From the IMG/VR virus record IMGVR_UViG_3300009181_000048, positions 1 to 64,000 of that record: a stretch of DNA of 64,000 bases; one strand, given 5' to 3'. Below the pieces are notes generated by a model. That model worked only from the letters and a program-made list of their open reading frames with translations, had not been told where the DNA came from and ran no database searches. This stretch comes from a virus. Below, piece after piece: positions 1-64,000 of the stretch. Every line of letters starts with the position of its first letter. Within the stretch, counting starts at the first letter, position 1. The position numbers and the translations under genes were made by a program.

Positions 1-800
1 CCTTGTAGTCCTTGAGTACCTTGAGTGCCCTGAGATCCAGTGATGCCCTGTACTCCTTGTTGTCCTTGCGATCCAGTGATGCCCTGTTGTCCTTGTGTGC
101 CTTGAGATCCAGTGATGCCCTGTTGTCCTTGTGTGCCTTGAGATCCAGTGATGCCTTGTACTCCTTGAGTACCTTGTGATCCAGTGATTCCCTGAATTCC
201 TTGAGCACCCTGAGATCCAGTGATGCCCTGTACTCCTTGTGTACCTTGCGATCCAGTGATGCCTTGTACTCCTTGAGTACCTTGAGTGCCCTGAGATCCA
301 GTGATGCCCTGTGCTCCTTGTGTACCTTGCGATCCAGTGATGCCTTGAGCACCTTGAGATCCAGTAACTCCCTGTTGTCCTTGAGTGCCTTGAGTGCCTT
401 GAGATCCAGTGATTCCCTGACGTCCTTGTGTGCCTTGAGATCCAGTGATGCCCTGTTGTCCTTGTGTGCCTTGAGATCCAGTGATGCCTTGGATTCCTTG
501 CGACCCAGTAATACCTTGCGACCCAGTAATACCTTGAGATCCAGTAATACCTTGAATACCTTGTGATCCTTGTGTTCCTTGTACGCCTTGAGATCCTTGG
601 GTTCCAGTAGTACCCTGTGTGCCTTGAGCACCTTGATAAGTACCTTGTGCACCTTCAATACCCTGAATACCTTGTGAACCTTCAATACCCTGAATACCCT
701 GAATGCCCTGAATCCCTTGAATGCCTTGCCTACCTTGTACTCCTTGAATGCCTTGCCTACCTTGTATTCCTTGTGGACCAATAATACCGGCAGTGCCTTG
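1..800. repeat. Short-period Gly-X-Y coding repeat array
   Basis: Dense 9- and 18-base periodic DNA that encodes the collagen-like region on the minus strand. The commonest unit encodes GITGSQ, interspersed with GTQ, GIQ and GVQ. Units are near-identical, so slippage or recombination could change the fibre length. There are no constant spacers or palindromic repeats, so this is a coding repeat and not a CRISPR array. Confidence 0.85.
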
Positions 801-1361
801 GGTTCCTTGAGCACCTTGGGTGCTGTTTAAGGAAATTAATTCACCTTCTTCCCACAAACGATTTAAGCTATCTTGATAGAAAAAATTATATGGTAAGTCT
901 CTATATGAATAATTTCCATGGCTTTTAGCATCATTGCCAGGAGTTAATGGTGTAGACAATATAGATTTAATGTTTAGTTCTTCTGATCTTCCTTTTCCTA
1001 ATTCTTTTATAGAATATATGTTACTCATGCCTATGTTATATTTAAGAGCAGGCAATGTAAGTGCGGAGAGTTGGTCAGATTGGGCTGTTACTGTAGATTG
1101 AACATTGATTAAAATCGTTAATTCTGATTCTTCCCATAAACGATTTAAGCTGTCTTGATACAAAACATTAGAAGTTAATTTTTTATTGTTTTTAGCATCA
1201 TTGCTAGGATTTAATGGCTTCTGAAATATAGCTTTAATGCTCAGTTCGCCTGCTTTTCTTCTTTCTATTTCTTTTATAGAGTATATGCCACTCATCCCTA
1301 TGGCGTACTTAAGGTTCAGCAGTGTGAGTTCATCGACTGGAATTAACTCATTTTTTTGCAT
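1..1361 (-). CDS. Collagen-like repeat fibre/adhesin protein (C-terminus beyond window)
   Basis: The reading frame starts at an ATG at 1361 and stays open to base 1, so the end of the protein lies outside the window. The N-terminal part (about 175 residues) holds two diverged copies of one unit: each has a leucine-rich start, LKY-x-IGMS-x-IYSIKE, an N-D-A-K segment and YQDSLNRLWEE. The rest is Gly-X-Y collagen-like repeat rich in GIQ, GTQ and GITGSQ triplets, with one break near GTYQG. Phage collagen-like proteins normally form trimeric fibres or whiskers at the virion surface, and the duplicated N-terminal unit may anchor it to the particle. That role is inferred. A TA-rich element (TATATATATTG) lies 30-50 bases upstream. 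Confidence 0.85.
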   Translation of the reverse strand, partial: MQKNELIPVDELTLLNLKYAIGMSGIYSIKEIERRKAGELSIKAIFQKPLNPSNDAKNNKKLTSNVLYQDSLNRLWEESELTILINVQSTVTAQSDQLSALTLPALKYNIGMSNIYSIKELGKGRSEELNIKSILSTPLTPGNDAKSHGNYSYRDLPYNFFYQDSLNRLWEEGELISLNSTQGAQGTQGTAGIIGPQGIQGRQGIQGVQGRQGIQGIQGIQGIQGIEGSQGIQGIEGAQGTYQGAQGTQGTTGTQGSQGVQGTQGSQGIQGITGSQGITGSQGITGSQGIQGITGSQGTQGQQGITGSQGTQGRQGITGSQGTQGTQGQQGVTGSQGAQGITGSQGTQGAQGITGSQGTQGTQGVQGITGSQGTQGVQGITGSQGAQGIQGITGSQGTQGVQGITGSQGTQGQQGITGSQGTQGQQGITGSQGQQGVQGITGSQGTQGTQGLQ

Positions 1362-1445
1362 TAAAAATTTACCTGTTATTGGAGTTTGTACAATATATAT
1401 ATAATATTATACAAAAAGGTAAATAATCCGACCTATTGAATGAAT

Positions 1446-2216
1446 TTAGGTGGAGGAAAAATTTTTCCAAATCACTTCTGACTTCTTCCCTTTTTTCTTT
1501 ATTTTACAACGATGCATCGACCAATTCTTATATAATCTATTATAAAGAGGAGATGTGACACCACTTATAATAACTTTCCCTTTAAAAGAATTAAGTGCAT
1601 GAGATAATTGTATGTGATCATTTGTATCCATATCAGAAAAATAAACTGTTTTACTATTTTTATTTTCGTAAAGGTGTGGAGGGTCACAGTATAGTAATGT
1701 TTTATCTGAGTCGAAAACCTTTATAATATCAATTGCTTTATTATTAAAAAAGAAAACCTCTTGTAGTCTATTTGACAAATAATTCAAGTTTAATAATGAT
1801 TTTTCCCATTCAATGGAAGACTTTTTACAAAAATTCTTTTTTAGTTCTAATTGACTCATTTTTCTTAAAACATATTCACTAACTGCTCGCTCTAAATAGT
1901 CTTTTGCACTAGTTTTATTTTTCATTTTTATGAAAGTTTCTTCACAAAAACTGAAACGTTCTAATCTTTTTAAAAATTCTTTTGGTTCATCTCTTAAGCA
2001 TCTAAAAATTTCCAATGCCAAAGCATCAGAATCATTAAGAATTTCCATATAAGATTTTTCTTTGGATATCAATAAATTAGCCCCGACACAATACGGTTCT
2101 AAATAGCACAAATCCTTATAGTTTTCTGGCAAATGTGTTTTTATCCATTTTGCAATTATTTGTCTATTATGATTTGCTTTGAAAATAGATGTAATGTTTT
2201 TAAGTTTCACTTTCAT
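1446..2216 (-). CDS. D12-class (Dam-type) adenine-N6 DNA methyltransferase
   Basis: 256 aa, the usual length for Dam-type enzymes, which transfer a methyl group from SAM to adenine N6 in DNA. The SAM-binding motif appears as LEPYCVGANLL (residues 39-49), a conserved acidic motif as NDSD (61-64), and the catalytic motif IV as DPPH (178-181), where most family members have DPPY. The His in place of the Tyr that normally stacks on the flipped base is unusual and could change specificity or activity. No endonuclease partner is adjacent, so protection from host restriction or a regulatory role is more likely than a restriction-modification pair. The start overlaps the upstream zinc-protein gene by 17 bases, suggesting translational coupling. 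Confidence 0.75.
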   Translation of the reverse strand: MKVKLKNITSIFKANHNRQIIAKWIKTHLPENYKDLCYLEPYCVGANLLISKEKSYMEILNDSDALALEIFRCLRDEPKEFLKRLERFSFCEETFIKMKNKTSAKDYLERAVSEYVLRKMSQLELKKNFCKKSSIEWEKSLLNLNYLSNRLQEVFFFNNKAIDIIKVFDSDKTLLYCDPPHLYENKNSKTVYFSDMDTNDHIQLSHALNSFKGKVIISGVTSPLYNRLYKNWSMHRCKIKKKGKKSEVIWKNFSST

Positions 2217-2412
2217 TCGTGACTTTCTGTTCAGCTTGATATATTACGTGTTGGCATAAACAACATACAAAACTAAATGGTCCATATCCAAGTTTTGAAC
2301 CTTCCCAAAACCAATGTGCATTTGTATCTTCTTTTTTTTCAGTAACGCAATTCAAGCAAAAAACATTTATTTTTTCATCTTTGGCATCTACTCCAAAATA
2401 ACAATCTTCCAT
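2200..2412 (-). CDS. Small Cys-pair (zinc-ribbon-like) protein
   Basis: 70 aa with two cysteine pairs, CLNC and CCLC followed by QHV, about 30 residues apart. This fits a small zinc-binding fold, but I do not recognise the family. It lies immediately upstream of the adenine methylase and overlaps its start by 17 bases, so the two are probably co-transcribed. Its function is unknown; a DNA- or protein-binding accessory role is only a guess. The real coding status is supported by the overlap arrangement and Cys spacing. Confidence 0.5.
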   Translation of the reverse strand: MEDCYFGVDAKDEKINVFCLNCVTEKKEDTNAHWFWEGSKLGYGPFSFVCCLCQHVIYQAEQKVTNESET

Positions 2413-2568
2413 ATTAAATATTCACTGGTTTTGTGTTTTGTCTAAAATAACATAGTGCCAAATTTGTATTTTTCTAAAATAGCCTTGGAACATAAGATTT
2501 TTTGCCGGATTATGTGAATATTGCATATATACGCTATATAGTTTTGTTGTTAATAACGAAAGATTAAT

Positions 2569-2871
2569 ATGGAAATTTCTTTTCATGAGCTTTGGGAAAA
2601 CTTAAAGAATTCTGACGAATCTGTTGAGAATGATTCAATGGCTGCTATTAGAAATGGTATTGGTATACGTGAGGATTTTTGGACGGACTTTTTATTGTTT
2701 TTAAATGACTCTAAAGGCATTTCTTCTTTACTGGATATTCCAATTGAAAAAATCAGCTCTTGGCATGATAAAATCAAACATAATATTAAAAAGGTAGAAA
2801 AAGCTGATAATAATGTAGTAACTAAAGATCGAGGGAAAGTAATGAAAACTGGGGCAAAAAACAATGTTTAA
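2569..2871 (+). CDS. Hypothetical protein
   Basis: 100 aa, mostly helical and charged, with a lysine-rich tail. It contains the segments MAAIRNGIGIREDFW and WHDKIKHNI. I do not recognise the family. Its end overlaps the start of the helicase gene by 8 bases, so it is probably the first gene of the same transcript. A CTATATA element lies about 35 bases upstream of the ATG. An opposite-strand frame covers the same region, but the operon-like overlap with the helicase supports this strand. Confidence 0.6.
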   Translation: MEISFHELWENLKNSDESVENDSMAAIRNGIGIREDFWTDFLLFLNDSKGISSLLDIPIEKISSWHDKIKHNIKKVEKADNNVVTKDRGKVMKTGAKNNV

Positions 2872-5104
2872 GCGTTGGTTAAATATAGATGAGATGGCGA
2901 TTGCACAATTTGGTAAGCATGGACCAAAAGATGGAAAGCCACCTAAACACATTAATGACATTGATACGGGATATTTGAATTGGCTGCTTCAACAAATTGA
3001 ACAAGAAAAAAGAGGAGTCATTGATCCCAAAACCGGTCTTCCAATAAAAACGAGTTTTAATTTTATGGCAGATGATGGATCCGGTAGATTAACGAAACAA
3101 CAGGTAGAGGATGCTATTAAAATTCGTATTAACGGCAGCAAAATAGCGAGCACAAGTGCGAACAGCCCAATCGTTGCTTTCTCAGAAAAACCAACAAAAG
3201 AACCAATTCCACCTCAAGAAGAACCCAAACAACCCGCATTGAACAATGTTGATAAAAGCAAGTATTTAATTTCACCAGAAAAAATAAGTGAATATCAAAA
3301 AGATATAGAGGAAGCTTTTTCTAGAACGAATAAGCACATGGTCATTAACGCTCTTGCCGGAACGGGCAAAAGCACTGTACTAAAACATCTAGCAGCTAAA
3401 TTCCAACATGGGAAAAAATGGCTGTATCTAGTCTTTAATAATCGCAATGCTGCTGAGGCAACATCAGGAGAAAAAGCATTTCCTCCTGGCGTCGAAACTT
3501 TCACAAGTCATAGTTTCTTGGGTAGAGTATTAAAAGATACAAATAGATACAAACCAGAGGTTATGAAAGATACATCGTTGCCTCTGAAGGGGGACAAAGG
3601 TACCAAATTAGGAAAAGTTTTAGATAGTAATTGGTTTAAGAGTATAGCGAAACAAATACAAAGTCAACGAGGTTTTCCAGGAAGAGAAAGTGAATTTGTT
3701 TACTATAGTAAGGTCAAAAATTCCGAACAAGTTAATTATAATTTAAAAACAAAAATAACAAAATTAGTTTCATTGTCAAAAGCTTTTGCTATCAATCCTG
3801 ATAAACAGGACGCCAGAGATAAAATTGCTTCGATTATGAGCAAATATAGTATGGATGGATACTTGGTAAAACCAAGCAATGATAAAGATGATGAGATGCC
3901 AACAGATTTCACGGATCAAATTATACAATTATCTTTGGAAGTTCTCAAAAAATCGAAACCCTCAGAATCTATGGGAGATACATCTTTAGATTCAATGAGA
4001 GATCATGATGATACTGTGTGGTGGCCATCTTTAAACCCAGATAAAATGGTTTGGCCCACGAATAGAACTTACGAAGTAGCTTTAGTAGACGAAGTTCAAG
4101 ATTTCAATGAAGCTCAAAAAATAATGCTTGAACATTTAGCTAAAAACGGCATTAGAATTATTATGGTAGGTGACAAAAATCAATCTTTGTACAGATTCAG
4201 AGGAGCAGATGCTAACTCTTTTTCTAACATAGAAACCATGTTAAAAGGCACAAATCTTGGAGCAACATCTCATGAACTGCCAGTCAATTACAGAAGCGGC
4301 AAAAAAATTATTGATTATGTAAATAAAAACACCCACGTTAAAGATCTAAAATCGGGACGGGATCATGAAGGTGAGGTTAACAATACAACTTATGAAAAAG
4401 TAATGGGTGACATTGAACAAGAATGGGAAGAAAACAAAGAATTAAAACATGAGACTGCTTTTATTGCTAGAGGAAACAAGCCTTTGGCTGCGGCTGCTAT
4501 GGAACTGTTAAAAAATAATATTCCTTTCATCATTATAGGAAAAGATTTTTCTAATGAGATTACAGATTTTATTTATAAAGTAGTTGGAAACGATAAGGTT
4601 GGACTTGGGAAAAGTAACGCACGCTCTTATAAAGCAAAAGAATTTGGTCAAATAATGACCAATTATATTGAACAAAAAAATCATAAATATGAAGGCGAAA
4701 AAGATAAAGAAAAATATTTAGAAGAACTTTCTCAAACCTATGAAGCTCTAAGCAGTTTGCTTAGTCATATTCAAGACAATGAATGGAAGGACCAATATTC
4801 CAAAGAAATAAAAAATGTAGAAGATTTATGCGAATATATCAGAAATATATTTAAAGGAATAGACCCTCAAGATTCAGAGAAAGACGCCGAAAATTATGCC
4901 AACAGAAATAAAAAGCGTGCTGTAATTTTAACTACTGCTCACAAATCTAAAGGGCTAGAATTTGAAAGAGTAAATATATTAGAAAATGATAAATTCCCTG
5001 CCGGAGACACTTACAACCCATCAGATGAAGAAGCAGAGCAAGAGCACAATGCTAAATACGTCGCATATACAAGAGGAACGCATGTTCTTAACGTTGCTGA
5101 TTAA
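2864..5104 (+). CDS. UvrD/Rep-like superfamily 1A DNA helicase with N-terminal DUF3820-like segment
   Basis: 746 aa. All main SF1A helicase motifs are visible: Walker A ALAGTGKST (163-171), motif II DEVQDF (about 409), motif III GDKNQSLYRFRGAD (about 432-445), NYRSG (about 475), motif V TTAHKSKGLEF (about 688-698) and motif VI YVAYTRG (731-737). It should use ATP to unwind DNA in replication, recombination or repair. Residues 16-44 (FGKHGPKDGKP, then YLNWLLQQ) resemble the DUF3820 domain often fused to exonucleases, and a Pro-rich linker follows. The first ten residues, MFKRWLNIDE, resemble the N-terminal motif shared by many proteins of this phage. The helicase motifs are certain; the DUF3820 and N-terminal assignments are tentative. 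Confidence 0.9.
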   Translation: MFKRWLNIDEMAIAQFGKHGPKDGKPPKHINDIDTGYLNWLLQQIEQEKRGVIDPKTGLPIKTSFNFMADDGSGRLTKQQVEDAIKIRINGSKIASTSANSPIVAFSEKPTKEPIPPQEEPKQPALNNVDKSKYLISPEKISEYQKDIEEAFSRTNKHMVINALAGTGKSTVLKHLAAKFQHGKKWLYLVFNNRNAAEATSGEKAFPPGVETFTSHSFLGRVLKDTNRYKPEVMKDTSLPLKGDKGTKLGKVLDSNWFKSIAKQIQSQRGFPGRESEFVYYSKVKNSEQVNYNLKTKITKLVSLSKAFAINPDKQDARDKIASIMSKYSMDGYLVKPSNDKDDEMPTDFTDQIIQLSLEVLKKSKPSESMGDTSLDSMRDHDDTVWWPSLNPDKMVWPTNRTYEVALVDEVQDFNEAQKIMLEHLAKNGIRIIMVGDKNQSLYRFRGADANSFSNIETMLKGTNLGATSHELPVNYRSGKKIIDYVNKNTHVKDLKSGRDHEGEVNNTTYEKVMGDIEQEWEENKELKHETAFIARGNKPLAAAAMELLKNNIPFIIIGKDFSNEITDFIYKVVGNDKVGLGKSNARSYKAKEFGQIMTNYIEQKNHKYEGEKDKEKYLEELSQTYEALSSLLSHIQDNEWKDQYSKEIKNVEDLCEYIRNIFKGIDPQDSEKDAENYANRNKKRAVILTTAHKSKGLEFERVNILENDKFPAGDTYNPSDEEAEQEHNAKYVAYTRGTHVLNVAD

Positions 5105-5160
5105 CTGTACAAATTTTTTACATTAAAAGATACTATATACATTAGACAAAAGGAGGTGTC

Positions 5161-5583
5161 ATGAATATAGATATACAAATTGATCCAAAAGTTTTATCTG
5201 AATTAAATATTTATTTAGATACATTAAAGAAGAAATGGGATGATCAATATCCTGATAAAAAGTCTTGGTTCTCACTTCATAAGACTTATGTACTTAATAG
5301 CACAATATTTTTAATTTCTGTTTTAGATGATCTTATAGTTTTTGTGCAGTCATCTATACCACGAGGAGCAGATAAAAAATTGGCTGTTATGGCTGTTGTA
5401 TCAAAAATATTTGATTATATAGTAGTTCAAGCGTTCCCAGTGTGGATGACTCCATTCGCTGCTATTATCAAAGAAATGATTGTAGGAGTTGTCATAAGTC
5501 AGTTAGTTGAATTCATAGTTTCTAAATATAAAAATGGAGAATGGAAAACAAATTCGAATTTGAAAATTGAGGTGAAAAATTAA
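5161..5583 (+). CDS. Hypothetical protein with hydrophobic C-terminal half
   Basis: 140 aa. The first 45 residues are polar. Residues about 45-125 contain several hydrophobic stretches (FLISVLDDLIVFV, AVMAVVSKIFDYIVV, MIVGVVISQLVEFIV) that could be amphipathic helices or weak membrane segments. A strong ribosome binding site, AAAGGAGGTG, precedes the ATG, and a TA-rich element (ACTATATACATT) sits about 30 bases upstream. The stop codon overlaps the proposed ATT start of the subtilisin gene, so the two are probably translated together. A holin-like or protease-associated role is possible but unsupported. Confidence 0.65.
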   Translation: MNIDIQIDPKVLSELNIYLDTLKKKWDDQYPDKKSWFSLHKTYVLNSTIFLISVLDDLIVFVQSSIPRGADKKLAVMAVVSKIFDYIVVQAFPVWMTPFAAIIKEMIVGVVISQLVEFIVSKYKNGEWKTNSNLKIEVKN

Positions 5584-6511
5584 GAATAAAACCATTCACT
5601 TGTTGCCATATAAAAGAGAAGACATTCTTAGCATACAAGATGCAAAACAAAAATTAGGCTGGGAAATAACAGCATTTGACTTGCCAAAAACATGGAATTT
5701 GACACAAGGGGAAGGCACGGTTGTTGCTGTTTTAGACACAGGAGCAGACTTACAGCACGAAGATTTAGTGGAAAATTTACTTCCAGGAAAGAATTTTGTA
5801 AATAAAAAATCTTCCCCACAAGATGACCAAGGACATGGATCGCATGTTACAGGAATTATTTGTGCTTCTAACAATGAAAAAGGTATCGTTGGTGTGGCAC
5901 CCAAAGCGAAAGTTATACCTGTTAAGGTTCTGGATAAAAGCGGGTCAGGAGATGTGAAAAATGTAGCTGACGGAATTAAATGGGCAGCAGATCAAGGTGT
6001 AGACTTTATAACTATGTCTTTGGGGTCTCCATCGCCCGTGAGTATCGTCCATAAGGCAATTCAGTATGCGGTATCTAAAGGAGTAGTTGTGTGGTGTGCA
6101 GCAGGAAATGCTGGACAAACACATAATATATTTTATCCAGCAGCATATCCAGAAACAATTGGTATTGGAGCTATTGACGAAAAATTTGATAGGGCTAATT
6201 TTAGTTGTACAGGACCGGATCTTGATTTCTTAGCACCAGGTGTAAAAATATTGAGCACAGTGCCAACTAATTGGTATGCAATTCTTTCTGGAACAAGCAT
6301 GGCAAATCCATTTGCTGTTGGAATTGGATGCTTACTTCTTTCTTATAAAAGAAAAAATAATTTACCTTTAGCTTTGTCATCAAGTAAAGATTATATAGAT
6401 TTTTTGAAAAACCACACTATTCCGACAAGCTCTTTTGCAAATAAATCTTTTTTTGAAGGATTTGGTATTATAGATCCTAGAAAAATGCAAGAATGGCTCT
6501 TGGCTAAATAA
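5579..6511 (+). CDS. Intracellular-type subtilisin-like serine protease (probable ATT start)
   Basis: Subtilase with a complete catalytic set. Numbering from the TTG at 5600, Asp46 lies in VLDTGAD, His82 in GHGSHVTG, the oxyanion Asn in AAGNAG and Ser233 in SGTSMANP. There is no signal peptide. No ATG is available in frame: TTG codons at 5600 and 5603 lack a ribosome binding site. An ATT at 5579 lies 6 bases after GAGG (5569-5572) and overlaps the previous stop codon. Starting there adds seven residues and completes I-H-L-L-P-Y, which matches the LIPY-type N-terminal motif that blocks the active site in Bacillus intracellular subtilisins. It probably cleaves proteins inside the infected cell. 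The family is clear; the start is inferred. Confidence 0.9.
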   Translation: MKNKTIHLLPYKREDILSIQDAKQKLGWEITAFDLPKTWNLTQGEGTVVAVLDTGADLQHEDLVENLLPGKNFVNKKSSPQDDQGHGSHVTGIICASNNEKGIVGVAPKAKVIPVKVLDKSGSGDVKNVADGIKWAADQGVDFITMSLGSPSPVSIVHKAIQYAVSKGVVVWCAAGNAGQTHNIFYPAAYPETIGIGAIDEKFDRANFSCTGPDLDFLAPGVKILSTVPTNWYAILSGTSMANPFAVGIGCLLLSYKRKNNLPLALSSSKDYIDFLKNHTIPTSSFANKSFFEGFGIIDPRKMQEWLLAK

Positions 6512-6827
6512 CAGATATTTTTTCCATCGCTTTTCTAACTTTATCTGCTAATTCATAGTCTTCCATCGCCAAGGCAGAACGCATTGCTTTTTTAAGGAAT
6601 TCTTTTTTTTCTTCTAAATTTAATTTAGATTTTTTATCTTGATTTGAAAGAATGAAATCCAATTCTATGTTTTCTAAAGTTTGAATTATATTAAAAGATT
6701 CTTGTTCAAAACAATTAGAAACACAATCCTTACAAATATTTATTTCTGTTACAATGCCTTTTTTAAAGTTAATTACATTGATAGCTTTTTCACTTGTACA
6801 CTTTTTTTTGTCAAACGGGCAATTCAT
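6504..6827 (-). CDS. UVR-domain protein with N-terminal Cys pairs (McsA-like)
   Basis: 107 aa. The N-terminus has cysteines in MNCPFDKKKC and ICKDCVSNC, fitting a zinc-binding region. The C-terminal 35 residues (KKAMRSALAMEDYELADKVR) match the UVR helical-hairpin motif found in UvrB, UvrC and McsA. In McsA such a module activates a protein arginine kinase and links to Clp proteolysis; in UvrB/UvrC it mediates repair-protein contact. Here it ends against the subtilisin gene with an 8-base tail-to-tail overlap. A good ribosome binding site (AAAGGAA) precedes the ATG. The domain call is fairly sure; the partner is unknown. Confidence 0.6.
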   Translation of the reverse strand: MNCPFDKKKCTSEKAINVINFKKGIVTEINICKDCVSNCFEQESFNIIQTLENIELDFILSNQDKKSKLNLEEKKEFLKKAMRSALAMEDYELADKVRKAMEKISVI

Positions 6828-6844
6828 TTATTCCTTTTCAATTT

Positions 6845-8437
6845 TCAAGGACTCTGTGATGTTTCTGTCACTGTTGCCGAACCACCGACATATCCAGTCC
6901 TCGTTGTCGTTATTGTAGCCGTTGAACTCGTAGCTGCGGTAACACCGGTTACCGTGACCAGACCACTTCCGCTGACAACTACTGTTCCCGATGCTGTTGC
7001 CGTACCAGCCCATGTGTAGGCGGCGTCATAGTTGCTGATCTGGACTGTGAAGCCATCAGCCGTTGCTGTTGTGCTTCCAAATGTTGGGGTCAATGCAACA
7101 GCCAGTGAGGTTGCCGTAACTGGTGCCGTTCCACCTGCATACCCCGTCCTCGTTGTCGTTATTGTAGCCGTTGAACTCGTAGCTGCGGCAACACCGGTTA
7201 CCGTGACCAGACCACTTCCGCTGACAACCACTGTTCCCGATGCTGTTGCAGTACCAGTCCATGTGTACAATGCGTCATAGTTGCTGATCTGGACTGTGAA
7301 ACCAGAAGCCGTTGCTGTTGTGCTTCCAAATGCTGGTGTTCTCGCAGCAAGCAGCGAGGTTGCCGTAACTGGTGCGGTTCCACCGACATACCCAGTTCTC
7401 GTTGTAGTAATTGTAGCCGTTGAACTCGTAGCAGCGGCAACACCGGTTACCGTGACCAGACCACTTCCGCTGACAACCACTGTTCCCGATGCTGTTGCAG
7501 TACCAGCCCATGTGTAGTCAGAATAGTAATTGCTGATCTGCACTGTGAATCCATCAGCAGTTGCTGTTGTGCTTCCAAATGTTGGTGTGTGTGCAGGACC
7601 AAAAGTTTCACCTGTTAGCCTAAAAGTGAATCCGTCATCATCAATTGCATTTGTGTCTGCCGGAACAATTCTTTTAACCCAAACTGGTACACTATCTAAA
7701 TACTTAAAATTTCCAATACTATATGGTGTATCAATCATATAATCACTAAAACTTACACTTGCCGGAGCAGTTGAGTCTGATGATATTTCGTCGGGTATGT
7801 AGTTTACAGGTCCTCCAGAAAGATTTCTTGTAATTGCAATAGACGGTTGAGCACCAGTTGTTGTTAAAGACGATGAATCTAACGCCAACATTTCATGGAA
7901 TCTATTTCCAGATGTTCCTGTAAAAACTATTGTAAATACGTAATAATTAGATCCAGAATCAACTCCAGTTACGACAACGTCTTTTAGTGCCTCAATAGTT
8001 CTTAAAGACGTTTGCAAGTTTCCCGCCCACGTAGCAACAGAAGCGTTCCAACTAATAGTTTTAGATGAGGTTCCGTCAATATCTGTATATGCTATATCAA
8101 AAGATCCTCCATTTATTAACAAAACATTTTGTATTGTGATATTCTGTTGTTCGTCTTGTGTTATAAATCCAAGTTCAATTTGAATTTCACTTTCGGCTTT
8201 ATAAGAAAAATATAATTCGGATGTCCATAGCGTTGAATCTTCCGAGTCATTATTTATGTAAAAACATCTGTAATCTGTTTTGCCTTCTTTGGCCTCAGCA
8301 TCGGATACATTTGAAAACAATCTTTCTGCAATTATAGGATGAGTCGAAGATTCTCCTCCTAAGGATAAATTGTGATTTAAGTTGTTTTCCCCGCCAGATA
8401 ATGTAAATCTTATGTCTGATCCAAGAATAATAGTCAT
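6845..8437 (-). CDS. Virion structural protein with three C-terminal Ig-like/beta repeats
   Basis: 530 aa. The N-terminal 275 residues contain RLFSNVSDAEAKEGKTDYRC, a style I associate with phage virion proteins, and further beta-rich sequence. The C-terminal 250 residues are three near-identical 83-residue beta-rich repeats of the type TPTFGSTTATADGFTVQISN ... YTWAGTATASGTV ... TITTTRTGY, ending soon after the third. Such serine/threonine/glycine-rich repeats occur in cell-surface and fibre proteins. It is most likely a tail or capsid surface protein that contacts the host. No signal peptide is present. The structural role is inferred from sequence style and genome context. Confidence 0.65.
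   Translation of the reverse strand: MTIILGSDIRFTLSGGENNLNHNLSLGGESSTHPIIAERLFSNVSDAEAKEGKTDYRCFYINNDSEDSTLWTSELYFSYKAESEIQIELGFITQDEQQNITIQNVLLINGGSFDIAYTDIDGTSSKTISWNASVATWAGNLQTSLRTIEALKDVVVTGVDSGSNYYVFTIVFTGTSGNRFHEMLALDSSSLTTTGAQPSIAITRNLSGGPVNYIPDEISSDSTAPASVSFSDYMIDTPYSIGNFKYLDSVPVWVKRIVPADTNAIDDDGFTFRLTGETFGPAHTPTFGSTTATADGFTVQISNYYSDYTWAGTATASGTVVVSGSGLVTVTGVAAATSSTATITTTRTGYVGGTAPVTATSLLAARTPAFGSTTATASGFTVQISNYDALYTWTGTATASGTVVVSGSGLVTVTGVAAATSSTATITTTRTGYAGGTAPVTATSLAVALTPTFGSTTATADGFTVQISNYDAAYTWAGTATASGTVVVSGSGLVTVTGVTAATSSTATITTTRTGYVGGSATVTETSQSP
6850..7600. repeat. Three tandem 249-bp coding repeats
   Basis: Three direct copies with a period of exactly 249 bases (for example the anchor CTTCCAAATG at 7074, 7323 and 7572) encode the 83-residue beta repeats of the structural protein. 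The copies are nearly identical at the DNA level and GC-richer than the flanks, suggesting recent amplification or acquisition from a repetitive surface-protein gene. Confidence 0.85.
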
Positions 8438-8545
8438 GTGTAAAATCTCTAGATTTTATTGTTTCCATATATAGATAATTTTAGTTAATTTCCATCTTTT
8501 AAAAAATATAAAATTTTGTTATTATGGCAATTAGGAAATAAAATT

Positions 8546-9457
8546 ATGCATACATTTGGTTTAGACCCAGAGTTCATGCTGGTAAGTAGAGGGCAATTAA
8601 AAAGTGCTATAGGGGTATTGCCTAAAAAAATAAAAGCCAAGCATTTTGAAGGTAATTATTTTTATTATGATAATGTTCTTGCAGAAATAGCGGTTAAGCC
8701 AGCATATAGCAAAGAAAACACTATTTATAATGTAGAAAAAGCTTTAAAAGGATTAGTAAAAATAATTCATCCGATTAAATTTGATTTATGTGCCGCAGAC
8801 AACTATCCAAAAAAAGAGCTAAATAGTTTTGATGCAAGACTTGCAGGGTGCAATCCAGAATGGAATGTTTATACGCTGCAATGCATTCTCCCTCCAAAAG
8901 ATATTATTTCTGAAACTTCTTTCCGAACAGCAGGAGGGCATATTCATCTTGGGTCAAAATCTTTGCAAGAACCTGATATGGTTTTCAAAGCAGTAAGAAT
9001 GTTAGACCTTTTTGTTGGAATTCCTTCTATTTTATTGGATAGAGATCCTACATCTAAAAAAAGAAGAAAAATTTATGGTCAAGCAGGATCACATAGAATA
9101 ACAAAATATGGATTAGAATATAGGTGTTTAGGAAATTTTTGGCTTTCTTCACCAGAACACGTTGGTTTCATATATGATCTGTGCTATTTTATTTTAGAAT
9201 TTATAGAAGGTAGTGGTTATAACAAGTTTTGGTACACAAATGAGTTATTACTAGAAAAAGAAAATCCAAGTGAAGCGTATGCCTGCTATGGATATGATGT
9301 AGCAGCATTAATTAAATGCATAAATTGTTGTGATATTGTTGTTGCAAAAAAGTTTATGAATTTTCTGAGTCATTATCTGCCAAAGTGCCTTTTAATAAAC
9401 TTTGAGGAACTAATGGAAAGGGAAAAAACTGATCCTTACTGTTCTTGGCATCTTTGA
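8546..9457 (+). CDS. Phage COOH-NH2 ligase type 2 (amidoligase, glutamine-synthetase-like fold)
   Basis: 303 aa. Hallmarks of the phiEco32-like COOH-NH2 ligase family are GLDPEF at residues 5-10, GGHIHLG at 130-136, a basic segment with GQAGSHR, and YGLEYRCLGNFW (about 183-194). These enzymes are predicted to use ATP to form an amide bond between a carboxyl and an amine, as in glutamate-cysteine ligase. Proposed phage roles include modifying proteins, peptides or cell-wall components. No ATP-grasp or glutamine amidotransferase partner is adjacent. An upstream TTG at 8516 is possible, but the ATG at 8546 has AGGA 9-10 bases before it and gives the conserved start. The last 22 bases overlap the convergent prim-pol gene. 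Confidence 0.75.
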   Translation: MHTFGLDPEFMLVSRGQLKSAIGVLPKKIKAKHFEGNYFYYDNVLAEIAVKPAYSKENTIYNVEKALKGLVKIIHPIKFDLCAADNYPKKELNSFDARLAGCNPEWNVYTLQCILPPKDIISETSFRTAGGHIHLGSKSLQEPDMVFKAVRMLDLFVGIPSILLDRDPTSKKRRKIYGQAGSHRITKYGLEYRCLGNFWLSSPEHVGFIYDLCYFILEFIEGSGYNKFWYTNELLLEKENPSEAYACYGYDVAALIKCINCCDIVVAKKFMNFLSHYLPKCLLINFEELMEREKTDPYCSWHL

Positions 9458-10107
9458 AGCTCTACTCTGCACTTTTTGCATATCCACATCATATTTTTTT
9501 TCTTAAAATAATTTACTTCTTTAATAAGTCTTTTCTTATGGATACAAGTCTCTCCTTGGCAACGGTTACAAATACTTACTGTTTTTTCTTTATTAATTAT
9601 TTTTATTTTTTTTTGTTGAAAATAAATTGCTTTTAATTCATTTGGAAAATCCGGTGGTGGCCAAAAGTTATTTATAAATTCGTAAGTTGATATACCATCA
9701 GAATGTATAGAAGGAGGAGCTATTGAAAAGCATTTTCTACCTATTATTTCTATCTTTTCTTTTCTTTTTCCATAAATGTTTACTTTAGTTAATTCTTTAT
9801 TTGGAGTTAAAAATAAATTATGGTAAGATCTTTTACTCTTATAAATTGGTCTAGGAATATCTCCTATTATTCTATTTAAAAAACCATTGGACATTGCATC
9901 GTCTGTTTCTACGTCCACAAAACCCTGATTCCACAAAAGACCAAGTTCATATTCATCTTTACAAAAATAATGTCTCCATCTTTTTACACCCCAGTTTATA
10001 TTCCATTTTAATTCAACCGGCATTTTCGTTCCTTTGTGTATTGCAATAGGCATTAATCCTTTGGATACGTAATCATCAAAAAATTTTAAATATATTGACA
10101 TATGCAT
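9436..10107 (-). CDS. Archaeo-eukaryotic-type primase/polymerase (prim-pol) with C-terminal zinc-finger cysteines
   Basis: 223 aa. It matches the bifunctional DNA primase/polymerase N-terminal family: acidic metal site FVDVETDD (63-70), SYHNLFL (94-100) and EIIGRKCFSIAPPSIHSDG (120-138). A Cys-rich end follows (C180, C183, C188, C210, C213), which fits zinc binding. It should synthesise primers or fill gaps. No helicase is fused. A separate DnaG-type primase is encoded at 21.1-22.2 kb, so the phage seems to carry two unrelated priming enzymes. An ATG two codons downstream is an alternative start. Confidence 0.7.
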   Translation of the reverse strand: MHMSIYLKFFDDYVSKGLMPIAIHKGTKMPVELKWNINWGVKRWRHYFCKDEYELGLLWNQGFVDVETDDAMSNGFLNRIIGDIPRPIYKSKRSYHNLFLTPNKELTKVNIYGKRKEKIEIIGRKCFSIAPPSIHSDGISTYEFINNFWPPPDFPNELKAIYFQQKKIKIINKEKTVSICNRCQGETCIHKKRLIKEVNYFKKKNMMWICKKCRVELQRCQEQ

Positions 10108-10169
10108 CCATCTCAGGTTGACTTGTAAACTATAAGATAATATGATATCATAATTAATGGTGAAATAAA

Positions 10170-10340
10170 ATGCAAATCAACTTAGCAGTTAAAAACTTTT
10201 GGCTAATTAAGTCTAAGGAAAAAAATATTCTTAAAGTTTTAGATTGGTCGCATAAAAATAAAAAGCAAGCCCAGCTACTTAGCATAACAGAAATAGTTTT
10301 TGCTTTAAAGTCCTATGTGAGAGATTCATTGCATTCCTAG
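10170..10340 (+). CDS. Small hypothetical protein (56 aa)
   Basis: An ATG-started frame of 56 codons between the prim-pol promoter region and the epimerase gene. It begins MQINLAVKNFWLIKSKEKNI and is basic and helical. It ends 12 bases before the epimerase ATG on the same strand, so it could be the first gene of that transcript. The ribosome binding site (GGTG, about 6 bases upstream) is weak. No family is recognised; coding status is plausible but not proven. Confidence 0.4.
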   Translation: MQINLAVKNFWLIKSKEKNILKVLDWSHKNKKQAQLLSITEIVFALKSYVRDSLHS

Positions 10341-10352
10341 GATTTTCAATTC

Positions 10353-11240
10353 ATGCGTATATTAATAACAGGTTCTTCTGGATTCATAGGATCTCATTTG
10401 TGCAATCAGCTTTATGCTGATGGGCATGAAATTGTTGCTCTTGGTTCCGAAGGCGAAAACAAGCCTTTGTGCAAATTTTTCATAAAAGAACAATTGCATA
10501 AAATTAATTGGGGGGAAAAAATATTTGACGATATTGATGTTGTTTTTCATCAAAGTGCAAATAACAACACACTAGACAACGATGAAGCAAACATGATGTC
10601 CGCAAACTACTACGAACCAATACGTATGTTTAATGAACTTAAATTAAAAAATTGTAAAAGATTTGTCTATGCAAGTTCCACCGCAGTTTACGGCAATGAG
10701 CGTGCACCATACGTAGAAAATATCACACCAATACAACCGCTTAATGTATACGGACGTAGTAAAGCCAAATTTGACGAATTTGCAATGCAATTTGCTTTAG
10801 ATACTGGTTCTAATGTCGTTGGGCTTCGTTATTGTAATGTATATGGAAGCGGAGAAAATATAAAAGGCAAAAGAGCGAGTATGGTCAGCCAGATAATTAA
10901 AAAAATGAAAAATTTTGAAAGTATAAGTTTGTTTAAAGATGGAACACAACTACGTGAGTGGATTTATGTAAAGGATGTTGTTAGAGCTAATATTTTAGCC
11001 ATGCAATTTGAAGGAAGAGAAATTTTTAATTGTGGTACTGGAAAGCCTTGTACTTTTAATAAGCTTGTTGAGATATTAAGCGAATTCTTATCTTTAAAAA
11101 GCTGCGAAATAAAATATGTGGACAATCCTTACTATAAGACTTATCAAAATCATGTAGAAACAGATATGAATAAATCTGAAAAAGAACTTGGCTTCATTCC
11201 TTCTTTACCACTGCTTGCAGAGAATCTCAGTCTAGTCTAG
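10353..11240 (+). CDS. HldD-like ADP-glyceromanno-heptose 6-epimerase (extended SDR)
   Basis: 295 aa extended short-chain dehydrogenase. The NAD(P)-binding TGSSGFIGSH is at 6-15, the Ser in YASSTAVYG at 106-114, and catalytic Tyr133/Lys137 lie in NVYGRSK. FHQSANNNT (65-73), PLNVYGRSK and the NIKGKRASM segment (169-177) align with HldD positions FHEGACSST and HKGSMAS, so heptose epimerase is favoured over a generic UDP-sugar epimerase. HldD supplies the heptose of the LPS inner core. In a phage this could alter host LPS or supply a sugar for glycosylation. An RmlA-like nucleotidyltransferase lies 3.8 kb downstream and an LpxH-like enzyme at 50.4 kb. Substrate assignment is inference. Confidence 0.75.
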   Translation: MRILITGSSGFIGSHLCNQLYADGHEIVALGSEGENKPLCKFFIKEQLHKINWGEKIFDDIDVVFHQSANNNTLDNDEANMMSANYYEPIRMFNELKLKNCKRFVYASSTAVYGNERAPYVENITPIQPLNVYGRSKAKFDEFAMQFALDTGSNVVGLRYCNVYGSGENIKGKRASMVSQIIKKMKNFESISLFKDGTQLREWIYVKDVVRANILAMQFEGREIFNCGTGKPCTFNKLVEILSEFLSLKSCEIKYVDNPYYKTYQNHVETDMNKSEKELGFIPSLPLLAENLSLV

Positions 11241-11249
11241 CGATTTAAT

Positions 11250-12275
11250 TTATGACTTTGGTTTTCTGCCTTGCATGATATGTCTTTTTACCGTGTGCAG
11301 AGACGCTTTTGGATCTTCCTCTCCAGATTCATTATCGGCTGTAACCTCTTCGTCACGATCCTGAGCATTTGGTCCAGTCTTTCGCTTTGGTTTATTTTGC
11401 ATGGATGTTATAGAGCCTTCTTCAACAGAATTAGAAGCCAAATCATTTCCTAGTTTGCCTACCGGTGCAAAACCAACATCTCCAGCTTGTGGCTCTGGAC
11501 GCACTGCTTGTGTCAGGTTTTCAGTGTCAACAGGAGTAAATAGAGAATCTTTCTGATACTCTGTCCAACCATCATGGAATTTTTGATCGGGGTCATGTCC
11601 GGTCATTTTGTTTACACTGTCCCACCAAGCAGCATTAGATTCTTCTTTCATCTTTTTGCTTTTTTTGTTCATTTTGTTCATTTTTTTGAAATCTTTGCCT
11701 GTTATTTTTCCATCGCCGTCAACATCTAGCTTTTTTTGATTTCCTTTTAGCATTTTCTTTTTTGATTTTTTGCTAAATTTAAGACTCTCATCCTCATCCT
11801 CATCCTCATCCTCATCCTCATCCTCATCCTCATCCTCATCCTCATCCTCGTCCTCATCCTCATCCTCATCCTCGTCCTCGTCCTCGTCCTCGTCCTCATC
11901 CTCATGATCATGATGATGCTCGTCATCATCTTTGTCCTCTTCCTCTTCCTCCTCACCGCCATTATCTTCATCATCTGAAAACATTTTCTTTTTGCTCATT
12001 TTGCCGCATTTCATTCCACATTTCTTGTTATCTTTTTTCTCTTTTTTCTCTTTCTCTTTTACTTCCACATCTACATCTACATCTGAATCTTTAACAATTT
12101 CTCCGTCACTATCTTTATCTTTTTTGTGTTTTTCTTTTTTCTTTGCATGTTTTGTTTCTTCAATATCGAAACCACTTTGTAGCTGTATTCCGAGGTTAGA
12201 GTGGTTCCCTAGACCAAGATTGAAACTTGGTAGAATTGACTCGTTTAAATTTTTCCACTGTTTGTACGATAACAT
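11250..12275 (-). CDS. Poly-Glu/Asp protein with EF-hand loop and N-terminal targeting-like motif
   Basis: 341 aa. It begins MLSYKQWKNLNES, matching the shared N-terminal motif of this phage. Lys/Asp-rich sequence follows, with CGMKCGK, then a Glu/Asp tract of about 45 residues (117-161) built from ED repeats. A single EF-hand calcium loop, DVDGDGKITGKD, lies at about 183-194, and the tail is polar. The acidic tract could mimic DNA or bind cations or basic proteins, and the EF-hand suggests Ca2+ binding. It may be packed in the head as an internal protein, by analogy with T4 internal proteins. A strong ribosome binding site (AAGGAAA) is present and the promoter is shared divergently with the LolA-like gene. 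Confidence 0.7.
   Translation of the reverse strand: MLSYKQWKNLNESILPSFNLGLGNHSNLGIQLQSGFDIEETKHAKKKEKHKKDKDSDGEIVKDSDVDVDVEVKEKEKKEKKDNKKCGMKCGKMSKKKMFSDDEDNGGEEEEEEDKDDDEHHHDHEDEDEDEDEDEDEDEDEDEDEDEDEDEDEDEDEDEDEDESLKFSKKSKKKMLKGNQKKLDVDGDGKITGKDFKKMNKMNKKSKKMKEESNAAWWDSVNKMTGHDPDQKFHDGWTEYQKDSLFTPVDTENLTQAVRPEPQAGDVGFAPVGKLGNDLASNSVEEGSITSMQNKPKRKTGPNAQDRDEEVTADNESGEEDPKASLHTVKRHIMQGRKPKS
11786..11911. repeat. Hexanucleotide CTCATC/CTCGTC coding microsatellite
   Basis: About 20 tandem hexamers CTCATC or CTCGTC encode the alternating Glu-Asp tract of the minus-strand gene. Changes in copy number keep the reading frame, so tract length can vary without disrupting the protein. Confidence 0.85.
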
Positions 12276-12317
12276 ATTTTCCTTCTTTTAATTTAAAGAT
12301 AGCTACAGTCATTACGA

Positions 12318-12345
12318 TTGTTAGTATATATATACCAATATGAAA
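12318..12345. promoter_or_regulatory. Divergent palindromic TATA element
   Basis: A perfect 12-bp palindrome, GTATATATATAC (12324-12335), lies between two divergent genes. It matches the recurrent TATATA-type element found upstream of many genes in this window and reads the same on both strands, so it may drive both the EF-hand gene (48 bases away) and the LolA-like gene. Its edge is only 4 bases from the plus-strand ATG, leaving no room for a ribosome binding site there. Confidence 0.5.
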
Positions 12346-13137
12346 ATTAAAATATTTATTATTTTATTATTTTTTGCAATAATACTGCAAATAAATCAAA
12401 AAACAACTCAATTACAAGATTTTTCTGCTCTTTCTTTTCAAGAAAATCAAGAAGCAGAGATCATAATAGATAAAATTAATAATATAAATTCTCAATTTGA
12501 TAGTGTTATTTATAATAATATTTCAATAAAATTTAATTTTTTTATCTCTATTCATGCAAATGCACAGCTTTTTTTTGAAAAAACTAAAAGACTAAGAATT
12601 AAGATAGATCGTGGTATAATGGGATCTGAAATGGATATTGGATCAAATGAAAAAATATTTTGGTTTTGGTCAAAAAGGATGAAGCCACCAGTATTGTACT
12701 ATTCTGAACATGAAGATTTTAAAAAATCTATGCTAAAAACACCACTGAATCCGGATTGGATAATTGAGTGTTTTGGATTTAATCAAATAGACAAGAGAAA
12801 TATAAACGTTTTTAAAAAGAATGAATTACTATATGTAAAACAGGAAAGAAAAGGTTCATTAGGTGAAAAAGTATACTTTTTCACTATAATAGACCCAAAA
12901 AACTTAGTTGTAGTTGGAAGATATCTTCATGACGAAAATTATAAGATAATAGCAAGTTTTGAATCAAAATCTTTTTTTAGGGATGAAGAAACAGGATCTG
13001 TATTTGCCGATAATATCGTTATATCTTGGCCAGATGAAAACATATTCATGGAATGGTCCATAGATGGCATACAAGTTAATAAGAAGATAGACAAAAAGAC
13101 TTGGATATTGCCTTCAAAAGAGAATGTCAGGCTATGA
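12340..13137 (+). CDS. Exported LolA-like (outer-membrane lipoprotein-sorting fold) protein
   Basis: 265 aa with an N-terminal hydrophobic signal sequence (KIKIFIILLFFAIILQI). The mature part looks like the LolA/LolB half-barrel: an early KFNFFISIHA strand, KRLRIKI, GSEMDIGSNEKIFWFW, then PPVLYY and PDWIIECFG. LolA carries lipoproteins through the periplasm, and LolA-like folds also bind other lipids. The FWFW...PPxLYY...W-hydrophobic-E-x-x-G pattern reminds me of Planctomycete envelope proteins, which would hint at the host, but I cannot verify that here. The first codon lies 4 bases after a TATATA element, so the mRNA may be leaderless. Export is well supported; the family is moderate. Confidence 0.5.
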   Translation: MKIKIFIILLFFAIILQINQKTTQLQDFSALSFQENQEAEIIIDKINNINSQFDSVIYNNISIKFNFFISIHANAQLFFEKTKRLRIKIDRGIMGSEMDIGSNEKIFWFWSKRMKPPVLYYSEHEDFKKSMLKTPLNPDWIIECFGFNQIDKRNINVFKKNELLYVKQERKGSLGEKVYFFTIIDPKNLVVVGRYLHDENYKIIASFESKSFFRDEETGSVFADNIVISWPDENIFMEWSIDGIQVNKKIDKKTWILPSKENVRL

Positions 13138-13224
13138 TTTTCCTTTAAAATTTATTGAAAAATTTTGTTTTGATACTGCTATATAATTTAACGGTCGAAA
13201 AAAAAGAATGGAGACATCACCAAA

Positions 13225-13410
13225 ATGAAGACTTTCATGCAATGGGCTGGTAATGAGAAAAAAGAATTGCCAATGATATCAGAAAAAACGCACAGAGGTG
13301 GTATTGCACATTGGGCTTATCCTGATGCTTATGCAAGGTCACAATACCCCGATTTATATTTTACTCCAATCGCAGCAGACGCAATACAAAAGATGGGCAT
13401 TAAGAAGTAA
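13225..13410 (+). CDS. Small protein with N-terminal targeting-like motif
   Basis: 61 aa. It begins MKTFMQWAGNE, close to the T4 capsid-targeting sequence in layout and to other N-termini in this phage. The rest (GGIAHWAYPDAYARSQYPDL) is aromatic and compact. No enzymatic motif is seen. GGAG lies about 11 bases before the ATG, and CTATATAATTTAACGG lies about 45 bases upstream. It could be a minor internal head protein; this is inferred from the motif. Confidence 0.6.
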   Translation: MKTFMQWAGNEKKELPMISEKTHRGGIAHWAYPDAYARSQYPDLYFTPIAADAIQKMGIKK

Positions 13411-13488
13411 TATTGACAGAATGCCATTGTTCTTGTTATCCTACGGACAGCAGTATAATGCTTTCTGCTAGTTAAAAAGGAGTTACAA

Positions 13489-13797
13489 ATGCCTCCAAGA
13501 TGGTCAGATGTGTACCCACAAGGCACAAAAGAAGGCGATGAAGAACAAGGATTGTTCCTTGCCTTATCAAGAAATTTAACATATGCGTACAGATCAGTAG
13601 GTCAGCTTTCAAAAGATTCAAATTTATCTAAAGAGCGAACAGAAGAGATTTTAAATAAGTATTGGAAAAAAGGCATGACTTTCCAAAATAATGATAATAA
13701 ATGGGCTTATTGGGAACGTGTTCCAGAATTGTTGCCAGTTGTATTAAAATCCATCACAAAAGAAGACCAAGAAAAAAGAACAAGTAAAAAATTATGA
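13489..13797 (+). CDS. Hypothetical protein, possible winged-helix
   Basis: 102 aa. It has a helical core with QLSKDSNLSKERTEEILNKY followed by a WAYWERVP segment, which could be a helix-turn-helix or winged-helix fold, and a basic tail. A good ribosome binding site (AAAAGGAG) precedes the ATG. It follows the small targeting-motif gene on the same strand. I do not recognise the family with certainty; DNA binding is a suggestion only. Confidence 0.55.
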   Translation: MPPRWSDVYPQGTKEGDEEQGLFLALSRNLTYAYRSVGQLSKDSNLSKERTEEILNKYWKKGMTFQNNDNKWAYWERVPELLPVVLKSITKEDQEKRTSKKL

Positions 13798-13927
13798 AAT
13801 ATAATTTTCATACTATATTAATCTAACGGTCAGAATGATCTGCCCGCCGCTTGTTCTAAGACTGCGTTGTTTGTAGCGTAAATTCAAGTGAATCGTTCGT
13901 TGTTTAATTCCTTAAAGAGAATGTAAA
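13798..13927 (+). promoter_or_regulatory. Promoter-like element and long 5' leader
   Basis: A 130-base non-coding stretch. ACTATATTAATCTAACGGTC resembles the element before the gene at 13225 (CTATATAATTTAACGGTC), including the shared TAACGGTC. About 90 bases of GC-richer sequence then precede the ATG. It may be a structured leader; I could not assign it to a known RNA family. Confidence 0.4.
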
Positions 13928-14386
13928 ATGAGAAAGAAAATTAGTAGAGCTGATAAAAAAATAAATCAAAAAAACAAGTTTATACGAGACATGTCTGGAA
14001 GTGGCGTTTTTGTGTACGAGAATAACACTGACGCAGACCTAAATCTTCCAAAGCCAACGAGCACTGGAACTAGAACAATAGGTCCAAGAAAAAGATTTCA
14101 AGGAGATAGTTACTATCTAACTTGGGTCGGAAGCCCAATGAATTTACTTCGATTTATAGAAGAAATAGTTCCAAAGGATAATCCTTTAAAAACTTTGAAT
14201 GAAAGTGAGACGAACAAAATGAGTGATAATAAATTAATTTTAGACCAGCCAGAGACAGTAACAAGTCAAGGTCAAGTAGAGCATGTTGTTGTAAATGAAT
14301 CCCCAGATCAAGACTCTTCAGAAAAAAAGACGGAGATTCTTTTGAATGAATCTCCTATTGAAGGTCTAGAAATTATACTAGGTTGA
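13928..14386 (+). CDS. Hypothetical protein sharing a C-terminal tail with the next gene
   Basis: 152 aa. The basic N-terminus (MRKKISRADKKINQKNKF) is followed by a compact region with GTRTIGPRKRFQGDSYYLTW, then a disordered acidic region. The protein ends ESPIEGLEIILG. The following gene ends SPIKGLEIMNSI, so both share an S-P-I-(E/K)-G-L-E-I tail. Function is unknown. The two genes are 18 bases apart and probably co-transcribed. Confidence 0.6.
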   Translation: MRKKISRADKKINQKNKFIRDMSGSGVFVYENNTDADLNLPKPTSTGTRTIGPRKRFQGDSYYLTWVGSPMNLLRFIEEIVPKDNPLKTLNESETNKMSDNKLILDQPETVTSQGQVEHVVVNESPDQDSSEKKTEILLNESPIEGLEIILG

Positions 14387-14404
14387 ACCTAATTAGGAAT
14401 AATT

Positions 14405-14680
14405 ATGATAGATGAAATTAAAGAAAAAAACTTACATTATCAAAATGAAGTGCGTGATATCGCAAAAATGATATTTCATGCTTTTTATTTTGACGAACAA
14501 GAAAGTTTATCCTACCCACCAGAATCAAAACAATATGAAAAAGATTGTTTAGAAACACTTCTTGCAAAAGCAGAAAAAATTTATAGATTTTTTCCATCAG
14601 CGGAAGAAGCAAAAAAAAGTTTAAAATTTTTACATGAAATTAGTCCCATTAAAGGACTAGAAATAATGAACTCAATCTAA
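14405..14680 (+). CDS. Small helical protein with shared SPI-GLEI tail
   Basis: 91 aa, largely helical and charged (NEVRDIAKMIFHAFYFDEQE ...), ending SPIKGLEIMNSI. The tail matches the end of the preceding gene product, although the rest does not. A weak ribosome binding site (AGGAAT) precedes the ATG. No family is recognised. Confidence 0.6.
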   Translation: MIDEIKEKNLHYQNEVRDIAKMIFHAFYFDEQESLSYPPESKQYEKDCLETLLAKAEKIYRFFPSAEEAKKSLKFLHEISPIKGLEIMNSI

Positions 14681-14693
14681 AAAGGCAAGTACA

Positions 14694-14906
14694 ATGAAAA
14701 ACACTCTTTCTGTTAAAATTACTCATGCAAAAAATGGTGGATTCGAGGGTACAGTAAGTATATCTGGACTAAAACCTACTAAATTATCTAGAAAAGTAGA
14801 TGGAGCAACTAATTTCCCAACTAAATCTTCAATTGGTGGTGCTGCCAGAAATCTTGCCAAATCTTTAGGCTTTACTGATATTGAACTATCAGATGCAACT
14901 CATTAA
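14694..14906 (+). CDS. Small hypothetical protein
   Basis: 70 aa. It begins with a beta strand (KNTLSVKITHAKNGGFEG), continues KPTKLSRKVDGATNFPTKSS and ends in a short helix, suggesting a compact alpha/beta fold. It starts 13 bases after the previous stop. An AAGG ribosome binding site lies about 8 bases upstream. It is similar in style to small conserved phage proteins, but no function is known. Confidence 0.6.
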   Translation: MKNTLSVKITHAKNGGFEGTVSISGLKPTKLSRKVDGATNFPTKSSIGGAARNLAKSLGFTDIELSDATH

Positions 14907-14935
14907 TCATTCTTGATAACGGAAAATGGTTTCCA

Positions 14936-14964
14936 TTGCATAATATAGGCTAGAAGTCTATAAT
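14936..14964 (+). promoter_or_regulatory. Sigma-70-type promoter
   Basis: TTGCAT (14936-14941), a 17-base spacer and TATAAT (14959-14964) lie 42 bases upstream of the RmlA-like gene. This fits a host sigma-70 promoter and would allow expression early in infection, unlike the TATATA-only elements elsewhere. Confidence 0.6.
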
Positions 14965-15006
14965 GGCATTAGTTTTCCTTTCAAAATTCCAGGAATCAGG
15001 TGCTTC

Positions 15007-15783
15007 ATGCGTGGAGTAATACTAGCAGGTGGCTTAGCAAAACGTATGCTGCCTGCTTCCAAAGTAATCAATAAACATCTTATGCCTGTTTATATGGATG
15101 CTATAGGTGCCGTTCCAATGATTTATTTCCCATTAAATACATTGATAAAATCTGGAATAAAAGAAATATTAATTGTTACATCTGAAAAATCTGCCGGAAT
15201 GATGGTTGATATGTTGGGAGATGGCAATAAGTTTGGAGAAAATGTAGATTTTACATATAAAGTTCAAAATATGAATAATGAAAAAAGACCTGTCGGTATT
15301 GCTGGTGCATTAAAATTAGCAAGAGTATTTACTGAAAATGAAAAGTTTGCGGTTATATTAGGCGATAATTTCTTTGAGGACTCTTTTGAAAAAGAAATTA
15401 AACAATTCGAATCAGGTCGTCATGTTGGACATATATTTTTAAAGTCTGTGAACGACCCAGAAAGATTTGGTGTTGTAAACATGAACAGCAATAATGAGAT
15501 TATTGATATTGAAGAAAAACCAAATAATCCTAAATCCAACTATGCTTCTACTGGAATGTATCTCTTTGATAAGGCTGTTTACAATATTGCAAACAACTTA
15601 GTTGTTTCAAATAGAAAAGAGCTTGAAATAGTTGATATTCATAACCAATTAATTGCTAGAAAAGAGTTAAGTCTATCATTTGTCAATAAATTTTGGCACG
15701 ATTTAGGAACACCAAAAAGTATAAGATTTGCTGAAAAATACTTGCAACAAGTTAATTTTGAATTCGAATTTCCTGTAAACTAA
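15007..15783 (+). CDS. RmlA-like sugar-1-phosphate nucleotidyltransferase
   Basis: 258 aa. The N-terminal signature LAGGLAKRMLPASKVINKHL with PVY and PMIYFPL matches glucose-1-phosphate thymidylyltransferases. GDNFFED is the metal-binding region, and IEEKPNNPKS with YASTGMYLFD match the sugar-binding core. The enzyme would make an NDP-sugar, probably dTDP-glucose. In the usual family motif GGxGTR the Gly-Thr pair is replaced here by Ala-Lys, which could affect activity or nucleotide preference. With the HldD-like epimerase it suggests changes to host or phage sugar chains. It is preceded by a sigma-70-like promoter and converges with a minus-strand internal-protein gene with a 4-base overlap. 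Confidence 0.75.
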   Translation: MRGVILAGGLAKRMLPASKVINKHLMPVYMDAIGAVPMIYFPLNTLIKSGIKEILIVTSEKSAGMMVDMLGDGNKFGENVDFTYKVQNMNNEKRPVGIAGALKLARVFTENEKFAVILGDNFFEDSFEKEIKQFESGRHVGHIFLKSVNDPERFGVVNMNSNNEIIDIEEKPNNPKSNYASTGMYLFDKAVYNIANNLVVSNRKELEIVDIHNQLIARKELSLSFVNKFWHDLGTPKSIRFAEKYLQQVNFEFEFPVN

Positions 15784-16487
15784 CCAGTCGGTGCTACGTC
15801 TTGTCTTCTTCGTTGCTGGCGTTGCGGGCGTTGCATTTGAGTAACATTAGGCTGAGCGGCGTCAGGCTGAGCAACGGTCTGAGCAGCATTCTGAGGGACA
15901 GGTTGAGCAGCCGCCTGACCAGGAGGCACAACATTTTTTGCACCAACAACATTAGTGTCTGCAACATAAGAACCCTGTTGAGCATGTGTTTGCAGTATAT
16001 TTTTTACGTTTACAGATTGCTGCTGCAATTGTTTCATAATTCCTTGCAAATTACCAACAAGCTTTTTAGCTTCTGGATCTGTTTTAGAAGCTGATTGTAC
16101 CGCAACGTTTTGATTTAATTCTTTTGATAAGGCATTTAGTGCTTCTAAGGAAGCAGCATAATGGGCTTCAGGACCTGCAACCGCTGCTCGAAATTGACCA
16201 GCAGATTGTGAGGCTTTATCTGCTATTTGACCAGCAGCAGACTTGACGCCTCCAATCATGTTCTTTCCAGCATCTAATACAGCACTACCAAACCGTTTTA
16301 CTCCATCCATAAATCCTTCTGAAACACTCTTATGCTCTTCTAATGCAATAATCATGTCGGCATTGCCTTCGTAGTATTCCAATAAAAACTTCCAAGGGTT
16401 AATGTTTTTTTCAACCATTAGTGTTGCAATTTCTTTTTTAATAGAATTTGCTGTTTTATTCTCTAAAAAGGATTCAAATGATTTCAT
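15780..16487 (-). CDS. Ala/Gln-rich internal-type protein with N-terminal targeting-like motif
   Basis: 235 aa from the ATG at 16487; an upstream start at 16538 would remove the shared motif and lacks support. It begins MKSFESFLENK, then has a helical region (INPWKFLLEYYEGN), a Gly/Ala-rich amphipathic stretch (SAVLDAGKNMIGGVKSAAGQ), helices, and a low-complexity Pro/Gln/Ala and Arg/Gln tail. There is no enzyme motif. It looks like a flexible structural or ejected internal protein. Upstream lies TTGCTATATAATTCTAAACG, one of the better copies of the TATA element. Confidence 0.65.
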   Translation of the reverse strand: MKSFESFLENKTANSIKKEIATLMVEKNINPWKFLLEYYEGNADMIIALEEHKSVSEGFMDGVKRFGSAVLDAGKNMIGGVKSAAGQIADKASQSAGQFRAAVAGPEAHYAASLEALNALSKELNQNVAVQSASKTDPEAKKLVGNLQGIMKQLQQQSVNVKNILQTHAQQGSYVADTNVVGAKNVVPPGQAAAQPVPQNAAQTVAQPDAAQPNVTQMQRPQRQQRRRQDVAPTG

Positions 16488-16591
16488 GTTTTTCTTTCTA
16501 AAATGGAGTATACGTTTAGAATTATATAGCAACAACATAAAAAATTTTTTTAGTTTGAATATATATTATAATCATTAAACAGGAGGTCAAT

Positions 16592-16819
16592 ATGTGTGGT
16601 TGCAATAAACGAGCAGGTAGAAGCACGCAAGGAATGCGGGCAGGACTGACAACAACAAACAAAACAAGTAGAACTTTAGCTGCTTTAAACAGCAATAATG
16701 TGCGGAATGCTGGAATTGCCCCGCAAAGTGCCAAGGTAATAGGGGCTCAAGCAGAGAAAAGAAGAGTTCAGGCAGCTAGAAGAAATGCTATAATAAAATC
16801 TTTAAATAGAAGTTCTTGA
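16592..16819 (+). CDS. Small basic protein with MCGC N-terminus
   Basis: 75 aa, very basic (many Arg/Lys/Asn), with cysteines only in the first four residues (MCGCNKRAGR). A strong ribosome binding site, AGGAGGT, precedes the ATG, and TATATATTATAAT is about 25 bases upstream. A similar Cys-start protein (MCKCLPNYC) is encoded at 33.1 kb. It may bind nucleic acid or be a minor virion protein; the function is unknown. Confidence 0.6.
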   Translation: MCGCNKRAGRSTQGMRAGLTTTNKTSRTLAALNSNNVRNAGIAPQSAKVIGAQAEKRRVQAARRNAIIKSLNRSS

Positions 16820-16836
16820 AAAACGGTAATAATAAT

Positions 16837-17313
16837 ATGAAAAATTTCAAAGAATGGAAGGATGCTGAAGATTCATTTATTGAATCTGTAGAGGTATCTA
16901 GATATTCCATAGAAGTTAACTATAGAACCACTAGCGAAGAAGCATTAGAAGGTTTTGCGAAATTATGCTTAGGATATATAAGTGCAGCATTAAAAAAACA
17001 TGGATACCACACAAAACATGTTTTTACAGAAAAGCCTCTAAGGTTAATGGTTTCTTCTAGAAATTGGGATGATGGAGAATGGACAGGATTAGTTACATGG
17101 AACCCTGAGCATCTTTGTTTTATAATAAGCAAAGGGTTTTATAACAAAACCCGTAGTACGGTGTCAGTTAAAAAATCAATGAAATGTGTTGGCAAATCTG
17201 CATCAGAAATAACAAAAGAATTACACAATATGATGCATGCATTAAAAGAAGAACCGGATAGGCATGCAGAAAAACTAAAGCCAGTTGGTCTAAAACGAGG
17301 ACCAAAAAAATAA
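16837..17313 (+). CDS. Hypothetical protein with N-terminal targeting-like motif
   Basis: 158 aa from the ATG at 16837; a TTG seven codons upstream is less likely. It begins MKNFKEWKDAEDSFIES, matching the shared motif. An alpha/beta region follows (SRYSIEVNYRTTSEEALEGF, then PLRLMVSSRNWDDGEWTG) and a basic tail (KPVGLKRGPKK). No known family is recognised. It may be a packaged internal protein. Confidence 0.6.
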   Translation: MKNFKEWKDAEDSFIESVEVSRYSIEVNYRTTSEEALEGFAKLCLGYISAALKKHGYHTKHVFTEKPLRLMVSSRNWDDGEWTGLVTWNPEHLCFIISKGFYNKTRSTVSVKKSMKCVGKSASEITKELHNMMHALKEEPDRHAEKLKPVGLKRGPKK

Positions 17314-17363
17314 ACAAGTCAACTGCTTGCTAAGTTACATTTTTTTTCTTAAAATCATGAAAA

Positions 17364-18236
17364 TTACATCATTTTTATAGATAAAATATCACCATATCGA
17401 CCTAGTAAGTCTTCTTGCCATTGCTTTTTTTCGTCCATGCCTTCTTGCAATATTTGTTGTCCATCTAACTGTACGCCACCATTCGGACCAGGTGGATTTT
17501 GAATTCTACTTCTAATTCTCCCGAGTATTATCTTAGCAAAACACAAAGCCCCCTCTTGCATACCTTGAGTTACCTGATTGAAGTCTGGTCTTTTCTGTAA
17601 GTATCTTACAGCAACTGGATATGCTCTATAAGGTATTGGATATAATTTAATTGTATTGTATCCTGCCAACCATTCCCAGCCACCTTGTTGCCCTGATATT
17701 CTACTATACATGTCTTCGTATTGTTTATACATAACCCAATCGCCCATCTTACCCCAAACAGGTTGCTGTGGATTAATACCACCAGCTATAGAGCCATAAG
17801 CTCCAGCACCCATATACTCTAATGGGATAACGCCTCCAAGGTCAGAAGCAGAAAAAGCATAGTTTGATGTTTCCTTATATGAAACATGTCTTACAAAGCC
17901 TACATCTGCTGGTAAATTGTAAACGCTCTGTCCTGGAGTCGTGTAAAACGTGTAATACTGAAAGTATTCCATTGGTGCATAATCTTCAAATATTTGCAAT
18001 GCGAAATCTATAGAATTTTCTAGCTGCTGATCATCTAATTCTAAAGTTAAAACAGGTGCACCCAACATTGTTAAAACATATTCTTTAATTTGTTCTCTAA
18101 CTTTTTGTCTTTGTCTTCTTGGACCAATCTTACTTAAAGGTTCGGTTGGTCCTAAATTTGTGCAGTTTTGACCACATGAAAGCTGAGCATATTCATCTTG
18201 TGTAGGTCGTGGTATGAAAAGCAAATTATTATTCAT
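17364..18236 (-). CDS. Probable neck/head-completion protein (T4 gp13-type)
   Basis: 290 aa from the ATG at 18236. The N-terminal segment (EQIKEYVLTMLGAPVLTLEL followed by DDQQLENSIDFALQIFEDYAP) and the middle (YTTPGQSVYNLPADVGFVRH) are typical of phage neck or head-tail connector proteins that act after DNA packaging. The TIKLYPIPYRAYPVAVRYL region is also in that style. It is an abundant-type, well-conserved structural sequence, but my match to gp13 is from memory of the family. The start codon is only 5 bases after CTATATATAA and has no ribosome binding site. Confidence 0.55.
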   Translation of the reverse strand: MNNNLLFIPRPTQDEYAQLSCGQNCTNLGPTEPLSKIGPRRQRQKVREQIKEYVLTMLGAPVLTLELDDQQLENSIDFALQIFEDYAPMEYFQYYTFYTTPGQSVYNLPADVGFVRHVSYKETSNYAFSASDLGGVIPLEYMGAGAYGSIAGGINPQQPVWGKMGDWVMYKQYEDMYSRISGQQGGWEWLAGYNTIKLYPIPYRAYPVAVRYLQKRPDFNQVTQGMQEGALCFAKIILGRIRSRIQNPPGPNGGVQLDGQQILQEGMDEKKQWQEDLLGRYGDILSIKMM

Positions 18237-18292
18237 GATGCTTATATATAGTTGAGTAAAATACAAAATTTATGTAATAAGGGAAAAATAAC

Positions 18293-20659
18293 ATGCCATT
18301 AATTTCTTACAAGTTGTTTTTAGAGATGGCACCACGGGGGCGGGGCGTTATTCACGGACATCTGTCTAAATTTCCATTAAATTATGATGATGACGATTTA
18401 AAGTTCCTCAATCAGTTTGATATGAAGTATTACGCACAGGCAAGTGAACAAAGATTTGACATGCTTCATGATGCTTTAAAAAAACTTCATGATAAAAGAT
18501 TAGACATTATTAAAAGTGGTGATGAAAAAAAAGGTATACCAAGAAATTTTGATACAGAAATTAAGAATTTTTTATTAACTGGTAAATCAAAAAGCTTAAG
18601 TCAAGAAGACCAGAGAAAAATAAGAAGTTATAGAGAACTTCCTATAACTCCAGCTACAACGAGAGGCATGGGGGATAAGTTTGATGATAACGTTGCCGAA
18701 ATTGCCAAAGAAGATGCTTTTGAAATAGTTAAGCAAAAAACAGAGAATCTGAAGGCTTTAGAATTAGATCCGCCTGCGGCAAATTTTTCGCTGAAGGGTT
18801 CCAAGATAACAGCAATTCCATATCTAAACAGATTGTATCACAGACTAGAGCGTACTAGAGGCGAAGCACACATAGGCATTGATGACAACGGCGTTCTTAG
18901 TGATTCTGAACATCCGGTCGGAAGTGTAGGAAAATATGGCTATGATTTGTCACACCCACACACGGAACATGATCCTGAAAGTGGTTCGAAAAAGCATTAC
19001 ACAAGAGGCATGAGTTGGGTTGGTTCTGATGTTTGGGAGCGATCAATAAAAGAATATATTAAGCATAGTTCACACGAACATTTTGGAGTTCACCCTAGAG
19101 TTGAGGAAGGTATTTTTAATCCAAAAATTGAAATAAAATGGCTCCCAATGGATGGTAAAGATGGACGTCCAAAAATTGAGGATCCAACATATGATTGGAT
19201 GCTTGAAGATGAAATAGATAGACAAACAAAAAAAATGAAAGAAAATCTTCATCAAGGTCGACAAGCGAACGCAGCATCAAATCCGAAGAAAGTGGAGAGT
19301 AAGCCAGAAGGAAAAAAGCCACGACGAACCTTCAACCGTTTTGATAAAGCATTAACTGCCGACCAGAAGAAAGAAGTTAAAAAAAACGCTACCGATATAG
19401 TAAACAATAAAGTCAAAGCCGGTGAAGTATCTGCTCCATCTGTTCCTGGTGTCGATTCAGAAGAACGAAAATTTGAGATTAGATCAAGTAAAACGGCATT
19501 TGGCGGACTAATTAGTCCATTTGTTTATTTGCCACATGAATATATTGATAAAAAATGGACACCACTTTTAAATCCATCAACATATTTAAAAAAGGTTAAA
19601 GATGAAGCAGGAAATACTCAATATAAGCTAGATGATACTAATCGTATGGGCTCTCATTTTGGTGATACAACTAATAGTAAAAATGTAGGCATTAGTCCCA
19701 ATAAAAACGTTCCATCAAAAAATTATTTAGATCCTGATGATCCTGCAAACGCTACCGTCGTCAAAGAATTTGAGAAAGGAATTATTCCAGACGGAGAAAT
19801 AAGGAAGGAATTCGAGCAGGGAGTTCGTAATTGTCTTACAGGAAATTGCGGTGGAGCGAACAGTGGTGTAAAAGATGCCATATTGAGAAATCCCAGCACA
19901 TTTGAGGGGTTGGTCAATGATGTGATCATTGCAGCTTACAATCAATTAGGCGAACATTCACAAGTGTGGAGCGACCCTAAAACGTTTGCGATAGGCGTTG
20001 TGACCAATTATTTACAGGGTGCAGTGCATGATATGGCCACAAGAAGACTACGTGGAATACATGTACACGGCTTTACTTCACACGATCCATCTCAAAAAGG
20101 ATACACTCCGGATGATAGAAGAAGACGAGGGGGCAGAATCCATTCTGTGAACCATAGGGATGCTATGAACAAAGCTCAAAAAGAATACGAGGCGGCGTTG
20201 AAAGCAGCGACACAGCAAAGTGGGACAGAAGGATTAAAAGATATTATTACTGCGGGAGAGGGAGCGTATGCTAATTTTTTTGATGCAGTCAAAGAAACAC
20301 TAATAAAAACCCTCGGTGTAAACCAGACAAGAGCAGACTTATTAGTTAAAAATTGGATAAAGCAAGGGATCCATCCAGTTGATGTTGCTACCATTGTTAA
20401 TGGTATGAAGCCTGAGAACGGCAACCCGATTAGCGGCGAGGGCGACAGCGGCGACTCTTCGCCTACGATTTTGCCACCTGCAAGGTTACCAATTTCAAAG
20501 CCTACGGCAACCTCCGTCAGAAACCCATTACTTGGGCGTGTTAAAAAAATAATTGGTGATTCGCCTACTGTTGATAACCCCCAAATAGACTGGAAAATTT
20601 TATCTGGTCTTACTTTTTTTGAACGTGTAGAAATACTAAAAAGAATAAGAAGAAGTTAA
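18293..20659 (+). CDS. Large polar protein with N-terminal targeting-like motif
   Basis: 788 aa. It begins MPLISYKLFLEMAPRG, a variant of the shared N-terminal motif. The sequence is hydrophilic, His/Lys/Asp-rich, with segments HLSKFPLNYDDDDL, RTRGEAHIGIDDNG, VGKYGYDLSHPHTEHDP and HDMATRRLRGIHVHGFTSHDP. No Walker, nuclease or protease motif is obvious. The C-terminal 70 residues include a polar linker and a basic helix. It could be an ejected internal protein. Near the 5' end, ACGGGGGCGGGGCG marks a local GC patch. Its coding status is certain from length; function is unknown. Confidence 0.75.
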   Translation: MPLISYKLFLEMAPRGRGVIHGHLSKFPLNYDDDDLKFLNQFDMKYYAQASEQRFDMLHDALKKLHDKRLDIIKSGDEKKGIPRNFDTEIKNFLLTGKSKSLSQEDQRKIRSYRELPITPATTRGMGDKFDDNVAEIAKEDAFEIVKQKTENLKALELDPPAANFSLKGSKITAIPYLNRLYHRLERTRGEAHIGIDDNGVLSDSEHPVGSVGKYGYDLSHPHTEHDPESGSKKHYTRGMSWVGSDVWERSIKEYIKHSSHEHFGVHPRVEEGIFNPKIEIKWLPMDGKDGRPKIEDPTYDWMLEDEIDRQTKKMKENLHQGRQANAASNPKKVESKPEGKKPRRTFNRFDKALTADQKKEVKKNATDIVNNKVKAGEVSAPSVPGVDSEERKFEIRSSKTAFGGLISPFVYLPHEYIDKKWTPLLNPSTYLKKVKDEAGNTQYKLDDTNRMGSHFGDTTNSKNVGISPNKNVPSKNYLDPDDPANATVVKEFEKGIIPDGEIRKEFEQGVRNCLTGNCGGANSGVKDAILRNPSTFEGLVNDVIIAAYNQLGEHSQVWSDPKTFAIGVVTNYLQGAVHDMATRRLRGIHVHGFTSHDPSQKGYTPDDRRRRGGRIHSVNHRDAMNKAQKEYEAALKAATQQSGTEGLKDIITAGEGAYANFFDAVKETLIKTLGVNQTRADLLVKNWIKQGIHPVDVATIVNGMKPENGNPISGEGDSGDSSPTILPPARLPISKPTATSVRNPLLGRVKKIIGDSPTVDNPQIDWKILSGLTFFERVEILKRIRRS

Positions 20660-20662
20660 GTC

Positions 20663-21082
20663 TCAATTATTTTTTTGTATCATCTTTTTTTGAATTTCTT
20701 GTGCTTGTTTTGCAAAAATAGCCATTGCATCTGGATCCACGTACAAAGATTTTCCAGAAGCAGGATCAATAGGCAGTATATTAGCCTGTCTTTCTACTGG
20801 GGCACTTTTTATTTCTTTTAATATTTCTTCGTATTTTGGATCGTTTTGTTCTATTACTTGCTCTTGGAAAACACCTACTATATGTGGCCAGCTATAAAAA
20901 TTTTTGCAACCTGTTATAGGATGCCTAGAAAAAACTCCATCTTCGTCTATGCTTTCAATTATACCTAAGAAAAAATCTGGAAATTGAACATCTGTAAAGT
21001 TTGGCTTACAAACAGAAGTCGTTAAAATTGTACAAACATGCCCAACGAACTCTTGCATTCTTTTAATTGTTGTGCTTTTCAT
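20663..21082 (-). CDS. Hypothetical protein
   Basis: 139 aa from the ATG at 21082, which has AAGGA 8 bases upstream; the longer frame to 21127 would overlap the primase gene. It contains a small beta-rich part (FPDFFLGIIESIDEDGVFSR, GCKNFYSWPHIVGVF) that could be an SH3- or OB-like barrel, then a helical tail with PASGKSLYVDPDAMAIF. It follows the primase gene by 10 bases and is probably co-expressed. Confidence 0.6.
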   Translation of the reverse strand: MKSTTIKRMQEFVGHVCTILTTSVCKPNFTDVQFPDFFLGIIESIDEDGVFSRHPITGCKNFYSWPHIVGVFQEQVIEQNDPKYEEILKEIKSAPVERQANILPIDPASGKSLYVDPDAMAIFAKQAQEIQKKMIQKNN

Positions 21083-21092
21083 TTTTTTTCCT

Positions 21093-22151
21093 TTAATTCC
21101 AAATGTCGCTATACCCAAAAAAATCACAAACAGTACCGGTTGGTGCCGAATAGTCCAAAGCTTTTTGATTTTTAATTATGTAGTGATATAATAATTCCGA
21201 ATTATTTCTTATTAAAAATTCATTCCAATCATTATATCCTTTTGGAGGAACAACAAACATAATTTTGTCAGATCCTCCTCTTTTTGCACTTTCTATGGAG
21301 CTTACGATAGAACTCATTTTGATAGTACCAGCACTTCCAGCTTTATCTCTATCGAGACATATAACAACTTTATATTCTGCTAGCAACATAGCTTGTTTCT
21401 TGCCCATATTTTTACCGCCGCATGCAACAGCATTTAGTTCAGATTGGTGTAGGCTTTTTGCATTAAATTCACCCTCGCATATATAAACAAACTCTCCAGC
21501 TTTTGGCCATTTTCCAGCCATATAGACAACATCTTCTTTTCCTACACCAACTGATTTTGGTGGACCCAAATACTTACATTTTGAGTTTCCCAAAGCCCTG
21601 CCATTCCAATATACTAAATTTTCATTTTTGTCATAATAAGGAATTATTATCCTATTTTTATAACGATCCCCAGTACAAATATACAATCCGTCTATGATTA
21701 TTTTTCTTTGTACAAGATATTCTTCTGCTTTTTTTCGCCACCAATTATTTGTTCCAAGGTCAGATATTAAATGACATTCTTGAGGTAGGGTTAAAGAACC
21801 TTTTATTTCTTTTTCTACTTCTTTTTCTTGTGAAAGTAATTCTTCTAATTTTCTTTCAAGTTCTCTAATAGGCGTTCTGCCTTTTAGAATATCTAATGCA
21901 CTATCTCTGTCGCATTTGTCTACTATTTGAACTAATTTGACTAAACTTCCTTTTTTATCTGTTTTAAAACAATGGAAAACACCATTGTTGTGTCTTTTTT
22001 TACCTCCTCTTGGATTGCACCAAAGATGGTGACCTGTATCGTCTGGTTCGAATATTGTATTGATTCTTATTTCGCTACCTTTAACCAGAACGTTATCCTC
22101 TCCAAATTTGGATATTGCCCACTTCTCAAATTTTTTAAATTCAATTGACAT
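21093..22151 (-). CDS. DnaG/T7 gp4-type primase with Toprim domain
   Basis: 352 aa. The N-terminal region has a CHC2-like zinc-finger remnant (LWCNPRGGKKRHNNGVFHCF), where only some ligands are visible. The Toprim domain is clear: catalytic Glu in YICEGEFNAKSL (about 221-232), AVACGGKNMG, and the acidic pair in VVICLDRDKAG (about 260-270). There is no C-terminal helicase domain, so it resembles a stand-alone primase. It should make RNA primers at the fork together with a separate helicase. A CTATATT element precedes the gene. A different, archaeo-eukaryotic prim-pol lies at 9.4 kb. Confidence 0.8.
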   Translation of the reverse strand: MSIEFKKFEKWAISKFGEDNVLVKGSEIRINTIFEPDDTGHHLWCNPRGGKKRHNNGVFHCFKTDKKGSLVKLVQIVDKCDRDSALDILKGRTPIRELERKLEELLSQEKEVEKEIKGSLTLPQECHLISDLGTNNWWRKKAEEYLVQRKIIIDGLYICTGDRYKNRIIIPYYDKNENLVYWNGRALGNSKCKYLGPPKSVGVGKEDVVYMAGKWPKAGEFVYICEGEFNAKSLHQSELNAVACGGKNMGKKQAMLLAEYKVVICLDRDKAGSAGTIKMSSIVSSIESAKRGGSDKIMFVVPPKGYNDWNEFLIRNNSELLYHYIIKNQKALDYSAPTGTVCDFFGYSDIWN

Positions 22152-22228
22152 TTGATATTGAGTGAATTTTTTGAGTCGATAGAATATAGCAGTTATTCAT
22201 CTTCTCGGATATAGAGGTTTAAATTGTA

Positions 22229-23002
22229 ATGGAAGAAAACTTAATTTGTGAGCACATATCAGTATCTAGACAACAAACATGGAATGAGTGCCAAGCACGT
22301 TATAAATATAGATATCATTTAAAAGTTGTTTCAGATGAGCCTGTGCAACCTTATTTTGTTTATGGAAAATTTGTGCATAAGGTAGCAGAAGTTTATGTGC
22401 AAGAGCAAGGGAAAAAAGATATTAAAGACATAGCAAAAGACTGTTTATCTGGGTCTATAGAAGTAGATAGCGGTAAAGGTAGAACAGTATTACAAAGTGA
22501 ATATTTAAAACGTATTCCAGAGCATTTAAATAATATAAAAAAAATAAGCGACAAAATTGGCTATGATGGAAAATTAGAACATATTTTTCATTTTGATCTT
22601 AACCCTCCAAATAATCATTTTTTAACCGGTGTTATTGATCGTTTAATCATACGAGGCGACAAATTTTTTATTTTAGATTATAAAACAACAAAAAAAGGCA
22701 AGTGGAGAAAGAATCAAAACACAATACGGAACGACATACAGCTCAGGTGTTACGCAAGAGTTGTTCAATTAGAGTTTGGAGCAAAAGCAGAAAACATACG
22801 ATGTGCATTATTTTATCTTGATGGAGCAGATCTTGTAGCAACTAAGTTCACAGAGGAATCGTTAGAATCGGCTCAGAAAGATCTTCATGATACCTACAAG
22901 CACATAACATCTACAGGCGTGGACAGTGTTTATGGAAGAGTTGGTGACCAATGCCGACGATGCGACTATAGGAAAATATGTAGTTGGTATAGTTTAACTT
23001 GA
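22229..23002 (+). CDS. RecB/Cas4-like PD-(D/E)XK nuclease with predicted Fe-S cluster
   Basis: 257 aa. The nuclease core is visible as GVIDRL (Asp about 136), LDYKTTK (Asp149, Lys151) and QLRCYA. Four cysteines placed as in Cas4 and AddB-type nucleases, C21 in WNECQARY and C242, C245, C251 in QCRRCDYRKIC, predict a 4Fe-4S cluster that pins the ends of the domain. It is probably a 5'-3' or end-processing exonuclease for phage recombination or replication. There are no CRISPR genes nearby, so a Cas4 role in spacer acquisition is unlikely. Confidence 0.8.
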   Translation: MEENLICEHISVSRQQTWNECQARYKYRYHLKVVSDEPVQPYFVYGKFVHKVAEVYVQEQGKKDIKDIAKDCLSGSIEVDSGKGRTVLQSEYLKRIPEHLNNIKKISDKIGYDGKLEHIFHFDLNPPNNHFLTGVIDRLIIRGDKFFILDYKTTKKGKWRKNQNTIRNDIQLRCYARVVQLEFGAKAENIRCALFYLDGADLVATKFTEESLESAQKDLHDTYKHITSTGVDSVYGRVGDQCRRCDYRKICSWYSLT

Positions 23003-23019
23003 AAAAGCAAATGAATGGA

Positions 23020-23892
23020 TTACGGCATTAAAATATAGTCTGGAGAATATTGCTGTTTAATTCCAGATCTATCTATTATTTTTATTGTTTTTGCTTGTGG
23101 TTCTAGTAGGAAACTATAGCCTTTTTGTTTTGCCCAAAAATTGTGTATATTATATAAAGACGTAAAATATCCTAGTCCGCTACCATCCACATATTCTGTT
23201 CCCCAACAAGTTCCTATATAATATCCATTATCATCAAAAAGACCCCCGCCAGATCTTCCTGGACGAGGACTATTATTTTCTGTAACAACATCGTTATTTA
23301 CTTCTTTTATTTTTACAGAATAATGTGCAACTTCACCAGAATGGTCACATCCACAAGAATGAACGGATTTGATTTTGTACTTATAATCTATAGGTGCAAT
23401 TGGAAAATAAGTTGGAATCCAATCAGGTGTAAATACTACTAGAGATGTGTCTTGTTTTTCAGAATATGTGTAAAAAAGCACATCAGCGGTATATGTGATT
23501 GGTGTTTTTAGTTTGTTTTCATTTTTATAAAATATAGTTATTTCGCATTTCATTTTTTTATTTTTACAAGATTCTTCTGACATTGTTCCTTTTTTCCACA
23601 AATGACCGCAAGATGCTACATATGCAAGATTTTTTTCTGGTTCATAATATATTATTGTGCCAGATCCTGAGGATTGCCCAACGCTTATTTTTACAGAAGG
23701 GGATAAAAATTTAACATATTCTTTTCCTCTTTGTTCCAATGGTGCATATCCAAATCGATCAGGCATAGCCCGAATGATTGGCATGTTGTCGAGAGGGTCT
23801 ATTGTGAAGCCGAAGGGGGACAGGTCACGAGGGCTCTCTAATTGGTTCAATGTGATGCAAAAAGCCAAAAAAATAAAAATATATTTTTTCAC
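23020..23892 (-). CDS. Exported trypsin-like serine protease
   Basis: 290 aa, GTG start with AGGAGGG just upstream. A signal peptide covers residues 1-16 (KKYIFIFLAFCITL). The trypsin-fold triad is visible: His97 in VASCGHLW, Asp148 in KQDTSLVVF, Ser214 in PGRSGGGLF. It probably cleaves proteins in the host periplasm or envelope during infection or lysis, or superinfecting-phage receptors; these roles are inferred. The last 20 residues contain IIDRSGI then YSPDYILMP, which closely match the end of the C39-like peptidase at 33.9 kb. That shared tail suggests a common anchor or processing signal. Confidence 0.75.
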   Translation of the reverse strand: MKKYIFIFLAFCITLNQLESPRDLSPFGFTIDPLDNMPIIRAMPDRFGYAPLEQRGKEYVKFLSPSVKISVGQSSGSGTIIYYEPEKNLAYVASCGHLWKKGTMSEESCKNKKMKCEITIFYKNENKLKTPITYTADVLFYTYSEKQDTSLVVFTPDWIPTYFPIAPIDYKYKIKSVHSCGCDHSGEVAHYSVKIKEVNNDVVTENNSPRPGRSGGGLFDDNGYYIGTCWGTEYVDGSGLGYFTSLYNIHNFWAKQKGYSFLLEPQAKTIKIIDRSGIKQQYSPDYILMP

Positions 23893-23955
23893 GACCCTCC
23901 TAGTTGTAATTTATTGCTTCCTTGACTACATTATATATCCTATTGGAACCATAAA

Positions 23956-24357
23956 ATGAATTTAACAATATCGCACTACATTTTTTTAAACAGAGAACAA
24001 CGATATAGGTTATATGATGGAGATCTTATAGAAGTTGTAGGACACAATGTTCCATTTTTTAAAAAGAATAAAATAGAATCTGCAAAAGAGGTTTTTTGCC
24101 AGTATTATATTACTAGTCATAATTTACCGACAATGATTTTACGTTCTATAGATGGATATATTATTAATATATCAAAAAACTTAACAAAAATAACAGATGT
24201 AGACATTAAAAAAATTTTAGATGTAAAAGATGGTGGGTGCGAAGAAATTAGTTGTAAGCATATTGGAAAAACTCTTATAAATAAAAAAGCAGTTAGAACA
24301 AATCATTTCTTTGAAATAAAGACTATGGAGCTTTTATTGGATACAATTTCTTGTTAA
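23956..24357 (+). CDS. Hypothetical protein
   Basis: 133 aa, mixed alpha/beta, beginning MNLTISHYIFLNREQRYRLY. It contains GCEEISCKHIGKT near the C-terminus and ends in Cys. It is preceded by a TATATA element and GGAA before the ATG. It converges on the next gene with adjacent stop codons. No family is recognised. Confidence 0.55.
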   Translation: MNLTISHYIFLNREQRYRLYDGDLIEVVGHNVPFFKKNKIESAKEVFCQYYITSHNLPTMILRSIDGYIINISKNLTKITDVDIKKILDVKDGGCEEISCKHIGKTLINKKAVRTNHFFEIKTMELLLDTISC

Positions 24358-24876
24358 CTACGCACAGCCATTCATTGTATCTACCAATGAAAGCGACATA
24401 CGCATATTTATTGTGTCCGAAGCGGATAAAGAAACAGTGCCCGATAGCTTTGCTGTTGCTAGAAGAACGCCACTAGATATATTTGAGGCAAGAAAAATAT
24501 TACAAACAGGTCCCCAACCTGCATTAATTGCATAAAAAGATAAAATTCCGCTTGTAGCCTGATAAACACCATCGACTAATTGAACCGTAAACCCAGTAGT
24601 AGAGCTTGCGGCTTGTCGAGCATACCCATTAGACGCAGGCTCATCAGTTAATTCGGTAATAGTATCTGCTGTAGAAATAACAGTTCTGTTATCAAGTCCG
24701 ATATAGTAGTTTGCTGGAGGATACGACCCAGTATTGTTAAAACAGCATTTTAGAAAAAACTCTTCTCCTTTTGTGTGTAGCATATTGTACACATTTTTTT
24801 CTTCCCATATTACTTTTGAGTCTCTAACGTGTTGTACTTCTATAATTTTCATTATACCATGCCATGGTTTTTTCAT
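24358..24876 (-). CDS. Probable phage structural protein (tail or fibre-associated)
   Basis: 172 aa. The N-terminal segment (VIWEEKNVYNMLHTKGEEFF) and PPANYYIGLDNRT are followed by TDEPASNGYARQA, STTGFTVQL and a beta-rich end. This pattern, with an opening about a reporter-like strand then NYYIGLDNR and NGYAR, is common in minor virion proteins near tail genes. It overlaps the next upstream gene by 4 bases. Virion location is inferred. Confidence 0.5.
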   Translation of the reverse strand: MKKPWHGIMKIIEVQHVRDSKVIWEEKNVYNMLHTKGEEFFLKCCFNNTGSYPPANYYIGLDNRTVISTADTITELTDEPASNGYARQAASSTTGFTVQLVDGVYQATSGILSFYAINAGWGPVCNIFLASNISSGVLLATAKLSGTVSLSASDTINMRMSLSLVDTMNGCA

Positions 24877-25136
24877 TTTTGCCTTTCAATTTTTTCTTTT
24901 TCTTCATCTATCATTTTTTCAATAGCTTGCATTGAGAACCTCTGTGTACCTATTTTTTTATTTTCTTTTCTTTTTTGATTTTTAAGTTCTCTTTTGTTTC
25001 TTTTTAATTCGACTTCATTTAATTTGTATAAAGCCATTTGTATATACTGCTTAACGATAATAAGAGAAAAGTCTTCTGGGAAGTTTTGTAATGCTTTTTC
25101 CAAGCTGTTTTTAATTGTATTTATATTGTTTTTCAT
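24873..25136 (-). CDS. Small charged coiled-coil-like protein
   Basis: 87 aa, highly Lys/Glu-rich in its second half (KRNKRELKNQKRKENKK, then IDEEKEKIERQK), predicted helical or coiled coil. It overlaps its neighbours by 4 bases on each side, forming a minus-strand operon downstream of the terminase. A scaffold or terminase-associated function is possible; the family is not recognised. Confidence 0.55.
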   Translation of the reverse strand: MKNNINTIKNSLEKALQNFPEDFSLIIVKQYIQMALYKLNEVELKRNKRELKNQKRKENKKIGTQRFSMQAIEKMIDEEKEKIERQK

Positions 25137-25819
25137 TTTTTAAGATAATTTATCAGGGAATTACAATCTTTTTGTAGTATTTCTGGTATAGATTTATTAG
25201 GAATTTCATTGATTTCATTATTCTCAAATTTAAATTTTATTTGTTTTTTATGGGTACTTCCAATTGTAACAATAGCTTCTTCAGACAAATATGCTATATT
25301 CCCATATTCTGGAGTAGGGTACAGTGCTTCCACAAAAATATTGTGGTTGTGCCAGATTATATTCTTTACTGCTTTATCTATTTTTTCAGCTAATTCCTGT
25401 ACTCTTTTTTTTGAATGGTAAGAATAATTACTAATAGCTTTATCTATCTCTATACAGTTAATTTCCTCTGCATACAAACTAGTTTCATACTCTAATAACA
25501 TTGAGTTTATTTTTTCTGCTGCTGTATTTGAATTTTTATATGCCCAATCAAATAGTTTTTTTCTTTCTTGTGATATCTTTTTTACTAAATGTGTAGCAAC
25601 TGCCATCTCCAACAAAATTGAATTTGGGTACTGAGATTCTTCTAACAAATTTGTTAATTCTAGTTCATTAATCGTATCGTTTTTAACAAATTTTATACGG
25701 TCTTTGCTTGGGTTCATTAGCAAGCCAGATAGTTCTTCTATCAAACTATTATTGTATTGTTCTATAGAAAATTCTGTTTTCTTATTTTCTTTAATTTCTA
25801 TGTATTTTTTGTAAGACAT
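25133..25819 (-). CDS. Hypothetical helical protein next to terminase
   Basis: 228 aa, mostly helical, with Lys/Glu-rich segments and a short C-terminal beta region (EAIVTIGSTHKKQIKFKFEN). It begins MSYKKYIEIKENKK, a loose version of the shared N-terminal motif (aromatic spacing with a basic-acidic tail). It starts 9 bases after the terminase gene ends, so it is co-transcribed with it. The function is unknown. Confidence 0.55.
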   Translation of the reverse strand: MSYKKYIEIKENKKTEFSIEQYNNSLIEELSGLLMNPSKDRIKFVKNDTINELELTNLLEESQYPNSILLEMAVATHLVKKISQERKKLFDWAYKNSNTAAEKINSMLLEYETSLYAEEINCIEIDKAISNYSYHSKKRVQELAEKIDKAVKNIIWHNHNIFVEALYPTPEYGNIAYLSEEAIVTIGSTHKKQIKFKFENNEINEIPNKSIPEILQKDCNSLINYLKK

Positions 25820-25828
25820 TTTTTCTTT

Positions 25829-27661
25829 CTACCAATCAAATTCACGTAAAATGTTGTTGTTTTTTCTTTGTTCGTTCATTATTGGACTTGCCGAGTTGTC
25901 CATATCTGGTGCCAGTAGATCTATTTCCTCTTCCTCAAGGTCGTCTATAGACATTTCGTCTATTTCTTTTTTAATTTCTTCATAAACTTGCGATTTTATG
26001 CTAGCATTATCCTCTCTAGTTCTTTCTTCTAATCCTATTGGAACATCTCTAGCTATTGACTCTCTAACATATAATGCCATGCACATAGAAAGTATGGCAT
26101 CATCATGTTTTCCTTTTTGTGCCTGTGCTTTTTTTGTTACGGCATTATATTCAAATGTTTGAAGTTCTGTAACGAACCTTATGCTATTTATCAAAATAGA
26201 ATTATTTATAAGTCTGTTTTGCAAAGACTCTAGGAATAAAGCCCTATTTGTCTGACCGATTTTTATTCCAGGCTTTGTATTAGAAGTTATTTTGTCTGTA
26301 TCATAATAAAGATTATCATAATATAGGGTGTGTTGTAAGTTGCTTATTACAGCACCGCCTGGTCCCATATGTTCTATTGCCAGCATAGCATTATTGTAAA
26401 AAGTTCCCACTTCGTTTAGAACCTGAGCAAATTCATGTGGAACAATTGTGTTAGAATAAAATTCGGCTACTTGTTCAAGCGACATAGTGTCTATTATTTC
26501 AAAACAAGAATTATCATTATTTTCTCCTTGTCCTTCAGCACAATCTACTCCAATTATGTATTCATGACCTTCAATTGGCTCTTTCCAGACCCACAAGGCT
26601 CCCCTTAAATGTTCATTTTCTAATTGAGCCATTCGACCTGTACGATTAGACCATTTTGAAAATAATTTTCTGCTCGGATGATTTTCTCTCGTTTGTTCTG
26701 TTAGATCAGTTATCACTTTTGTAGGAAAATATGTTTCTCCTGATCCTAAAAACTCTCTCATTACTTCTTGTAAGAATCCTTTTGGTCCAAGCTGTGCTTT
26801 TTGCTCAGCAACCCATTTTGGATCATTATAATCGGGATGCTCCCAGTAATCTAAGTCTATAACATGAAATTTGTTTCTATTTTCTTTTGCATCAACATAT
26901 GTTTGCTCATACCAATTACCCAATCCATTAACAGTAGAAATTAAAGTGCATGATCCACCGGTAGACAGTACCGGCCACATAGCTTTCCAGTGCTTTTCCA
27001 TATCGTCAATAAATGCGGCTTCGTCTACGATTAAAAATGTAACGGCTTTACCTCGTGCCGCCTCAGGAGAGTAAAACTTTATGGCGGAACCAGTGTCTGT
27101 AAACATTTTTAAATGATCGTTCCATTTTCCTTCTTTTTTTGGCTTTAACCAAATTGGAAAATGCTCGCAAGCCCTATCGATCATCATGCCAATGTCGGTT
27201 GCTTCTCTATCTGTTTTAGACAACAACATTATTTGTTGATCCATTTGAAACATACACCTCCATAGCCCCCACAAAAGAGTAACGGTGGTGAGTCCTCCCT
27301 GCCTAAACTTGCTAATTATGTTGAATCTATAAACCTCGTAATCCTTAATTACCTTTCTTTGGTACCCATATAAGACAAATGGAACAAGACCCTTCATTGG
27401 ATGTAGAATCTTAATATATTTGTGGCAAAAATATGGAAAAGAATTACAACATTTTATAATTTCTTTTTGCCTTCTATCAGAGTCATACGCATCAACCTCT
27501 TCGGCTGATTCGCAGGGATCTATTTCAAGTTCGTATTTGTCAAATTCGTAATATTGAGGATCATACTGAAATTGTTTCTTTTTTTTATCAAAAATGCCGC
27601 CAGATTCATAAAAGTCTTTTAAATTTTTATGTGATTTTTTCCAGAATTTTTCTTTAGACAT
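25829..27661 (-). CDS. T4-like large terminase (gp17), packaging ATPase and nuclease
   Basis: 610 aa, the T4 gp17 length. The ATPase domain has an adenine-binding YGYQRKVI segment, a Walker A variant ISKFRQGGLTT (about 117-127) and Walker B FLIVDEAAF (about 210-218). The C-terminal RNase-H-like nuclease has IIGVDCAEG (about 367-375) and KHDDAILSMCMALY near residue 550. It pumps DNA into the prohead through the portal and cuts concatemers. No intein or truncation is seen. It heads a minus-strand operon with three small genes. Confidence 0.92.
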   Translation of the reverse strand: MSKEKFWKKSHKNLKDFYESGGIFDKKKKQFQYDPQYYEFDKYELEIDPCESAEEVDAYDSDRRQKEIIKCCNSFPYFCHKYIKILHPMKGLVPFVLYGYQRKVIKDYEVYRFNIISKFRQGGLTTVTLLWGLWRCMFQMDQQIMLLSKTDREATDIGMMIDRACEHFPIWLKPKKEGKWNDHLKMFTDTGSAIKFYSPEAARGKAVTFLIVDEAAFIDDMEKHWKAMWPVLSTGGSCTLISTVNGLGNWYEQTYVDAKENRNKFHVIDLDYWEHPDYNDPKWVAEQKAQLGPKGFLQEVMREFLGSGETYFPTKVITDLTEQTRENHPSRKLFSKWSNRTGRMAQLENEHLRGALWVWKEPIEGHEYIIGVDCAEGQGENNDNSCFEIIDTMSLEQVAEFYSNTIVPHEFAQVLNEVGTFYNNAMLAIEHMGPGGAVISNLQHTLYYDNLYYDTDKITSNTKPGIKIGQTNRALFLESLQNRLINNSILINSIRFVTELQTFEYNAVTKKAQAQKGKHDDAILSMCMALYVRESIARDVPIGLEERTREDNASIKSQVYEEIKKEIDEMSIDDLEEEEIDLLAPDMDNSASPIMNEQRKNNNILREFDW

Positions 27662-27772
27662 AATACTAACTTAGTTAATGTTTGCGAGAAACATATCTAG
27701 TAGACTTGACTCTCTGTTTAAATTATTATAATATATCTCAATCAATATAATTAAATTAAAAAGGAACGTTAA

Positions 27773-28213
27773 ATGGGCGAAAAATCAATACAATTAGCAG
27801 ATATGCTGGAGATACTTAATGGAGACTTAAGAAATGAATGGAAGCACTTAAGATTTTACCTATTCCATGCTAGTGCTGTAACAGGTCTTCATGCTACAGA
27901 GTATAAAGAGTTTTTTCTTGAAGAAGCAGCAGGCGAAATGGTGCATGTAACGCAGTTTTCTGACTTAATCATAGGATTAGGGGGAACCGCAACAGATAAG
28001 TCTAATGACTTTTTAAAGTTTAAAAAGCCAAAAGAAATATTAGAATATGCTTACGAAATGGAAAAAGAAGTTGTTTCAAATTATTCTGAGCGAATAAAAC
28101 ACGCCCAAATATTGGGTGGCGTCGACGGGCAATGGTTAGAAATTTTCCTAGAAACACAAATACAAAAGAGTCGAGAAGATGTAGACCATTATAAACAAAT
28201 AATTCAAGAATAG
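27773..28213 (+). CDS. Ferritin-like/bacterioferritin-type protein
   Basis: 146 aa four-helix-bundle sequence. Iron-ligand-like positions are visible: Glu in LRNEWKHLRFY, E-x-x-H in EEAAGEMVHVTQF, Glu in AYEMEKEVVSNY and Glu/His in ETQIQKSREDVDHY. This fits a di-iron ferritin or rubrerythrin-like protein that handles iron or peroxide. It is unusual in phages and may protect the cell or supply iron during infection. It is followed by the CYTH gene, with a ribosome binding site right at its stop codon. Confidence 0.7.
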   Translation: MGEKSIQLADMLEILNGDLRNEWKHLRFYLFHASAVTGLHATEYKEFFLEEAAGEMVHVTQFSDLIIGLGGTATDKSNDFLKFKKPKEILEYAYEMEKEVVSNYSERIKHAQILGGVDGQWLEIFLETQIQKSREDVDHYKQIIQE

Positions 28214-28224
28214 AGGAGATCCAA

Positions 28225-28755
28225 ATTCCTATTGAAAACGAAGTTAAGTTTGTATTGCTTGAAACAATAGAGTCCGAGCAATCAATAGCAGAACAAGCAG
28301 AACAAAAACTTCATATAGAACAAAAATACCTTACTATAGAAAAAGGAATATCTGTTCGTATAAGACGCACAATAAATAATAGTATTTCTTCATATTCTAT
28401 GACAGTTAAGAAAAATGTTTCAGGGCAATGCATAGAAATTGAATGTTTAATATCCAAAGATGACTTTGATAAATTGTGGACCACGGGACACAATAAAGTC
28501 ACCAAAATAAGGTACCTATACAAAGGTTGGGATATTGATTTTTTTAAACGCCATAATGGTAAAAATTATATCGCAATTGCAGAAATTGAGATGTTACCAT
28601 TACAAAAGGCTCCTAAATTCATTCCAATTATAATAAAAAGAAATATAATCCATAATGTTGATATTAATGATAATCGTTTTTCCAACAAAAAGTTAGGAAA
28701 TATAAAATATGCCAACCAACTTCTTAAAAAAATTAAAAAAATAATAAAGATTTGA
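28225..28755 (+). CDS. CYTH-domain (triphosphate tunnel) protein, probable ATT start
   Basis: The family hallmark E-x-E-x-K is encoded as ENEVKF at 28234-28251, upstream of the nearest TTG (28255), so the true start must lie before it. No ATG, GTG or TTG is available there. An ATT at 28225 lies 6 bases after GGAG (28215-28218). The product is then 176 aa, with RIRR for phosphate binding and an E-x-E pair in AIAEIEML, as in CYTH triphosphatases or adenylate cyclase class IV. It would act on triphosphate-containing substrates; the exact one is unknown. The downstream TTG-started version would lack the motif. Confidence 0.65.
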   Translation: MPIENEVKFVLLETIESEQSIAEQAEQKLHIEQKYLTIEKGISVRIRRTINNSISSYSMTVKKNVSGQCIEIECLISKDDFDKLWTTGHNKVTKIRYLYKGWDIDFFKRHNGKNYIAIAEIEMLPLQKAPKFIPIIIKRNIIHNVDINDNRFSNKKLGNIKYANQLLKKIKKIIKI

Positions 28756-28780
28756 CCCAGAAATTTAATTGTGTTATAAT
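28752..28780 (+). promoter_or_regulatory. Near-consensus sigma-70 promoter
   Basis: TTGACC (28752-28757), a 17-base spacer and a perfect TATAAT (28775-28780) lie about 40 bases upstream of the gene at 28819, which also has AAGGAG before its ATG. This is the best host-type promoter in the window and marks that gene as probably early. Confidence 0.75.
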
Positions 28781-28818
28781 AAAAAGGTGTCAAATAACAA
28801 AAGAATTAAGGAGTTAAA

Positions 28819-29118
28819 ATGAAGTACAATTTAGTAGAAAACTATCCGGTTGCAAGATTTTGGTATAAAGGAACTCACACGCACCCAGTTCGTAGAACTG
28901 TACTCGTTACAGAGTCTACAAAAACGCATTTGAGTGGATACGAACTTAGAGATGGAAATATTGTAAGACAGACAATAAACGCACCTGTAAAAACATACAT
29001 AAGAAAGAAAATTGCAAAAGGAAGAAATTTGAGAGCAAGGCAAAAGAGCGTAATCAATCTTTCTAAAACTACTTTAGTGAGAAAAAGCCTCATGAGTCTC
29101 ATAGAATCTGGAATTTAG
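28819..29118 (+). CDS. Small basic hypothetical protein under strong promoter
   Basis: 99 aa, basic. The N-terminal half contains ARFWYKGTHTHPVRRTVLVT and GYELRDGNIVR; the C-terminal half is Lys/Arg-rich (KKIAKGRNLRARQKS). It has a strong AAGGAG ribosome binding site and a near-consensus sigma-70 promoter, so it may be made in quantity early and could act on host nucleic acid or proteins. No family is recognised. Confidence 0.65.
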   Translation: MKYNLVENYPVARFWYKGTHTHPVRRTVLVTESTKTHLSGYELRDGNIVRQTINAPVKTYIRKKIAKGRNLRARQKSVINLSKTTLVRKSLMSLIESGI

Positions 29119-29283
29119 AAAATTTTTTACAAATTGTACACTATATTAAGATTAAGAACGAACGTAATATCCGCTCCTACTGATTTTAGACAATCATAAG
29201 ATTGCATTTAGTGGGAGAGGAAACTCACCCGCATTTAGCGTGTGTGTAGCTCAACGTCCACGAATTAGAAAAGGGTAAAAAAA
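29119..29283 (+). promoter_or_regulatory. TATA element and structured leader
   Basis: A 165-base non-coding stretch. CACTATATTAAGATTAAG is followed by a stem in which CTCCTACT (about 29176) can pair with AGTGGGAG (about 29212), with one G-U pair. More GC-rich sequence then runs to the ATG. It may be a regulatory or stabilising leader; it does not match an RNA family I know. Confidence 0.4.
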
Positions 29284-29784
29284 ATGAATAATGTTGAAAA
29301 ATGGACACTTGATGACGGAAGACGAGCTGAAAAAACAACCACAGAAAAACAAGTTAATGAGTTAGAGTTTGAGAGAGTTATAGAAATTAGTGTAGAAGAA
29401 GAGCGAACATTAAATTTGCAAAAAAGAATAACAGAAAAAACTCGACCATTTGTTTATGAAAGAACAATAGAAACAATTAACGCAACTGGTGAAGTCGTTG
29501 ACAAAGTGGTTGAGTCTATTGATCCTGAAGTTAACCTTAAATTAGTACAATTGAATAATGATAGTTATGTTACAAAAAACGAAATGATTGAAACAATTGT
29601 AGAAGCTATAAAGTCTTCAAAAGATTTGCCTGTTAGTGCATGTCAAATTAATACGAGAGGTGCCGCAGAAGAAATATCAAATTTAAAAGTAGTTGGCTAT
29701 TCTGTTAAGGATATTGTTTTAACGCTTGTTATTGTATTACAGGTTGCATTCTTAGCCTATTTGCTTGTTACTAAACCCAACTAA
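29284..29784 (+). CDS. C-terminally membrane-anchored hypothetical protein
   Basis: 166 aa. A long polar, Glu/Thr-rich region is followed by one hydrophobic segment at about 143-162 (DIVLTLVIVLQVAFLAYLLV) and a short tail. This fits a tail-anchored membrane protein with most of its mass in the cytoplasm. The leader upstream is long and structured. Function is unknown; a membrane attack or lysis-related role is only a guess. Confidence 0.6.
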   Translation: MNNVEKWTLDDGRRAEKTTTEKQVNELEFERVIEISVEEERTLNLQKRITEKTRPFVYERTIETINATGEVVDKVVESIDPEVNLKLVQLNNDSYVTKNEMIETIVEAIKSSKDLPVSACQINTRGAAEEISNLKVVGYSVKDIVLTLVIVLQVAFLAYLLVTKPN

Positions 29785-29798
29785 AATAAGGAACCCAA

Positions 29799-30656
29799 AT
29801 GTCTTTTTACCAAAATGTATTTAATCAAGAGTTCAAAGGAAATTGGGTTCTGTCAGATAGACAATATTCTCTTACTTTTACGTGCCCTGCAAATAGAAAC
29901 TCCTCAGAGTATCAGTATGCATATACAAACGGACCTTGGGACTTAACAAATGGTAAAGATCATTTATTATTAAACTATGCATGGGATGTTGATTTTAAGA
30001 ACTACGCAGTATTAGATGTAGATCTTCTACCAGCCGGAGCATTAGCTCCAGCTTTAGATACTGCTGTTACCGCATACGAAGTAGTAGCAATTTTAAATGC
30101 AAACGCAACATTTTCGGATATGTTCGTTGCAGAAACATCTGTTGATCGGTCTAATCCAAGCTTAATAACCGTTATAATAAAATCGAAAACTGGAAGAGCA
30201 AAGAAAGATATTAAGCTATGGATAAGCAATAGCGGGTCAGAAAGATCCATGAAATTCAATAAGTATGCAGGTGTTGCAGAACTACCAACTTATTTTGATA
30301 GGCACACAATCAGCAGTAGATTCAGTTTTTCTGATTCTGCTGGTGCTCTCATACTGCTTGACAACACGGATGGTGCGGAAGACGAAGACGTTATAACACT
30401 TGCGGGATTCGATCCAGCTAATCCTCTAGAAGATTGGGCGTTGCTTCGAGGAAGAGCATCTGGACTTTTTTCCTTTAAAAAGCAAACAGTAGACGGGGCA
30501 AGTAGGATTACGGAGATAATTGAGTATCCAGCAGGAGCAGCGGCTGGTGATTTTGCTAGAAAAACATTAATGACTTACACAGGTGATCAGACGGCTCCAG
30601 ATGAGATTCTGCAAATTCCTTATGTATTAGCAGATGGTGATTTGATAGAGCCTTAA
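29799..30656 (+). CDS. Probable virion structural protein
   Basis: 285 aa, beta-rich, beginning MSFYQNVFNQEFKGNWVLSD and with CPANRNSSEYQYAYTNGPWD. It has acidic, Ala/Gly-rich loops and no enzyme motif. Composition and length suit a tail or capsid-surface protein. AAGGA precedes the ATG. The name is based on style only. Confidence 0.5.
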   Translation: MSFYQNVFNQEFKGNWVLSDRQYSLTFTCPANRNSSEYQYAYTNGPWDLTNGKDHLLLNYAWDVDFKNYAVLDVDLLPAGALAPALDTAVTAYEVVAILNANATFSDMFVAETSVDRSNPSLITVIIKSKTGRAKKDIKLWISNSGSERSMKFNKYAGVAELPTYFDRHTISSRFSFSDSAGALILLDNTDGAEDEDVITLAGFDPANPLEDWALLRGRASGLFSFKKQTVDGASRITEIIEYPAGAAAGDFARKTLMTYTGDQTAPDEILQIPYVLADGDLIEP

Positions 30657-30671
30657 TAGCTAATTAGTTAA

Positions 30672-31028
30672 TTATAGTTGCCTTAATTTAACTTCAATTA
30701 TAGTAGAATCTTTTAGTATTTTTTCTGCGTTATTTACTGCTATTATTTTTGCTTCTTCTTTTGTTAAAGCAAATATAGAAAAAATATTTTTGTATTCTAT
30801 ACCAAGACCTCTATCATATCTAACAATTGCTTGCCATTCTTTCTGGCGATTCACAAGCAACCATCCGGCAGCGGCAGCATCATCAAAACTTTTGTATTCC
30901 AATTTATTTTGGAAAGAATCATTCGTTTGTGTTGAAATTTTTTCTAAAATGAATTTACCATGCATATTTGCATAAATTATAATTCCATTTAAAGAAAACA
31001 CTTCTTGTTGATTGACTAAATCCCCCAT
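30672..31028 (-). CDS. Hypothetical protein
   Basis: 118 aa, mixed alpha/beta (NGIIIYANMHGKFILEKIS, then YKSFDDAAAAGWLLVNRQ). It overlaps the next upstream gene by 13 bases, indicating one transcript. No family is recognised. Confidence 0.5.
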   Translation of the reverse strand: MGDLVNQQEVFSLNGIIIYANMHGKFILEKISTQTNDSFQNKLEYKSFDDAAAAGWLLVNRQKEWQAIVRYDRGLGIEYKNIFSIFALTKEEAKIIAVNNAEKILKDSTIIEVKLRQL

Positions 31029-31537
31029 TTTTTTCTCAAATTTTCTAATATTGTGTTTTTCTGTTTTTCTTTTTTATTTATATTTTCTTTTTTATCTCTT
31101 ATTTTAACTTCTTTGTCAATGCCTTTTGCAATATTATAAAAATATTCTATTTTTTCTTGCCACTTTTCTTGTGGAGCATAGTTTTCTAATTCTCCAGATA
31201 CCTCCTTATAAACTACATTGCTTTCGTTTGTTACTATTATTTCTCTTAAATGGAATCTAACAAGAATAGAGATATTTGATCCACGTGATAATCCATCAAA
31301 GTGTAAACCAATTTCTTGCGTTTGTTCCATATCATCCATTGTGTGTATGGTTTCTTCTGTTTCCTGAAACTCATATGGATCTGCAAACTCGGTGCAGTCG
31401 GAGTACAGTCCTCCTTGCCTTATGATGGGGAACCCAAGTCTTTTTGCAATTAAGCAAAATTTACCACCAAGACCCATATAGCCATTTTTCATTGCTTCTA
31501 ATGTTCTTGCCTCTTGAACTCTTTGATAAGGATCCAT
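31016..31537 (-). CDS. Hypothetical protein
   Basis: 173 aa. The N-terminal half contains KFCLIAKRLGFPIIRQGG and SILVRFHLREIIVTNE, and the tail is Lys-rich (KKENINKKEKQKN). It precedes and overlaps the gene at 30672, and the two form a small minus-strand operon. No family is recognised. Confidence 0.5.
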   Translation of the reverse strand: MDPYQRVQEARTLEAMKNGYMGLGGKFCLIAKRLGFPIIRQGGLYSDCTEFADPYEFQETEETIHTMDDMEQTQEIGLHFDGLSRGSNISILVRFHLREIIVTNESNVVYKEVSGELENYAPQEKWQEKIEYFYNIAKGIDKEVKIRDKKENINKKEKQKNTILENLRKKWGI

Positions 31538-31616
31538 TTTAATTTCCGTTAATTGTTAAATTTTGATATAAAAGTCATATATATATATGTACATCTACAA
31601 AACAAAAGGAGTTGTT

Positions 31617-33116
31617 ATGTTGAGTTTCTTAAATAAATTTTATAATATTTTGACTTTAAGACAAGAGTCAATCCATGGAGAACCGTTATTTTTTCATAAT
31701 GGAACAAATAGCACAAGATTCTATCTTAATGATCCAACCACGCCACAATTAATTAATGAGCAAGATGCTACGTTTAAAACAGCTTTACCAATTAGTTCTT
31801 TAAACGATAAAGGCGGAGGATTTGAATTAGGAAGCCTTCAACAACAAGCCAGTGCGTGCAGTATAATGATAAACAATATATTGTCGTACATGATGGTTGC
31901 ATATAAAACATCTGGGCCATTAAAAACGATATCAAAATGGGCAGCAACAAACAACTTGGCGATTAAATCCAGAGCTGGAGTCGATATAAACGCTTATTAT
32001 GATAGAAAATCATTAAAATTCTTTTATTTTAAAGATACTGTTAAAAATAAAACTGTTTACGCTTGCGACTCTAACTCTGTCGTCTCACACGAATTCGGAC
32101 ATGCTTTTTTAGACATAATGCGCCCAGACTTTTGGTCAACACAAGCCCCAGAAATATGGGCATATCACGAAGCATTCGGAGACATTACAGCATTAATAGC
32201 ATCGCTTCAATACGATTCTTTAATTAACTGTGCCCTAGAAGAAACAAAAGGCAATATGATGCAGTCTAATGTTATTTCAAGACTGGCTTCAGAAATGGGA
32301 ATAGGACTTAACAATGTGTCCAGAGATAAAGATCCTGGACGTAACTGCCTTAGAGATCTTTCTACTGTATTTGTTTATCAAACACCAGAAAGCCTGCCTA
32401 AATCTGGTCCAGAAAGTATGCTTATTAATGAATGCCATAGTTTTAGTCGAGTTTTTAGCGGTGCATTTTATGAGATTTTAATACTGATCAATAAACATCA
32501 TATAGCTTTAGGAAGATCGCCATTAGATGCTATGAAAATTTCAAGAGACGTTATGGCAAGATATCTATTAAAAGCAACAGCAGCAGTTCCTGTAACAGTA
32601 AGACTATTTGATGCTTTATCCAGACAAATACTACAAGTAGATCAAAGCGAAGGTGGTAAATATCAGGATATAATAAAAGATGTTTTTACAAGACGCAAAA
32701 TTTTAATTCAAAGAATTTTAATGCTAGATAATGCAAATATTGATTCTGTAAAAAAAACCATTTCAGATAATCCATATGAATTGCACCTTTTGAACAAAAA
32801 TAAGCTTTTAAGAACAATTTCTAAAAAAACAATAAATTTATCTAAAATGGATAAAAAAATATCTATTTTAAGTAATAACCCTTTATTAAAATTAGACATA
32901 GATGTTCCAAGTGAAACAGGTTACTATTTTGATGAAAATAATATGCTTTTTGATGTAGTAGAAACAACGAACGAGGAGATGATTACTGCTGCATATGACT
33001 GTTTAGAGTTTTTAGACAAAAAGCACTTGGTCGGAAGCCATGGTAATGCTTTATTTGAAATCAAACACGGTAAGCTCATAAGAAAACAAATTGTGTGCAG
33101 ATGTGGAGGTGCATAA
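31617..33116 (+). CDS. HExxH zinc metallopeptidase (thermolysin/M4-M36-like gluzincin)
   Basis: 499 aa from the ATG at 31617, which has AAAAGGAG 6 bases upstream; an upstream ATG at 31587 would include a TATATA element. The zinc motif HEFGH is at residues 158-162 and a third ligand Glu185 sits in YHEAFGDITAL, which matches the E-A-x-x-D helix of thermolysin-like gluzincins. There is no clear signal peptide, so it may act in the cytoplasm or be carried in the virion. A helical, Lys-rich region follows. Target proteins are unknown. The next small Cys-rich gene starts at its stop codon. Confidence 0.75.
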   Translation: MLSFLNKFYNILTLRQESIHGEPLFFHNGTNSTRFYLNDPTTPQLINEQDATFKTALPISSLNDKGGGFELGSLQQQASACSIMINNILSYMMVAYKTSGPLKTISKWAATNNLAIKSRAGVDINAYYDRKSLKFFYFKDTVKNKTVYACDSNSVVSHEFGHAFLDIMRPDFWSTQAPEIWAYHEAFGDITALIASLQYDSLINCALEETKGNMMQSNVISRLASEMGIGLNNVSRDKDPGRNCLRDLSTVFVYQTPESLPKSGPESMLINECHSFSRVFSGAFYEILILINKHHIALGRSPLDAMKISRDVMARYLLKATAAVPVTVRLFDALSRQILQVDQSEGGKYQDIIKDVFTRRKILIQRILMLDNANIDSVKKTISDNPYELHLLNKNKLLRTISKKTINLSKMDKKISILSNNPLLKLDIDVPSETGYYFDENNMLFDVVETTNEEMITAAYDCLEFLDKKHLVGSHGNALFEIKHGKLIRKQIVCRCGGA

Positions 33117-33346
33117 TGTGTAAATGCTTGCCAAATTACTGCGACCCCTCGGCACCAGAATACCAAAAACCATGGAAACCAGCCAATAATTCCAGTTGTA
33201 GTGGGGCAGCATGCCTTCCAAGGAGTTGTGACTGCTCTCAAACAGTTAATATTCAAACAGAGAAAAAAGGTTGTTTTTTGACTGTAAAAAATTGTTTTAA
33301 AAATACATATCAAGTTGGTCAGAAGATAAGTAGGAAAAGTTGCTAA
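33116..33346 (+). CDS. Small Cys-rich protein
   Basis: 76 aa with about a dozen cysteines (MCKCLPNYC start, CSGAACLPRSCDCSQ in the middle). GGAGGT lies 8 bases before the ATG, which overlaps the stop codon of the metallopeptidase, so the two are coupled. It may be a metal-binding or disulfide-rich partner of the peptidase. The MC-x-C start recalls the protein at 16.6 kb. Confidence 0.55.
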   Translation: MCKCLPNYCDPSAPEYQKPWKPANNSSCSGAACLPRSCDCSQTVNIQTEKKGCFLTVKNCFKNTYQVGQKISRKSC

Positions 33347-33438
33347 AATATAAATATATAAACCATAAATTTTTTTCACCTTTTTAATACATAGTTACAT
33401 TCTAATTAGCGTTATAAAAAAAATAAGAGAGGAATTCA

Positions 33439-33837
33439 ATGAAGAAACTTGTACTTTTAAAAGAAAAATCACCTAGCTGCCATTTGATAAATTATTTTTT
33501 TGTATCCGTTACTTGCGAACTCGATACCGTTGTGAATCATGAATTTATAGGTTCGAATGAATCATGCAGCTATGACGATTATGACGACGATGAAGATGAA
33601 GATTACGATGATGACGATGATGATGATGAAGATGATGACGAGGACGATAGTGACGATGGTTACAATGACTACAAATATGAAAAGTATGATGATGATGATG
33701 ATGATTACGAAGATGATGATGAGGATGATGATGAGGACGAGAACGATGATGAGGACGATGAGGACGAGGATGAGGATGAAGACGACGATGAGGATGAAGA
33801 CGACGATGAAGATGATGATTGGTCCATAGATGGATAA
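33439..33837 (+). CDS. Poly-Asp/Glu protein
   Basis: 132 aa. The first 45 residues are ordinary (MKKLVLLKEKSPSCHLINYF...), while the remaining 85 are almost only Asp, Glu and Tyr, ending WSIDG. It has a good ribosome binding site (GAGAGGA). Like the ED-tract protein at 11.3 kb it could act as a DNA mimic, cation buffer or binder of basic proteins. The opposite strand also has an open frame through the repeats, which is an artefact of the repetitive sequence. Confidence 0.6.
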   Translation: MKKLVLLKEKSPSCHLINYFFVSVTCELDTVVNHEFIGSNESCSYDDYDDDEDEDYDDDDDDDEDDDEDDSDDGYNDYKYEKYDDDDDDYEDDDEDDDEDENDDEDDEDEDEDEDDDEDEDDDEDDDWSIDG

Positions 33838-33901
33838 TTGATATGTAATATATAATATTTGTACTTACACGATGTAAGTATTGTTTGAAACAAGGAGGTT
33901 T

Positions 33902-34567
33902 ATGGTCAAAGTAATTTGTTTTTTTACACTTCTATGCTTTTTAAGCTTTTCTTATAAAATAAATTCAGATTTTGGTAGCGAAAAACAAGAGCTAACAGAA
34001 AATGAAGATGAACTTAAGAATGTTATGGTGCCTATCCAAATGCAAGATAGGGTCTATAATAAAACCGGTGTGCAATGTGTGTGGGCGTCTATTGAATGTG
34101 TAGGACGATATGCAGAGGAGCCAAAATTAATTGGGCTTACTAAAGATAAAGAATGTCAGAGCTATGCAAGTCCATCATCACTCTCAGCTAAACTGAAGAA
34201 ATTAAATGTAAGATATGAACAGACAACAAGCCGTAATGATCGTAGTCTTATAATTAAATCCGTTGTTAAAGAAAGACGAGGTTGCCTGTTCGCAGTTCCA
34301 GGACATGCTATGACATTAGTGCATTATGATGCAATAAAAGGAGTAGTTAAGTATATCAACAACAGCGACAGAAGCTTACAAATTAGAACATGGACTATGA
34401 AAGAATTTGAACAAAGATGGGACGGATGGATTTGTGCAATATATGCTGATAATGATATTATTCCCAAAAAATACACTATAATGTATCCAATATCAATAAT
34501 CGATAGAAGTGCAATACAAGGCGATTACGATAAGAGCTACATATTGATGCCACGCCAGCTAAACTGA
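33902..34567 (+). CDS. Exported C39-like (papain-fold) cysteine peptidase
   Basis: 221 aa from the ATG at 33902, with AAGGAGG 3-9 bases upstream. A signal peptide covers residues 1-18 (KVICFFTLLCFLSFSY). The catalytic set of a C39-like cysteine peptidase is visible: Cys59 in TGVQCVWASIE, His135 in VPGHAMTLVHYD and Asn/Asp around 153-155 in YINNSD. It probably cleaves proteins in the host envelope. The end, IIDRSAI then YDKSYILMPRQLN, matches the C-terminal tail of the exported trypsin-like protease at 23.0-23.9 kb. Confidence 0.7.
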   Translation: MVKVICFFTLLCFLSFSYKINSDFGSEKQELTENEDELKNVMVPIQMQDRVYNKTGVQCVWASIECVGRYAEEPKLIGLTKDKECQSYASPSSLSAKLKKLNVRYEQTTSRNDRSLIIKSVVKERRGCLFAVPGHAMTLVHYDAIKGVVKYINNSDRSLQIRTWTMKEFEQRWDGWICAIYADNDIIPKKYTIMYPISIIDRSAIQGDYDKSYILMPRQLN

Positions 34568-34786
34568 ATGATTGTCCAAATTAACAGGCTTCGGAAAAGC
34601 TTTTTTTGGAGAAGCGTTTGTTTTTGGCAATCGAACATGTGGCGGTGGATTTTTTTTTGTTATAGGCAAATCATCCTTATATGTTGGGAAAGCTCCTATA
34701 ACTTCACCAGGCTTTTCATCGTCCACTCCAGAAACATTGCCGACAGACCCACCATAATTTTCTAACCATTTTTTAAAATAAAACAT
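34559..34786 (-). CDS. Small Pro/Lys-rich protein with N-terminal targeting-like motif
   Basis: 75 aa beginning MFYFKKWLENYGGS, one of the clearest copies of the shared N-terminal motif. The rest is polar and rich in Pro, Lys and Asn (KKNPPPHVRLPKTNASPKK), probably disordered. AGGTG lies close upstream of the ATG. It converges on the C39-like gene with a 9-base overlap. It may be a small internal head protein. Confidence 0.6.
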   Translation of the reverse strand: MFYFKKWLENYGGSVGNVSGVDDEKPGEVIGAFPTYKDDLPITKKNPPPHVRLPKTNASPKKAFPKPVNLDNHSV

Positions 34787-34860
34787 ATAGCACCTAAAAA
34801 TATTTAATTATAATGTATATATATTAAGTAATGGAATTCTATTGTTCGACAAGGAGGATT

Positions 34861-35037
34861 ATGAAAAAAATAGTCAATATATTGATTTTAGTTAATTTGT
34901 TAAGTGCTGGTTATTTAATCTGTTCTATTTATGAAGAAAACTTTTTAAATAAGCAAGAAGATAATTCAAAAAATTATGGTATAGAAAGCAATTACTATAA
35001 TTATCAAAAAAGCATTCTGCATTTTAGTTGCGAATAA
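34861..35037 (+). CDS. Small single-pass membrane or exported peptide
   Basis: 58 aa from the ATG at 34861, preceded by AAGGAGG. A hydrophobic segment (IVNILILVNLLSAGYLICSI) lies near the N-terminus and is followed by a polar Asn/Tyr-rich tail. It could be a membrane-anchored peptide, for example of lysis or superinfection exclusion; no family is recognised. A TATATATA element is about 40 bases upstream. Confidence 0.55.
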   Translation: MKKIVNILILVNLLSAGYLICSIYEENFLNKQEDNSKNYGIESNYYNYQKSILHFSCE

Positions 35038-35039
35038 TA

Positions 35040-35666
35040 TTAATTCAAAAAACCAGTAGAAAAAATATTTTTTTGTTGGCTTAAAAAGTAATTATACCTT
35101 TCGTAACAATCATCAGCTTCTTTCATAACGTTTAATGAAATACAATCTTTTTCTTTGTTAAAAGTTATTGGAGATAAAAGCTCTTTTTTAAAATTTATTT
35201 TCTCTTTTAAATCAAAAATGTCTTCAATTAAAGACATGCCTTTTTCCTTATATAAATCATCAAAAGTTAAAAGAATAGAATTTGGTGCTATTTTTGCAAC
35301 CTCACATATTCTTCTAAGCCTATATTCATAATAACGAGCAGCAAATATCTCGTTTATATTTTCTTTTATAACCATAAAATTTAAAACATCTTGTGGTCTT
35401 CTTATAATGTTTATCAAGAAAAACTTAGAATAATCTAGTTTTGTTGAAAGTTGATGGTTTTTTAGTATTTCATCAATATAAACTGCCGACTTATTTTTCT
35501 TTTTATGCAACTGCTTTGTAAGGCTAAGAAGATCTATATTGGTTAAATAATTGTTTTCTGTCCTATATCTTTTATAACCTTGAATATTACCAATATCGCA
35601 TAAGGATTCATACAAAGCAGAGCTGCCTGAATAGAAATGGCTGTTTAATATGATTATTTTTTTCAT
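35040..35666 (-). CDS. Sulfotransferase-like P-loop protein
   Basis: 208 aa. The start IIILNSHFYSGSSALYESL resembles the 5'-phosphosulfate loop of sulfotransferases, and FFLINIIRRPQDVLNFMV resembles the 3'-phosphate motif (usually RDPRDVLxS). SILLTFDDLYKEKG fits the following beta strand (YEDL). Such enzymes move a sulfate from PAPS to sugars or proteins. Identity is moderate because the loop is diverged. It may modify host surface sugars or phage glycans. Confidence 0.5.
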   Translation of the reverse strand: MKKIIILNSHFYSGSSALYESLCDIGNIQGYKRYRTENNYLTNIDLLSLTKQLHKKKNKSAVYIDEILKNHQLSTKLDYSKFFLINIIRRPQDVLNFMVIKENINEIFAARYYEYRLRRICEVAKIAPNSILLTFDDLYKEKGMSLIEDIFDLKEKINFKKELLSPITFNKEKDCISLNVMKEADDCYERYNYFLSQQKNIFSTGFLN

Positions 35667-35750
35667 ATATGTCCGACAAAATTAAAGATTGACATACTAT
35701 AATAGTAATAAAACAAAAAGTCTGTTTACTTTGTAGAAAAGAGAAGAACA

Positions 35751-38285
35751 ATGCCCATATGGAGTGATTTTTTTAAACTGTTCACGTACGCCGGTGAGCA
35801 GGATCCTTTGTCAAAACAAAAGGATAACAATCAATTTCAAGGAGCTGGAATTGCACAACCGGATGCTATGGGCGTCGATTTCGCTGGAAGCGGTCCCAAT
35901 TCGGGCACAGCCGGATTGCGTCAAACGAATGATATGATCGATACGACCACTCTCACAAATCGGTCGATGAGATACAAAGAATACGAAAGACTAAGAAACG
36001 TACCAGAAATAGAAATGGCTATGACAGTGTTCTCTGATGAGGCATGTGTCGTTGGAGACACAAAAGTAGCTACTCCTTTTGGAATGATTAGTATAAAAGA
36101 ACTAGCAGAGGAAAAAGGTAAAGAAAGATTCTTGGTTTATTGCTATGATTTTGAAAGTAAAGACTACTCATTAGGATGGGCTTTTTCTCCAAGATTAGTA
36201 AAAGAAGAAAAAACACTAACACTTGTGCTAGACAATGGCACTACTTTAACATGCACCGAAGATCATAAAATATTGAAAAGAGATGGAACTTGGGCAGAAG
36301 CTGGCGAATTAAAACTATTTGAAGAGTTAATGCCCTTTTATAGAAAGCCAGCAAATTTTAGATTAACTAAAATAAGACAAAAACAATACCCAAGATTGTT
36401 TACTTTTTCTCATGGATGGATTCACGAAAGAAAATTTATAGACGATTGGAAATCAGGTAATAAAAAATCAGATTATAAAAGCGAAGTTGTAAGCAAAGCA
36501 ATGAGAATGATCGGAGCAGGCATATCTGTTCGAAAAATAGTAGCAGAAATAAAAAAAGATTGGCTTACCATAGAAAGTTGGATAAAAGCACAAGGCTTTT
36601 CACACCAAGAAACAAAGAATTTATTCAAATTAGAAGATAGAAGAAAAATTGTAGGAATACATCAAAATGAAGACCCGCAACCTGTTTATGATCTTTCTGT
36701 AGAAAATCACAAATGCTTTGCAACAGATAGCTTAATAATTCACAATTGCCAAAAAGATGAAACAGGAAATATCCTGAAAGTTGTTGCAAATAATGAAGAA
36801 GTTAAAAAAGAAATAGAATTTCTAATGCTTCATCGAAAAATGCTGAACATAAACAGAAACGGATGGGGATGGTTTAAGAGCTTGTGTATATCAGGAGATT
36901 TATTTCTAGAAATAATTATCAATCCTGATAGCCCAAAAGATGGAATATACAAAACTGTACCGCTACCGCCCGACACAATGTACAAAATAGAAACAGTTAA
37001 AGGAAAGGTAATAGAATACCAACAGTCAAAAGAAGGACCAGACTATCAGGCTATAGTAAGAGGATCAGCGGATGGATTCAATGACACAGAACTAAACAAC
37101 ACAACAGCAATACGATTTGCTACAAATCAAATCGTACATTTTAAAATAGGAGATGATAGAAAAACATTTTATCCATACGGACAGTCTTTAGTAGAACCAG
37201 CAAGAGGTCCAGCACATAACCTCAGAATGCTAGAAGATGCTATGGTAATTTATAGGCTCACCCGCGCCCCTGAGAGGCGTGTTTTTTACATAGATGTAGG
37301 GCAATTACCTCCATTCAAAGCAGAAGCTTTCCTAGAAAGAGTAAAAGATCAATTCCGCAAAAGAAAAGTAACAAGCAATAGAGGAAATAGTGCAGGAGCT
37401 AATCAAGTAGACGAAAGATGGCAACCTCCTGCACAAGATGAAGATTATTGGTTGCCAACGAGACCAAATAGCAACACTAGAATTGAAACTCTTCCAGGTG
37501 CTGAAAACTTAGGAGAAATTGACGATGCTATATATTTTAGAAATAAATTACTTACTTCACTTAACTTTCCTAAAAATTATTTTAATAACGAAGATCCTAC
37601 TGCAACAAGAATAACTTTGTCTTCGCAAGATGTAAAATTTGCACGAATGATAGAAAGATTACAAAGCAATTTTGAAGACGGACTTTTAGCAATAGCTGAA
37701 ACGCATTTACATCTAAGAGGTTTTCCTGAATCATCTTATCAAGATATTAGAATAAAAATGACGCCACCATCCGATTGGAGAGAACTCTCTCGATCAGAAG
37801 TCATTACCGCTCGATACGGAAATGCAGCAAATCTAAAAAGCTCACTTCTTATGTCAGATTATGACATAATAAATAAAATACTAAAGTATGGGGAAAACGA
37901 AACAGAAGAAATGATTGCAAGATTAAAAATACAAAAACTTGAAGATCTTAAACTTCAAGTTATGGCTCAAAATCCACAGCTTCTAGGCGTGGGAATACCA
38001 GGACAAGAAGAATCTTCAACAGAACTAGGCACAGATCCAAGTGGACCGAATCCCATGATATCGCCAGAAGGACAACCAGAAGGACAACCCGAGGGACAAC
38101 CCGAAGGACAACCTGATGAACAATCCGACGAACCACAAGGACCAGAAAAAGAGCAAACACCAGAACCAATTAATTTAGAAGAACCATCAAAAGACGATAT
38201 AAAGAAATATGATCTAGAATTACAAGGATACGAAGCAGAACAAGACCTTGAAGATATAGATTATAGCGTCGGGGACAACGGATGA
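35751..38285 (+). CDS. T4-like portal protein (gp20) with internal intein
   Basis: 844 aa including a 234-aa intein at residues 99-332. The spliced portal would be about 610 aa. The C-extein carries T4 gp20 signatures: RLTRAPERRVFYIDVGQLP, EDYWLPTRPNS, IETLPGAENLGEIDDAIYF and KLLTSLNFPKNYF. The portal is the 12-mer gate for DNA at one head vertex and docks the terminase. The C-terminal region has four EGQP repeats and an acidic tail. The next small gene overlaps by 4 bases. Upstream lies CATACTATAATAGTAA. Confidence 0.92.
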   Translation: MPIWSDFFKLFTYAGEQDPLSKQKDNNQFQGAGIAQPDAMGVDFAGSGPNSGTAGLRQTNDMIDTTTLTNRSMRYKEYERLRNVPEIEMAMTVFSDEACVVGDTKVATPFGMISIKELAEEKGKERFLVYCYDFESKDYSLGWAFSPRLVKEEKTLTLVLDNGTTLTCTEDHKILKRDGTWAEAGELKLFEELMPFYRKPANFRLTKIRQKQYPRLFTFSHGWIHERKFIDDWKSGNKKSDYKSEVVSKAMRMIGAGISVRKIVAEIKKDWLTIESWIKAQGFSHQETKNLFKLEDRRKIVGIHQNEDPQPVYDLSVENHKCFATDSLIIHNCQKDETGNILKVVANNEEVKKEIEFLMLHRKMLNINRNGWGWFKSLCISGDLFLEIIINPDSPKDGIYKTVPLPPDTMYKIETVKGKVIEYQQSKEGPDYQAIVRGSADGFNDTELNNTTAIRFATNQIVHFKIGDDRKTFYPYGQSLVEPARGPAHNLRMLEDAMVIYRLTRAPERRVFYIDVGQLPPFKAEAFLERVKDQFRKRKVTSNRGNSAGANQVDERWQPPAQDEDYWLPTRPNSNTRIETLPGAENLGEIDDAIYFRNKLLTSLNFPKNYFNNEDPTATRITLSSQDVKFARMIERLQSNFEDGLLAIAETHLHLRGFPESSYQDIRIKMTPPSDWRELSRSEVITARYGNAANLKSSLLMSDYDIINKILKYGENETEEMIARLKIQKLEDLKLQVMAQNPQLLGVGIPGQEESSTELGTDPSGPNPMISPEGQPEGQPEGQPEGQPDEQSDEPQGPEKEQTPEPINLEEPSKDDIKKYDLELQGYEAEQDLEDIDYSVGDNG
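36045..36746 (+). other. Intein (mini-intein with degenerate endonuclease region)
   Basis: Encodes residues 99-332 of the portal frame. Splice block A begins CVVGDTKVATPFG, block B has TCTEDHKILKRDGTW, block F is PVYDLSVENHKCFATD and block G is LIIHN followed by Cys333 of the C-extein. Between B and F lie about 115 residues with YPRLFTFSHGWIHERKFI and a helix-turn-helix-like stretch. That looks like the remains of an HNH homing endonuclease whose His-Asn-His core is missing. All splicing residues (Cys1, block B His, terminal His-Asn, +1 Cys) are present, so it should still splice. Confidence 0.88.
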
Positions 38286-38527
38286 TAAAAATTTTTCCTA
38301 GAATAGCAATGAAAAATAGGAAAATGATAGAACAATCATCTTTAGTGGGATGCTATTCATGTTGCAAAATATTTGATTCAAAAGACGTAAAAGAATACAC
38401 AGACCGTAATGAAACGGCATTATGCCCGCATTGCAACGTCGATTGCTTGGTCGGAAATCAATGCGGATTCGTTCTAGAAGAAAGTATATTAATAAAAGCA
38501 CGCCAATACTGGTTTAATAATTGTTAA
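38282..38527 (+). CDS. Zinc-ribbon-like protein after portal
   Basis: 81 aa. Cys pairs CYSC and CPHC bracket a compact fold (GCYSCCKIFDSKDV, TALCPHCNVDCLVG) and the end is ARQYWFNNC. It resembles a small conserved bacterial zinc-ribbon family of unknown function. Its ATG overlaps the portal stop by 4 bases, so it is translated with the portal, and its end overlaps a convergent gene by 14 bases. Confidence 0.6.
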   Translation: MIKIFPRIAMKNRKMIEQSSLVGCYSCCKIFDSKDVKEYTDRNETALCPHCNVDCLVGNQCGFVLEESILIKARQYWFNNC

Positions 38528-38891
38528 CTGCTGGGTTGGCATTAGGATCCTTAGAAACATCACCTAAACCTTGTGTAATCATTCCGCTAACACGCTTGCC
38601 ACCACGAGTTACGCCAGTTCTTAAGTCTGATAGTGACTCAAAGTCATGTTGCTTTAGTATTGCTTCAACTGTATCTCTTACCTCTGGAATACTATTGCTT
38701 TGAGCTTTAAGCCACGATATAGCAGCACCCGGCCTTTCGCCAAGTATTAACTCAAAAGCCTCTATTGCAGCACTTAAAGCAGCTTGTGTTCTTGCATCTA
38801 ATCCAATGCTTCCCGCTCCTCCAAGCATCTCTTTGCCCATGTTCATGGCACTTATTTCTTGTAGTTTTACGTAATCTATAAATTTTTTCAA
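38514..38891 (-). CDS. Small helical protein with N-terminal targeting-like motif
   Basis: 125 aa beginning MKKFIDYVKLQEISAMN, close to the shared motif and with an Ile/Leu-x-Glu site that a gp21-type protease could cut. The middle is helical (QAALSAAIEAFELILGERPG, SWLKAQSNSIPEVRDTVEAI) and the tail polar. It is the only minus-strand gene inside the head block. It may be an internal head protein; no family is recognised. Confidence 0.6.
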   Translation of the reverse strand: MKKFIDYVKLQEISAMNMGKEMLGGAGSIGLDARTQAALSAAIEAFELILGERPGAAISWLKAQSNSIPEVRDTVEAILKQHDFESLSDLRTGVTRGGKRVSGMITQGLGDVSKDPNANPAVNNY

Positions 38892-39046
38892 TGTATTACT
38901 CTCCTAATTTTTAGCTTAGATGTATATCTATGTATTAGTCACTAATAAAAAATTATTATATAAAAAAATATTTTATTTGTTAAAAATTTGCATTGAATAT
39001 ATATATAACTCATTCGGATCAAACAATACAGGGAGTCAATTGACCT

Positions 39047-40891
39047 ATGAAAAGAAAACTAATTAGTTTCGATGTCTTCAAGAATCTTGAAGAACAGTCA
39101 CTTACAAACGCTCAGAGAGAATTGGTTGAGGCTCAAGATGTTTTGGCCGAAGCACTAGGCGTAGAAAGCATCAAACTGTTTACCTTCGGAGAATCCGAAG
39201 TAACATATGAAGTACAAGATGGTACTTACATTCATGCAACATATACCATAAAAGATAATAGCATCATATTAGAAAATATAGAGCAACTTGTTGTTGACGA
39301 AGAAGGCGAAAGAAAGAATACAAGAGAAATCATCTCGCAAATGGTGGAATCTATTATAAGCAATGATGAAAACAAAGCCAATCAAAAGTTTGAGCAGTAC
39401 ATAAATACACCCGCTGTTAAAAGAAGCCTAAACGAAGCAGCGTTCAAAGTTACAACATCAAGACCAACCGGTAAACGTTCTGAACTATGGCACAAGCGCC
39501 AGTCACGCTCAACGGTTGCTAAAAGAACCAGAGCTAGGAAAATGACACTTTCCAGAATGTCACCTTCACAGAAGAAGCAACTCGCCAGAGCAAGAGCTAT
39601 TGCGAAAAGAAAGTTGGGCGGCACGACAAACAGCAGAGCACGTGTTTATGCAAGGAAAATCAAGAAAAGTCATATGAAAGAATGGAACACAATAATTGAA
39701 AATGTAACTAATTATATTAATTACAAACAATTCGGTTCTGTTATGACTGAGTCCTTCGTAAAACATGATAAAAATGGAGAAATATCATCGCTATCAGTGC
39801 CAACAACCTCTAAAAGAAATGAAGGAAAGATTCTTTCTTTTAATTGGGACACAATGGATCACGAAGTAAAGTGCATGCGTAGCAAAATGAAGAATATAAA
39901 AGAAGATCAGAATTTTATCAAAGCTATGGCAGATCTAAAAAGATATAACAACATATCAGACAACACTTCGCTAGAAAGTACATTGGAAGCTATTGTAACT
40001 CGTTGGCCTGAAATGATCTATATGACAGAGTCGGAACTAGCTACACAAATTTCAAAGGCACTAGAATCAGCAAATATTAAAAACTTTGATGATAAAACTT
40101 GCTTGTTTATGGCAGAAGCTGTGCTGCGAACTGCACACAATGCATATGCAGACAGAGTTAAAAATATAAGCAAATTAGCCGGAGAAACAAAAGATGTAAC
40201 AAGCGAATGCAAAGATTGCGAAGATGCTTATAATGACTTTAAAAATGTTGTAGAACAGTTTTATGTCAAATTAGACGAATCAGAAGAAAAAGAACTAAAG
40301 GTTTTTGAAGACCTGTTTAACGCTTTGAGAGAAGTACATGCTTTTGCTGTAGAAGCCGAAGACAAAGAAGAACTAGAAGAGATTGAAGGTCTTCTCGAAA
40401 GATGCGTTTCTGTACTTAAAAAAGAAAGCGAAATCGATCTTGAACTCGCAGAAGAAATGACAGACTATTTGGCATATTTCTCTGAGGCAAATGTCGATGG
40501 AGCATCACAGGATTGGGATGTCGAAGAGAAACCTCATCATTCCGTATCAGGAAATCATCCTTATGTTGATAAACTTGCAAAATCAGATGCTGTAGCAAGT
40601 TTGTACAACGGTGACTGGAAAAGCCCAGCACCTGTGAGTGATGGAAAAAGTCACCATGGTAATCTTGATGATGAAATGAAAAATGATGGATGGAGCAATT
40701 GTGGAGGCGATGACACATGGCCAACACTAGATAATCCATATGTTCCTAAATCCGATACATATAAAATGAAAGAAAAGTCTGTTGTTGATGATGGTGATGA
40801 ACTCGCTCAGAATCAATCAAATGACACATGGCCAAATTTGAGTAATCCTTATGCTAAAGTAGGAAAAAATACACCCAAAGACGTAGAGTAA
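39047..40891 (+). CDS. Probable prohead core/internal protein
   Basis: 614 aa between portal and prohead protease, the place of core genes in T4-like phages. It begins MKRKLISFDVFKNLEEQS, a variant of the shared N-terminal motif. A strongly basic segment at about 145-210 (KRSELWHKRQSRS, KRTRARKMTLSRMSPSQKK) could bind DNA, then comes a long acidic helical region. The C-terminus has two copies of DTWPxLxNPY. It is probably part of the scaffold core and may be cleaved. TATATATATAACTC lies upstream. Confidence 0.65.
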   Translation: MKRKLISFDVFKNLEEQSLTNAQRELVEAQDVLAEALGVESIKLFTFGESEVTYEVQDGTYIHATYTIKDNSIILENIEQLVVDEEGERKNTREIISQMVESIISNDENKANQKFEQYINTPAVKRSLNEAAFKVTTSRPTGKRSELWHKRQSRSTVAKRTRARKMTLSRMSPSQKKQLARARAIAKRKLGGTTNSRARVYARKIKKSHMKEWNTIIENVTNYINYKQFGSVMTESFVKHDKNGEISSLSVPTTSKRNEGKILSFNWDTMDHEVKCMRSKMKNIKEDQNFIKAMADLKRYNNISDNTSLESTLEAIVTRWPEMIYMTESELATQISKALESANIKNFDDKTCLFMAEAVLRTAHNAYADRVKNISKLAGETKDVTSECKDCEDAYNDFKNVVEQFYVKLDESEEKELKVFEDLFNALREVHAFAVEAEDKEELEEIEGLLERCVSVLKKESEIDLELAEEMTDYLAYFSEANVDGASQDWDVEEKPHHSVSGNHPYVDKLAKSDAVASLYNGDWKSPAPVSDGKSHHGNLDDEMKNDGWSNCGGDDTWPTLDNPYVPKSDTYKMKEKSVVDDGDELAQNQSNDTWPNLSNPYAKVGKNTPKDVE

Positions 40892-40915
40892 TTTATAAAA
40901 AAAAGGAGTACGTTA

Positions 40916-41596
40916 ATGGAACAAAAACAAACACTTTTCGTAGATTGCTGCTGCAATTCTGGCTTTACTCTGGACTTAAATGAGTCCACTGAAAAAGGCA
41001 CAACCGTTTTTAAAGGTAAATTCCAAGAAGCAGAGGCTGTTAATAAAAACAAAAGAATATACCCATATGCTGTATTAGATGAAAATGTTAAAAAACTAAT
41101 ACCAATAATCGAAGCAAGAGGACTTGTAGGTGAATTAGACCACCCAGCAGATAGTATTATTCATTTTGAAAAATGTTCCCACATAATTACTAAGCTATGG
41201 TGGGAAGGTAATAGCCTCATGGGACAAGGAGAGATACTGAACACACCACACGGTAGAATATTAAAAGGATTGCTAAATGATGGCGTTAGAATAGGAATCA
41301 GTAGCCGTGGGGTAGGGAATGGGAAAAATGATGATAATGGTATTTTAATAATTGGAGAAAGTTATAAACTCATCACGTTTGATGCTGTAGCTGATCCAAG
41401 TACATATTCTGCTTTTCAAGAAAAAGTAGTAGGGAAAAAAGAAAATTATGAAGCACATGCAAACAAAGATCTTCAATTAACAAAAAAAGCAGAAAAAATT
41501 GACTCGAGCTGCATACATAAAGTTAACAAAGAAGCACTCATTGCTTGCTTGGGCGGAATAATAGAACAAAAAACAGAAACATTAAAGCGAGGTTAG
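40916..41596 (+). CDS. T4-like prohead protease (gp21)
   Basis: 226 aa, the gp21 size. The catalytic His lies in LVGELDHPADS and the Ser in RIGISSRGVG, with the TPHGRILKGLLNDG helix between, as in the herpes-type assembly protease fold. It cleaves scaffold, core and capsid proteins after Glu during head maturation. A Cys-rich start (VDCCCNSG) is unusual. AAAAAGGAG precedes the ATG, and gp22 follows after 6 bases. If the N-terminal motif proteins are packaged, this enzyme would be the one to trim them. Confidence 0.88.
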   Translation: MEQKQTLFVDCCCNSGFTLDLNESTEKGTTVFKGKFQEAEAVNKNKRIYPYAVLDENVKKLIPIIEARGLVGELDHPADSIIHFEKCSHIITKLWWEGNSLMGQGEILNTPHGRILKGLLNDGVRIGISSRGVGNGKNDDNGILIIGESYKLITFDAVADPSTYSAFQEKVVGKKENYEAHANKDLQLTKKAEKIDSSCIHKVNKEALIACLGGIIEQKTETLKRG

Positions 41597-41602
41597 ACTA
41601 AT

Positions 41603-42502
41603 ATGGAAAAGATTGTAGAAGCATTAAGAAAACTTTTGCCAGAAAATGAAATCAATGAGGTTTCATCCGCCGTTCAACAAATGTTGGAACAAGCAAAGCT
41701 TGATCTAGAAACAGAATTCAACGAGAAACTTGAAGAAGCGTATGGCGACCTATCCAGCGAAGTAGCCGAAGCAGAAAAAATTGCAGAAGCTGGATATGAA
41801 GAAGCATATGCAATTATTGCAGATCTTAGAAACAGATTAGAAATTCAAGGCGAAGAATATAAAGCCGCATTAGAAGAAGGATACGAAGAAGCATACGAAA
41901 TGCTCACCCAAGAAAAGGGAAAGAATCAAACACTCGAAGTAGAAATGTACGAAGAGTATGACAAAAAGCTTTCCGAAATGAAAGAATATATCGTAGACAA
42001 AGTCGACCAGTTCCTACAGTTTAAAGGTCAAGAGATTTATGAACAAGCTAAACTTGAGATCGTAAATGATCCTCGTATGGCAGAACATAAAGTCGCTCTT
42101 AACAAAATTGTAGACATAACTGCAAACTACCTGTCTGACGATGACTTTGCTGCTGTATCTTCAAATAAAGTTGAAGAAGCAAATAAGAAGATAGAAGAAA
42201 TGAAAGGACAGCTTCGAATCATGGAAGCCCGCAACATCAGAGTTTCAACAGAAAATACCAAGCTCAATGAAACCGTACGACACGCTCAAGAAGTAATCAA
42301 CGAAAGCCGAAAAGCTGTCGTGGAAAGCAAAAAGGAAGCTGTCGTTAACGAACAGAAAGAAAGAACTGAAAAAGCAAAGAATGTAACGGGGAGAGGAAGA
42401 ACAAGTGATGGTGAAGTCGTATCGGAATACGCATCACCCAATAATAATAATTCTGGTGCAGATCAATTATTGATCCTATCAGGATTGAAACAAGCTCAAT
42501 AA
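41603..42502 (+). CDS. T4-like prohead scaffold protein (gp22)
   Basis: 299 aa, highly charged and almost wholly helical (long Glu/Ala/Lys stretches, EEGYEEAYEMLTQEKGK), typical of a scaffold core. Its position between gp21 and gp23 matches T4. It forms the inner core around which the capsid assembles and is degraded by the protease. The Gly/Asn-rich C-terminus (GRGRTSDGEVVSEYASPNN) ends in LLILSGLKQAQ, which probably contacts the capsid protein. Confidence 0.85.
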   Translation: MEKIVEALRKLLPENEINEVSSAVQQMLEQAKLDLETEFNEKLEEAYGDLSSEVAEAEKIAEAGYEEAYAIIADLRNRLEIQGEEYKAALEEGYEEAYEMLTQEKGKNQTLEVEMYEEYDKKLSEMKEYIVDKVDQFLQFKGQEIYEQAKLEIVNDPRMAEHKVALNKIVDITANYLSDDDFAAVSSNKVEEANKKIEEMKGQLRIMEARNIRVSTENTKLNETVRHAQEVINESRKAVVESKKEAVVNEQKERTEKAKNVTGRGRTSDGEVVSEYASPNNNNSGADQLLILSGLKQAQ

Positions 42503-42531
42503 ATTTAACTCATATAAATTATAAGGAAAAT

Positions 42532-43971
42532 ATGAACGCAAATTCGCAATTTCTCAATGAAGCAAAAGAGTTAGAATCTCGCTGGGCGCAGACAGGTCTC
42601 CTCGAAGGCATTACAGACAGGTTCACTCGATCTGCTACAGCGGTTCTACTCGAAAATCAAAGGCTTATGAACGAAGCCAGCACCGACACAGGTGACGTTG
42701 CTCAGTTCAAACGAATCAGTATACCACTCGTTCGTCGTATCTATCCACAGCTTATCGCTAACAAAATTGTTAGCGTTCAGCCACTACTCGGACCAACAGG
42801 TCTAGTGTATTATCTCCGATTCCGATATGGTAGCAATAAGGGTGCAACTCGAGGTGCTGACAAGAACGGTTTCCCAACTGATGATGCAAACAGCTTGATG
42901 CAGTTGGCAGACGGTACTGCCAATTTAGATATTTTCTATAGCAGCCAGTTCGTTCAGAATGAAGTATCCAATACGGATACAGGCACCGGAACCACAGTTG
43001 TGTACACCGGAACTGAACACACTCCAATCCTAGCAGGAACCATCACTGGTACTGTTTATGATAATGCTACTGCAATTCAGACGTTTGTTGTATCAGCGGC
43101 TGGCGTTTTTACATTTACTGATATTGGTAGTCCAAATCCTAAAGCTCAATCTGCTGGATCAAGCGTTAACACAACAACGGGCGAACTAACAGTTGTGTGG
43201 ACCGGTGTTGCAGGAGATAATCATCTTGTATTCAGCTATGAATACAATATGGAATGTAATCAGGATCTACCAGAAATCAACCTAGTTATTGAGTCAGAAG
43301 AAATTGCTGCAAAAACACGCAAGCTAAAAGCTGTGTGGAGCTATGAAGCTCAGCAAGATCTACGCTCACAGCACAATCTTGATGCTGAAGCTGAGTTGAC
43401 TGCTGTTCTAGCTCAGGAAATTAACCTTGAAATCGACCGTGAAGTTCTAACCGATCTTCGTAACAATGCTGGTACCGTATCAGCTTGGGATTTCAATACC
43501 GCTCTTGGTGATACCATCAAAGAGAAGTATGAATCACTATATGTTAAGGTTGTCGAAATCAGCAACGTAATTCATCGTAAGACATTACGTGGTGGTGCCA
43601 ATTGGCTCGTAACAAGCCCAGAAGTTGCCTCAATATTTGAGACGGCAACCGCCGGCTTCGCTCCAGCCCCAAGTGAGACGTTCACAAGCTCACTCGGTGT
43701 TCAGTATGTTGGTACTGTCAATAACAGATGGAGACTCTACAAGGATCCACTATTCCCAAGCAATCAGGTATTGATGGGATATAAGGGCGACAGCTACATG
43801 GACAGCGGATATTTCTACTGCCCATACGTGCCACTCACCCAGACTCCAGTGGTTCTTGACCCAGAATCCTTCTGCCCACGCAAGGGAATCTTGACTCGTT
43901 ACGGAAAAAAATTATTAAGGGAAGGGGCAAAATTCTACGCCAGATTATCTATCGCTAATTTTGTGATATAG
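42532..43971 (+). CDS. T4-like major capsid protein (gp23)
   Basis: 479 aa. HK97-fold T4-type hallmarks are present: RKLKAVWSYEAQQDLRSQHN, DAEAELTAVLAQEINLEIDR, NWLVTSPEVASIF and GYFYCPYVPLTQTPVV with GILTRYGKK. A beta-rich insertion of about 80 residues (DTGTGTTVVYTGTEHTPIL ... AGDNHLVFSYEY) sits near residue 145-240 and may decorate the capsid surface. The N-terminal 50 residues include VLLENQRLMNEAS, where gp21 could cut. Base composition is GC-richer than the flanks, as expected for the most expressed gene. A strong terminator follows. Confidence 0.92.
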   Translation: MNANSQFLNEAKELESRWAQTGLLEGITDRFTRSATAVLLENQRLMNEASTDTGDVAQFKRISIPLVRRIYPQLIANKIVSVQPLLGPTGLVYYLRFRYGSNKGATRGADKNGFPTDDANSLMQLADGTANLDIFYSSQFVQNEVSNTDTGTGTTVVYTGTEHTPILAGTITGTVYDNATAIQTFVVSAAGVFTFTDIGSPNPKAQSAGSSVNTTTGELTVVWTGVAGDNHLVFSYEYNMECNQDLPEINLVIESEEIAAKTRKLKAVWSYEAQQDLRSQHNLDAEAELTAVLAQEINLEIDREVLTDLRNNAGTVSAWDFNTALGDTIKEKYESLYVKVVEISNVIHRKTLRGGANWLVTSPEVASIFETATAGFAPAPSETFTSSLGVQYVGTVNNRWRLYKDPLFPSNQVLMGYKGDSYMDSGYFYCPYVPLTQTPVVLDPESFCPRKGILTRYGKKLLREGAKFYARLSIANFVI

Positions 43972-44000
43972 GCATGAATATTTGTTCGCTATAAAAACTA

Positions 44001-44031
44001 AACCTCGACTGGAAACAGTCGAGGTTTTTTT
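44001..44031 (+). terminator. Rho-independent terminator after capsid gene
   Basis: An 11-bp perfect stem, AACCTCGACTG with CAGTCGAGGTT, closes a GAAA tetraloop and is followed by a run of T. It ends the plus-strand head operon 30 bases after the gp23 stop and shields the homing-endonuclease genes from read-through. Confidence 0.9.
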
Positions 44032-44084
44032 GTAGAATTTACTATACTAAATTAAACGTAAAAACCAAAAAAAGGACAAATAAA

Positions 44085-44906
44085 ATGCCTAGTGGTGGAT
44101 CCAATAAACTTTCTTATGAAGATGTCAAAATTATTTTTGAACAAAATGGACTTAAGTTATTGGAAAAAGACTATGTAAACAATAATACTCCTCTTGAGTG
44201 CATTTGTGTTTGTGGAAATAAAGTTAAACTACGTCTGTCTCATGTGAAAAAAGGCGAAAAATGTCAAAAATATTGTATGCCTAAAATTCTTTCTGATAAA
44301 TTTAAAACTAAAGATGAAGAAATTAAAAAAGTATGTGATGAAAATGGTTGCAAACTTATAAAATCATGGATTCATAAAAAAAGAACTCGAATAAAATATA
44401 TTTGTAAATGTGGAAATGATTGGGAAGCTTATCTTTGTAACTTTAGACGTTGTCCCAACTGTAAAAAGTGTGGAAATGCAAAAGTATCAGGAGAGAATTG
44501 TTATATGTACGATCCTGATAGAGATGCTGTTAAATTAAGAAAAAGATTCCGTAAAATGTGTGGTCAATATATTAAACGGTTTATGGATGCCACAGGACAA
44601 TGTAAAACACGTCATACGCACGAATTATTAGGTTACACGCCACAGCAGTTGCAAGCACACATATTAAATCATCCTGACTATGAAGCTCTTAAAAATGAAG
44701 AGTGGCACGTTGACCACATTACGCCTATTCAAGCATTTTTAGATCATGATATATTAGACTTAAAGATAATTAATGCTTTAGATAATTTGAGACCAATGAA
44801 AGGATTTGAAAACTTATCAAAGGCAGACGAATATTCTAAGGAAGAATTTAAGAACAAATATAAAATAGATTTATTTTTTCAAGATAAACCATCCCTACTC
44901 AATTAA
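44085..44906 (+). CDS. HNH homing endonuclease with zinc-ribbon repeats
   Basis: 273 aa. Cys pairs (CICVCGN, YICKCGNDW, CPNCKKCG) mark two or three zinc-ribbon DNA-binding units, and the HNH core is WHVDHITPIQAFLDH (His208, His211) followed by ALDNLRPM. It is a free-standing homing endonuclease of a type that often sits between phage genes and spreads by cutting related genomes. Its own CTATACTAAATTAAACG element lies upstream. The motifs are good; the target site is unknown but gp23 flanks are the natural guess. Confidence 0.8.
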   Translation: MPSGGSNKLSYEDVKIIFEQNGLKLLEKDYVNNNTPLECICVCGNKVKLRLSHVKKGEKCQKYCMPKILSDKFKTKDEEIKKVCDENGCKLIKSWIHKKRTRIKYICKCGNDWEAYLCNFRRCPNCKKCGNAKVSGENCYMYDPDRDAVKLRKRFRKMCGQYIKRFMDATGQCKTRHTHELLGYTPQQLQAHILNHPDYEALKNEEWHVDHITPIQAFLDHDILDLKIINALDNLRPMKGFENLSKADEYSKEEFKNKYKIDLFFQDKPSLLN

Positions 44907-44973
44907 ATCAAATCATTTATTTCTGCACCAACTCCTATTGATTCAATCATAAGCTGTGATACTATATAACGTT

Positions 44974-46410
44974 ATGATAAAAGACCCCACAGAGTTCGAA
45001 TTTTCTTCTAAAAAGCTAAAAATCGACTGTTCATGTGATTATTGTGGACTTCCATTTCAAAGAACTATATCTAATCTTGAAAGATCCCACAAACATATAA
45101 AAAAAGATTCTTGTGGCAAAAAAGAGTGTGTACAGAAGAAGAAAAAAGAAGTATTTAATTTGAAATATGGCTGTGATAATCCATTTCAATCACAAGAGAT
45201 AAAACAGAAAATAGCAGATTCTAATCTGCAAAAATATGGTGTTGTTAATCCTACACAAAATGAAGAAATAAGAAAAAAACAAAAGAGTACATGTTTAGAA
45301 AAATATGGAGTTGAGAATCCTTTTCAGTCACAAGAAATAAAGGACAAAATAAAGAGGCAGAATATTAATTTGTATGGTGTTGAGAATAGTTTTCAAAGAA
45401 AAGAAGTTCAAGAAAAACAAAGGAATACCATACAGAGAAACTATAAAGTTAGTCATTATTCAAAGACTCAGGAATGTAGAAGTAAAGTAGTCGCCACCAA
45501 CATAGAAAAATATGGCTCACCTTTTCCAAATCATAAATATGGCAAAACACAAGATGAAATAAAAGAATGGCTTAATAGTTTTGGGTTTAATTTTTCATCT
45601 GACTATGAAATCTTAGAAAATAAAGAAATAGACCTTTTAGATAAAGACAAGAAGGTGGGAATAGAATATTGTGGCTTATATTGGCACAACGATACATCAC
45701 CAGAGCCTAGAGATCGTACGTATCATATTGGCAAGTATAAAAATTGTCTTAAGAAGGATGTACAGCTTTTAACTATATTTGAAGATGAGTGGAAATCGAG
45801 ACAAGATCAGTGTAAGTCTCATATTAAGTCTATTTTGGGAATATACAATAATAAGGTTTTTGCTAGAAAGTGTAAGGTTGTAGAAATTTCAAAAGAAGAG
45901 GCGAGACGGTTTTTTGATTCTTATCATATACAGGGATCTAATAGTCTTGGATTGGTATTTTTTGGTTTATTTTTTCAAGATGAGTTGTGTGCTGTTATGA
46001 GTTTAGGAAGGCATACTAGAAAAACAGATATTTCTAAAAAAGAAATAACATTAGATCGTCTTTGTTTCAAGGACGGTTTTAATGTTGTTGGTGGAGCAAG
46101 TAAGTTGTTCTGTCAGTGTTTAGAGTGGGCAAAAATCCATGGATATAAAAAAGTAATTAGCTTCAGTGATAACAGGTGGAGTTTAGGTCGTGTATATGAA
46201 AAAATGGGATTTATTTTAGACGAAGAATATGGTGCAGACTATAGTTATGTAGAAATTAAAAATCCTAGAAAAAGACTGAGCAAGCAAAGTCAGAAGAAGT
46301 CAATTACTAATTGTCCTGCTGAATTAACTGAGCACACATGGGCGGTACAGAGGGGCTTGGCAAGAATTTATGATTGTGGCAAGAAAAGGTGGACGTTTAA
46401 TGTTGGATAG
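44974..46410 (+). CDS. Homing-endonuclease-type protein with repeated DNA-binding segments
   Basis: 478 aa from the ATG at 44974. The N-terminal part has a zinc-like CDYCGLPF, then four or five repeats of K-Y-G-V-x-N-P-F-Q-S-x-E-I-(K)-x-K, a helical DNA-binding module known from phage homing enzymes. The centre has DLLDKDKKVGIEYCGLYWHN, a PD-(D/E)XK-like active site, and LLTIFEDEW. The C-terminal half (FDSYHIQGSNSLGLVFFG to YEKMGFIL) resembles a GNAT-type fold. It follows the HNH gene, so two mobile genes sit behind the capsid gene. The ATG is 4 bases after CTATATAA. Confidence 0.7.
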   Translation: MIKDPTEFEFSSKKLKIDCSCDYCGLPFQRTISNLERSHKHIKKDSCGKKECVQKKKKEVFNLKYGCDNPFQSQEIKQKIADSNLQKYGVVNPTQNEEIRKKQKSTCLEKYGVENPFQSQEIKDKIKRQNINLYGVENSFQRKEVQEKQRNTIQRNYKVSHYSKTQECRSKVVATNIEKYGSPFPNHKYGKTQDEIKEWLNSFGFNFSSDYEILENKEIDLLDKDKKVGIEYCGLYWHNDTSPEPRDRTYHIGKYKNCLKKDVQLLTIFEDEWKSRQDQCKSHIKSILGIYNNKVFARKCKVVEISKEEARRFFDSYHIQGSNSLGLVFFGLFFQDELCAVMSLGRHTRKTDISKKEITLDRLCFKDGFNVVGGASKLFCQCLEWAKIHGYKKVISFSDNRWSLGRVYEKMGFILDEEYGADYSYVEIKNPRKRLSKQSQKKSITNCPAELTEHTWAVQRGLARIYDCGKKRWTFNVG

Positions 46411-46420
46411 ATTATTCGTA

Positions 46421-46873
46421 TCAGTTTAACTCCCAAACGACCATAGCAACATCTTGTTGAGTGGAGATAACTATCTTGGCATTTGGAAATTCTTGGGGAA
46501 AGTGTGTTGCGTATTTCATCCAAGAGAATTTTTTAAGAAAAACCCTACAAACTAATTTGTTGCATCGCTTCAGCATCTTTTCTACTAATTGCATTCCCTC
46601 CAGATTTATAACTCCATCTCCAATTATAGCATCAGCATATTCTTCAAATTCATTCCAATTTTTTTCGATTACTGGTTTCGATTGTTTTGTAGGATGCAAT
46701 TCGACCATATAATCACAAAGTGGTTGCATGTCTTTAGTCATACCTAAAAGGCATACTGGGGAGCACCCTTTAACATACTTTTTATACAAACTAATTTCGT
46801 ATTCGTTTGGACATAGGGGAGGGCTCAGATTATCCCAATACTCTGTATTTTTTTCTATTTCCATATAATTCAA
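46421..46873 (-). CDS. Possible SAM-dependent methyltransferase-like protein
   Basis: 150 aa. SPVCLLGMTKDMQPL could be the glycine-rich SAM-binding strand and loop, YADAIIGDGVINL the following acidic strand, and CRVFLKKFSWMKYATHFP and KIVISTQQDVAMVVWEL the later strands, matching the order of a small Rossmann-type methyltransferase. The N-terminus (YWDNLSPPLCPNEYEI) also fits. The classic GxGxG is not present, so confidence is modest. It ends 10 bases from a convergent homing gene and is 7 bases downstream of the delta-60 repeat gene. Confidence 0.4.
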   Translation of the reverse strand: MNYMEIEKNTEYWDNLSPPLCPNEYEISLYKKYVKGCSPVCLLGMTKDMQPLCDYMVELHPTKQSKPVIEKNWNEFEEYADAIIGDGVINLEGMQLVEKMLKRCNKLVCRVFLKKFSWMKYATHFPQEFPNAKIVISTQQDVAMVVWELN

Positions 46874-46880
46874 ATTTTAT

Positions 46881-49091
46881 TTAGAATAGTCTTTGATTAC
46901 AAATAGTAACAGCAGGAACCCAAGCACCAGATCGACCACTACAGGTTCCTAGTGCTTGTAAAATCCTGCTGCATCGTGGATAGAAGATCTTCCATTTTCT
47001 GCATGAGCATGTTGACTTTTTTAAACAGCTAAATCCAGTTGATCCGCATGGTTGCCCACAAGTCTCAACAATTACGGGTACGGTTGCGTTGATTGTATCT
47101 AAGAACTTTTGGGATAAGTCTGTGTACTCTTCTGTTGTAAAAAGAGTTCCATCTTTCTTAGAAACAGTTAAAGCATACAACTCTGTCTTACCGCTTATTC
47201 CTTCGACGGCATGGTCATCATATTCGGTTGATGTGTCATAGGAGTGAGTTATTCCTTCGCTAGTTCCGGGCACTATTATCAAGTGAGTAGGAGCGGTTTC
47301 ATTATTCTCTGCTTCAACAGTTTTAACAAATACAGAGTATAGATTTCCTTTTGATGTTAATGAAAGAGCGTCCACGGCATAAGTGGTATCGCCATCTGCA
47401 CCAATGTCTCCTGTTATAGAGAATTCATCAACATTTACGCTTGTAGCTACCAAAACAAACATTCCGGGATACATGTTTGTAAAGTAGCTGCTGCCAGCAC
47501 CGAAGTAACTTGTCCCGTCTTCTACACTTCCGTCAGGATTACTAGGTATATAAGCATATCCCATTGAATCTTCGGGATTGTCAGCAACGTCATTTGTCAT
47601 TTGCGTGTGTGTTGATGGAATGGATAGATCGCTATTTCCCTCGCCACCATCTATACTGCTATAAGGTTGTGTTAAATCAGTGTTATAATAATTAGCACCA
47701 TCATACATATCAAAATTACTATCGCTGATTCCTGTTGTGCGAATCTTGAATGGACTACCGAAGCTTGCAACTCCTGATCCATTAAGTTTTGCATAATATC
47801 TCTTTGGTTGTATGAAATAGCCACCAACCCATATTTCACTAGATGAAACAATATAAATATCATAAATACAGTTGTAATAACTACTATTATCGATTCCTTG
47901 TTGGTAAGTATTTGAATTATCATTGTAGAAATCTGTTGGATTTCCAAAAGATGAGTCTAAACTACCATTAATGTTTAATCTGCATATGTAGTTTCTTGTA
48001 CTTTCGTTGTATGAGTTAAAGTCGCCAACAACAATTAGCTTGTCGTCTGATTGAACTTTAATTTGGGAAACGTATGGATAATAAAAACCATCATCATTAT
48101 CTGGGTTGCTATAATATTGAAGTCCCGCTCCTGTTTGGGAGAAGGTATTATCATAATTACCAATGGAATTTAATCTTGCAATAGAAATAGCAGCGTGAGA
48201 ATCTACACCGCAAATGATAGTATCAAATACGCCTCCGATGATAATTTTATTATTGCTCTGCACTTCCACAGTTCTTAAAAAGCAGTCATAAGCTCCCGTT
48301 TGTATAACAGTGGGTGCTGTGAAACTTCCATCAGTTGTTCCGTTATCGTTTAGTTTGGCTATAAAACCTGTGTTGTTACTTTTTCCGCCTACTACAATAA
48401 TTTTTGCTGATGAATCAATAGCAATATCATAAATAGCAGAAACATCAAAATTGCTTCCTAAAACATTGTTGGTAAATGTTTCATCTAGAGTACCGTCGCT
48501 GTTTAGTTTAATTAGTCTTGTATGGTCTGAGTCTACGCTATAATCAAATCTGCCGCAAACTAAGATTGAGTCGTCCGAAAGAACAACAACTTTATTTACA
48601 ACATGGTCTGCACCACTATTAATTATGTTGTTTAGGTTGGTGTCAAAAGTTGAATCAAAAGTTCCATCTGCATTTAATCTTGCAAGTCCCCAGTTCTGTC
48701 CTGGCGTCAGATCAACCCAGCCAGCACCAGAATTATACTGCTGAATCACTCCACCGACTATAATTTTACCAGTTGATTGAATGCCTAGCGTGTAAACACT
48801 TAGGTCAAATTTGGTTTTTGTAAAGCTTTCATCCGTTACGTTTGAACTGCTTACTTTGGTGACATAGCTAAAACAACAGCCACCATCAAGTTGTATGTCT
48901 AAAAAACCTTCTCCTGCGAGAATCATGTCGCCACTAGTGTGTTTGGCTACAGCCATAACTTCTTGGCCATTACAGTCGCAGCCTAGGGTCGTAGATCTAT
49001 CGTCTGTAAAGTAGAATAAATCATTTACTGTATTGGTGATTTGCTCATGGCTGGTGTTTAATTTGGATAGAACGTAATTAATATTTGTCAA
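46881..49091 (-). CDS. Delta-60 repeat beta-propeller fibre/tail protein
   Basis: 736 aa, TTG start with AAGGAGGG 4-5 bases upstream. It has at least six repeats of about 50-60 residues of the type IIIGGxF ... ARLNxxGxxDxTF (delta-60 repeat), which build a beta-propeller. The C-terminal 250 residues include YIPSNPDGSVEDGTSYFGAG, a region about SGKTELYALTVSKKDGTLF, and a Cys-rich end (CGQPCGSTGFSCLKKSTCSC). It is probably a receptor-binding or tail-surface protein. It belongs to the minus-strand tail-gene cluster. Confidence 0.7.
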   Translation of the reverse strand: MTNINYVLSKLNTSHEQITNTVNDLFYFTDDRSTTLGCDCNGQEVMAVAKHTSGDMILAGEGFLDIQLDGGCCFSYVTKVSSSNVTDESFTKTKFDLSVYTLGIQSTGKIIVGGVIQQYNSGAGWVDLTPGQNWGLARLNADGTFDSTFDTNLNNIINSGADHVVNKVVVLSDDSILVCGRFDYSVDSDHTRLIKLNSDGTLDETFTNNVLGSNFDVSAIYDIAIDSSAKIIVVGGKSNNTGFIAKLNDNGTTDGSFTAPTVIQTGAYDCFLRTVEVQSNNKIIIGGVFDTIICGVDSHAAISIARLNSIGNYDNTFSQTGAGLQYYSNPDNDDGFYYPYVSQIKVQSDDKLIVVGDFNSYNESTRNYICRLNINGSLDSSFGNPTDFYNDNSNTYQQGIDNSSYYNCIYDIYIVSSSEIWVGGYFIQPKRYYAKLNGSGVASFGSPFKIRTTGISDSNFDMYDGANYYNTDLTQPYSSIDGGEGNSDLSIPSTHTQMTNDVADNPEDSMGYAYIPSNPDGSVEDGTSYFGAGSSYFTNMYPGMFVLVATSVNVDEFSITGDIGADGDTTYAVDALSLTSKGNLYSVFVKTVEAENNETAPTHLIIVPGTSEGITHSYDTSTEYDDHAVEGISGKTELYALTVSKKDGTLFTTEEYTDLSQKFLDTINATVPVIVETCGQPCGSTGFSCLKKSTCSCRKWKIFYPRCSRILQALGTCSGRSGAWVPAVTICNQRLF

Positions 49092-49182
49092 ACTGCCCTC
49101 CTTGAGTTAATCACATGTATCTTATATATATTTTGTGTATAAATTTTTTTTAAAAAATTTTACCAATTGAGTATTATAAAAT

Positions 49183-50232
49183 ATGTTTAATAGTAATAAA
49201 ATTATTGAAAAAGTACAACTTCTTTTAGAAGTATTTGAAGATTCACAATGGAATCATGTTGTCAATTTCGATTATGTTTCTGATTTTAAAGTCATGACTA
49301 GGAGCGACCTTCAGACTTTGAAAATGAAAAGATATTTATGTTCTACTAGAACATCTGGATCTACTGGTGAGCCTATTACTATAGAAAAAACTATCCTTGA
49401 TCATATTTGGTATGTTGCTACAAATATAAGAGAAATTAGATGGAGAAAGTGGGACGCAACAAAGAATATAGCTATAATAAAACCTGGTCATAAAAAACAA
49501 GATAAAAATTCTTGGGGCATTCCTAATATTATCAATAAAGAACAAGGCAAGTCATTTATAAATGGTTACGCCACTATAGCAGAACTTCAATGTTGGCTAG
49601 AAGAAAAAAACCCTCATTACCTGCATTGTGCTCCATCTATACTAACTCAACTAGACTTGTCTAAGATGCCTAATTTCATAGACCACAAAGGCACAGGAGA
49701 GGCCGGTGGTTCAATGTATTCTAGTGAAGAGTGTGGGACTATATCTATAAGATGTCCTGACAATTCTGATTTCCACCATGTTATGGAAAATCAAATAGTA
49801 GAGGTAGATTATGATGGCGGGATAATCATAACTACTACTACTAACCCTTACATTAAAAGATACAAGCATGGTGATCACATAGAACTTGGTGAGTGCACAT
49901 GTGGTAGAAAACTACAGGCTATTAAGAAAATTAATGGAAGAATAAGAAACATGTTTATTCTTCCAAATGGCGATAAAAAATGGCCTCTTTTTGGTTCTAG
50001 AGATTATTATGAAGTATTCGGAATTAAAAGGTATAAGATAGTTCAGACTACTTTAAATGATTTAGAAGCTCAGATAATTTCGGAACCTTTAGGAGACAAA
50101 GAGGAAGCATTTATTAGGCTAATTAAAGATACATTAAATTCGCCAATAAACGTAAAAATCAAGTATGTAAATGAATTTCCAATGTATAAATTTGAAGAAT
50201 TTGTTTCTTTGGTGGATATATCTTCATCGTAA
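49183..50232 (+). CDS. PaaK/CapK-like adenylate-forming enzyme
   Basis: 349 aa, shorter than the usual 430. Core motifs are visible: the phosphate loop TSGSTGEP (57-64), an A5-like MYSSEECG, an A7-like YIKRYKHGDHIEL and an A8-like GRIRNMFILPNGDKKWP with a Cys pair (CTCGRK). These enzymes activate a carboxylic acid with ATP to an acyl adenylate and often pass it to CoA. It is rare in phages. A methyltransferase-like gene lies nearby, and an amidoligase is encoded at 8.5 kb, but no pathway can be shown. Substrate is unknown. Confidence 0.65.
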   Translation: MFNSNKIIEKVQLLLEVFEDSQWNHVVNFDYVSDFKVMTRSDLQTLKMKRYLCSTRTSGSTGEPITIEKTILDHIWYVATNIREIRWRKWDATKNIAIIKPGHKKQDKNSWGIPNIINKEQGKSFINGYATIAELQCWLEEKNPHYLHCAPSILTQLDLSKMPNFIDHKGTGEAGGSMYSSEECGTISIRCPDNSDFHHVMENQIVEVDYDGGIIITTTTNPYIKRYKHGDHIELGECTCGRKLQAIKKINGRIRNMFILPNGDKKWPLFGSRDYYEVFGIKRYKIVQTTLNDLEAQIISEPLGDKEEAFIRLIKDTLNSPINVKIKYVNEFPMYKFEEFVSLVDISSS

Positions 50233-50255
50233 CATGATGGATCGCTGTATTTAAA

Positions 50256-50342
50256 TCAAAACATGGTTGTTCCTAAAACATATCCAACAACAAAAAATGC
50301 AATAATAATGAAAATTGCAGTTATTTCTTTTCTGTGCTTCAT
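50256..50342 (-). CDS. Possible 28-aa membrane peptide
   Basis: A short frame encoding MKHRKEITAIFIIIAFFVVG and eight more residues: a basic start followed by one hydrophobic helix. It starts 8 bases after the phosphoesterase stop. No ribosome binding site is clear. It could be a small membrane peptide; treated as tentative. Confidence 0.3.
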   Translation of the reverse strand: MKHRKEITAIFIIIAFFVVGYVLGTTMF

Positions 50343-50350
50343 ATTATAGT

Positions 50351-51028
50351 TTAGAAAAAATTAAATAAATCTATTTTTCCATCCTTTACAACAAGATAAT
50401 TACAGGGAATTTCAGTCCAACTTCCACTATTATAGTAACCTGTGTGCGGTTTTGCGTCTGCATAATGCACATGACCACAACAAACCATATCGCAGCCAAT
50501 TTTTCTCATATAATCAGTTGATTTTTTCTCTATAATTTCTGCATTTCTTAAAAAAGTTTTGCTACTTTTCTTGGCAAGTTTAGCCAAATAAAAACTCTTA
50601 TCTATTTTTTGAATAAACTTGTATATTTTATCTGCAAAATATACTAATATTGGTCTGTCTATTATAACGCTATCGAATCTATCGCCGTGTAAAGCCAAAA
50701 TTTTCTTGCCACCGCTCTCAAAAACATATTCCTCTAAAAAATCTATTCCTAATAGATGTGAAAGAACTTCAGCAGGACCATCATGATTGCCCAAAATTAA
50801 AACAACCTTAATATGATCGGACATACTTCTTATGAGCGAAAGAACTTTCCAGTGATGTTTCTTTAAACGACGAAAATCCATATTATCAAAAAAATCACCG
50901 TTCAAAATAATACACTTTGTTGAGTTTTCTTTTTCAATTTTTTCTAAAAAAGTAGTTAGTAATTTTGCTTGACTAACATCACTACCCAAATGAATATCGC
51001 TTATTATGATAGCATCAGCATTTTCCAT
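50351..51028 (-). CDS. LpxH-like calcineurin-type phosphoesterase
   Basis: 225 aa. The metal-site motifs of metallophosphoesterases are complete: SDIHLGS (10-16), NGDFFDN (about 44-50), LGNHDGP, LHGDRFD and CGHVHYADA, followed by YYNSGSWTE. The order and final N-S-G-S-W-T-E are typical of UDP-2,3-diacylglucosamine hydrolases (LpxH) that make lipid X for lipid A. In a phage it could alter lipid A synthesis or hydrolyse another nucleotide-lipid. It fits the sugar and envelope theme of the HldD- and RmlA-like genes. Substrate is inferred. Confidence 0.7.
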   Translation of the reverse strand: MENADAIIISDIHLGSDVSQAKLLTTFLEKIEKENSTKCIILNGDFFDNMDFRRLKKHHWKVLSLIRSMSDHIKVVLILGNHDGPAEVLSHLLGIDFLEEYVFESGGKKILALHGDRFDSVIIDRPILVYFADKIYKFIQKIDKSFYLAKLAKKSSKTFLRNAEIIEKKSTDYMRKIGCDMVCCGHVHYADAKPHTGYYNSGSWTEIPCNYLVVKDGKIDLFNFF

Positions 51029-51073
51029 GATATTATTTATTATAATGATTTAATTATTATAATGATATTCGTA

Positions 51074-51247
51074 TCAGTTTTTCTTCAAAGAAGCGTTCTT
51101 TTTCTTTTTTATAGATTTTTTCCCACAATTTAAATCAGAAAGTGCACCCCAAATTTGAAAATTAGCATTACTTCTATCTTTGCAACCTACTATGGCATCA
51201 CCGCCTGCGTTCTCTTTAATTTTTAACCAATTATAAAATGTTTTCAT
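51074..51247 (-). CDS. 57-aa protein with N-terminal targeting-like motif
   Basis: Frame beginning MKTFYNWLKIKENAGG, one of the best matches to the shared N-terminal motif and to the T4 capsid-targeting layout, with an I-K-E-N-A-G site suitable for cutting after Glu. The rest (GCKDRSNANFQIWGALSDLN) is compact, and the Lys-rich end (KKSIKKKKNASLKKN) is basic. It lies between the phosphoesterase and a terminator. I see no ribosome binding site, but the motif makes it likely to be real. Confidence 0.5.
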   Translation of the reverse strand: MKTFYNWLKIKENAGGDAIVGCKDRSNANFQIWGALSDLNCGKKSIKKKKNASLKKN

Positions 51248-51270
51248 GATATATTAATGCTGGAAGCGAA

Positions 51271-51305
51271 AGAAAAAAGCCCTTAATTCTTCAATTAAGG
51301 GCTTT
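51271..51305 (-). terminator. Rho-independent terminator of decoration gene
   Basis: A 13-bp perfect stem, AAAGCCCTTAATT with AATTAAGGGCTTT (51276-51305), with a 4-base loop and, on the minus strand, a T run. It ends the decoration-protein transcript. A near-identical copy follows the paralogue at 62.6 kb. Confidence 0.9.
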
Positions 51306-51330
51306 AAAAATGTTTAATTTTTTCTAATTA

Positions 51331-52038
51331 TTATGATACGGCTGCACTGAACGGAGTAACCTCGGTGGCAGTCTGAGTAAGAACAGCTTTTACATGGAAT
51401 AATCCGGCGGCAATGTCGAGTATTTCAACATAATTTCCTCTTCTACCACCTTTGGTAGAGCCATCCATAGTAATCGTATCATCGGTTCCACCTGCAATCC
51501 ACATATCGATTGCTGTAGGCGTACCAGTCAGTGGTGTCTCGTCATCTGAACCAAAAGCAACTCCGGTCATTACGTCAGTAGCATTAGCGACCTGAACTAC
51601 GTATGTACCAGGACTTACAACAAGAGTATCTACATAAAACTTATAATTATTACCAGATCCAGATGCGGCTGGAAGCGTTGCAACAACGCCTGCGGCTCTT
51701 GTTAAAACGAGCGGCACATTAGCATGTGTGGCGGCTGTAAGCGTCACAGTCGCTGTATTTAGAACCACAGGGGCTTTTGATAGAGCGGTATTTGCTATCT
51801 TCGCCTGCGTAACGGCTAAAGCATCTAATTTAGCAGTTGTAACGGCTAGAGCATCTAATTTAGCAGTTGTAACGGCTAGAGCGGCTAATTCGGCGGTTGA
51901 AATCGCTGAATCTGCGACGTCTACATTTACAACAGCATCTGTTGCCAAATTAACTGTTTTAACGACACCATTTAATATTCTTGGTTTTAGTAGCTCGACA
52001 GAGCCAGGACCAGTACCTTCAGTTGTTTGTGTTGACAT
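51331..52038 (-). CDS. Probable decoration/virion surface protein, paralogue A
   Basis: 235 aa. The N-terminal third has repeats of ALAVTTAKLD (three copies) preceded by SAISTAEL, and the C-terminal two-thirds is beta-rich (PLVLTRAAGVVATLPAASGS, YKFYVDT, YVVQVANATDVM, VEILDIAAGLFHVKAVLTQT). It is highly similar to the protein at 62593-63144, which lacks the repeats. The GC-richer sequence, strong ribosome binding site (AAAGGA) and strong terminator suggest an abundant product, most likely a capsid decoration or fibre protein. No enzymatic motif is seen. Confidence 0.65.
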   Translation of the reverse strand: MSTQTTEGTGPGSVELLKPRILNGVVKTVNLATDAVVNVDVADSAISTAELAALAVTTAKLDALAVTTAKLDALAVTQAKIANTALSKAPVVLNTATVTLTAATHANVPLVLTRAAGVVATLPAASGSGNNYKFYVDTLVVSPGTYVVQVANATDVMTGVAFGSDDETPLTGTPTAIDMWIAGGTDDTITMDGSTKGGRRGNYVEILDIAAGLFHVKAVLTQTATEVTPFSAAVS

Positions 52039-52142
52039 TTTAAAATCCTTTCAAAGAAATACCTAGTACATTATATATTATTTTATAAATAAAATTTAAA
52101 ATTTGTTATCAGAATTTCTTTGAATTTCGCAGAAATCTGTAG

Positions 52143-55100
52143 TTAAGGAATAGACCAAGTATTGTTTTGAACATTAAAAGTTCCTTCTTGAACATAATAT
52201 CCTGCTGGAGGCGTGTTGGATGCAGTTGCATAGTTAAAATAACCTCTATTATATCTCATTTCGTCTCCACCAACTCCGTTTTTGTAATAAGCTGCTTTAT
52301 ACCATTCATTTTCTGTAGGAATCCAGCAATCGCTCATAACTTCAATAGACATTTCTCCATAATACGAAGTATTTGGGAAAATATACGAACCAGTTTCTGT
52401 GTCAGCATGAAAAGTTATACTAACTGTTCCGCTTGCAGTAGCAGGTGCCGACATAATAATTGTTGCATCCTCATAATCTGGTATGTCTATAACAGAGGCA
52501 CCGGTATCTATTCCCGTTCCAGTCATTAGCATTCCAATACAAACATCAAGAACACCAGGATCTGTATCCGCTGTAAAAATTACAGAGCTGCTCCCGTTTG
52601 TTGTGGTGCCTGTCAGAACTATCGTGTAAACGGCGGGAGTTTGTGCACCATTGTGAATCCAATTGCAGTACCGTGCTGCTGCATGCCATTTCGTTGCTAT
52701 CGGTTTTTTGTGCATTCCGCTTCTAATTTGCAAAATATCCAGTGTAGAATCAAAATATATTCCTAACCATTGACCGGATAAGTTTGGATTTGCACCTTCT
52801 TGATCTTGAATAAGATCTAGGTCTACTATGCGTTGCATGCTGCCGTCTATTACATTAGCCTGTAAAAAAAGCATATATTGTTCTACAGTTATATTCAAAG
52901 CACTAATATAAAAATCATAATGTACATTACCACAATTCTTTTTAAGTGCTTTTGTGGATAACAAGCCATCTCCGAACCTGCTTTCCACCACATCAGCATT
53001 GTTACCTGCTTCATCAATGTCAATTAGATTTACTAATTTAAGCGATGCGTTTCCATCATAAAAATCTTTGTGAAAACTTGCAATTCTAAATGTTGAAAGG
53101 TTTTCTATATCCCATGATATTTCATGTTTATTGGTAGATCGAAAAACTTTAGTTCTTTTATCTGGTCTGTTGTCTTCAATTTCATATAAAGATCGTTTAT
53201 TAGGAAATAAAGTTCTTCCTCCTGTGAGACCTACTCCTCTTACAATGTATTCTGCATCTTGTTCTAACTGTTCTGGAGCATCGAAAGAATCTTCTACGTA
53301 AACAGCACTGCTAGATATACGAACATCATCAATATATCCATTAAAAACTTCGGCTAAATTGTGTCGACCGGCACCAATAGTAAGGTCGTGTGTGGCTGGA
53401 GAATCTGGATCCGTTATTACCGTGTTGTTGAAGAATTCGTATACATTTACACCATTCGCATATATGCGGTAATTGTTAGTATTTTCATCTACAAGCCAAG
53501 CATTATTTCTTACTAATGCAAGGTGCGTCCATGATCCAACGGGAGCATGAACCTCAGCGTTCCAATCATAATGCAGAACGCTTGTTCCTGTTATTTCTGC
53601 ATAACCAGACGTACTACAACCATCACTATCGTTGAAGTGTGCGGATTGTGCAACTGTAAAAGCCGTATCCGTAACAGTAAGTATTGTATAGGTTATTGTA
53701 ACATCGTGTAGACAAGCGGTACACTGTGCATATTTAAGCCTTGTTATTGTAACGCTACCACCAACTGAAAATCCGTGGGAGCGTTCAGCGATAGGATCAG
53801 CAAAGCCTCCAATTTCACTTGTATCTCCTACATACGTGATTGTAATCGTAGCACCACTTCTATTATAAGATCCCGTAAATGATTTATTCCCACTGATATA
53901 TAAAGAATCTGAATTGCTCCCGTGTCTCCAAAGGATACCATCGTTATACTCTCCTACACTGAACAAGCCTCCTACTAAAGTTTGAGATGTTGGGTAAACC
54001 CATGCTTCTAAAGTAAAGTCTCCTATTCCAAAATCAAAAACTTCGTTTGCCGCGATATACGCAAAATTGCCAGAACAAGCCATAGCAGATGCACCAAATT
54101 TCTTTTCAGCACTAGTTGTAATACTTATTGGACTGCCAATTGATCCGTTGTATCCCAATACTTCCAAACCAAAATAACTGTTATCCGTTAATTCGTCCTC
54201 GAAATTTAGAATTAATATGGCATTTACACCTTCCCATGTGCTTGTAAGTTCTCTACCGTTTCCACCTTGATCGAATGTGCCATAAGCACTCGTGCTTTTT
54301 ATTGTGCCAACATCCAGTATAACACCTCCAGAGCTATGGCTATAGCCGCTGCCGCCGTTTGTAACAGTTACAGCGGTTATAACGCCGTTGCTTGTGTTTA
54401 TTATACCCGTAGCACCTGAACCATTTGAAGCTGTGAAAATAATTTTTGATCCATTTCCATACCCTGTGCCTCCTTTAGGATCATATTTCCCGAACCCTAC
54501 AACATTAACGCCGCTGATGGATGTACTAGGTTCTGGGCTTACAACTACAAAGAATTCTGCTCCTACACCGTCAACCACAGATGCTGTAATGTACCCAGAA
54601 ACTTCAGGATCGTTAGTAGAGATGTAGCCACTGCCGCCATTTGTAATATTTACGCTAGTAACAATACCAGAAGAAGTAACAATTGTTGCTGTGGCTCCAG
54701 AACCATTTGAAGTTGTAAAAGAAATGTTTGATCCACTTCCATAATCTGCACCTCCTCTGATAATGCCTACGCCTGTTATCGCACCAGAAGATACTGTTAT
54801 ATTTCCAAACACAACTCCAGAACCGCTTTTAACATAAGCTTGAACAGGATCTTCGGGTTGAGTATTATTTTCTGTTGAATCTCCATGCGTAAATTGATCT
54901 TCTTTAACATCAACATTAAAATGAAAGGTAGAGCAGTTGTCAGCACACCTTGGATCTGCTTGTGTTTCTATCATGAGTCGAATAGTTTTTGTTTCAAAAG
55001 GTAGAGCTATTACATACCCTTCTTCTTCTTGCGATCCAGTCCAAACCTGAAAATCATCAGCCCATATATGAAATACATTCGGGTTCTCAATTTGACCACC

Positions 55101-57212
55101 GCATGTGAATGTCAAGGACTTTATTCCAATAGGGCGTATAAAATTGTGAGTAAACCAAGAGCCATCTGGTTCTGCTGTAACCTGACACTTACAATTTTCA
55201 ACAGGAGTTGTTGGAGGGGCTCCAGGATCTGTGCCGCATGTATAGGTGTGGGTTCCTATGGATGGTTCGTAACTATCAACGATGCAAACTTCTGGGGCAC
55301 AACAATTCGGACACGTCCTTTGTAACGGAAATTGTTTCGGTAGATAGTTGGCTTGATTAGAATCGCTTCCAATCGTTGTGCCTGGAGGTGTTTCACTCTG
55401 TGTGGCGAAAGACCAGTATCCGCCGACGCCAGATCCACAGCGATTTGGTGAGTAGTACCCAGCTTTGTACCACTCGTCTATAGTTGGCATCCGATACGTA
55501 GGAGCTAAACCCGTATTTGGGTTTATGTCGTTGACGGTATATATTAAGTTTGATACACTTAGTAGTGTAGGTTGACCGTATTGGTCCAATGCACTCTCAT
55601 CAAAATTGTATGCACCGTTTTCTGTTGTCGTTCCGTCTTGTGCTCCGCTCGGTTTGCCATTACTCATCCAATTGCAAAATCTCGCACATGAATCAAAGCT
55701 AACAAACTCGACCGGATGGTTACCAGCACTGTTCAAAACGGCATATACGTAGCCGCCGTTTGTACCAGAACGGCTGATTGATGGTATATAAGATGTTTGA
55801 TAGACTGTTGTGTTCATTAGGGTACTGTAGAGACCACCAACGGGATCAGTGGCAGCTACCGCATTTAAGAACTCCGTGTACTGATCGACCGTCACTGCGT
55901 ACTTGCCGATCTGGTATTCGTATGACACGGAACCCGCATCTCGTGCCGGGTTCCCGCAAACCGAAGAAGAGTCGTACGCCGCACCGAGGATGGCGGCATC
56001 CCGCCGTGCCTGCAAAGCCTGCGAGGGTGACAAGCTGTTACCACAAGGGACCAGTAAGCCACTTTCTTTGGCGGCGTTTCCAGGATTGCCAACCGGCACC
56101 ATGTCAGGGAGTTCTTCCATTGATGAACTTGCGAGGCGAAAACCGATGTAGTAACCCCCGTAACGAGGGTCCTGCTCCTCGACCATGGGTCTGCTGTAAC
56201 TCCAGAGGGAGGAATATATGCTGATATTAACAGTGCTTCCCGTGAAACCAGTAGCTACACCATTAAGTTTAATTTCGATAACCTCTCCGGTCCACTCATT
56301 TACATTGCCAAACTGATCAAATGTGCCGTAGAAGCTCTCGCTGCCAGTAAATGAGCCTACGTCAGTTACGTGCCCGATCCAGTTTTCACTAGTCCAGATG
56401 TCTTCTTCTGATACTACTGGTTGGTCATTAACTAGCGTAACAGGCGATGTATCAGGTACAAGAGCGTCAAGTTCTGCTCCACTACCTTTGTCTCCTCCGT
56501 CCCCTCCAGACAACGGAGTTATTTCAGGTGCTCCAGTTGCTCCAACTTTAACGTTCAAAACAGTCCAAGAAATGTCTCTGAATGTTCCTTGTCCTGGCAA
56601 GTCATTATTATCAAGAATATAAGATACGGTTGTGTGGTTTGTTTGTACTAAGTATCCAGGAACGAGTGTTGCTGTACCTTGCCAAGATTTGTCGCCAAAT
56701 TTTTGATCTATTATGGCTAATTCTCCAATATCTGAAAGATTAAATGAGAATTTGTCAGGACGATAACTAGCGTCTTTCCTTGTCCATACTCTATTTCCAT
56801 TTGCTCGTATAAGATTTCCTTTAACATCATATGAGGGTCCATTCATGTCTGCTGCTGTACATTCCCAGTAAACAGTCATGCCTGTAATGTTTACTCTAAT
56901 TTTATCGATTCTTCTTTTGTCTCCGATTTTAAAGTGTGCATCAAGCAGTCCTTGTGCATACATAAGCGGTCCTTTTCCGTCTATTGTGTATTCAGCAGGA
57001 CTAAGATCTGATGGAACTCTATCTTCTGGATCGGTGCTAGCATTTTCAAAATAGAAAGTTTTTATTCCAGTTTCAGGCATGTCATTGTCTGTTGTGAAAC
57101 TGTTACAGCTTTCAATTGACAGTATGTGTGTGTCTGCTGGTACATTTTCTCCTGTAACCTTAAGACCAACACGCAAGAATGCTGTCGGGCACGATCCGGC
57201 TATTTTTGTCAT
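52143..57212 (-). CDS. Giant fibre/adhesin: mosaic of sulfatase-modifying-factor (FGE/C-type-lectin) half-domains, Gly-rich repeats and LamG
   Basis: 1689 aa. Order: a structural N-terminus (1-280); a C-terminal half of an FGE/SUMF1 domain (YGTFDQFGNVNEWTG about 293, ending YYIGFRLASSS about 367); an N-terminal FGE half (VPVGNPGNAA, YEYQIGKYAVTVDQYTEFLN, FCNWMSNGKPSG, PTYRMPTIDEWYKAGYY; about 378-640); a Cys-rich part; two Gly-rich repeats with NGGSGY (about 795-960); a short FGE remnant (YGTFDQGGNGREL, about 975); a LamG/concanavalin-like domain (about 1000-1305); and another FGE N-half with an inserted beta domain (about 1400-1689). FGE folds relate to the C-type-lectin fold of phage receptor-binding proteins, so it probably binds the host surface. 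Catalytic FGE function is unlikely. Confidence 0.75.
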   Translation of the reverse strand: MTKIAGSCPTAFLRVGLKVTGENVPADTHILSIESCNSFTTDNDMPETGIKTFYFENASTDPEDRVPSDLSPAEYTIDGKGPLMYAQGLLDAHFKIGDKRRIDKIRVNITGMTVYWECTAADMNGPSYDVKGNLIRANGNRVWTRKDASYRPDKFSFNLSDIGELAIIDQKFGDKSWQGTATLVPGYLVQTNHTTVSYILDNNDLPGQGTFRDISWTVLNVKVGATGAPEITPLSGGDGGDKGSGAELDALVPDTSPVTLVNDQPVVSEEDIWTSENWIGHVTDVGSFTGSESFYGTFDQFGNVNEWTGEVIEIKLNGVATGFTGSTVNISIYSSLWSYSRPMVEEQDPRYGGYYIGFRLASSSMEELPDMVPVGNPGNAAKESGLLVPCGNSLSPSQALQARRDAAILGAAYDSSSVCGNPARDAGSVSYEYQIGKYAVTVDQYTEFLNAVAATDPVGGLYSTLMNTTVYQTSYIPSISRSGTNGGYVYAVLNSAGNHPVEFVSFDSCARFCNWMSNGKPSGAQDGTTTENGAYNFDESALDQYGQPTLLSVSNLIYTVNDINPNTGLAPTYRMPTIDEWYKAGYYSPNRCGSGVGGYWSFATQSETPPGTTIGSDSNQANYLPKQFPLQRTCPNCCAPEVCIVDSYEPSIGTHTYTCGTDPGAPPTTPVENCKCQVTAEPDGSWFTHNFIRPIGIKSLTFTCGGQIENPNVFHIWADDFQVWTGSQEEEGYVIALPFETKTIRLMIETQADPRCADNCSTFHFNVDVKEDQFTHGDSTENNTQPEDPVQAYVKSGSGVVFGNITVSSGAITGVGIIRGGADYGSGSNISFTTSNGSGATATIVTSSGIVTSVNITNGGSGYISTNDPEVSGYITASVVDGVGAEFFVVVSPEPSTSISGVNVVGFGKYDPKGGTGYGNGSKIIFTASNGSGATGIINTSNGVITAVTVTNGGSGYSHSSGGVILDVGTIKSTSAYGTFDQGGNGRELTSTWEGVNAILILNFEDELTDNSYFGLEVLGYNGSIGSPISITTSAEKKFGASAMACSGNFAYIAANEVFDFGIGDFTLEAWVYPTSQTLVGGLFSVGEYNDGILWRHGSNSDSLYISGNKSFTGSYNRSGATITITYVGDTSEIGGFADPIAERSHGFSVGGSVTITRLKYAQCTACLHDVTITYTILTVTDTAFTVAQSAHFNDSDGCSTSGYAEITGTSVLHYDWNAEVHAPVGSWTHLALVRNNAWLVDENTNNYRIYANGVNVYEFFNNTVITDPDSPATHDLTIGAGRHNLAEVFNGYIDDVRISSSAVYVEDSFDAPEQLEQDAEYIVRGVGLTGGRTLFPNKRSLYEIEDNRPDKRTKVFRSTNKHEISWDIENLSTFRIASFHKDFYDGNASLKLVNLIDIDEAGNNADVVESRFGDGLLSTKALKKNCGNVHYDFYISALNITVEQYMLFLQANVIDGSMQRIVDLDLIQDQEGANPNLSGQWLGIYFDSTLDILQIRSGMHKKPIATKWHAAARYCNWIHNGAQTPAVYTIVLTGTTTNGSSSVIFTADTDPGVLDVCIGMLMTGTGIDTGASVIDIPDYEDATIIMSAPATASGTVSITFHADTETGSYIFPNTSYYGEMSIEVMSDCWIPTENEWYKAAYYKNGVGGDEMRYNRGYFNYATASNTPPAGYYVQEGTFNVQNNTWSIP

Positions 57213-57228
57213 TTAATTTCTTTCTATG

Positions 57229-58494
57229 TTAGTTTTTATAGACGCCTCCGCGTCCCTTACGTGCAGGAGGAGCACATCCTACACATCCACGACGTCTTGG
57301 CGGACGAGCACCATCGCATCTACGGCAGCAACATGGTGGTTTGTAGCCGTTTGCTGCTGGATATGGGGGCGGAGGAGCACCATTGTTCGTTGCTCTGGAG
57401 AAAAACAAACGTCCTACAAGACCCCTACGCTGGCCACGTGGTCTGCAAGTGCTTGGAATGCACTTCGGTTCGGCCTGCGGCGGGCAAAGATAGCATCGTT
57501 CTGGTACTTCTTTAGGAGGCAGGTCTGGTACTGTACCTGATGGCGGTGTTGGTGGTAATGGGCTTTGTCTCGGCAGCGGAGTTATTGTTATAACTGGTGA
57601 GTCATGAGTTGTGTTTACAATAATAGGCGTGCGTGTAGTTGGAGTGATAGGATCAGGATAATCAGGTCCAACAGTCATTGTCGTTGTTGCTCTCTTGTTA
57701 TAAGTCTGCTCACCAAATCCAAACTTGTGGTAGCAATTCGCTTCCATGGTATCGGTTGCAGGATCAAAACACCCATCAAACATTAATCTTGTTGGTTGGT
57801 ATTCGTCGTCAACGTCAGGTGAGTTCGGGGAGTTATCTAAAATTCGTAAAACAGAGTCGACAGTAAGATCATCAGAGAATTCTGTCAGCATTTGGCTTAC
57901 ATTAGGAGCATGCTTATTGCAGTTGTATTCTCCATCTGGTCCTGTATAAACATCCGGAAAACCAGGCGGAGTGTTGCTGCTGTACACGCACGGTTGTCCA
58001 TATCCTGGTCTGTACCATCCCTCACAACCTCCAGGACAGAATGGTTTTGGGTTTGGTGGTTTTGGTGGTATTGGTATTGGTGTCATTGGGAGCCATGTTA
58101 TTACTGGTACATGCTCAGGAGGGCTGGCACATGCACGAGATGAATCGCCTTCGTCGTATCCGTCGCAATTAATAAACCAAGTAACAAAGAATGAATTTGT
58201 TGGCGATACTGTGTCTCGATTATCATTTGACTGCATTGCATGGATTTCTTCTGCTGTTGCAAATGTAATTTTTTGAAAAACTTGTGCCGAACTGCAGTCA
58301 TCTGTAAGCATTTCTTCTGAGTCTGCTATTTGCCCACAAGGTCTTAATGGATGTGATGGAGGCGGGCTAACTTCCTCTTCCAAAGGCAAAGGCGTAGTTT
58401 CTTCAAGAGATTTAACGTATTCGGAAATTATATCTTCTGCATAAGACTTTTTCTGATTCCATAATACTTTGTGTTCAAATTGAATTTCACTCAT
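57229..58494 (-). CDS. Pro/Cys-rich probable tail-tip or structural protein
   Basis: 421 aa from the ATG at 58494 (a TTG five codons upstream is the alternative; neither has a clear ribosome binding site). It is Pro-, Cys- and Thr-rich (SPPPSHPLRPCGQ, PIPIPPKPPNPKPFCPGGCEG), with an Arg/Cys/Pro-rich end (CCCRRCDGARPPRRRGCVGC). Pairs of Cys suggest metal or disulfide bonding. It starts upstream of the giant fibre gene and ends 16 bases before it, so the two form one transcript, and it may be its assembly partner. The 3' end is much GC-richer than the rest of the window, suggesting a different origin. Confidence 0.55.
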   Translation of the reverse strand: MSEIQFEHKVLWNQKKSYAEDIISEYVKSLEETTPLPLEEEVSPPPSHPLRPCGQIADSEEMLTDDCSSAQVFQKITFATAEEIHAMQSNDNRDTVSPTNSFFVTWFINCDGYDEGDSSRACASPPEHVPVITWLPMTPIPIPPKPPNPKPFCPGGCEGWYRPGYGQPCVYSSNTPPGFPDVYTGPDGEYNCNKHAPNVSQMLTEFSDDLTVDSVLRILDNSPNSPDVDDEYQPTRLMFDGCFDPATDTMEANCYHKFGFGEQTYNKRATTTMTVGPDYPDPITPTTRTPIIVNTTHDSPVITITPLPRQSPLPPTPPSGTVPDLPPKEVPERCYLCPPQAEPKCIPSTCRPRGQRRGLVGRLFFSRATNNGAPPPPYPAANGYKPPCCCRRCDGARPPRRRGCVGCAPPARKGRGGVYKN

Positions 58495-58653
58495 ATATGG
58501 ATTTGGCAAGGAAACAGTCCATAAGTGGAATGCAATGAATTGCCTTTAGCTCCTAAGCATTTTTATTAAAAGTTTATTTACATTATATATATTGTTTTTT
58601 TTAAATTTTATTATATATAGATTGTCAGTATAATCTACAATTTAAGGGTTTTT

Positions 58654-58695
58654 ATGCAATTTAATCAATGGTTAGAATGTAATAATACCAGATAG
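58654..58695 (+). pseudogene. Remnant N-terminal targeting motif (13 codons)
   Basis: An ATG-started frame of 13 codons, MQFNQWLECNNTR then TAG, lies 48 bases before the gene that begins MNFKQWLVSC. It repeats the start of that gene (M-x-F-x-Q-W-L) and is probably the remains of a duplicated or deleted internal-protein gene, or a short leader peptide. A TATATATAGATTG element precedes it. Confidence 0.4.
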
Positions 58696-58743
58696 CTACG
58701 AAGCAATTTTTAGAAAAATTATACTTACAGTACTAGGAATAAT

Positions 58744-59259
58744 ATGAATTTTAAACAGTGGTTAGTTAGTTGCAAGTCACCAAGTATTTTTGAAAACTCT
58801 AAAGGCTTAGACTTCTTGCGGGCTGACAGCTCTGAACGTGCTAGATTCCAGTCCCTAAGTCAGCAAATAGATCAAGCATATGCGATAAAAGATTATAAAA
58901 AAGCAGAAGAACTAGAAGTTGAATTAGAAGACCTGTCTAATAATTTGGAAGATAAACTAAGTGATATTGGTCAAGAAGGTGGAGAGGAAGATGATGTTGA
59001 TCAAGATTGGAGTGTTCAAGATGACTTTGCAAATATATATGCTAGATATTTAAGCAATAAGATAAGCGATGCTGATATTTTCCCTATTCTTAAAGATGCT
59101 ATACTTGCACCTAATATTAATTTATCTTTTCCAAATATGAAGCTAATAAATAGTCTTGACAAAGAGTCTTTACTTGCGATGGCAAAAGATGCTTATTTAC
59201 ATAAGAAAAATATGCATGCTTCTTTAAAAGGAGCCGGTAGTTTGTGGGGTAAAAAGTAA
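58744..59259 (+). CDS. Internal-type protein with N-terminal targeting-like motif
   Basis: 171 aa beginning MNFKQWLVSCKSPSIF. A helical charged region follows (QSLSQQIDQAYAIKDYKKAE ... ELEVELEDLSNNLEDKL), then an acidic linker (GGEEDDVDQDW) and a helical C-terminus. Its stop overlaps the start of the PARP-like gene by 1 base, so the two are translated together and their products may act or be packed together. No family is recognised. Confidence 0.6.
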   Translation: MNFKQWLVSCKSPSIFENSKGLDFLRADSSERARFQSLSQQIDQAYAIKDYKKAEELEVELEDLSNNLEDKLSDIGQEGGEEDDVDQDWSVQDDFANIYARYLSNKISDADIFPILKDAILAPNINLSFPNMKLINSLDKESLLAMAKDAYLHKKNMHASLKGAGSLWGKK

Positions 59260-61952
59260 TGAGTTTTTCTGGAATAATATTAGCTAAGGCGACAAGCAAA
59301 GATGGCGTAGATTCCATATTGAAAAATGGTTTTCAAACGCAAGAAAAGCATATATCTTCTACAAAAACTTTTGAAAAGCATGCGGAAACAGACACGGATC
59401 AAATGTATGGTGCTGGTTTATATTTTTCTATTGCTTATTCTATGGATCAGGTAAAAAATAATTGTGGAAAGTATGCCGATACGTGGGGTAGCGAGATCAT
59501 AATTGCCACCTTAAACGGTAAGTATAAAATACTTAATACAGCTTTCTCAATGCCGGAAAGCCATCCTATATGGAGTGCATCAACCGCTGGCAGAGCAGGC
59601 ATTTATAACCAGCTAGTAAATCTTGGTATTATAAGCTTGTTTCCCGATTATAAAGATGGCGATACACACTTTCCTTCTGAATACGGATACAAAATTTCTC
59701 ATAGCATTGATGCGTGGGTTCACGAGCACAATCAAATCGCACATATTGTTGTTTATAACCCTAAAATATTAAAATATGTTACATCTTTTGAGTGCAAAAA
59801 AGAAGAAAAACAATTCAAAGTTCTACAACCATCAGAGAAAAAAGAGCAGCCAAAAATAGATCTTTTGCAACAAGCTGCACAGCGAAGAAAAGAAAAAGAA
59901 GCATTAAGTTTAAAAGTTCCAAAGGCTTCAAATGATCTTAATCTAGAAAATAATTTTAAAGCTTGGTTGGAATCAATTGAAGATTACGAGCCATTTAGAA
60001 GCAAGATAGATAAAATAGGAGCTAATAGAACATTTCCTTTTGAAAAATGGTTTTCCAACTCAGAAAACGGAAGAATTTATATTCCCTTATCGGAGGTACA
60101 GGAAGAAGATATAAAGTCTACAAAATATTTACGTGATTATCTTGAATCTCGTGGATATCAAATCATAGATTTAAAAAAAGGATATGCAAAGCAGGATAAT
60201 AAACAAAATATTTTTAAAATAGGCAAACTTCTAGACACTTTATTATACAAAGACCTAAAGCTATTAGATATAGAATTACAAGATAATAAAATTTCTTTGT
60301 TGAAATACAATAAAGAAAAATTAAATATGAATCAAAATCATACGTCTATGAAAACTAAATTTGAGAATCTTAACTCTAGGGTTAGCGGCGTATTGTATGT
60401 TGTAATAAGCAGCAATATTCATGATTTAGCATCTATGAGCACAGGAAGAGGATGGAGTAGCTGCATGAATCTTGATGGCGGCGAGAAGAAAGACGATGTT
60501 TATTGTGAAGTAGAGAGAGGCGGATTTGTTGCGTATGTAATAAAAGATAACGACAGAGAAATACAGCAGCCAATAGCAAGATTACATATACGTAGGTTTG
60601 ACAGTAAAAAAGGACTTTCCATAGCCGTACCAGAAGAAACAATATATGGAAAAGAAATAAATGGTTTTATAGAAAAAGTAAAAGACTGGATACAGTCTAA
60701 ACAAGGAAGTAAGGCAGGTCGATATCGAAAAGTAGGTGGCAATTATTCAGATACATTTAGTTCTTCTAACAATATATTAATCTCTCCAAAAGAAGGCAAC
60801 AAAATAAGGCAATGGCTAACGAAATGGCTTGATATTAAGCAAGAAGATAAGAGCAAGTACGCAGATTATTTTAGTAAGTCATTGATTTCTCTTTTTAATT
60901 CTAGTGAAAAATATCCAGATAAATTTTTAAACAGACTAAAAGAATATATATTTAATTCTAATATATGGTATAAACCTACTAAAGGATTTGCACAAACCAC
61001 AGATCAGTTCATGAGTAAATTTGCAATAAGGTTTCCAGACTTAATAAGCAAAGAAGATTTTTTTAAAGCTTATGCAAAAAATATAAACAGCGAAGGCGGT
61101 ATTGGCAAGCAGCTACTGGAAAAATTCCCCCAGTATATTGACGAAAAGATATTATCAATAACATCAAATAGAAATAAGTCAGCAGTTATACAATCAGCTC
61201 CTCATCTAAGTCCTGTTCATAAAGAGATCATAGAGGACGAATTAGACAACAAATTAACTATTAGTAATCCAGATTTCACTCCCAGCAATAAAAATGGCAT
61301 ATATCAAGTAAGAAATTACATACATAATGAAATAGAAAAATTATCAATTTGGAAGCCTATACCAGAAAGAATTGCATCAAAGGCAATTAAGTTTGCAGAA
61401 GATATAATGCGTAAAGACTTCGATGAAGAAAAAGAAGGATCTAAAGATGATAAAGACCTAATTACAGACTTTAAAAGATTGAAAATTTCTCCTTCTGATT
61501 TTGAAGAAATGAAGGAATCTGTTATAGAATCTCTTCTACACGTTTTCACACAAACAAAAACGGATGTGCCAGTTGTACAAAAGTTCTATAAATCTTTGCT
61601 GCCAAATTGGGAGAAATATGGAGGAATAGGAATTATAGGATATGCCATCTCTTCTCTTCGAGAAAATGGTCGACAATTTTTGCCATTTATAAAACAAAAG
61701 AAGCAAGACTTCATACGAGAAAACAGCATTGGCACTCCGGAGTCAGAACTTCATCAAGGCTACAAGGGTTTGACACCACTAACGAACTCTGAGTACGCTA
61801 GGATTGCCAAAGACAAGGATGAGGTAGTTGAATCTTTTAACTATGTCATTGATACATTAGAAACTGGAAGTCCCTCTAAAAAATATTCCATGAAATTTGG
61901 GGTTAATTATGACAACTATATGCACAGGCAAAAAAGAAGGACAACAAATTAA
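59259..61952 (+). CDS. PARP/ADP-ribosyltransferase-like multidomain protein
   Basis: 897 aa. Residues 1-180 resemble a PARP-type ADP-ribosyltransferase: VDSILKNGFQ (helix after the first strand), MYGAGLYFSIAYSMDQV (G-x-G-[IL]-Y-F plus Ser), EIIIATLNGKYKIL and HIVVYNPKILKYV near the usual catalytic-Glu strand. The canonical first His and catalytic Glu are not clear, so activity is uncertain. At about 228-240 NNFKAWLESIED repeats the shared targeting motif internally. The next part holds SSNIHDLASMSTGRGWSSCM with ARLHIRRF, a phage-associated domain of unknown function, and then a long helical region. T4 packs its ADP-ribosyltransferase Alt in the head; a parallel is inferred. Confidence 0.5.
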   Translation: MSFSGIILAKATSKDGVDSILKNGFQTQEKHISSTKTFEKHAETDTDQMYGAGLYFSIAYSMDQVKNNCGKYADTWGSEIIIATLNGKYKILNTAFSMPESHPIWSASTAGRAGIYNQLVNLGIISLFPDYKDGDTHFPSEYGYKISHSIDAWVHEHNQIAHIVVYNPKILKYVTSFECKKEEKQFKVLQPSEKKEQPKIDLLQQAAQRRKEKEALSLKVPKASNDLNLENNFKAWLESIEDYEPFRSKIDKIGANRTFPFEKWFSNSENGRIYIPLSEVQEEDIKSTKYLRDYLESRGYQIIDLKKGYAKQDNKQNIFKIGKLLDTLLYKDLKLLDIELQDNKISLLKYNKEKLNMNQNHTSMKTKFENLNSRVSGVLYVVISSNIHDLASMSTGRGWSSCMNLDGGEKKDDVYCEVERGGFVAYVIKDNDREIQQPIARLHIRRFDSKKGLSIAVPEETIYGKEINGFIEKVKDWIQSKQGSKAGRYRKVGGNYSDTFSSSNNILISPKEGNKIRQWLTKWLDIKQEDKSKYADYFSKSLISLFNSSEKYPDKFLNRLKEYIFNSNIWYKPTKGFAQTTDQFMSKFAIRFPDLISKEDFFKAYAKNINSEGGIGKQLLEKFPQYIDEKILSITSNRNKSAVIQSAPHLSPVHKEIIEDELDNKLTISNPDFTPSNKNGIYQVRNYIHNEIEKLSIWKPIPERIASKAIKFAEDIMRKDFDEEKEGSKDDKDLITDFKRLKISPSDFEEMKESVIESLLHVFTQTKTDVPVVQKFYKSLLPNWEKYGGIGIIGYAISSLRENGRQFLPFIKQKKQDFIRENSIGTPESELHQGYKGLTPLTNSEYARIAKDKDEVVESFNYVIDTLETGSPSKKYSMKFGVNYDNYMHRQKRRTTN

Positions 61953-62529
61953 ATATATTTTTTTGTTTTTTCTTTTGATACCATTTTTTTTAATTTATTT
62001 TTTTATTTGTCTAACAATTCCTTTGATTAAATTTGGTAAAATTAAAAAAAATAAAGGAATAGTTTTTTTTGTTAGAAAAGACATCATACACGCAGACTAT
62101 GTCTTTCCAGTAAACTTATGGGAAGAATTGGAAACAGAAAAAAAATATGTTGCTATAGGTTGGGGCGAAAGATCAATGTTCTTAGAAACACAAAAGTGGT
62201 CTGAAGTAAAATTAAATAATTTGCTAAAAGCTTTTTTTGGAATTAACAAGACGGTTGTAAGGATTGAATTTTTAGATAATATACCAAAAAACAACAAAAA
62301 GTTTGAATGCAACTCAGAGCAATTTGAAACAATTAAAAAACATATATTACAGTCATTTGATTTAAATAAACTTATATTAAAGAAAAAATCAGATTATCAA
62401 ATAGGATCATATTATGAATCTGAACTTAATTATAACTTAATTTTAACTTGCAATAACTGGATTAATTTAGGTCTTAAAAAATGCAAATTATCGAATAGAT
62501 TTTGGTGCCCTTTAAGCTTTTGGATTTGA
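61909..62529 (+). CDS. DUF2459-like membrane-anchored protein
   Basis: 206 aa from the ATG at 61909, overlapping the previous gene. The N-terminal hydrophobic segment (YIFLFFLLIPFFLIYFFICL) is a membrane anchor. The rest matches the DUF2459/TIGR02117 family in order: KDIIHADYVFPVNLW, YVAIGWGERSMFLETQKW, KAFFGINKT, CNSEQFETIKKHILQSF, and the near-terminal LTCNNWINLGLKKCKL with WCPLSFWI. Its biochemical role is unknown, and it is found in bacterial envelopes. An in-frame ATT at 61948, 7 bases after AAGG and overlapping the upstream stop, would give a neat signal-anchor start and is an alternative. Confidence 0.7.
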   Translation: MTTICTGKKEGQQIKYIFLFFLLIPFFLIYFFICLTIPLIKFGKIKKNKGIVFFVRKDIIHADYVFPVNLWEELETEKKYVAIGWGERSMFLETQKWSEVKLNNLLKAFFGINKTVVRIEFLDNIPKNNKKFECNSEQFETIKKHILQSFDLNKLILKKKSDYQIGSYYESELNYNLILTCNNWINLGLKKCKLSNRFWCPLSFWI

Positions 62530-62533
62530 CAAA

Positions 62534-62567
62534 AGAAAAAAGCCCTTAATTTTTCAATTAAGGGCTT
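62534..62567 (-). terminator. Rho-independent terminator of decoration paralogue B
   Basis: A 12-bp stem, AAGCCCTTAATT with AATTAAGGGCTT (62540-62567), and on the minus strand a T run. It is almost identical to the terminator after paralogue A at 51.3 kb, including the flanking sequence between stop codon and stem. Confidence 0.88.
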
Positions 62568-62592
62568 AAAAATGTTTAATTTTTTTTAATTA

Positions 62593-63144
62593 TTATGCTA
62601 CGGCTGCACTGAACGGAGTAGCTTCGGTACCAGTCTGAGTCAAGTAAGCTTTTACAACGAACAATCCAGCGGCAATGTCGAGTATTTCTACGCTGTCGCC
62701 TTTGTATCCACCTTGTGTGCTACCATCCATTGTGAACGTATCGCTTGTAGACGAGGTTGCCCATCCATTGCCTGGTTCTCCGTCGCCATCATCACCGAAC
62801 GCCTGACCTTGAATTACGTCAGTAGCATTAGCGACCTGAATTTTATATGAATTCGATGTAACAGTAGTATCTACATAAAATTTATAACTATTGCCAGATC
62901 CAGATGCTTTTGGAAGCGTTGCAACAACGCCAGCAGCTCTTGTTAGCACTAGTGGTAAATTAGCGTGAGTTTCGGCTGTGATCGTCACAGTCGATGCACT
63001 TAGAACCACAGGTGCTGAAACTGCTAGCTTTTCTCTTGTTACTGCTTTTGCCGCTAAATTTGCGGTTACGATTTTATTACGAATAATTGGGTAAACAGAT
63101 TCTATAGATCCATTTCCTGTACCCATTGTTGTTTGTGTGCTCAT
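62593..63144 (-). CDS. Probable decoration/virion surface protein, paralogue B
   Basis: 183 aa. It matches the protein at 51331-52038 along its whole beta-rich part (PLVLTRAAGVVATLPKASGS, YKFYVDT, VEILDIAAGLFVVKAYLTQT, ending TPFSAAVA) and at its start (MSTQTT-x-GTG-x-GS), but has only one copy of the AVTREKLAV-type linker where A has three repeats. It has a strong AAAAAGGA ribosome binding site. The two copies and their shared terminators show a gene duplication; different lengths may give different reach on the virion. Confidence 0.65.
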   Translation of the reverse strand: MSTQTTMGTGNGSIESVYPIIRNKIVTANLAAKAVTREKLAVSAPVVLSASTVTITAETHANLPLVLTRAAGVVATLPKASGSGNSYKFYVDTTVTSNSYKIQVANATDVIQGQAFGDDGDGEPGNGWATSSTSDTFTMDGSTQGGYKGDSVEILDIAAGLFVVKAYLTQTGTEATPFSAAVA

Positions 63145-63299
63145 TTAAATTCCTTTTTAAAAAGTATGGGAACAAAATATTCCCTACATTGTATATATGC
63201 AAATTGAAATCATTTTTAAATTATCTATTTATTTTTTTCTTAAAATATGTTATATAGTGTTTTGCAATAACAGTTTACATCACAAAAGTAATAAATAAC

Positions 63300-63560
63300 A
63301 TGAATGGCAAAGGTTCCAAAAGAAGAAAAAAAATAGTTACTCAAGAAATTTGGGACGAAAATTGGACTAGGATTTTCAAAAAGGGAAAAAAAATGAGTCA
63401 AGGTATTAAAGTGTTAATAAATACAAAAGACGGAAACAACCATGATGTTTGTGATTATGGTTATATTGTCAGAAGAATGAACGCACAGCTATATGAAATT
63501 TGGTCAGAAACATATCAAGTTTCTATGCTTCTTTCGCCTGATGAGTTTACAGAAATTTAA
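63300..63560 (+). CDS. Small hypothetical protein (KGS...NWxRIF type)
   Basis: 86 aa. It begins MNGKGSKRRKKIVTQEIWDE followed by NWTRIF, a pattern I know from small phage proteins, then a second compact part from an internal Met (SQGIKVLINTKDG, DYGYIVRRMNAQLYEIW). The internal ATG could also be a start for a 54-residue product. A TATATAGTG element lies about 45 bases upstream. Function is unknown. Confidence 0.55.
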   Translation: MNGKGSKRRKKIVTQEIWDENWTRIFKKGKKMSQGIKVLINTKDGNNHDVCDYGYIVRRMNAQLYEIWSETYQVSMLLSPDEFTEI

Positions 63561-63589
63561 GCGGCAGAAAACCACAAGCGGTTAATTTT

Positions 63590-64000
63590 GTGAAACAAAT
63601 AATAAATTTAAAAAAAATTACTGAAATTAGTATGGCGTTAGCAGGCAGGAGTTTAACCAACAAAAGATGTAAACACTTTAGTTTTATTTTTAAAGGGAAA
63701 AGACTTTTATCAATAGGAATAAATAGTTCTAAAACTCATCCTGCTAATTTAAAATATAATTATAGAAACAAGCAGAATCATAATATTAGTGAGTTTGTTG
63801 GAACCCACTCGGAATTAAGTGCAGTGCTAAGATTAGGACTTGAAGACTGTTCTGGACTTACCATTGTGAACACACGTATAAATAGGAACAATAAGATAGA
63901 TTATAGTTGTCCGTGCAGTGGATGCATGGAAATGATAAAGCAATTAGGATTTAAAAAAATAATTTTTTCCAATAAAGATCAAGGATTTTCTTCTAAAAGA
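63590..64000 (+). CDS. Cytidine/deoxycytidylate deaminase-fold protein (C-terminus beyond window)
   Basis: Open from a GTG at 63590 to the window edge (137 codons); an ATG at 63632 is an alternative start. The zinc-deaminase signature is present as THSELSAVLRLG (His-Ser-Glu in place of His-Ala-Glu) and PCSGCMEMIKQLG (P-C-x-x-C), with the strand TIVNTRIN between them, so it should bind Zn and deaminate a cytosine- or related substrate, possibly dCMP for dTTP supply. The rest of the protein lies outside the window, so the exact subfamily cannot be fixed. Confidence 0.7.
   Translation, partial: MKQIINLKKITEISMALAGRSLTNKRCKHFSFIFKGKRLLSIGINSSKTHPANLKYNYRNKQNHNISEFVGTHSELSAVLRLGLEDCSGLTIVNTRINRNNKIDYSCPCSGCMEMIKQLGFKKIIFSNKDQGFSSKR

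Follow-up and report, generated by a model that had tools for sequence, protein, structure and literature searches.

In a clade of T4-like huge phages, many proteins with unrelated bodies begin with the same kind of short N-terminal tag, which is constrained in position, conserved between orthologs and modular, and precedes recognisable enzyme domains; the same phages encode a gp21-type prohead protease within a head gene cassette ordered as in T4. The best reading of these data is that the motif is a capsid targeting sequence (CTS) of the T4 type, borne by a greatly enlarged set of head cargo proteins that would be packaged and ejected. We infer binding to the prohead core, cleavage by the gp21-type enzyme, packaging, delivery with the DNA and the function of the cargo, and we regard this T4-type mechanism as very likely.

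The window, i.e. the whole stretch of DNA analysed, is 64 kb long and comprises bases 1–64000 of an 88,978-b IMG/VR record (also designated G000). Its virus is most likely a T4-like huge phage, and the nearest deposited record is LR756511 (595 kb, uncultured phage); the LR756511 capsid protein is 78.9% identical to the gp23 of the window and is its nearest deposited relative by tblastn. LR756511 probably stems from a huge-phage survey (PMC7162821), although the accession was not found in the portion of the survey text that was searched. Since LR756511 has 595 kb and relatives in IMG/VR lie on contigs reaching 533 kb, the 88,978-b record is most likely a huge-phage fragment. Four long relatives were read whole (LR756511, 595 kb; G001, 533 kb; G002, 343 kb; G003, 254 kb) and five further distinct contigs fully or nearly so (G004, G005, G007, G009 and G012), while G010 is practically the same virus as the record. 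Gene starts were taken from a simple home-made caller using codon usage and ribosome-site signals.

The core of the tag is F-x-x-W/F/Y, with the aromatic residues modally at positions 4 and 7; Leu/Val and Glu come next (KTF[RK][EQ]WLE). In 179 of 281 motif proteins (at least 6 bits, five genomes; about 70 of them are expected by chance at 6 bits) the first aromatic residue was found at residues 3–6, with a peak at residue 4. Among 80 tags with this residue at position 4, residue 7 was W in 50, F in 18 and Y in 12. Within residues 2–15 of the 103 N-termini of the 88,978-b record, [FY]xx[WF] was present in 16 compared with 4.1 expected from internal windows (P 3.5×10−6), and with Glu no more than five residues further on in 14 compared with 1.7 (P 1.5×10−9).

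Because the motif had first been chosen by eye in the window, which entails circularity, we trained a nine-column model, with the start Met left out, only on four other genomes (LR756511, G001, G002 and G003). At 8 bits or more, this model matched 12 of 100 N-termini of the 88,978-b record (0.4 expected; P 4×10−14), which confirms the shared N-terminal motif of the earlier note. Each of the five distinct relatives kept out of the training was significantly enriched, with observed and expected numbers at the same threshold of 12 and 0.7 in G012, 24 and 2.0 in G005, 16 and 1.0 in G009, 23 and 1.7 in G004, and 14 and 1.2 in G007; P ranged from 4×10−11 to 6×10−19 for the record of the window and these five. 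The training genomes gave 78 and 11.0 (LR756511), 46 and 7.5 (G001), 56 and 4.4 (G002), and 40 and 3.3 (G003). About 37–67 tagged proteins above chance were thus present in each of the four longest relatives (254–595 kb).

The same model showed no enrichment in pooled control phages (4 N-termini observed, 5.3 expected), which comprised T4 (60–110 kb), phiKZ (50 kb), Flavobacterium phage immuto (100 kb) and LR756508 (200 kb, from a 484-kb phage). The exact clade motif was lacking in immuto and LR756508, the other T4-like phages tested. Neither mirroring the motif (W..[FY]) nor changing its spacing to 1, 3 or 4 residues yielded anything comparable at the N-termini of the clade. The motif was accordingly not equally common in control phages or in internal windows. 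Chance or faulty gene calling might have been suspected, given a motif picked by eye in the very sequence under study and starts from a home-made caller, and was ruled out by the held-out genomes, the control phages and the mirrored and re-spaced motifs; we assign it next to no probability.

The following genes of the record carry the tag or a candidate for it.
2569–2871, plus strand: weak candidate MEISFHELWENL, 5.5 bits (12-column model)
2864–5104, plus strand: UvrD/Rep-type helicase, tag MFKRWLNIDE at residues 1–10, 12.2 bits
11250–12275, minus strand: acidic protein with EF-hand-like DVDGDGKITGKDF, tag MLSYKQWKNLNES, 12.4 bits
13225–13410, plus strand: 61-aa protein, tag MKTFMQWAGNE followed by AYPDAYARSQYPDLY, 11.9 bits
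15780–16487, minus strand: tagged protein MKSFESFLENK, 9.7 bits
16837–17313, plus strand: tagged protein MKNFKEWKDAE, 11.8 bits
18293–20659, plus strand: 788-aa tagged protein MPLISYKLFLEM, 6.1 bits
25133–25819, minus strand: tagged protein MSYKKYIEIKE, adjoining the terminase, 9.0 bits
34559–34786, minus strand: 75-aa tagged protein MFYFKKWLENY, 14.2 bits
38514–38891, minus strand: tagged protein MKKFIDYVKLQE with a TTG start, between portal and core gene, 12.1 bits
51074–51247, minus strand: 57-aa tagged protein MKTFYNWLKIKE, 12.1 bits
58654–58695, plus strand: orphan tag ORF of 13 codons, translated as MQFNQWLECNNTR and a stop; MQFNQWLE with no body
58744–59259, plus strand: tagged protein MNFKQWLVS, 9.9 bits
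63993–64577 of the record, minus strand: tagged gene MNSMHFAKWLEQ, crossing the window end (63993–64000 inside), 12.8 bits
64574–64837, minus strand: tagged gene MKKFQDWIIQEA, just beyond the window

All N-termini quoted in the earlier note were found by translation at or near the positions that it gave. The genes at 2569–2871, 25133–25819, 63993–64577 and 64574–64837 were absent from it, and the observed tag set exceeds what it could show. Orthologs of 2569–2871 have a related pattern near the start, and this gene is possibly an additional tagged member. The tag was kept in all seven members of the 11250–12275 family, most of whose acidic body was not alignable. All 12 members of the 13225–13410 family were tagged, as were 3/3 orthologs of 38514–38891 and 3/3 family members of 63993–64577, and the motif was present in 5/7 orthologs of 25133–25819 and 6/7 orthologs of 18293–20659, the latter with body identities of only about 20–29%. 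The G012 orthologs of 15780–16487 and 34559–34786 begin with MQTFTGFVGKK and MQNFKNWLTKLE, respectively, and the LR756511 homolog of 51074–51247 with MKTFKDWMQLKE. The tagged starts of 15780–16487 (minus) and 16837–17313 (plus) fall inside the longest ORF. A distinct ortholog of 58744–59259, which overlaps the start of a PARP-like ORF, was not found among the relatives compared.

The helicase at 2864–5104 (Pfam UvrD, 5.5×10−22, from residue 147) is the only recognised enzyme among the tagged proteins of the window. Its tag, at 12.2 bits, is a good one, as the earlier note had it, but the sole ortholog found (G002) is untagged, so that its membership is argued from one genome; a viral-contig scan for relatives matched the same virus only. 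The earlier note had further proposed that the PARP-like protein (59259–61952) is packaged by means of an internal copy of the tag. This was not supported: the motif match is internal only, the sole ortholog found (G012) is an untagged protein of 204 aa, and neither Pfam, PHROGs nor a PDB sequence search matched a PARP/ART domain. The resemblance of its GAGLYF to the PARP motif is by eye only, and a two-sequence AF2 model (pLDDT 41.8) was too poor to use; the PARP identity is not supported. The viral-contig scan again matched only the same virus. Several other pattern matches were discarded. In the primase at 21093–22151, which was scored here and was not part of the earlier note, the conserved FxxW belongs to the protein and not to a tag, and matches in the G001 NADAR protein, a G002 terminase and an HNH-like family were judged to be false positives.

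T4 internal proteins are basic. The tagged proteins of the clade were only slightly more basic than the untagged ones (median net charge per residue +0.009 vs −0.011). When applied to the T4 stretch, the motif regex recovered IPI, IPII and IPIII; the tags of these proteins scored about 6.6 bits or lower in the clade model. In T4 IPIII the first ten residues are enough for head entry, and a scan assigned targeting chiefly to residues 4 and 7 and gp21 cleavage to residues 8 and 10 (PMC9026906). The anchors of the clade sit modally at the same residues 4 and 7 as the targeting positions of IPIII. In tagged ortholog pairs, the first anchor had an identity of 0.97 and the second one of 0.82, values inflated by the requirement for high motif scores in both orthologs, and 0.23–0.36 at most flanking tag positions; the bodies of these pairs were 53.5% identical. 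Conditioned on one partner, the motif was kept by 75% of the orthologs of tagged proteins vs 3.7% for untagged ones. Hydrophobic-x-Glu was enriched only 3–5 residues past the second anchor (summed 28% vs 6.7%) and fell to background farther on. Within 20 residues, [LIM]xE was found after 46% of tag cores vs 22% of others, and fewer than half of the tags were followed by hydrophobic-x-Glu over that distance.

The head genes of the window are arranged as follows.
35751–38285, plus strand: putative portal (gp20), from position and size
39047–40891, plus strand: 614-aa protein, MKRKLISFDVFKNLEE, at the T4 gp67/gp68 position in the portal–protease cassette
40916–41596, plus strand: gp21-type prohead protease (Peptidase_S77), Pfam PF03420, E 2×10−28
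41603–42502, plus strand: putative gp22-like scaffold/core protein, from sequence and position between protease and major capsid protein (MCP)
42532–43971, plus strand: major capsid protein gp23, by tblastn to gp23 proteins

The gene order portal–core–protease–scaffold–MCP is the same as in T4. The Pfam match and an alignment with T4 gp21 corroborate the gp21-like protease of the earlier note: the regions of the GELDHP His and the SSRG Ser, which we take to be the catalytic residues, are conserved, and the enzyme is predicted to be the one that removes the tag. An S77 protease was encoded in all 15 records searched (that of the window, the near-identical G010 and 13 relatives). The product of 41603–42502 is acidic, has 21 [LIVM]xE sites in 299 aa and is presumed to form the core that binds the tag. 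T4 gp23 is made with a propeptide; the gp23 of the window likewise has a predicted one of 48 residues, ending in RLMNE|AS, and [MIVF]NE was found at the residue-48 site in 23/23 aligned relatives. The N-terminus that the earlier note listed at 39.0 kb (MKRKLISFDVF..) is present, but its status as a tag is doubtful, since its motif score is low, at 4.6 with 12 columns and below 6 with nine, and the protein is strongly conserved (orthologs 42–72% identical). Given this score, the conservation and its place in the cassette, the 39047–40891 product, which has 22 [LIVM]xE sites, is probably a prohead core protein.

Short linear N-terminal signals may serve many destinations, and the tag could be an address for some phage structure other than the head, or for an adaptor, such as the replication compartment, a membrane, the tail or the baseplate. 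Both the match of the anchors to residues 4 and 7 of the T4 CTS, with gp21-type sites enriched after them, and the S77 protease in 15/15 records argue against such an address, and we consider it highly improbable.

Modularity of the tag shows in the 215 body families into which the 281 motif proteins fell. The 16837–17313 protein lacks about 40 residues that follow the tag in most orthologs, yet has the tag at its start, and most of the longer orthologs keep it at their own start. In its AF2 model the body was confident and residues 1–20 were of low confidence; the body fold had no significant PDB match. A tagged G005 tRNA nucleotidyltransferase (MKFKLWLENEEK) and an untagged G002 ortholog, about 48% identical over 400 residues, differ by an exact 12-residue tag, the first Met of the latter being aligned with residue 13 of the former. 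At 90152–97878 of G005, leader and tag DNA are much alike at the starts of ten to eleven consecutive genes (mean identity 0.64 in codons 2–9 vs 0.30 for other genes; 0.51 vs 0.31 in the upstream 16 bases), and no similarity was detectable between their bodies. In the window, the orphan tag at 58654–58695 lies just upstream of the tagged gene 58744–59259. The 16837–17313 family, the nucleotidyltransferase pair, the G005 run and the orphan tag look like cases of tag copying with body exchange. Near-identical tag and leader DNA on neighbouring G005 genes, i.e. a copied tag, could also suggest ordinary paralogs of common ancestry whose bodies have diverged. That view has almost nothing to recommend it, as various folds and Pfam families are represented among the bodies, with 215 body families in all, and a close ortholog of the nucleotidyltransferase is untagged.

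Taken together, the proposal of T4-CTS-like tags on unrelated proteins beside a gp21-type protease withstood the computational tests able to refute it, which compared N-termini with internal windows, with other phages and with mirrored or re-spaced motifs, extended to held-out genomes, and covered ortholog retention and the position match with the T4 CTS; cleavage-type sites were in addition enriched at a fixed distance from the tag. On the T4 model, late-made proteins with F-x-x-W/F/Y at about residues 4–7 would bind the prohead core, their two aromatic residues contacting the gp22-like scaffold, and would be enclosed as the shell forms. The gp21-type protease would then cut the tag at the hydrophobic-x-Glu just past it, the scaffold would be degraded, and DNA would be packaged around the mature proteins. 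At infection these would enter the host together with the DNA, and some of them may act there as first-response counter-defence or as RNA/nucleotide enzymes. No virion proteomics for the clade was found in the literature searched.

Among the relatives, domains were assigned from Pfam matches exceeding the curated cut-off, and the tag preceded the matched domain in most cases checked. tRNA nucleotidyltransferases were tagged in LR756511 and G002 and, by orthology, in G001, G003 and G005, and two Acb1-like 2H phosphoesterases were tagged in G002 and G004. An S-adenosylmethionine (SAM) lyase was tagged in G007 and an AdoMet decarboxylase in G005; thymidylate kinase, C39 peptidase, HAD, Nudix and radical-SAM proteins also carried tags. 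Judged by family, some of these enzymes would be useful at entry by removing cyclic-nucleotide signals, depleting SAM or repairing tRNA ends. In T4, IPI inhibits GmrSD (PMC3012670), and IPIII acts in the host cytoplasm and enables growth in ECOR17 (PMC9391042).

The tag might instead lead to the prohead core proteins that are mostly assembly or core factors, degraded or retained rather than delivered. T4 gp67, gp68 and gp22 are cleaved to fragments inside the head (PMC5694885), some tagged families adjoin head genes (38514–38891), and the core protein 39047–40891 is rich in cleavage-type sites. However, the cargo includes enzymes without an assembly role (Acb1-like, SAM lyase, AdoMet decarboxylase, tRNA nucleotidyltransferase and thymidylate kinase) and varies greatly among genomes, and the activity of T4 IPIII in the host cytoplasm (PMC9391042) also speaks for delivery. 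We consider a set made up mostly of assembly factors unlikely and prefer delivery with the DNA. Whether the tag is a general zip code, copied to new genes so that each virion brings dozens of immunity-disarming enzymes against cyclic-nucleotide, restriction and tRNA-cleaving defences before phage expression, we put at even chances.

What had been a T4 curiosity becomes a code from which the proteins that a huge phage may inject can be read. Candidate first-response counter-defence proteins can be listed from sequence alone, most of the about 37–67 per long genome being without known function, and tag-guided searches could be added to anti-defence discovery. The idea of the CTS as an evolutionary device that recruits new head cargo has been stated (PMC9026906), and it becomes directly testable here because one tag is copied on unrelated bodies and a tagged enzyme has an untagged close relative. 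We found no paper on such tags in huge phages in the part of the literature searched, and a 2026 jumbo-phage review does not mention ejection, internal proteins, targeting sequences, packaged proteins or the prohead.

Two other systems bear comparison. Like the phages with ejection proteins of the phiKZ/SPN3US type, those of the clade are giant and, as inferred here, package many proteins in the head and process them with the prohead protease; in that type, however, the propeptides are mostly longer than 100 residues and the head and protease belong to a different lineage (PMC5694885). The clade motif was absent from the 50-kb phiKZ stretch tested. The phage P1 DarA/Hdf-type antirestriction proteins (PMC12810830) are alike in being head-associated and countering defence, but their virion system differs from that of the clade.

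The closest likeness is to T4, in which the CTS on IPI, IPII, IPIII and Alt is cut by gp21, as summarised in reviews (Mullaney and Black 1996, reviewed in PMC9026906, PMC3012670); related T-even phages carry further proteins with CTS-like sequences (PMC9026906). Shared with T4 are an N-terminal tag of 10–20 residues whose aromatic anchors lie at residues 4 and 7, with hydrophobic-x-Glu after part of the tags, a gp20–gp21–gp22–gp23 cassette (portal and scaffold assigned here by position), unrelated fast-changing bodies and plausibly counter-defence cargo. Unlike the T4 internal proteins, which have Phe, the clade most commonly has tryptophan as second anchor, and in contrast to the known handful of T4 its long genomes each encode about 37–67 tagged proteins above chance, including recognisable enzymes and tag islands. 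The CTS principle is thus known, and the set in these huge phages would be a much enlarged form of it.

Consecutive genes carrying the N-terminal tag form an island in G005, an IMG/VR relative of the window phage:

G005 83588-97878 (L175:3588-17878), island of ten to eleven consecutive tagged genes

The leader and tag DNA is closely similar to near-identical among these genes, and their bodies are unrelated. AdoMet decarboxylase and tRNA nucleotidyltransferase are among the tagged products; between these two sits one gene without the tag, the start of which resembles SAM synthetase in a by-eye comparison.

The tagged protein of window 11250-12275 combines an EF-hand-like loop with a long D/E repeat; among its relatives the tag is constant and the acidic stretch varies in length. 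With its relatives, window 13225-13410 makes up a family of small proteins (61-102 aa) with AYPDxYxRxxYPDxY repeats, two members of which adjoin in places. Every member in the genomes read bears the tag, and the family is perhaps an abundant internal protein.

Other repetitive genes and a repeat array were located as follows:

Window 1-600, repetitive, probably tail-fibre-like
Window 6845-8437, repetitive, probably tail-fibre-like
Window 52143-57212, repetitive, probably tail-fibre-like
Record 85429-88950, repeat array at the end of the record

In LR756508, a 484-kb huge phage outside the clade, a few N-termini (in L155-L158) have a different form: MRFKRLLDQKE, MKFKELLKEQS, MIKFKKLLFED and MVKFKSLLFES. 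Three of these four precede YRGT/YRAS-like sequence, which is ADP-ribosyltransferase-like. They are possibly a tag proper to that lineage.

Diverged second paralogs of the gp21-like prohead protease were found in two relatives:

G001 238157-238621 (L096:18157-18621), second gp21-like protease
LR756511 242240-243133 (L147:42240-43133), second gp21-like protease

The G001 copy is without the conserved HP and SSRG residues. SPN3US reportedly also has a diverged protease paralog.
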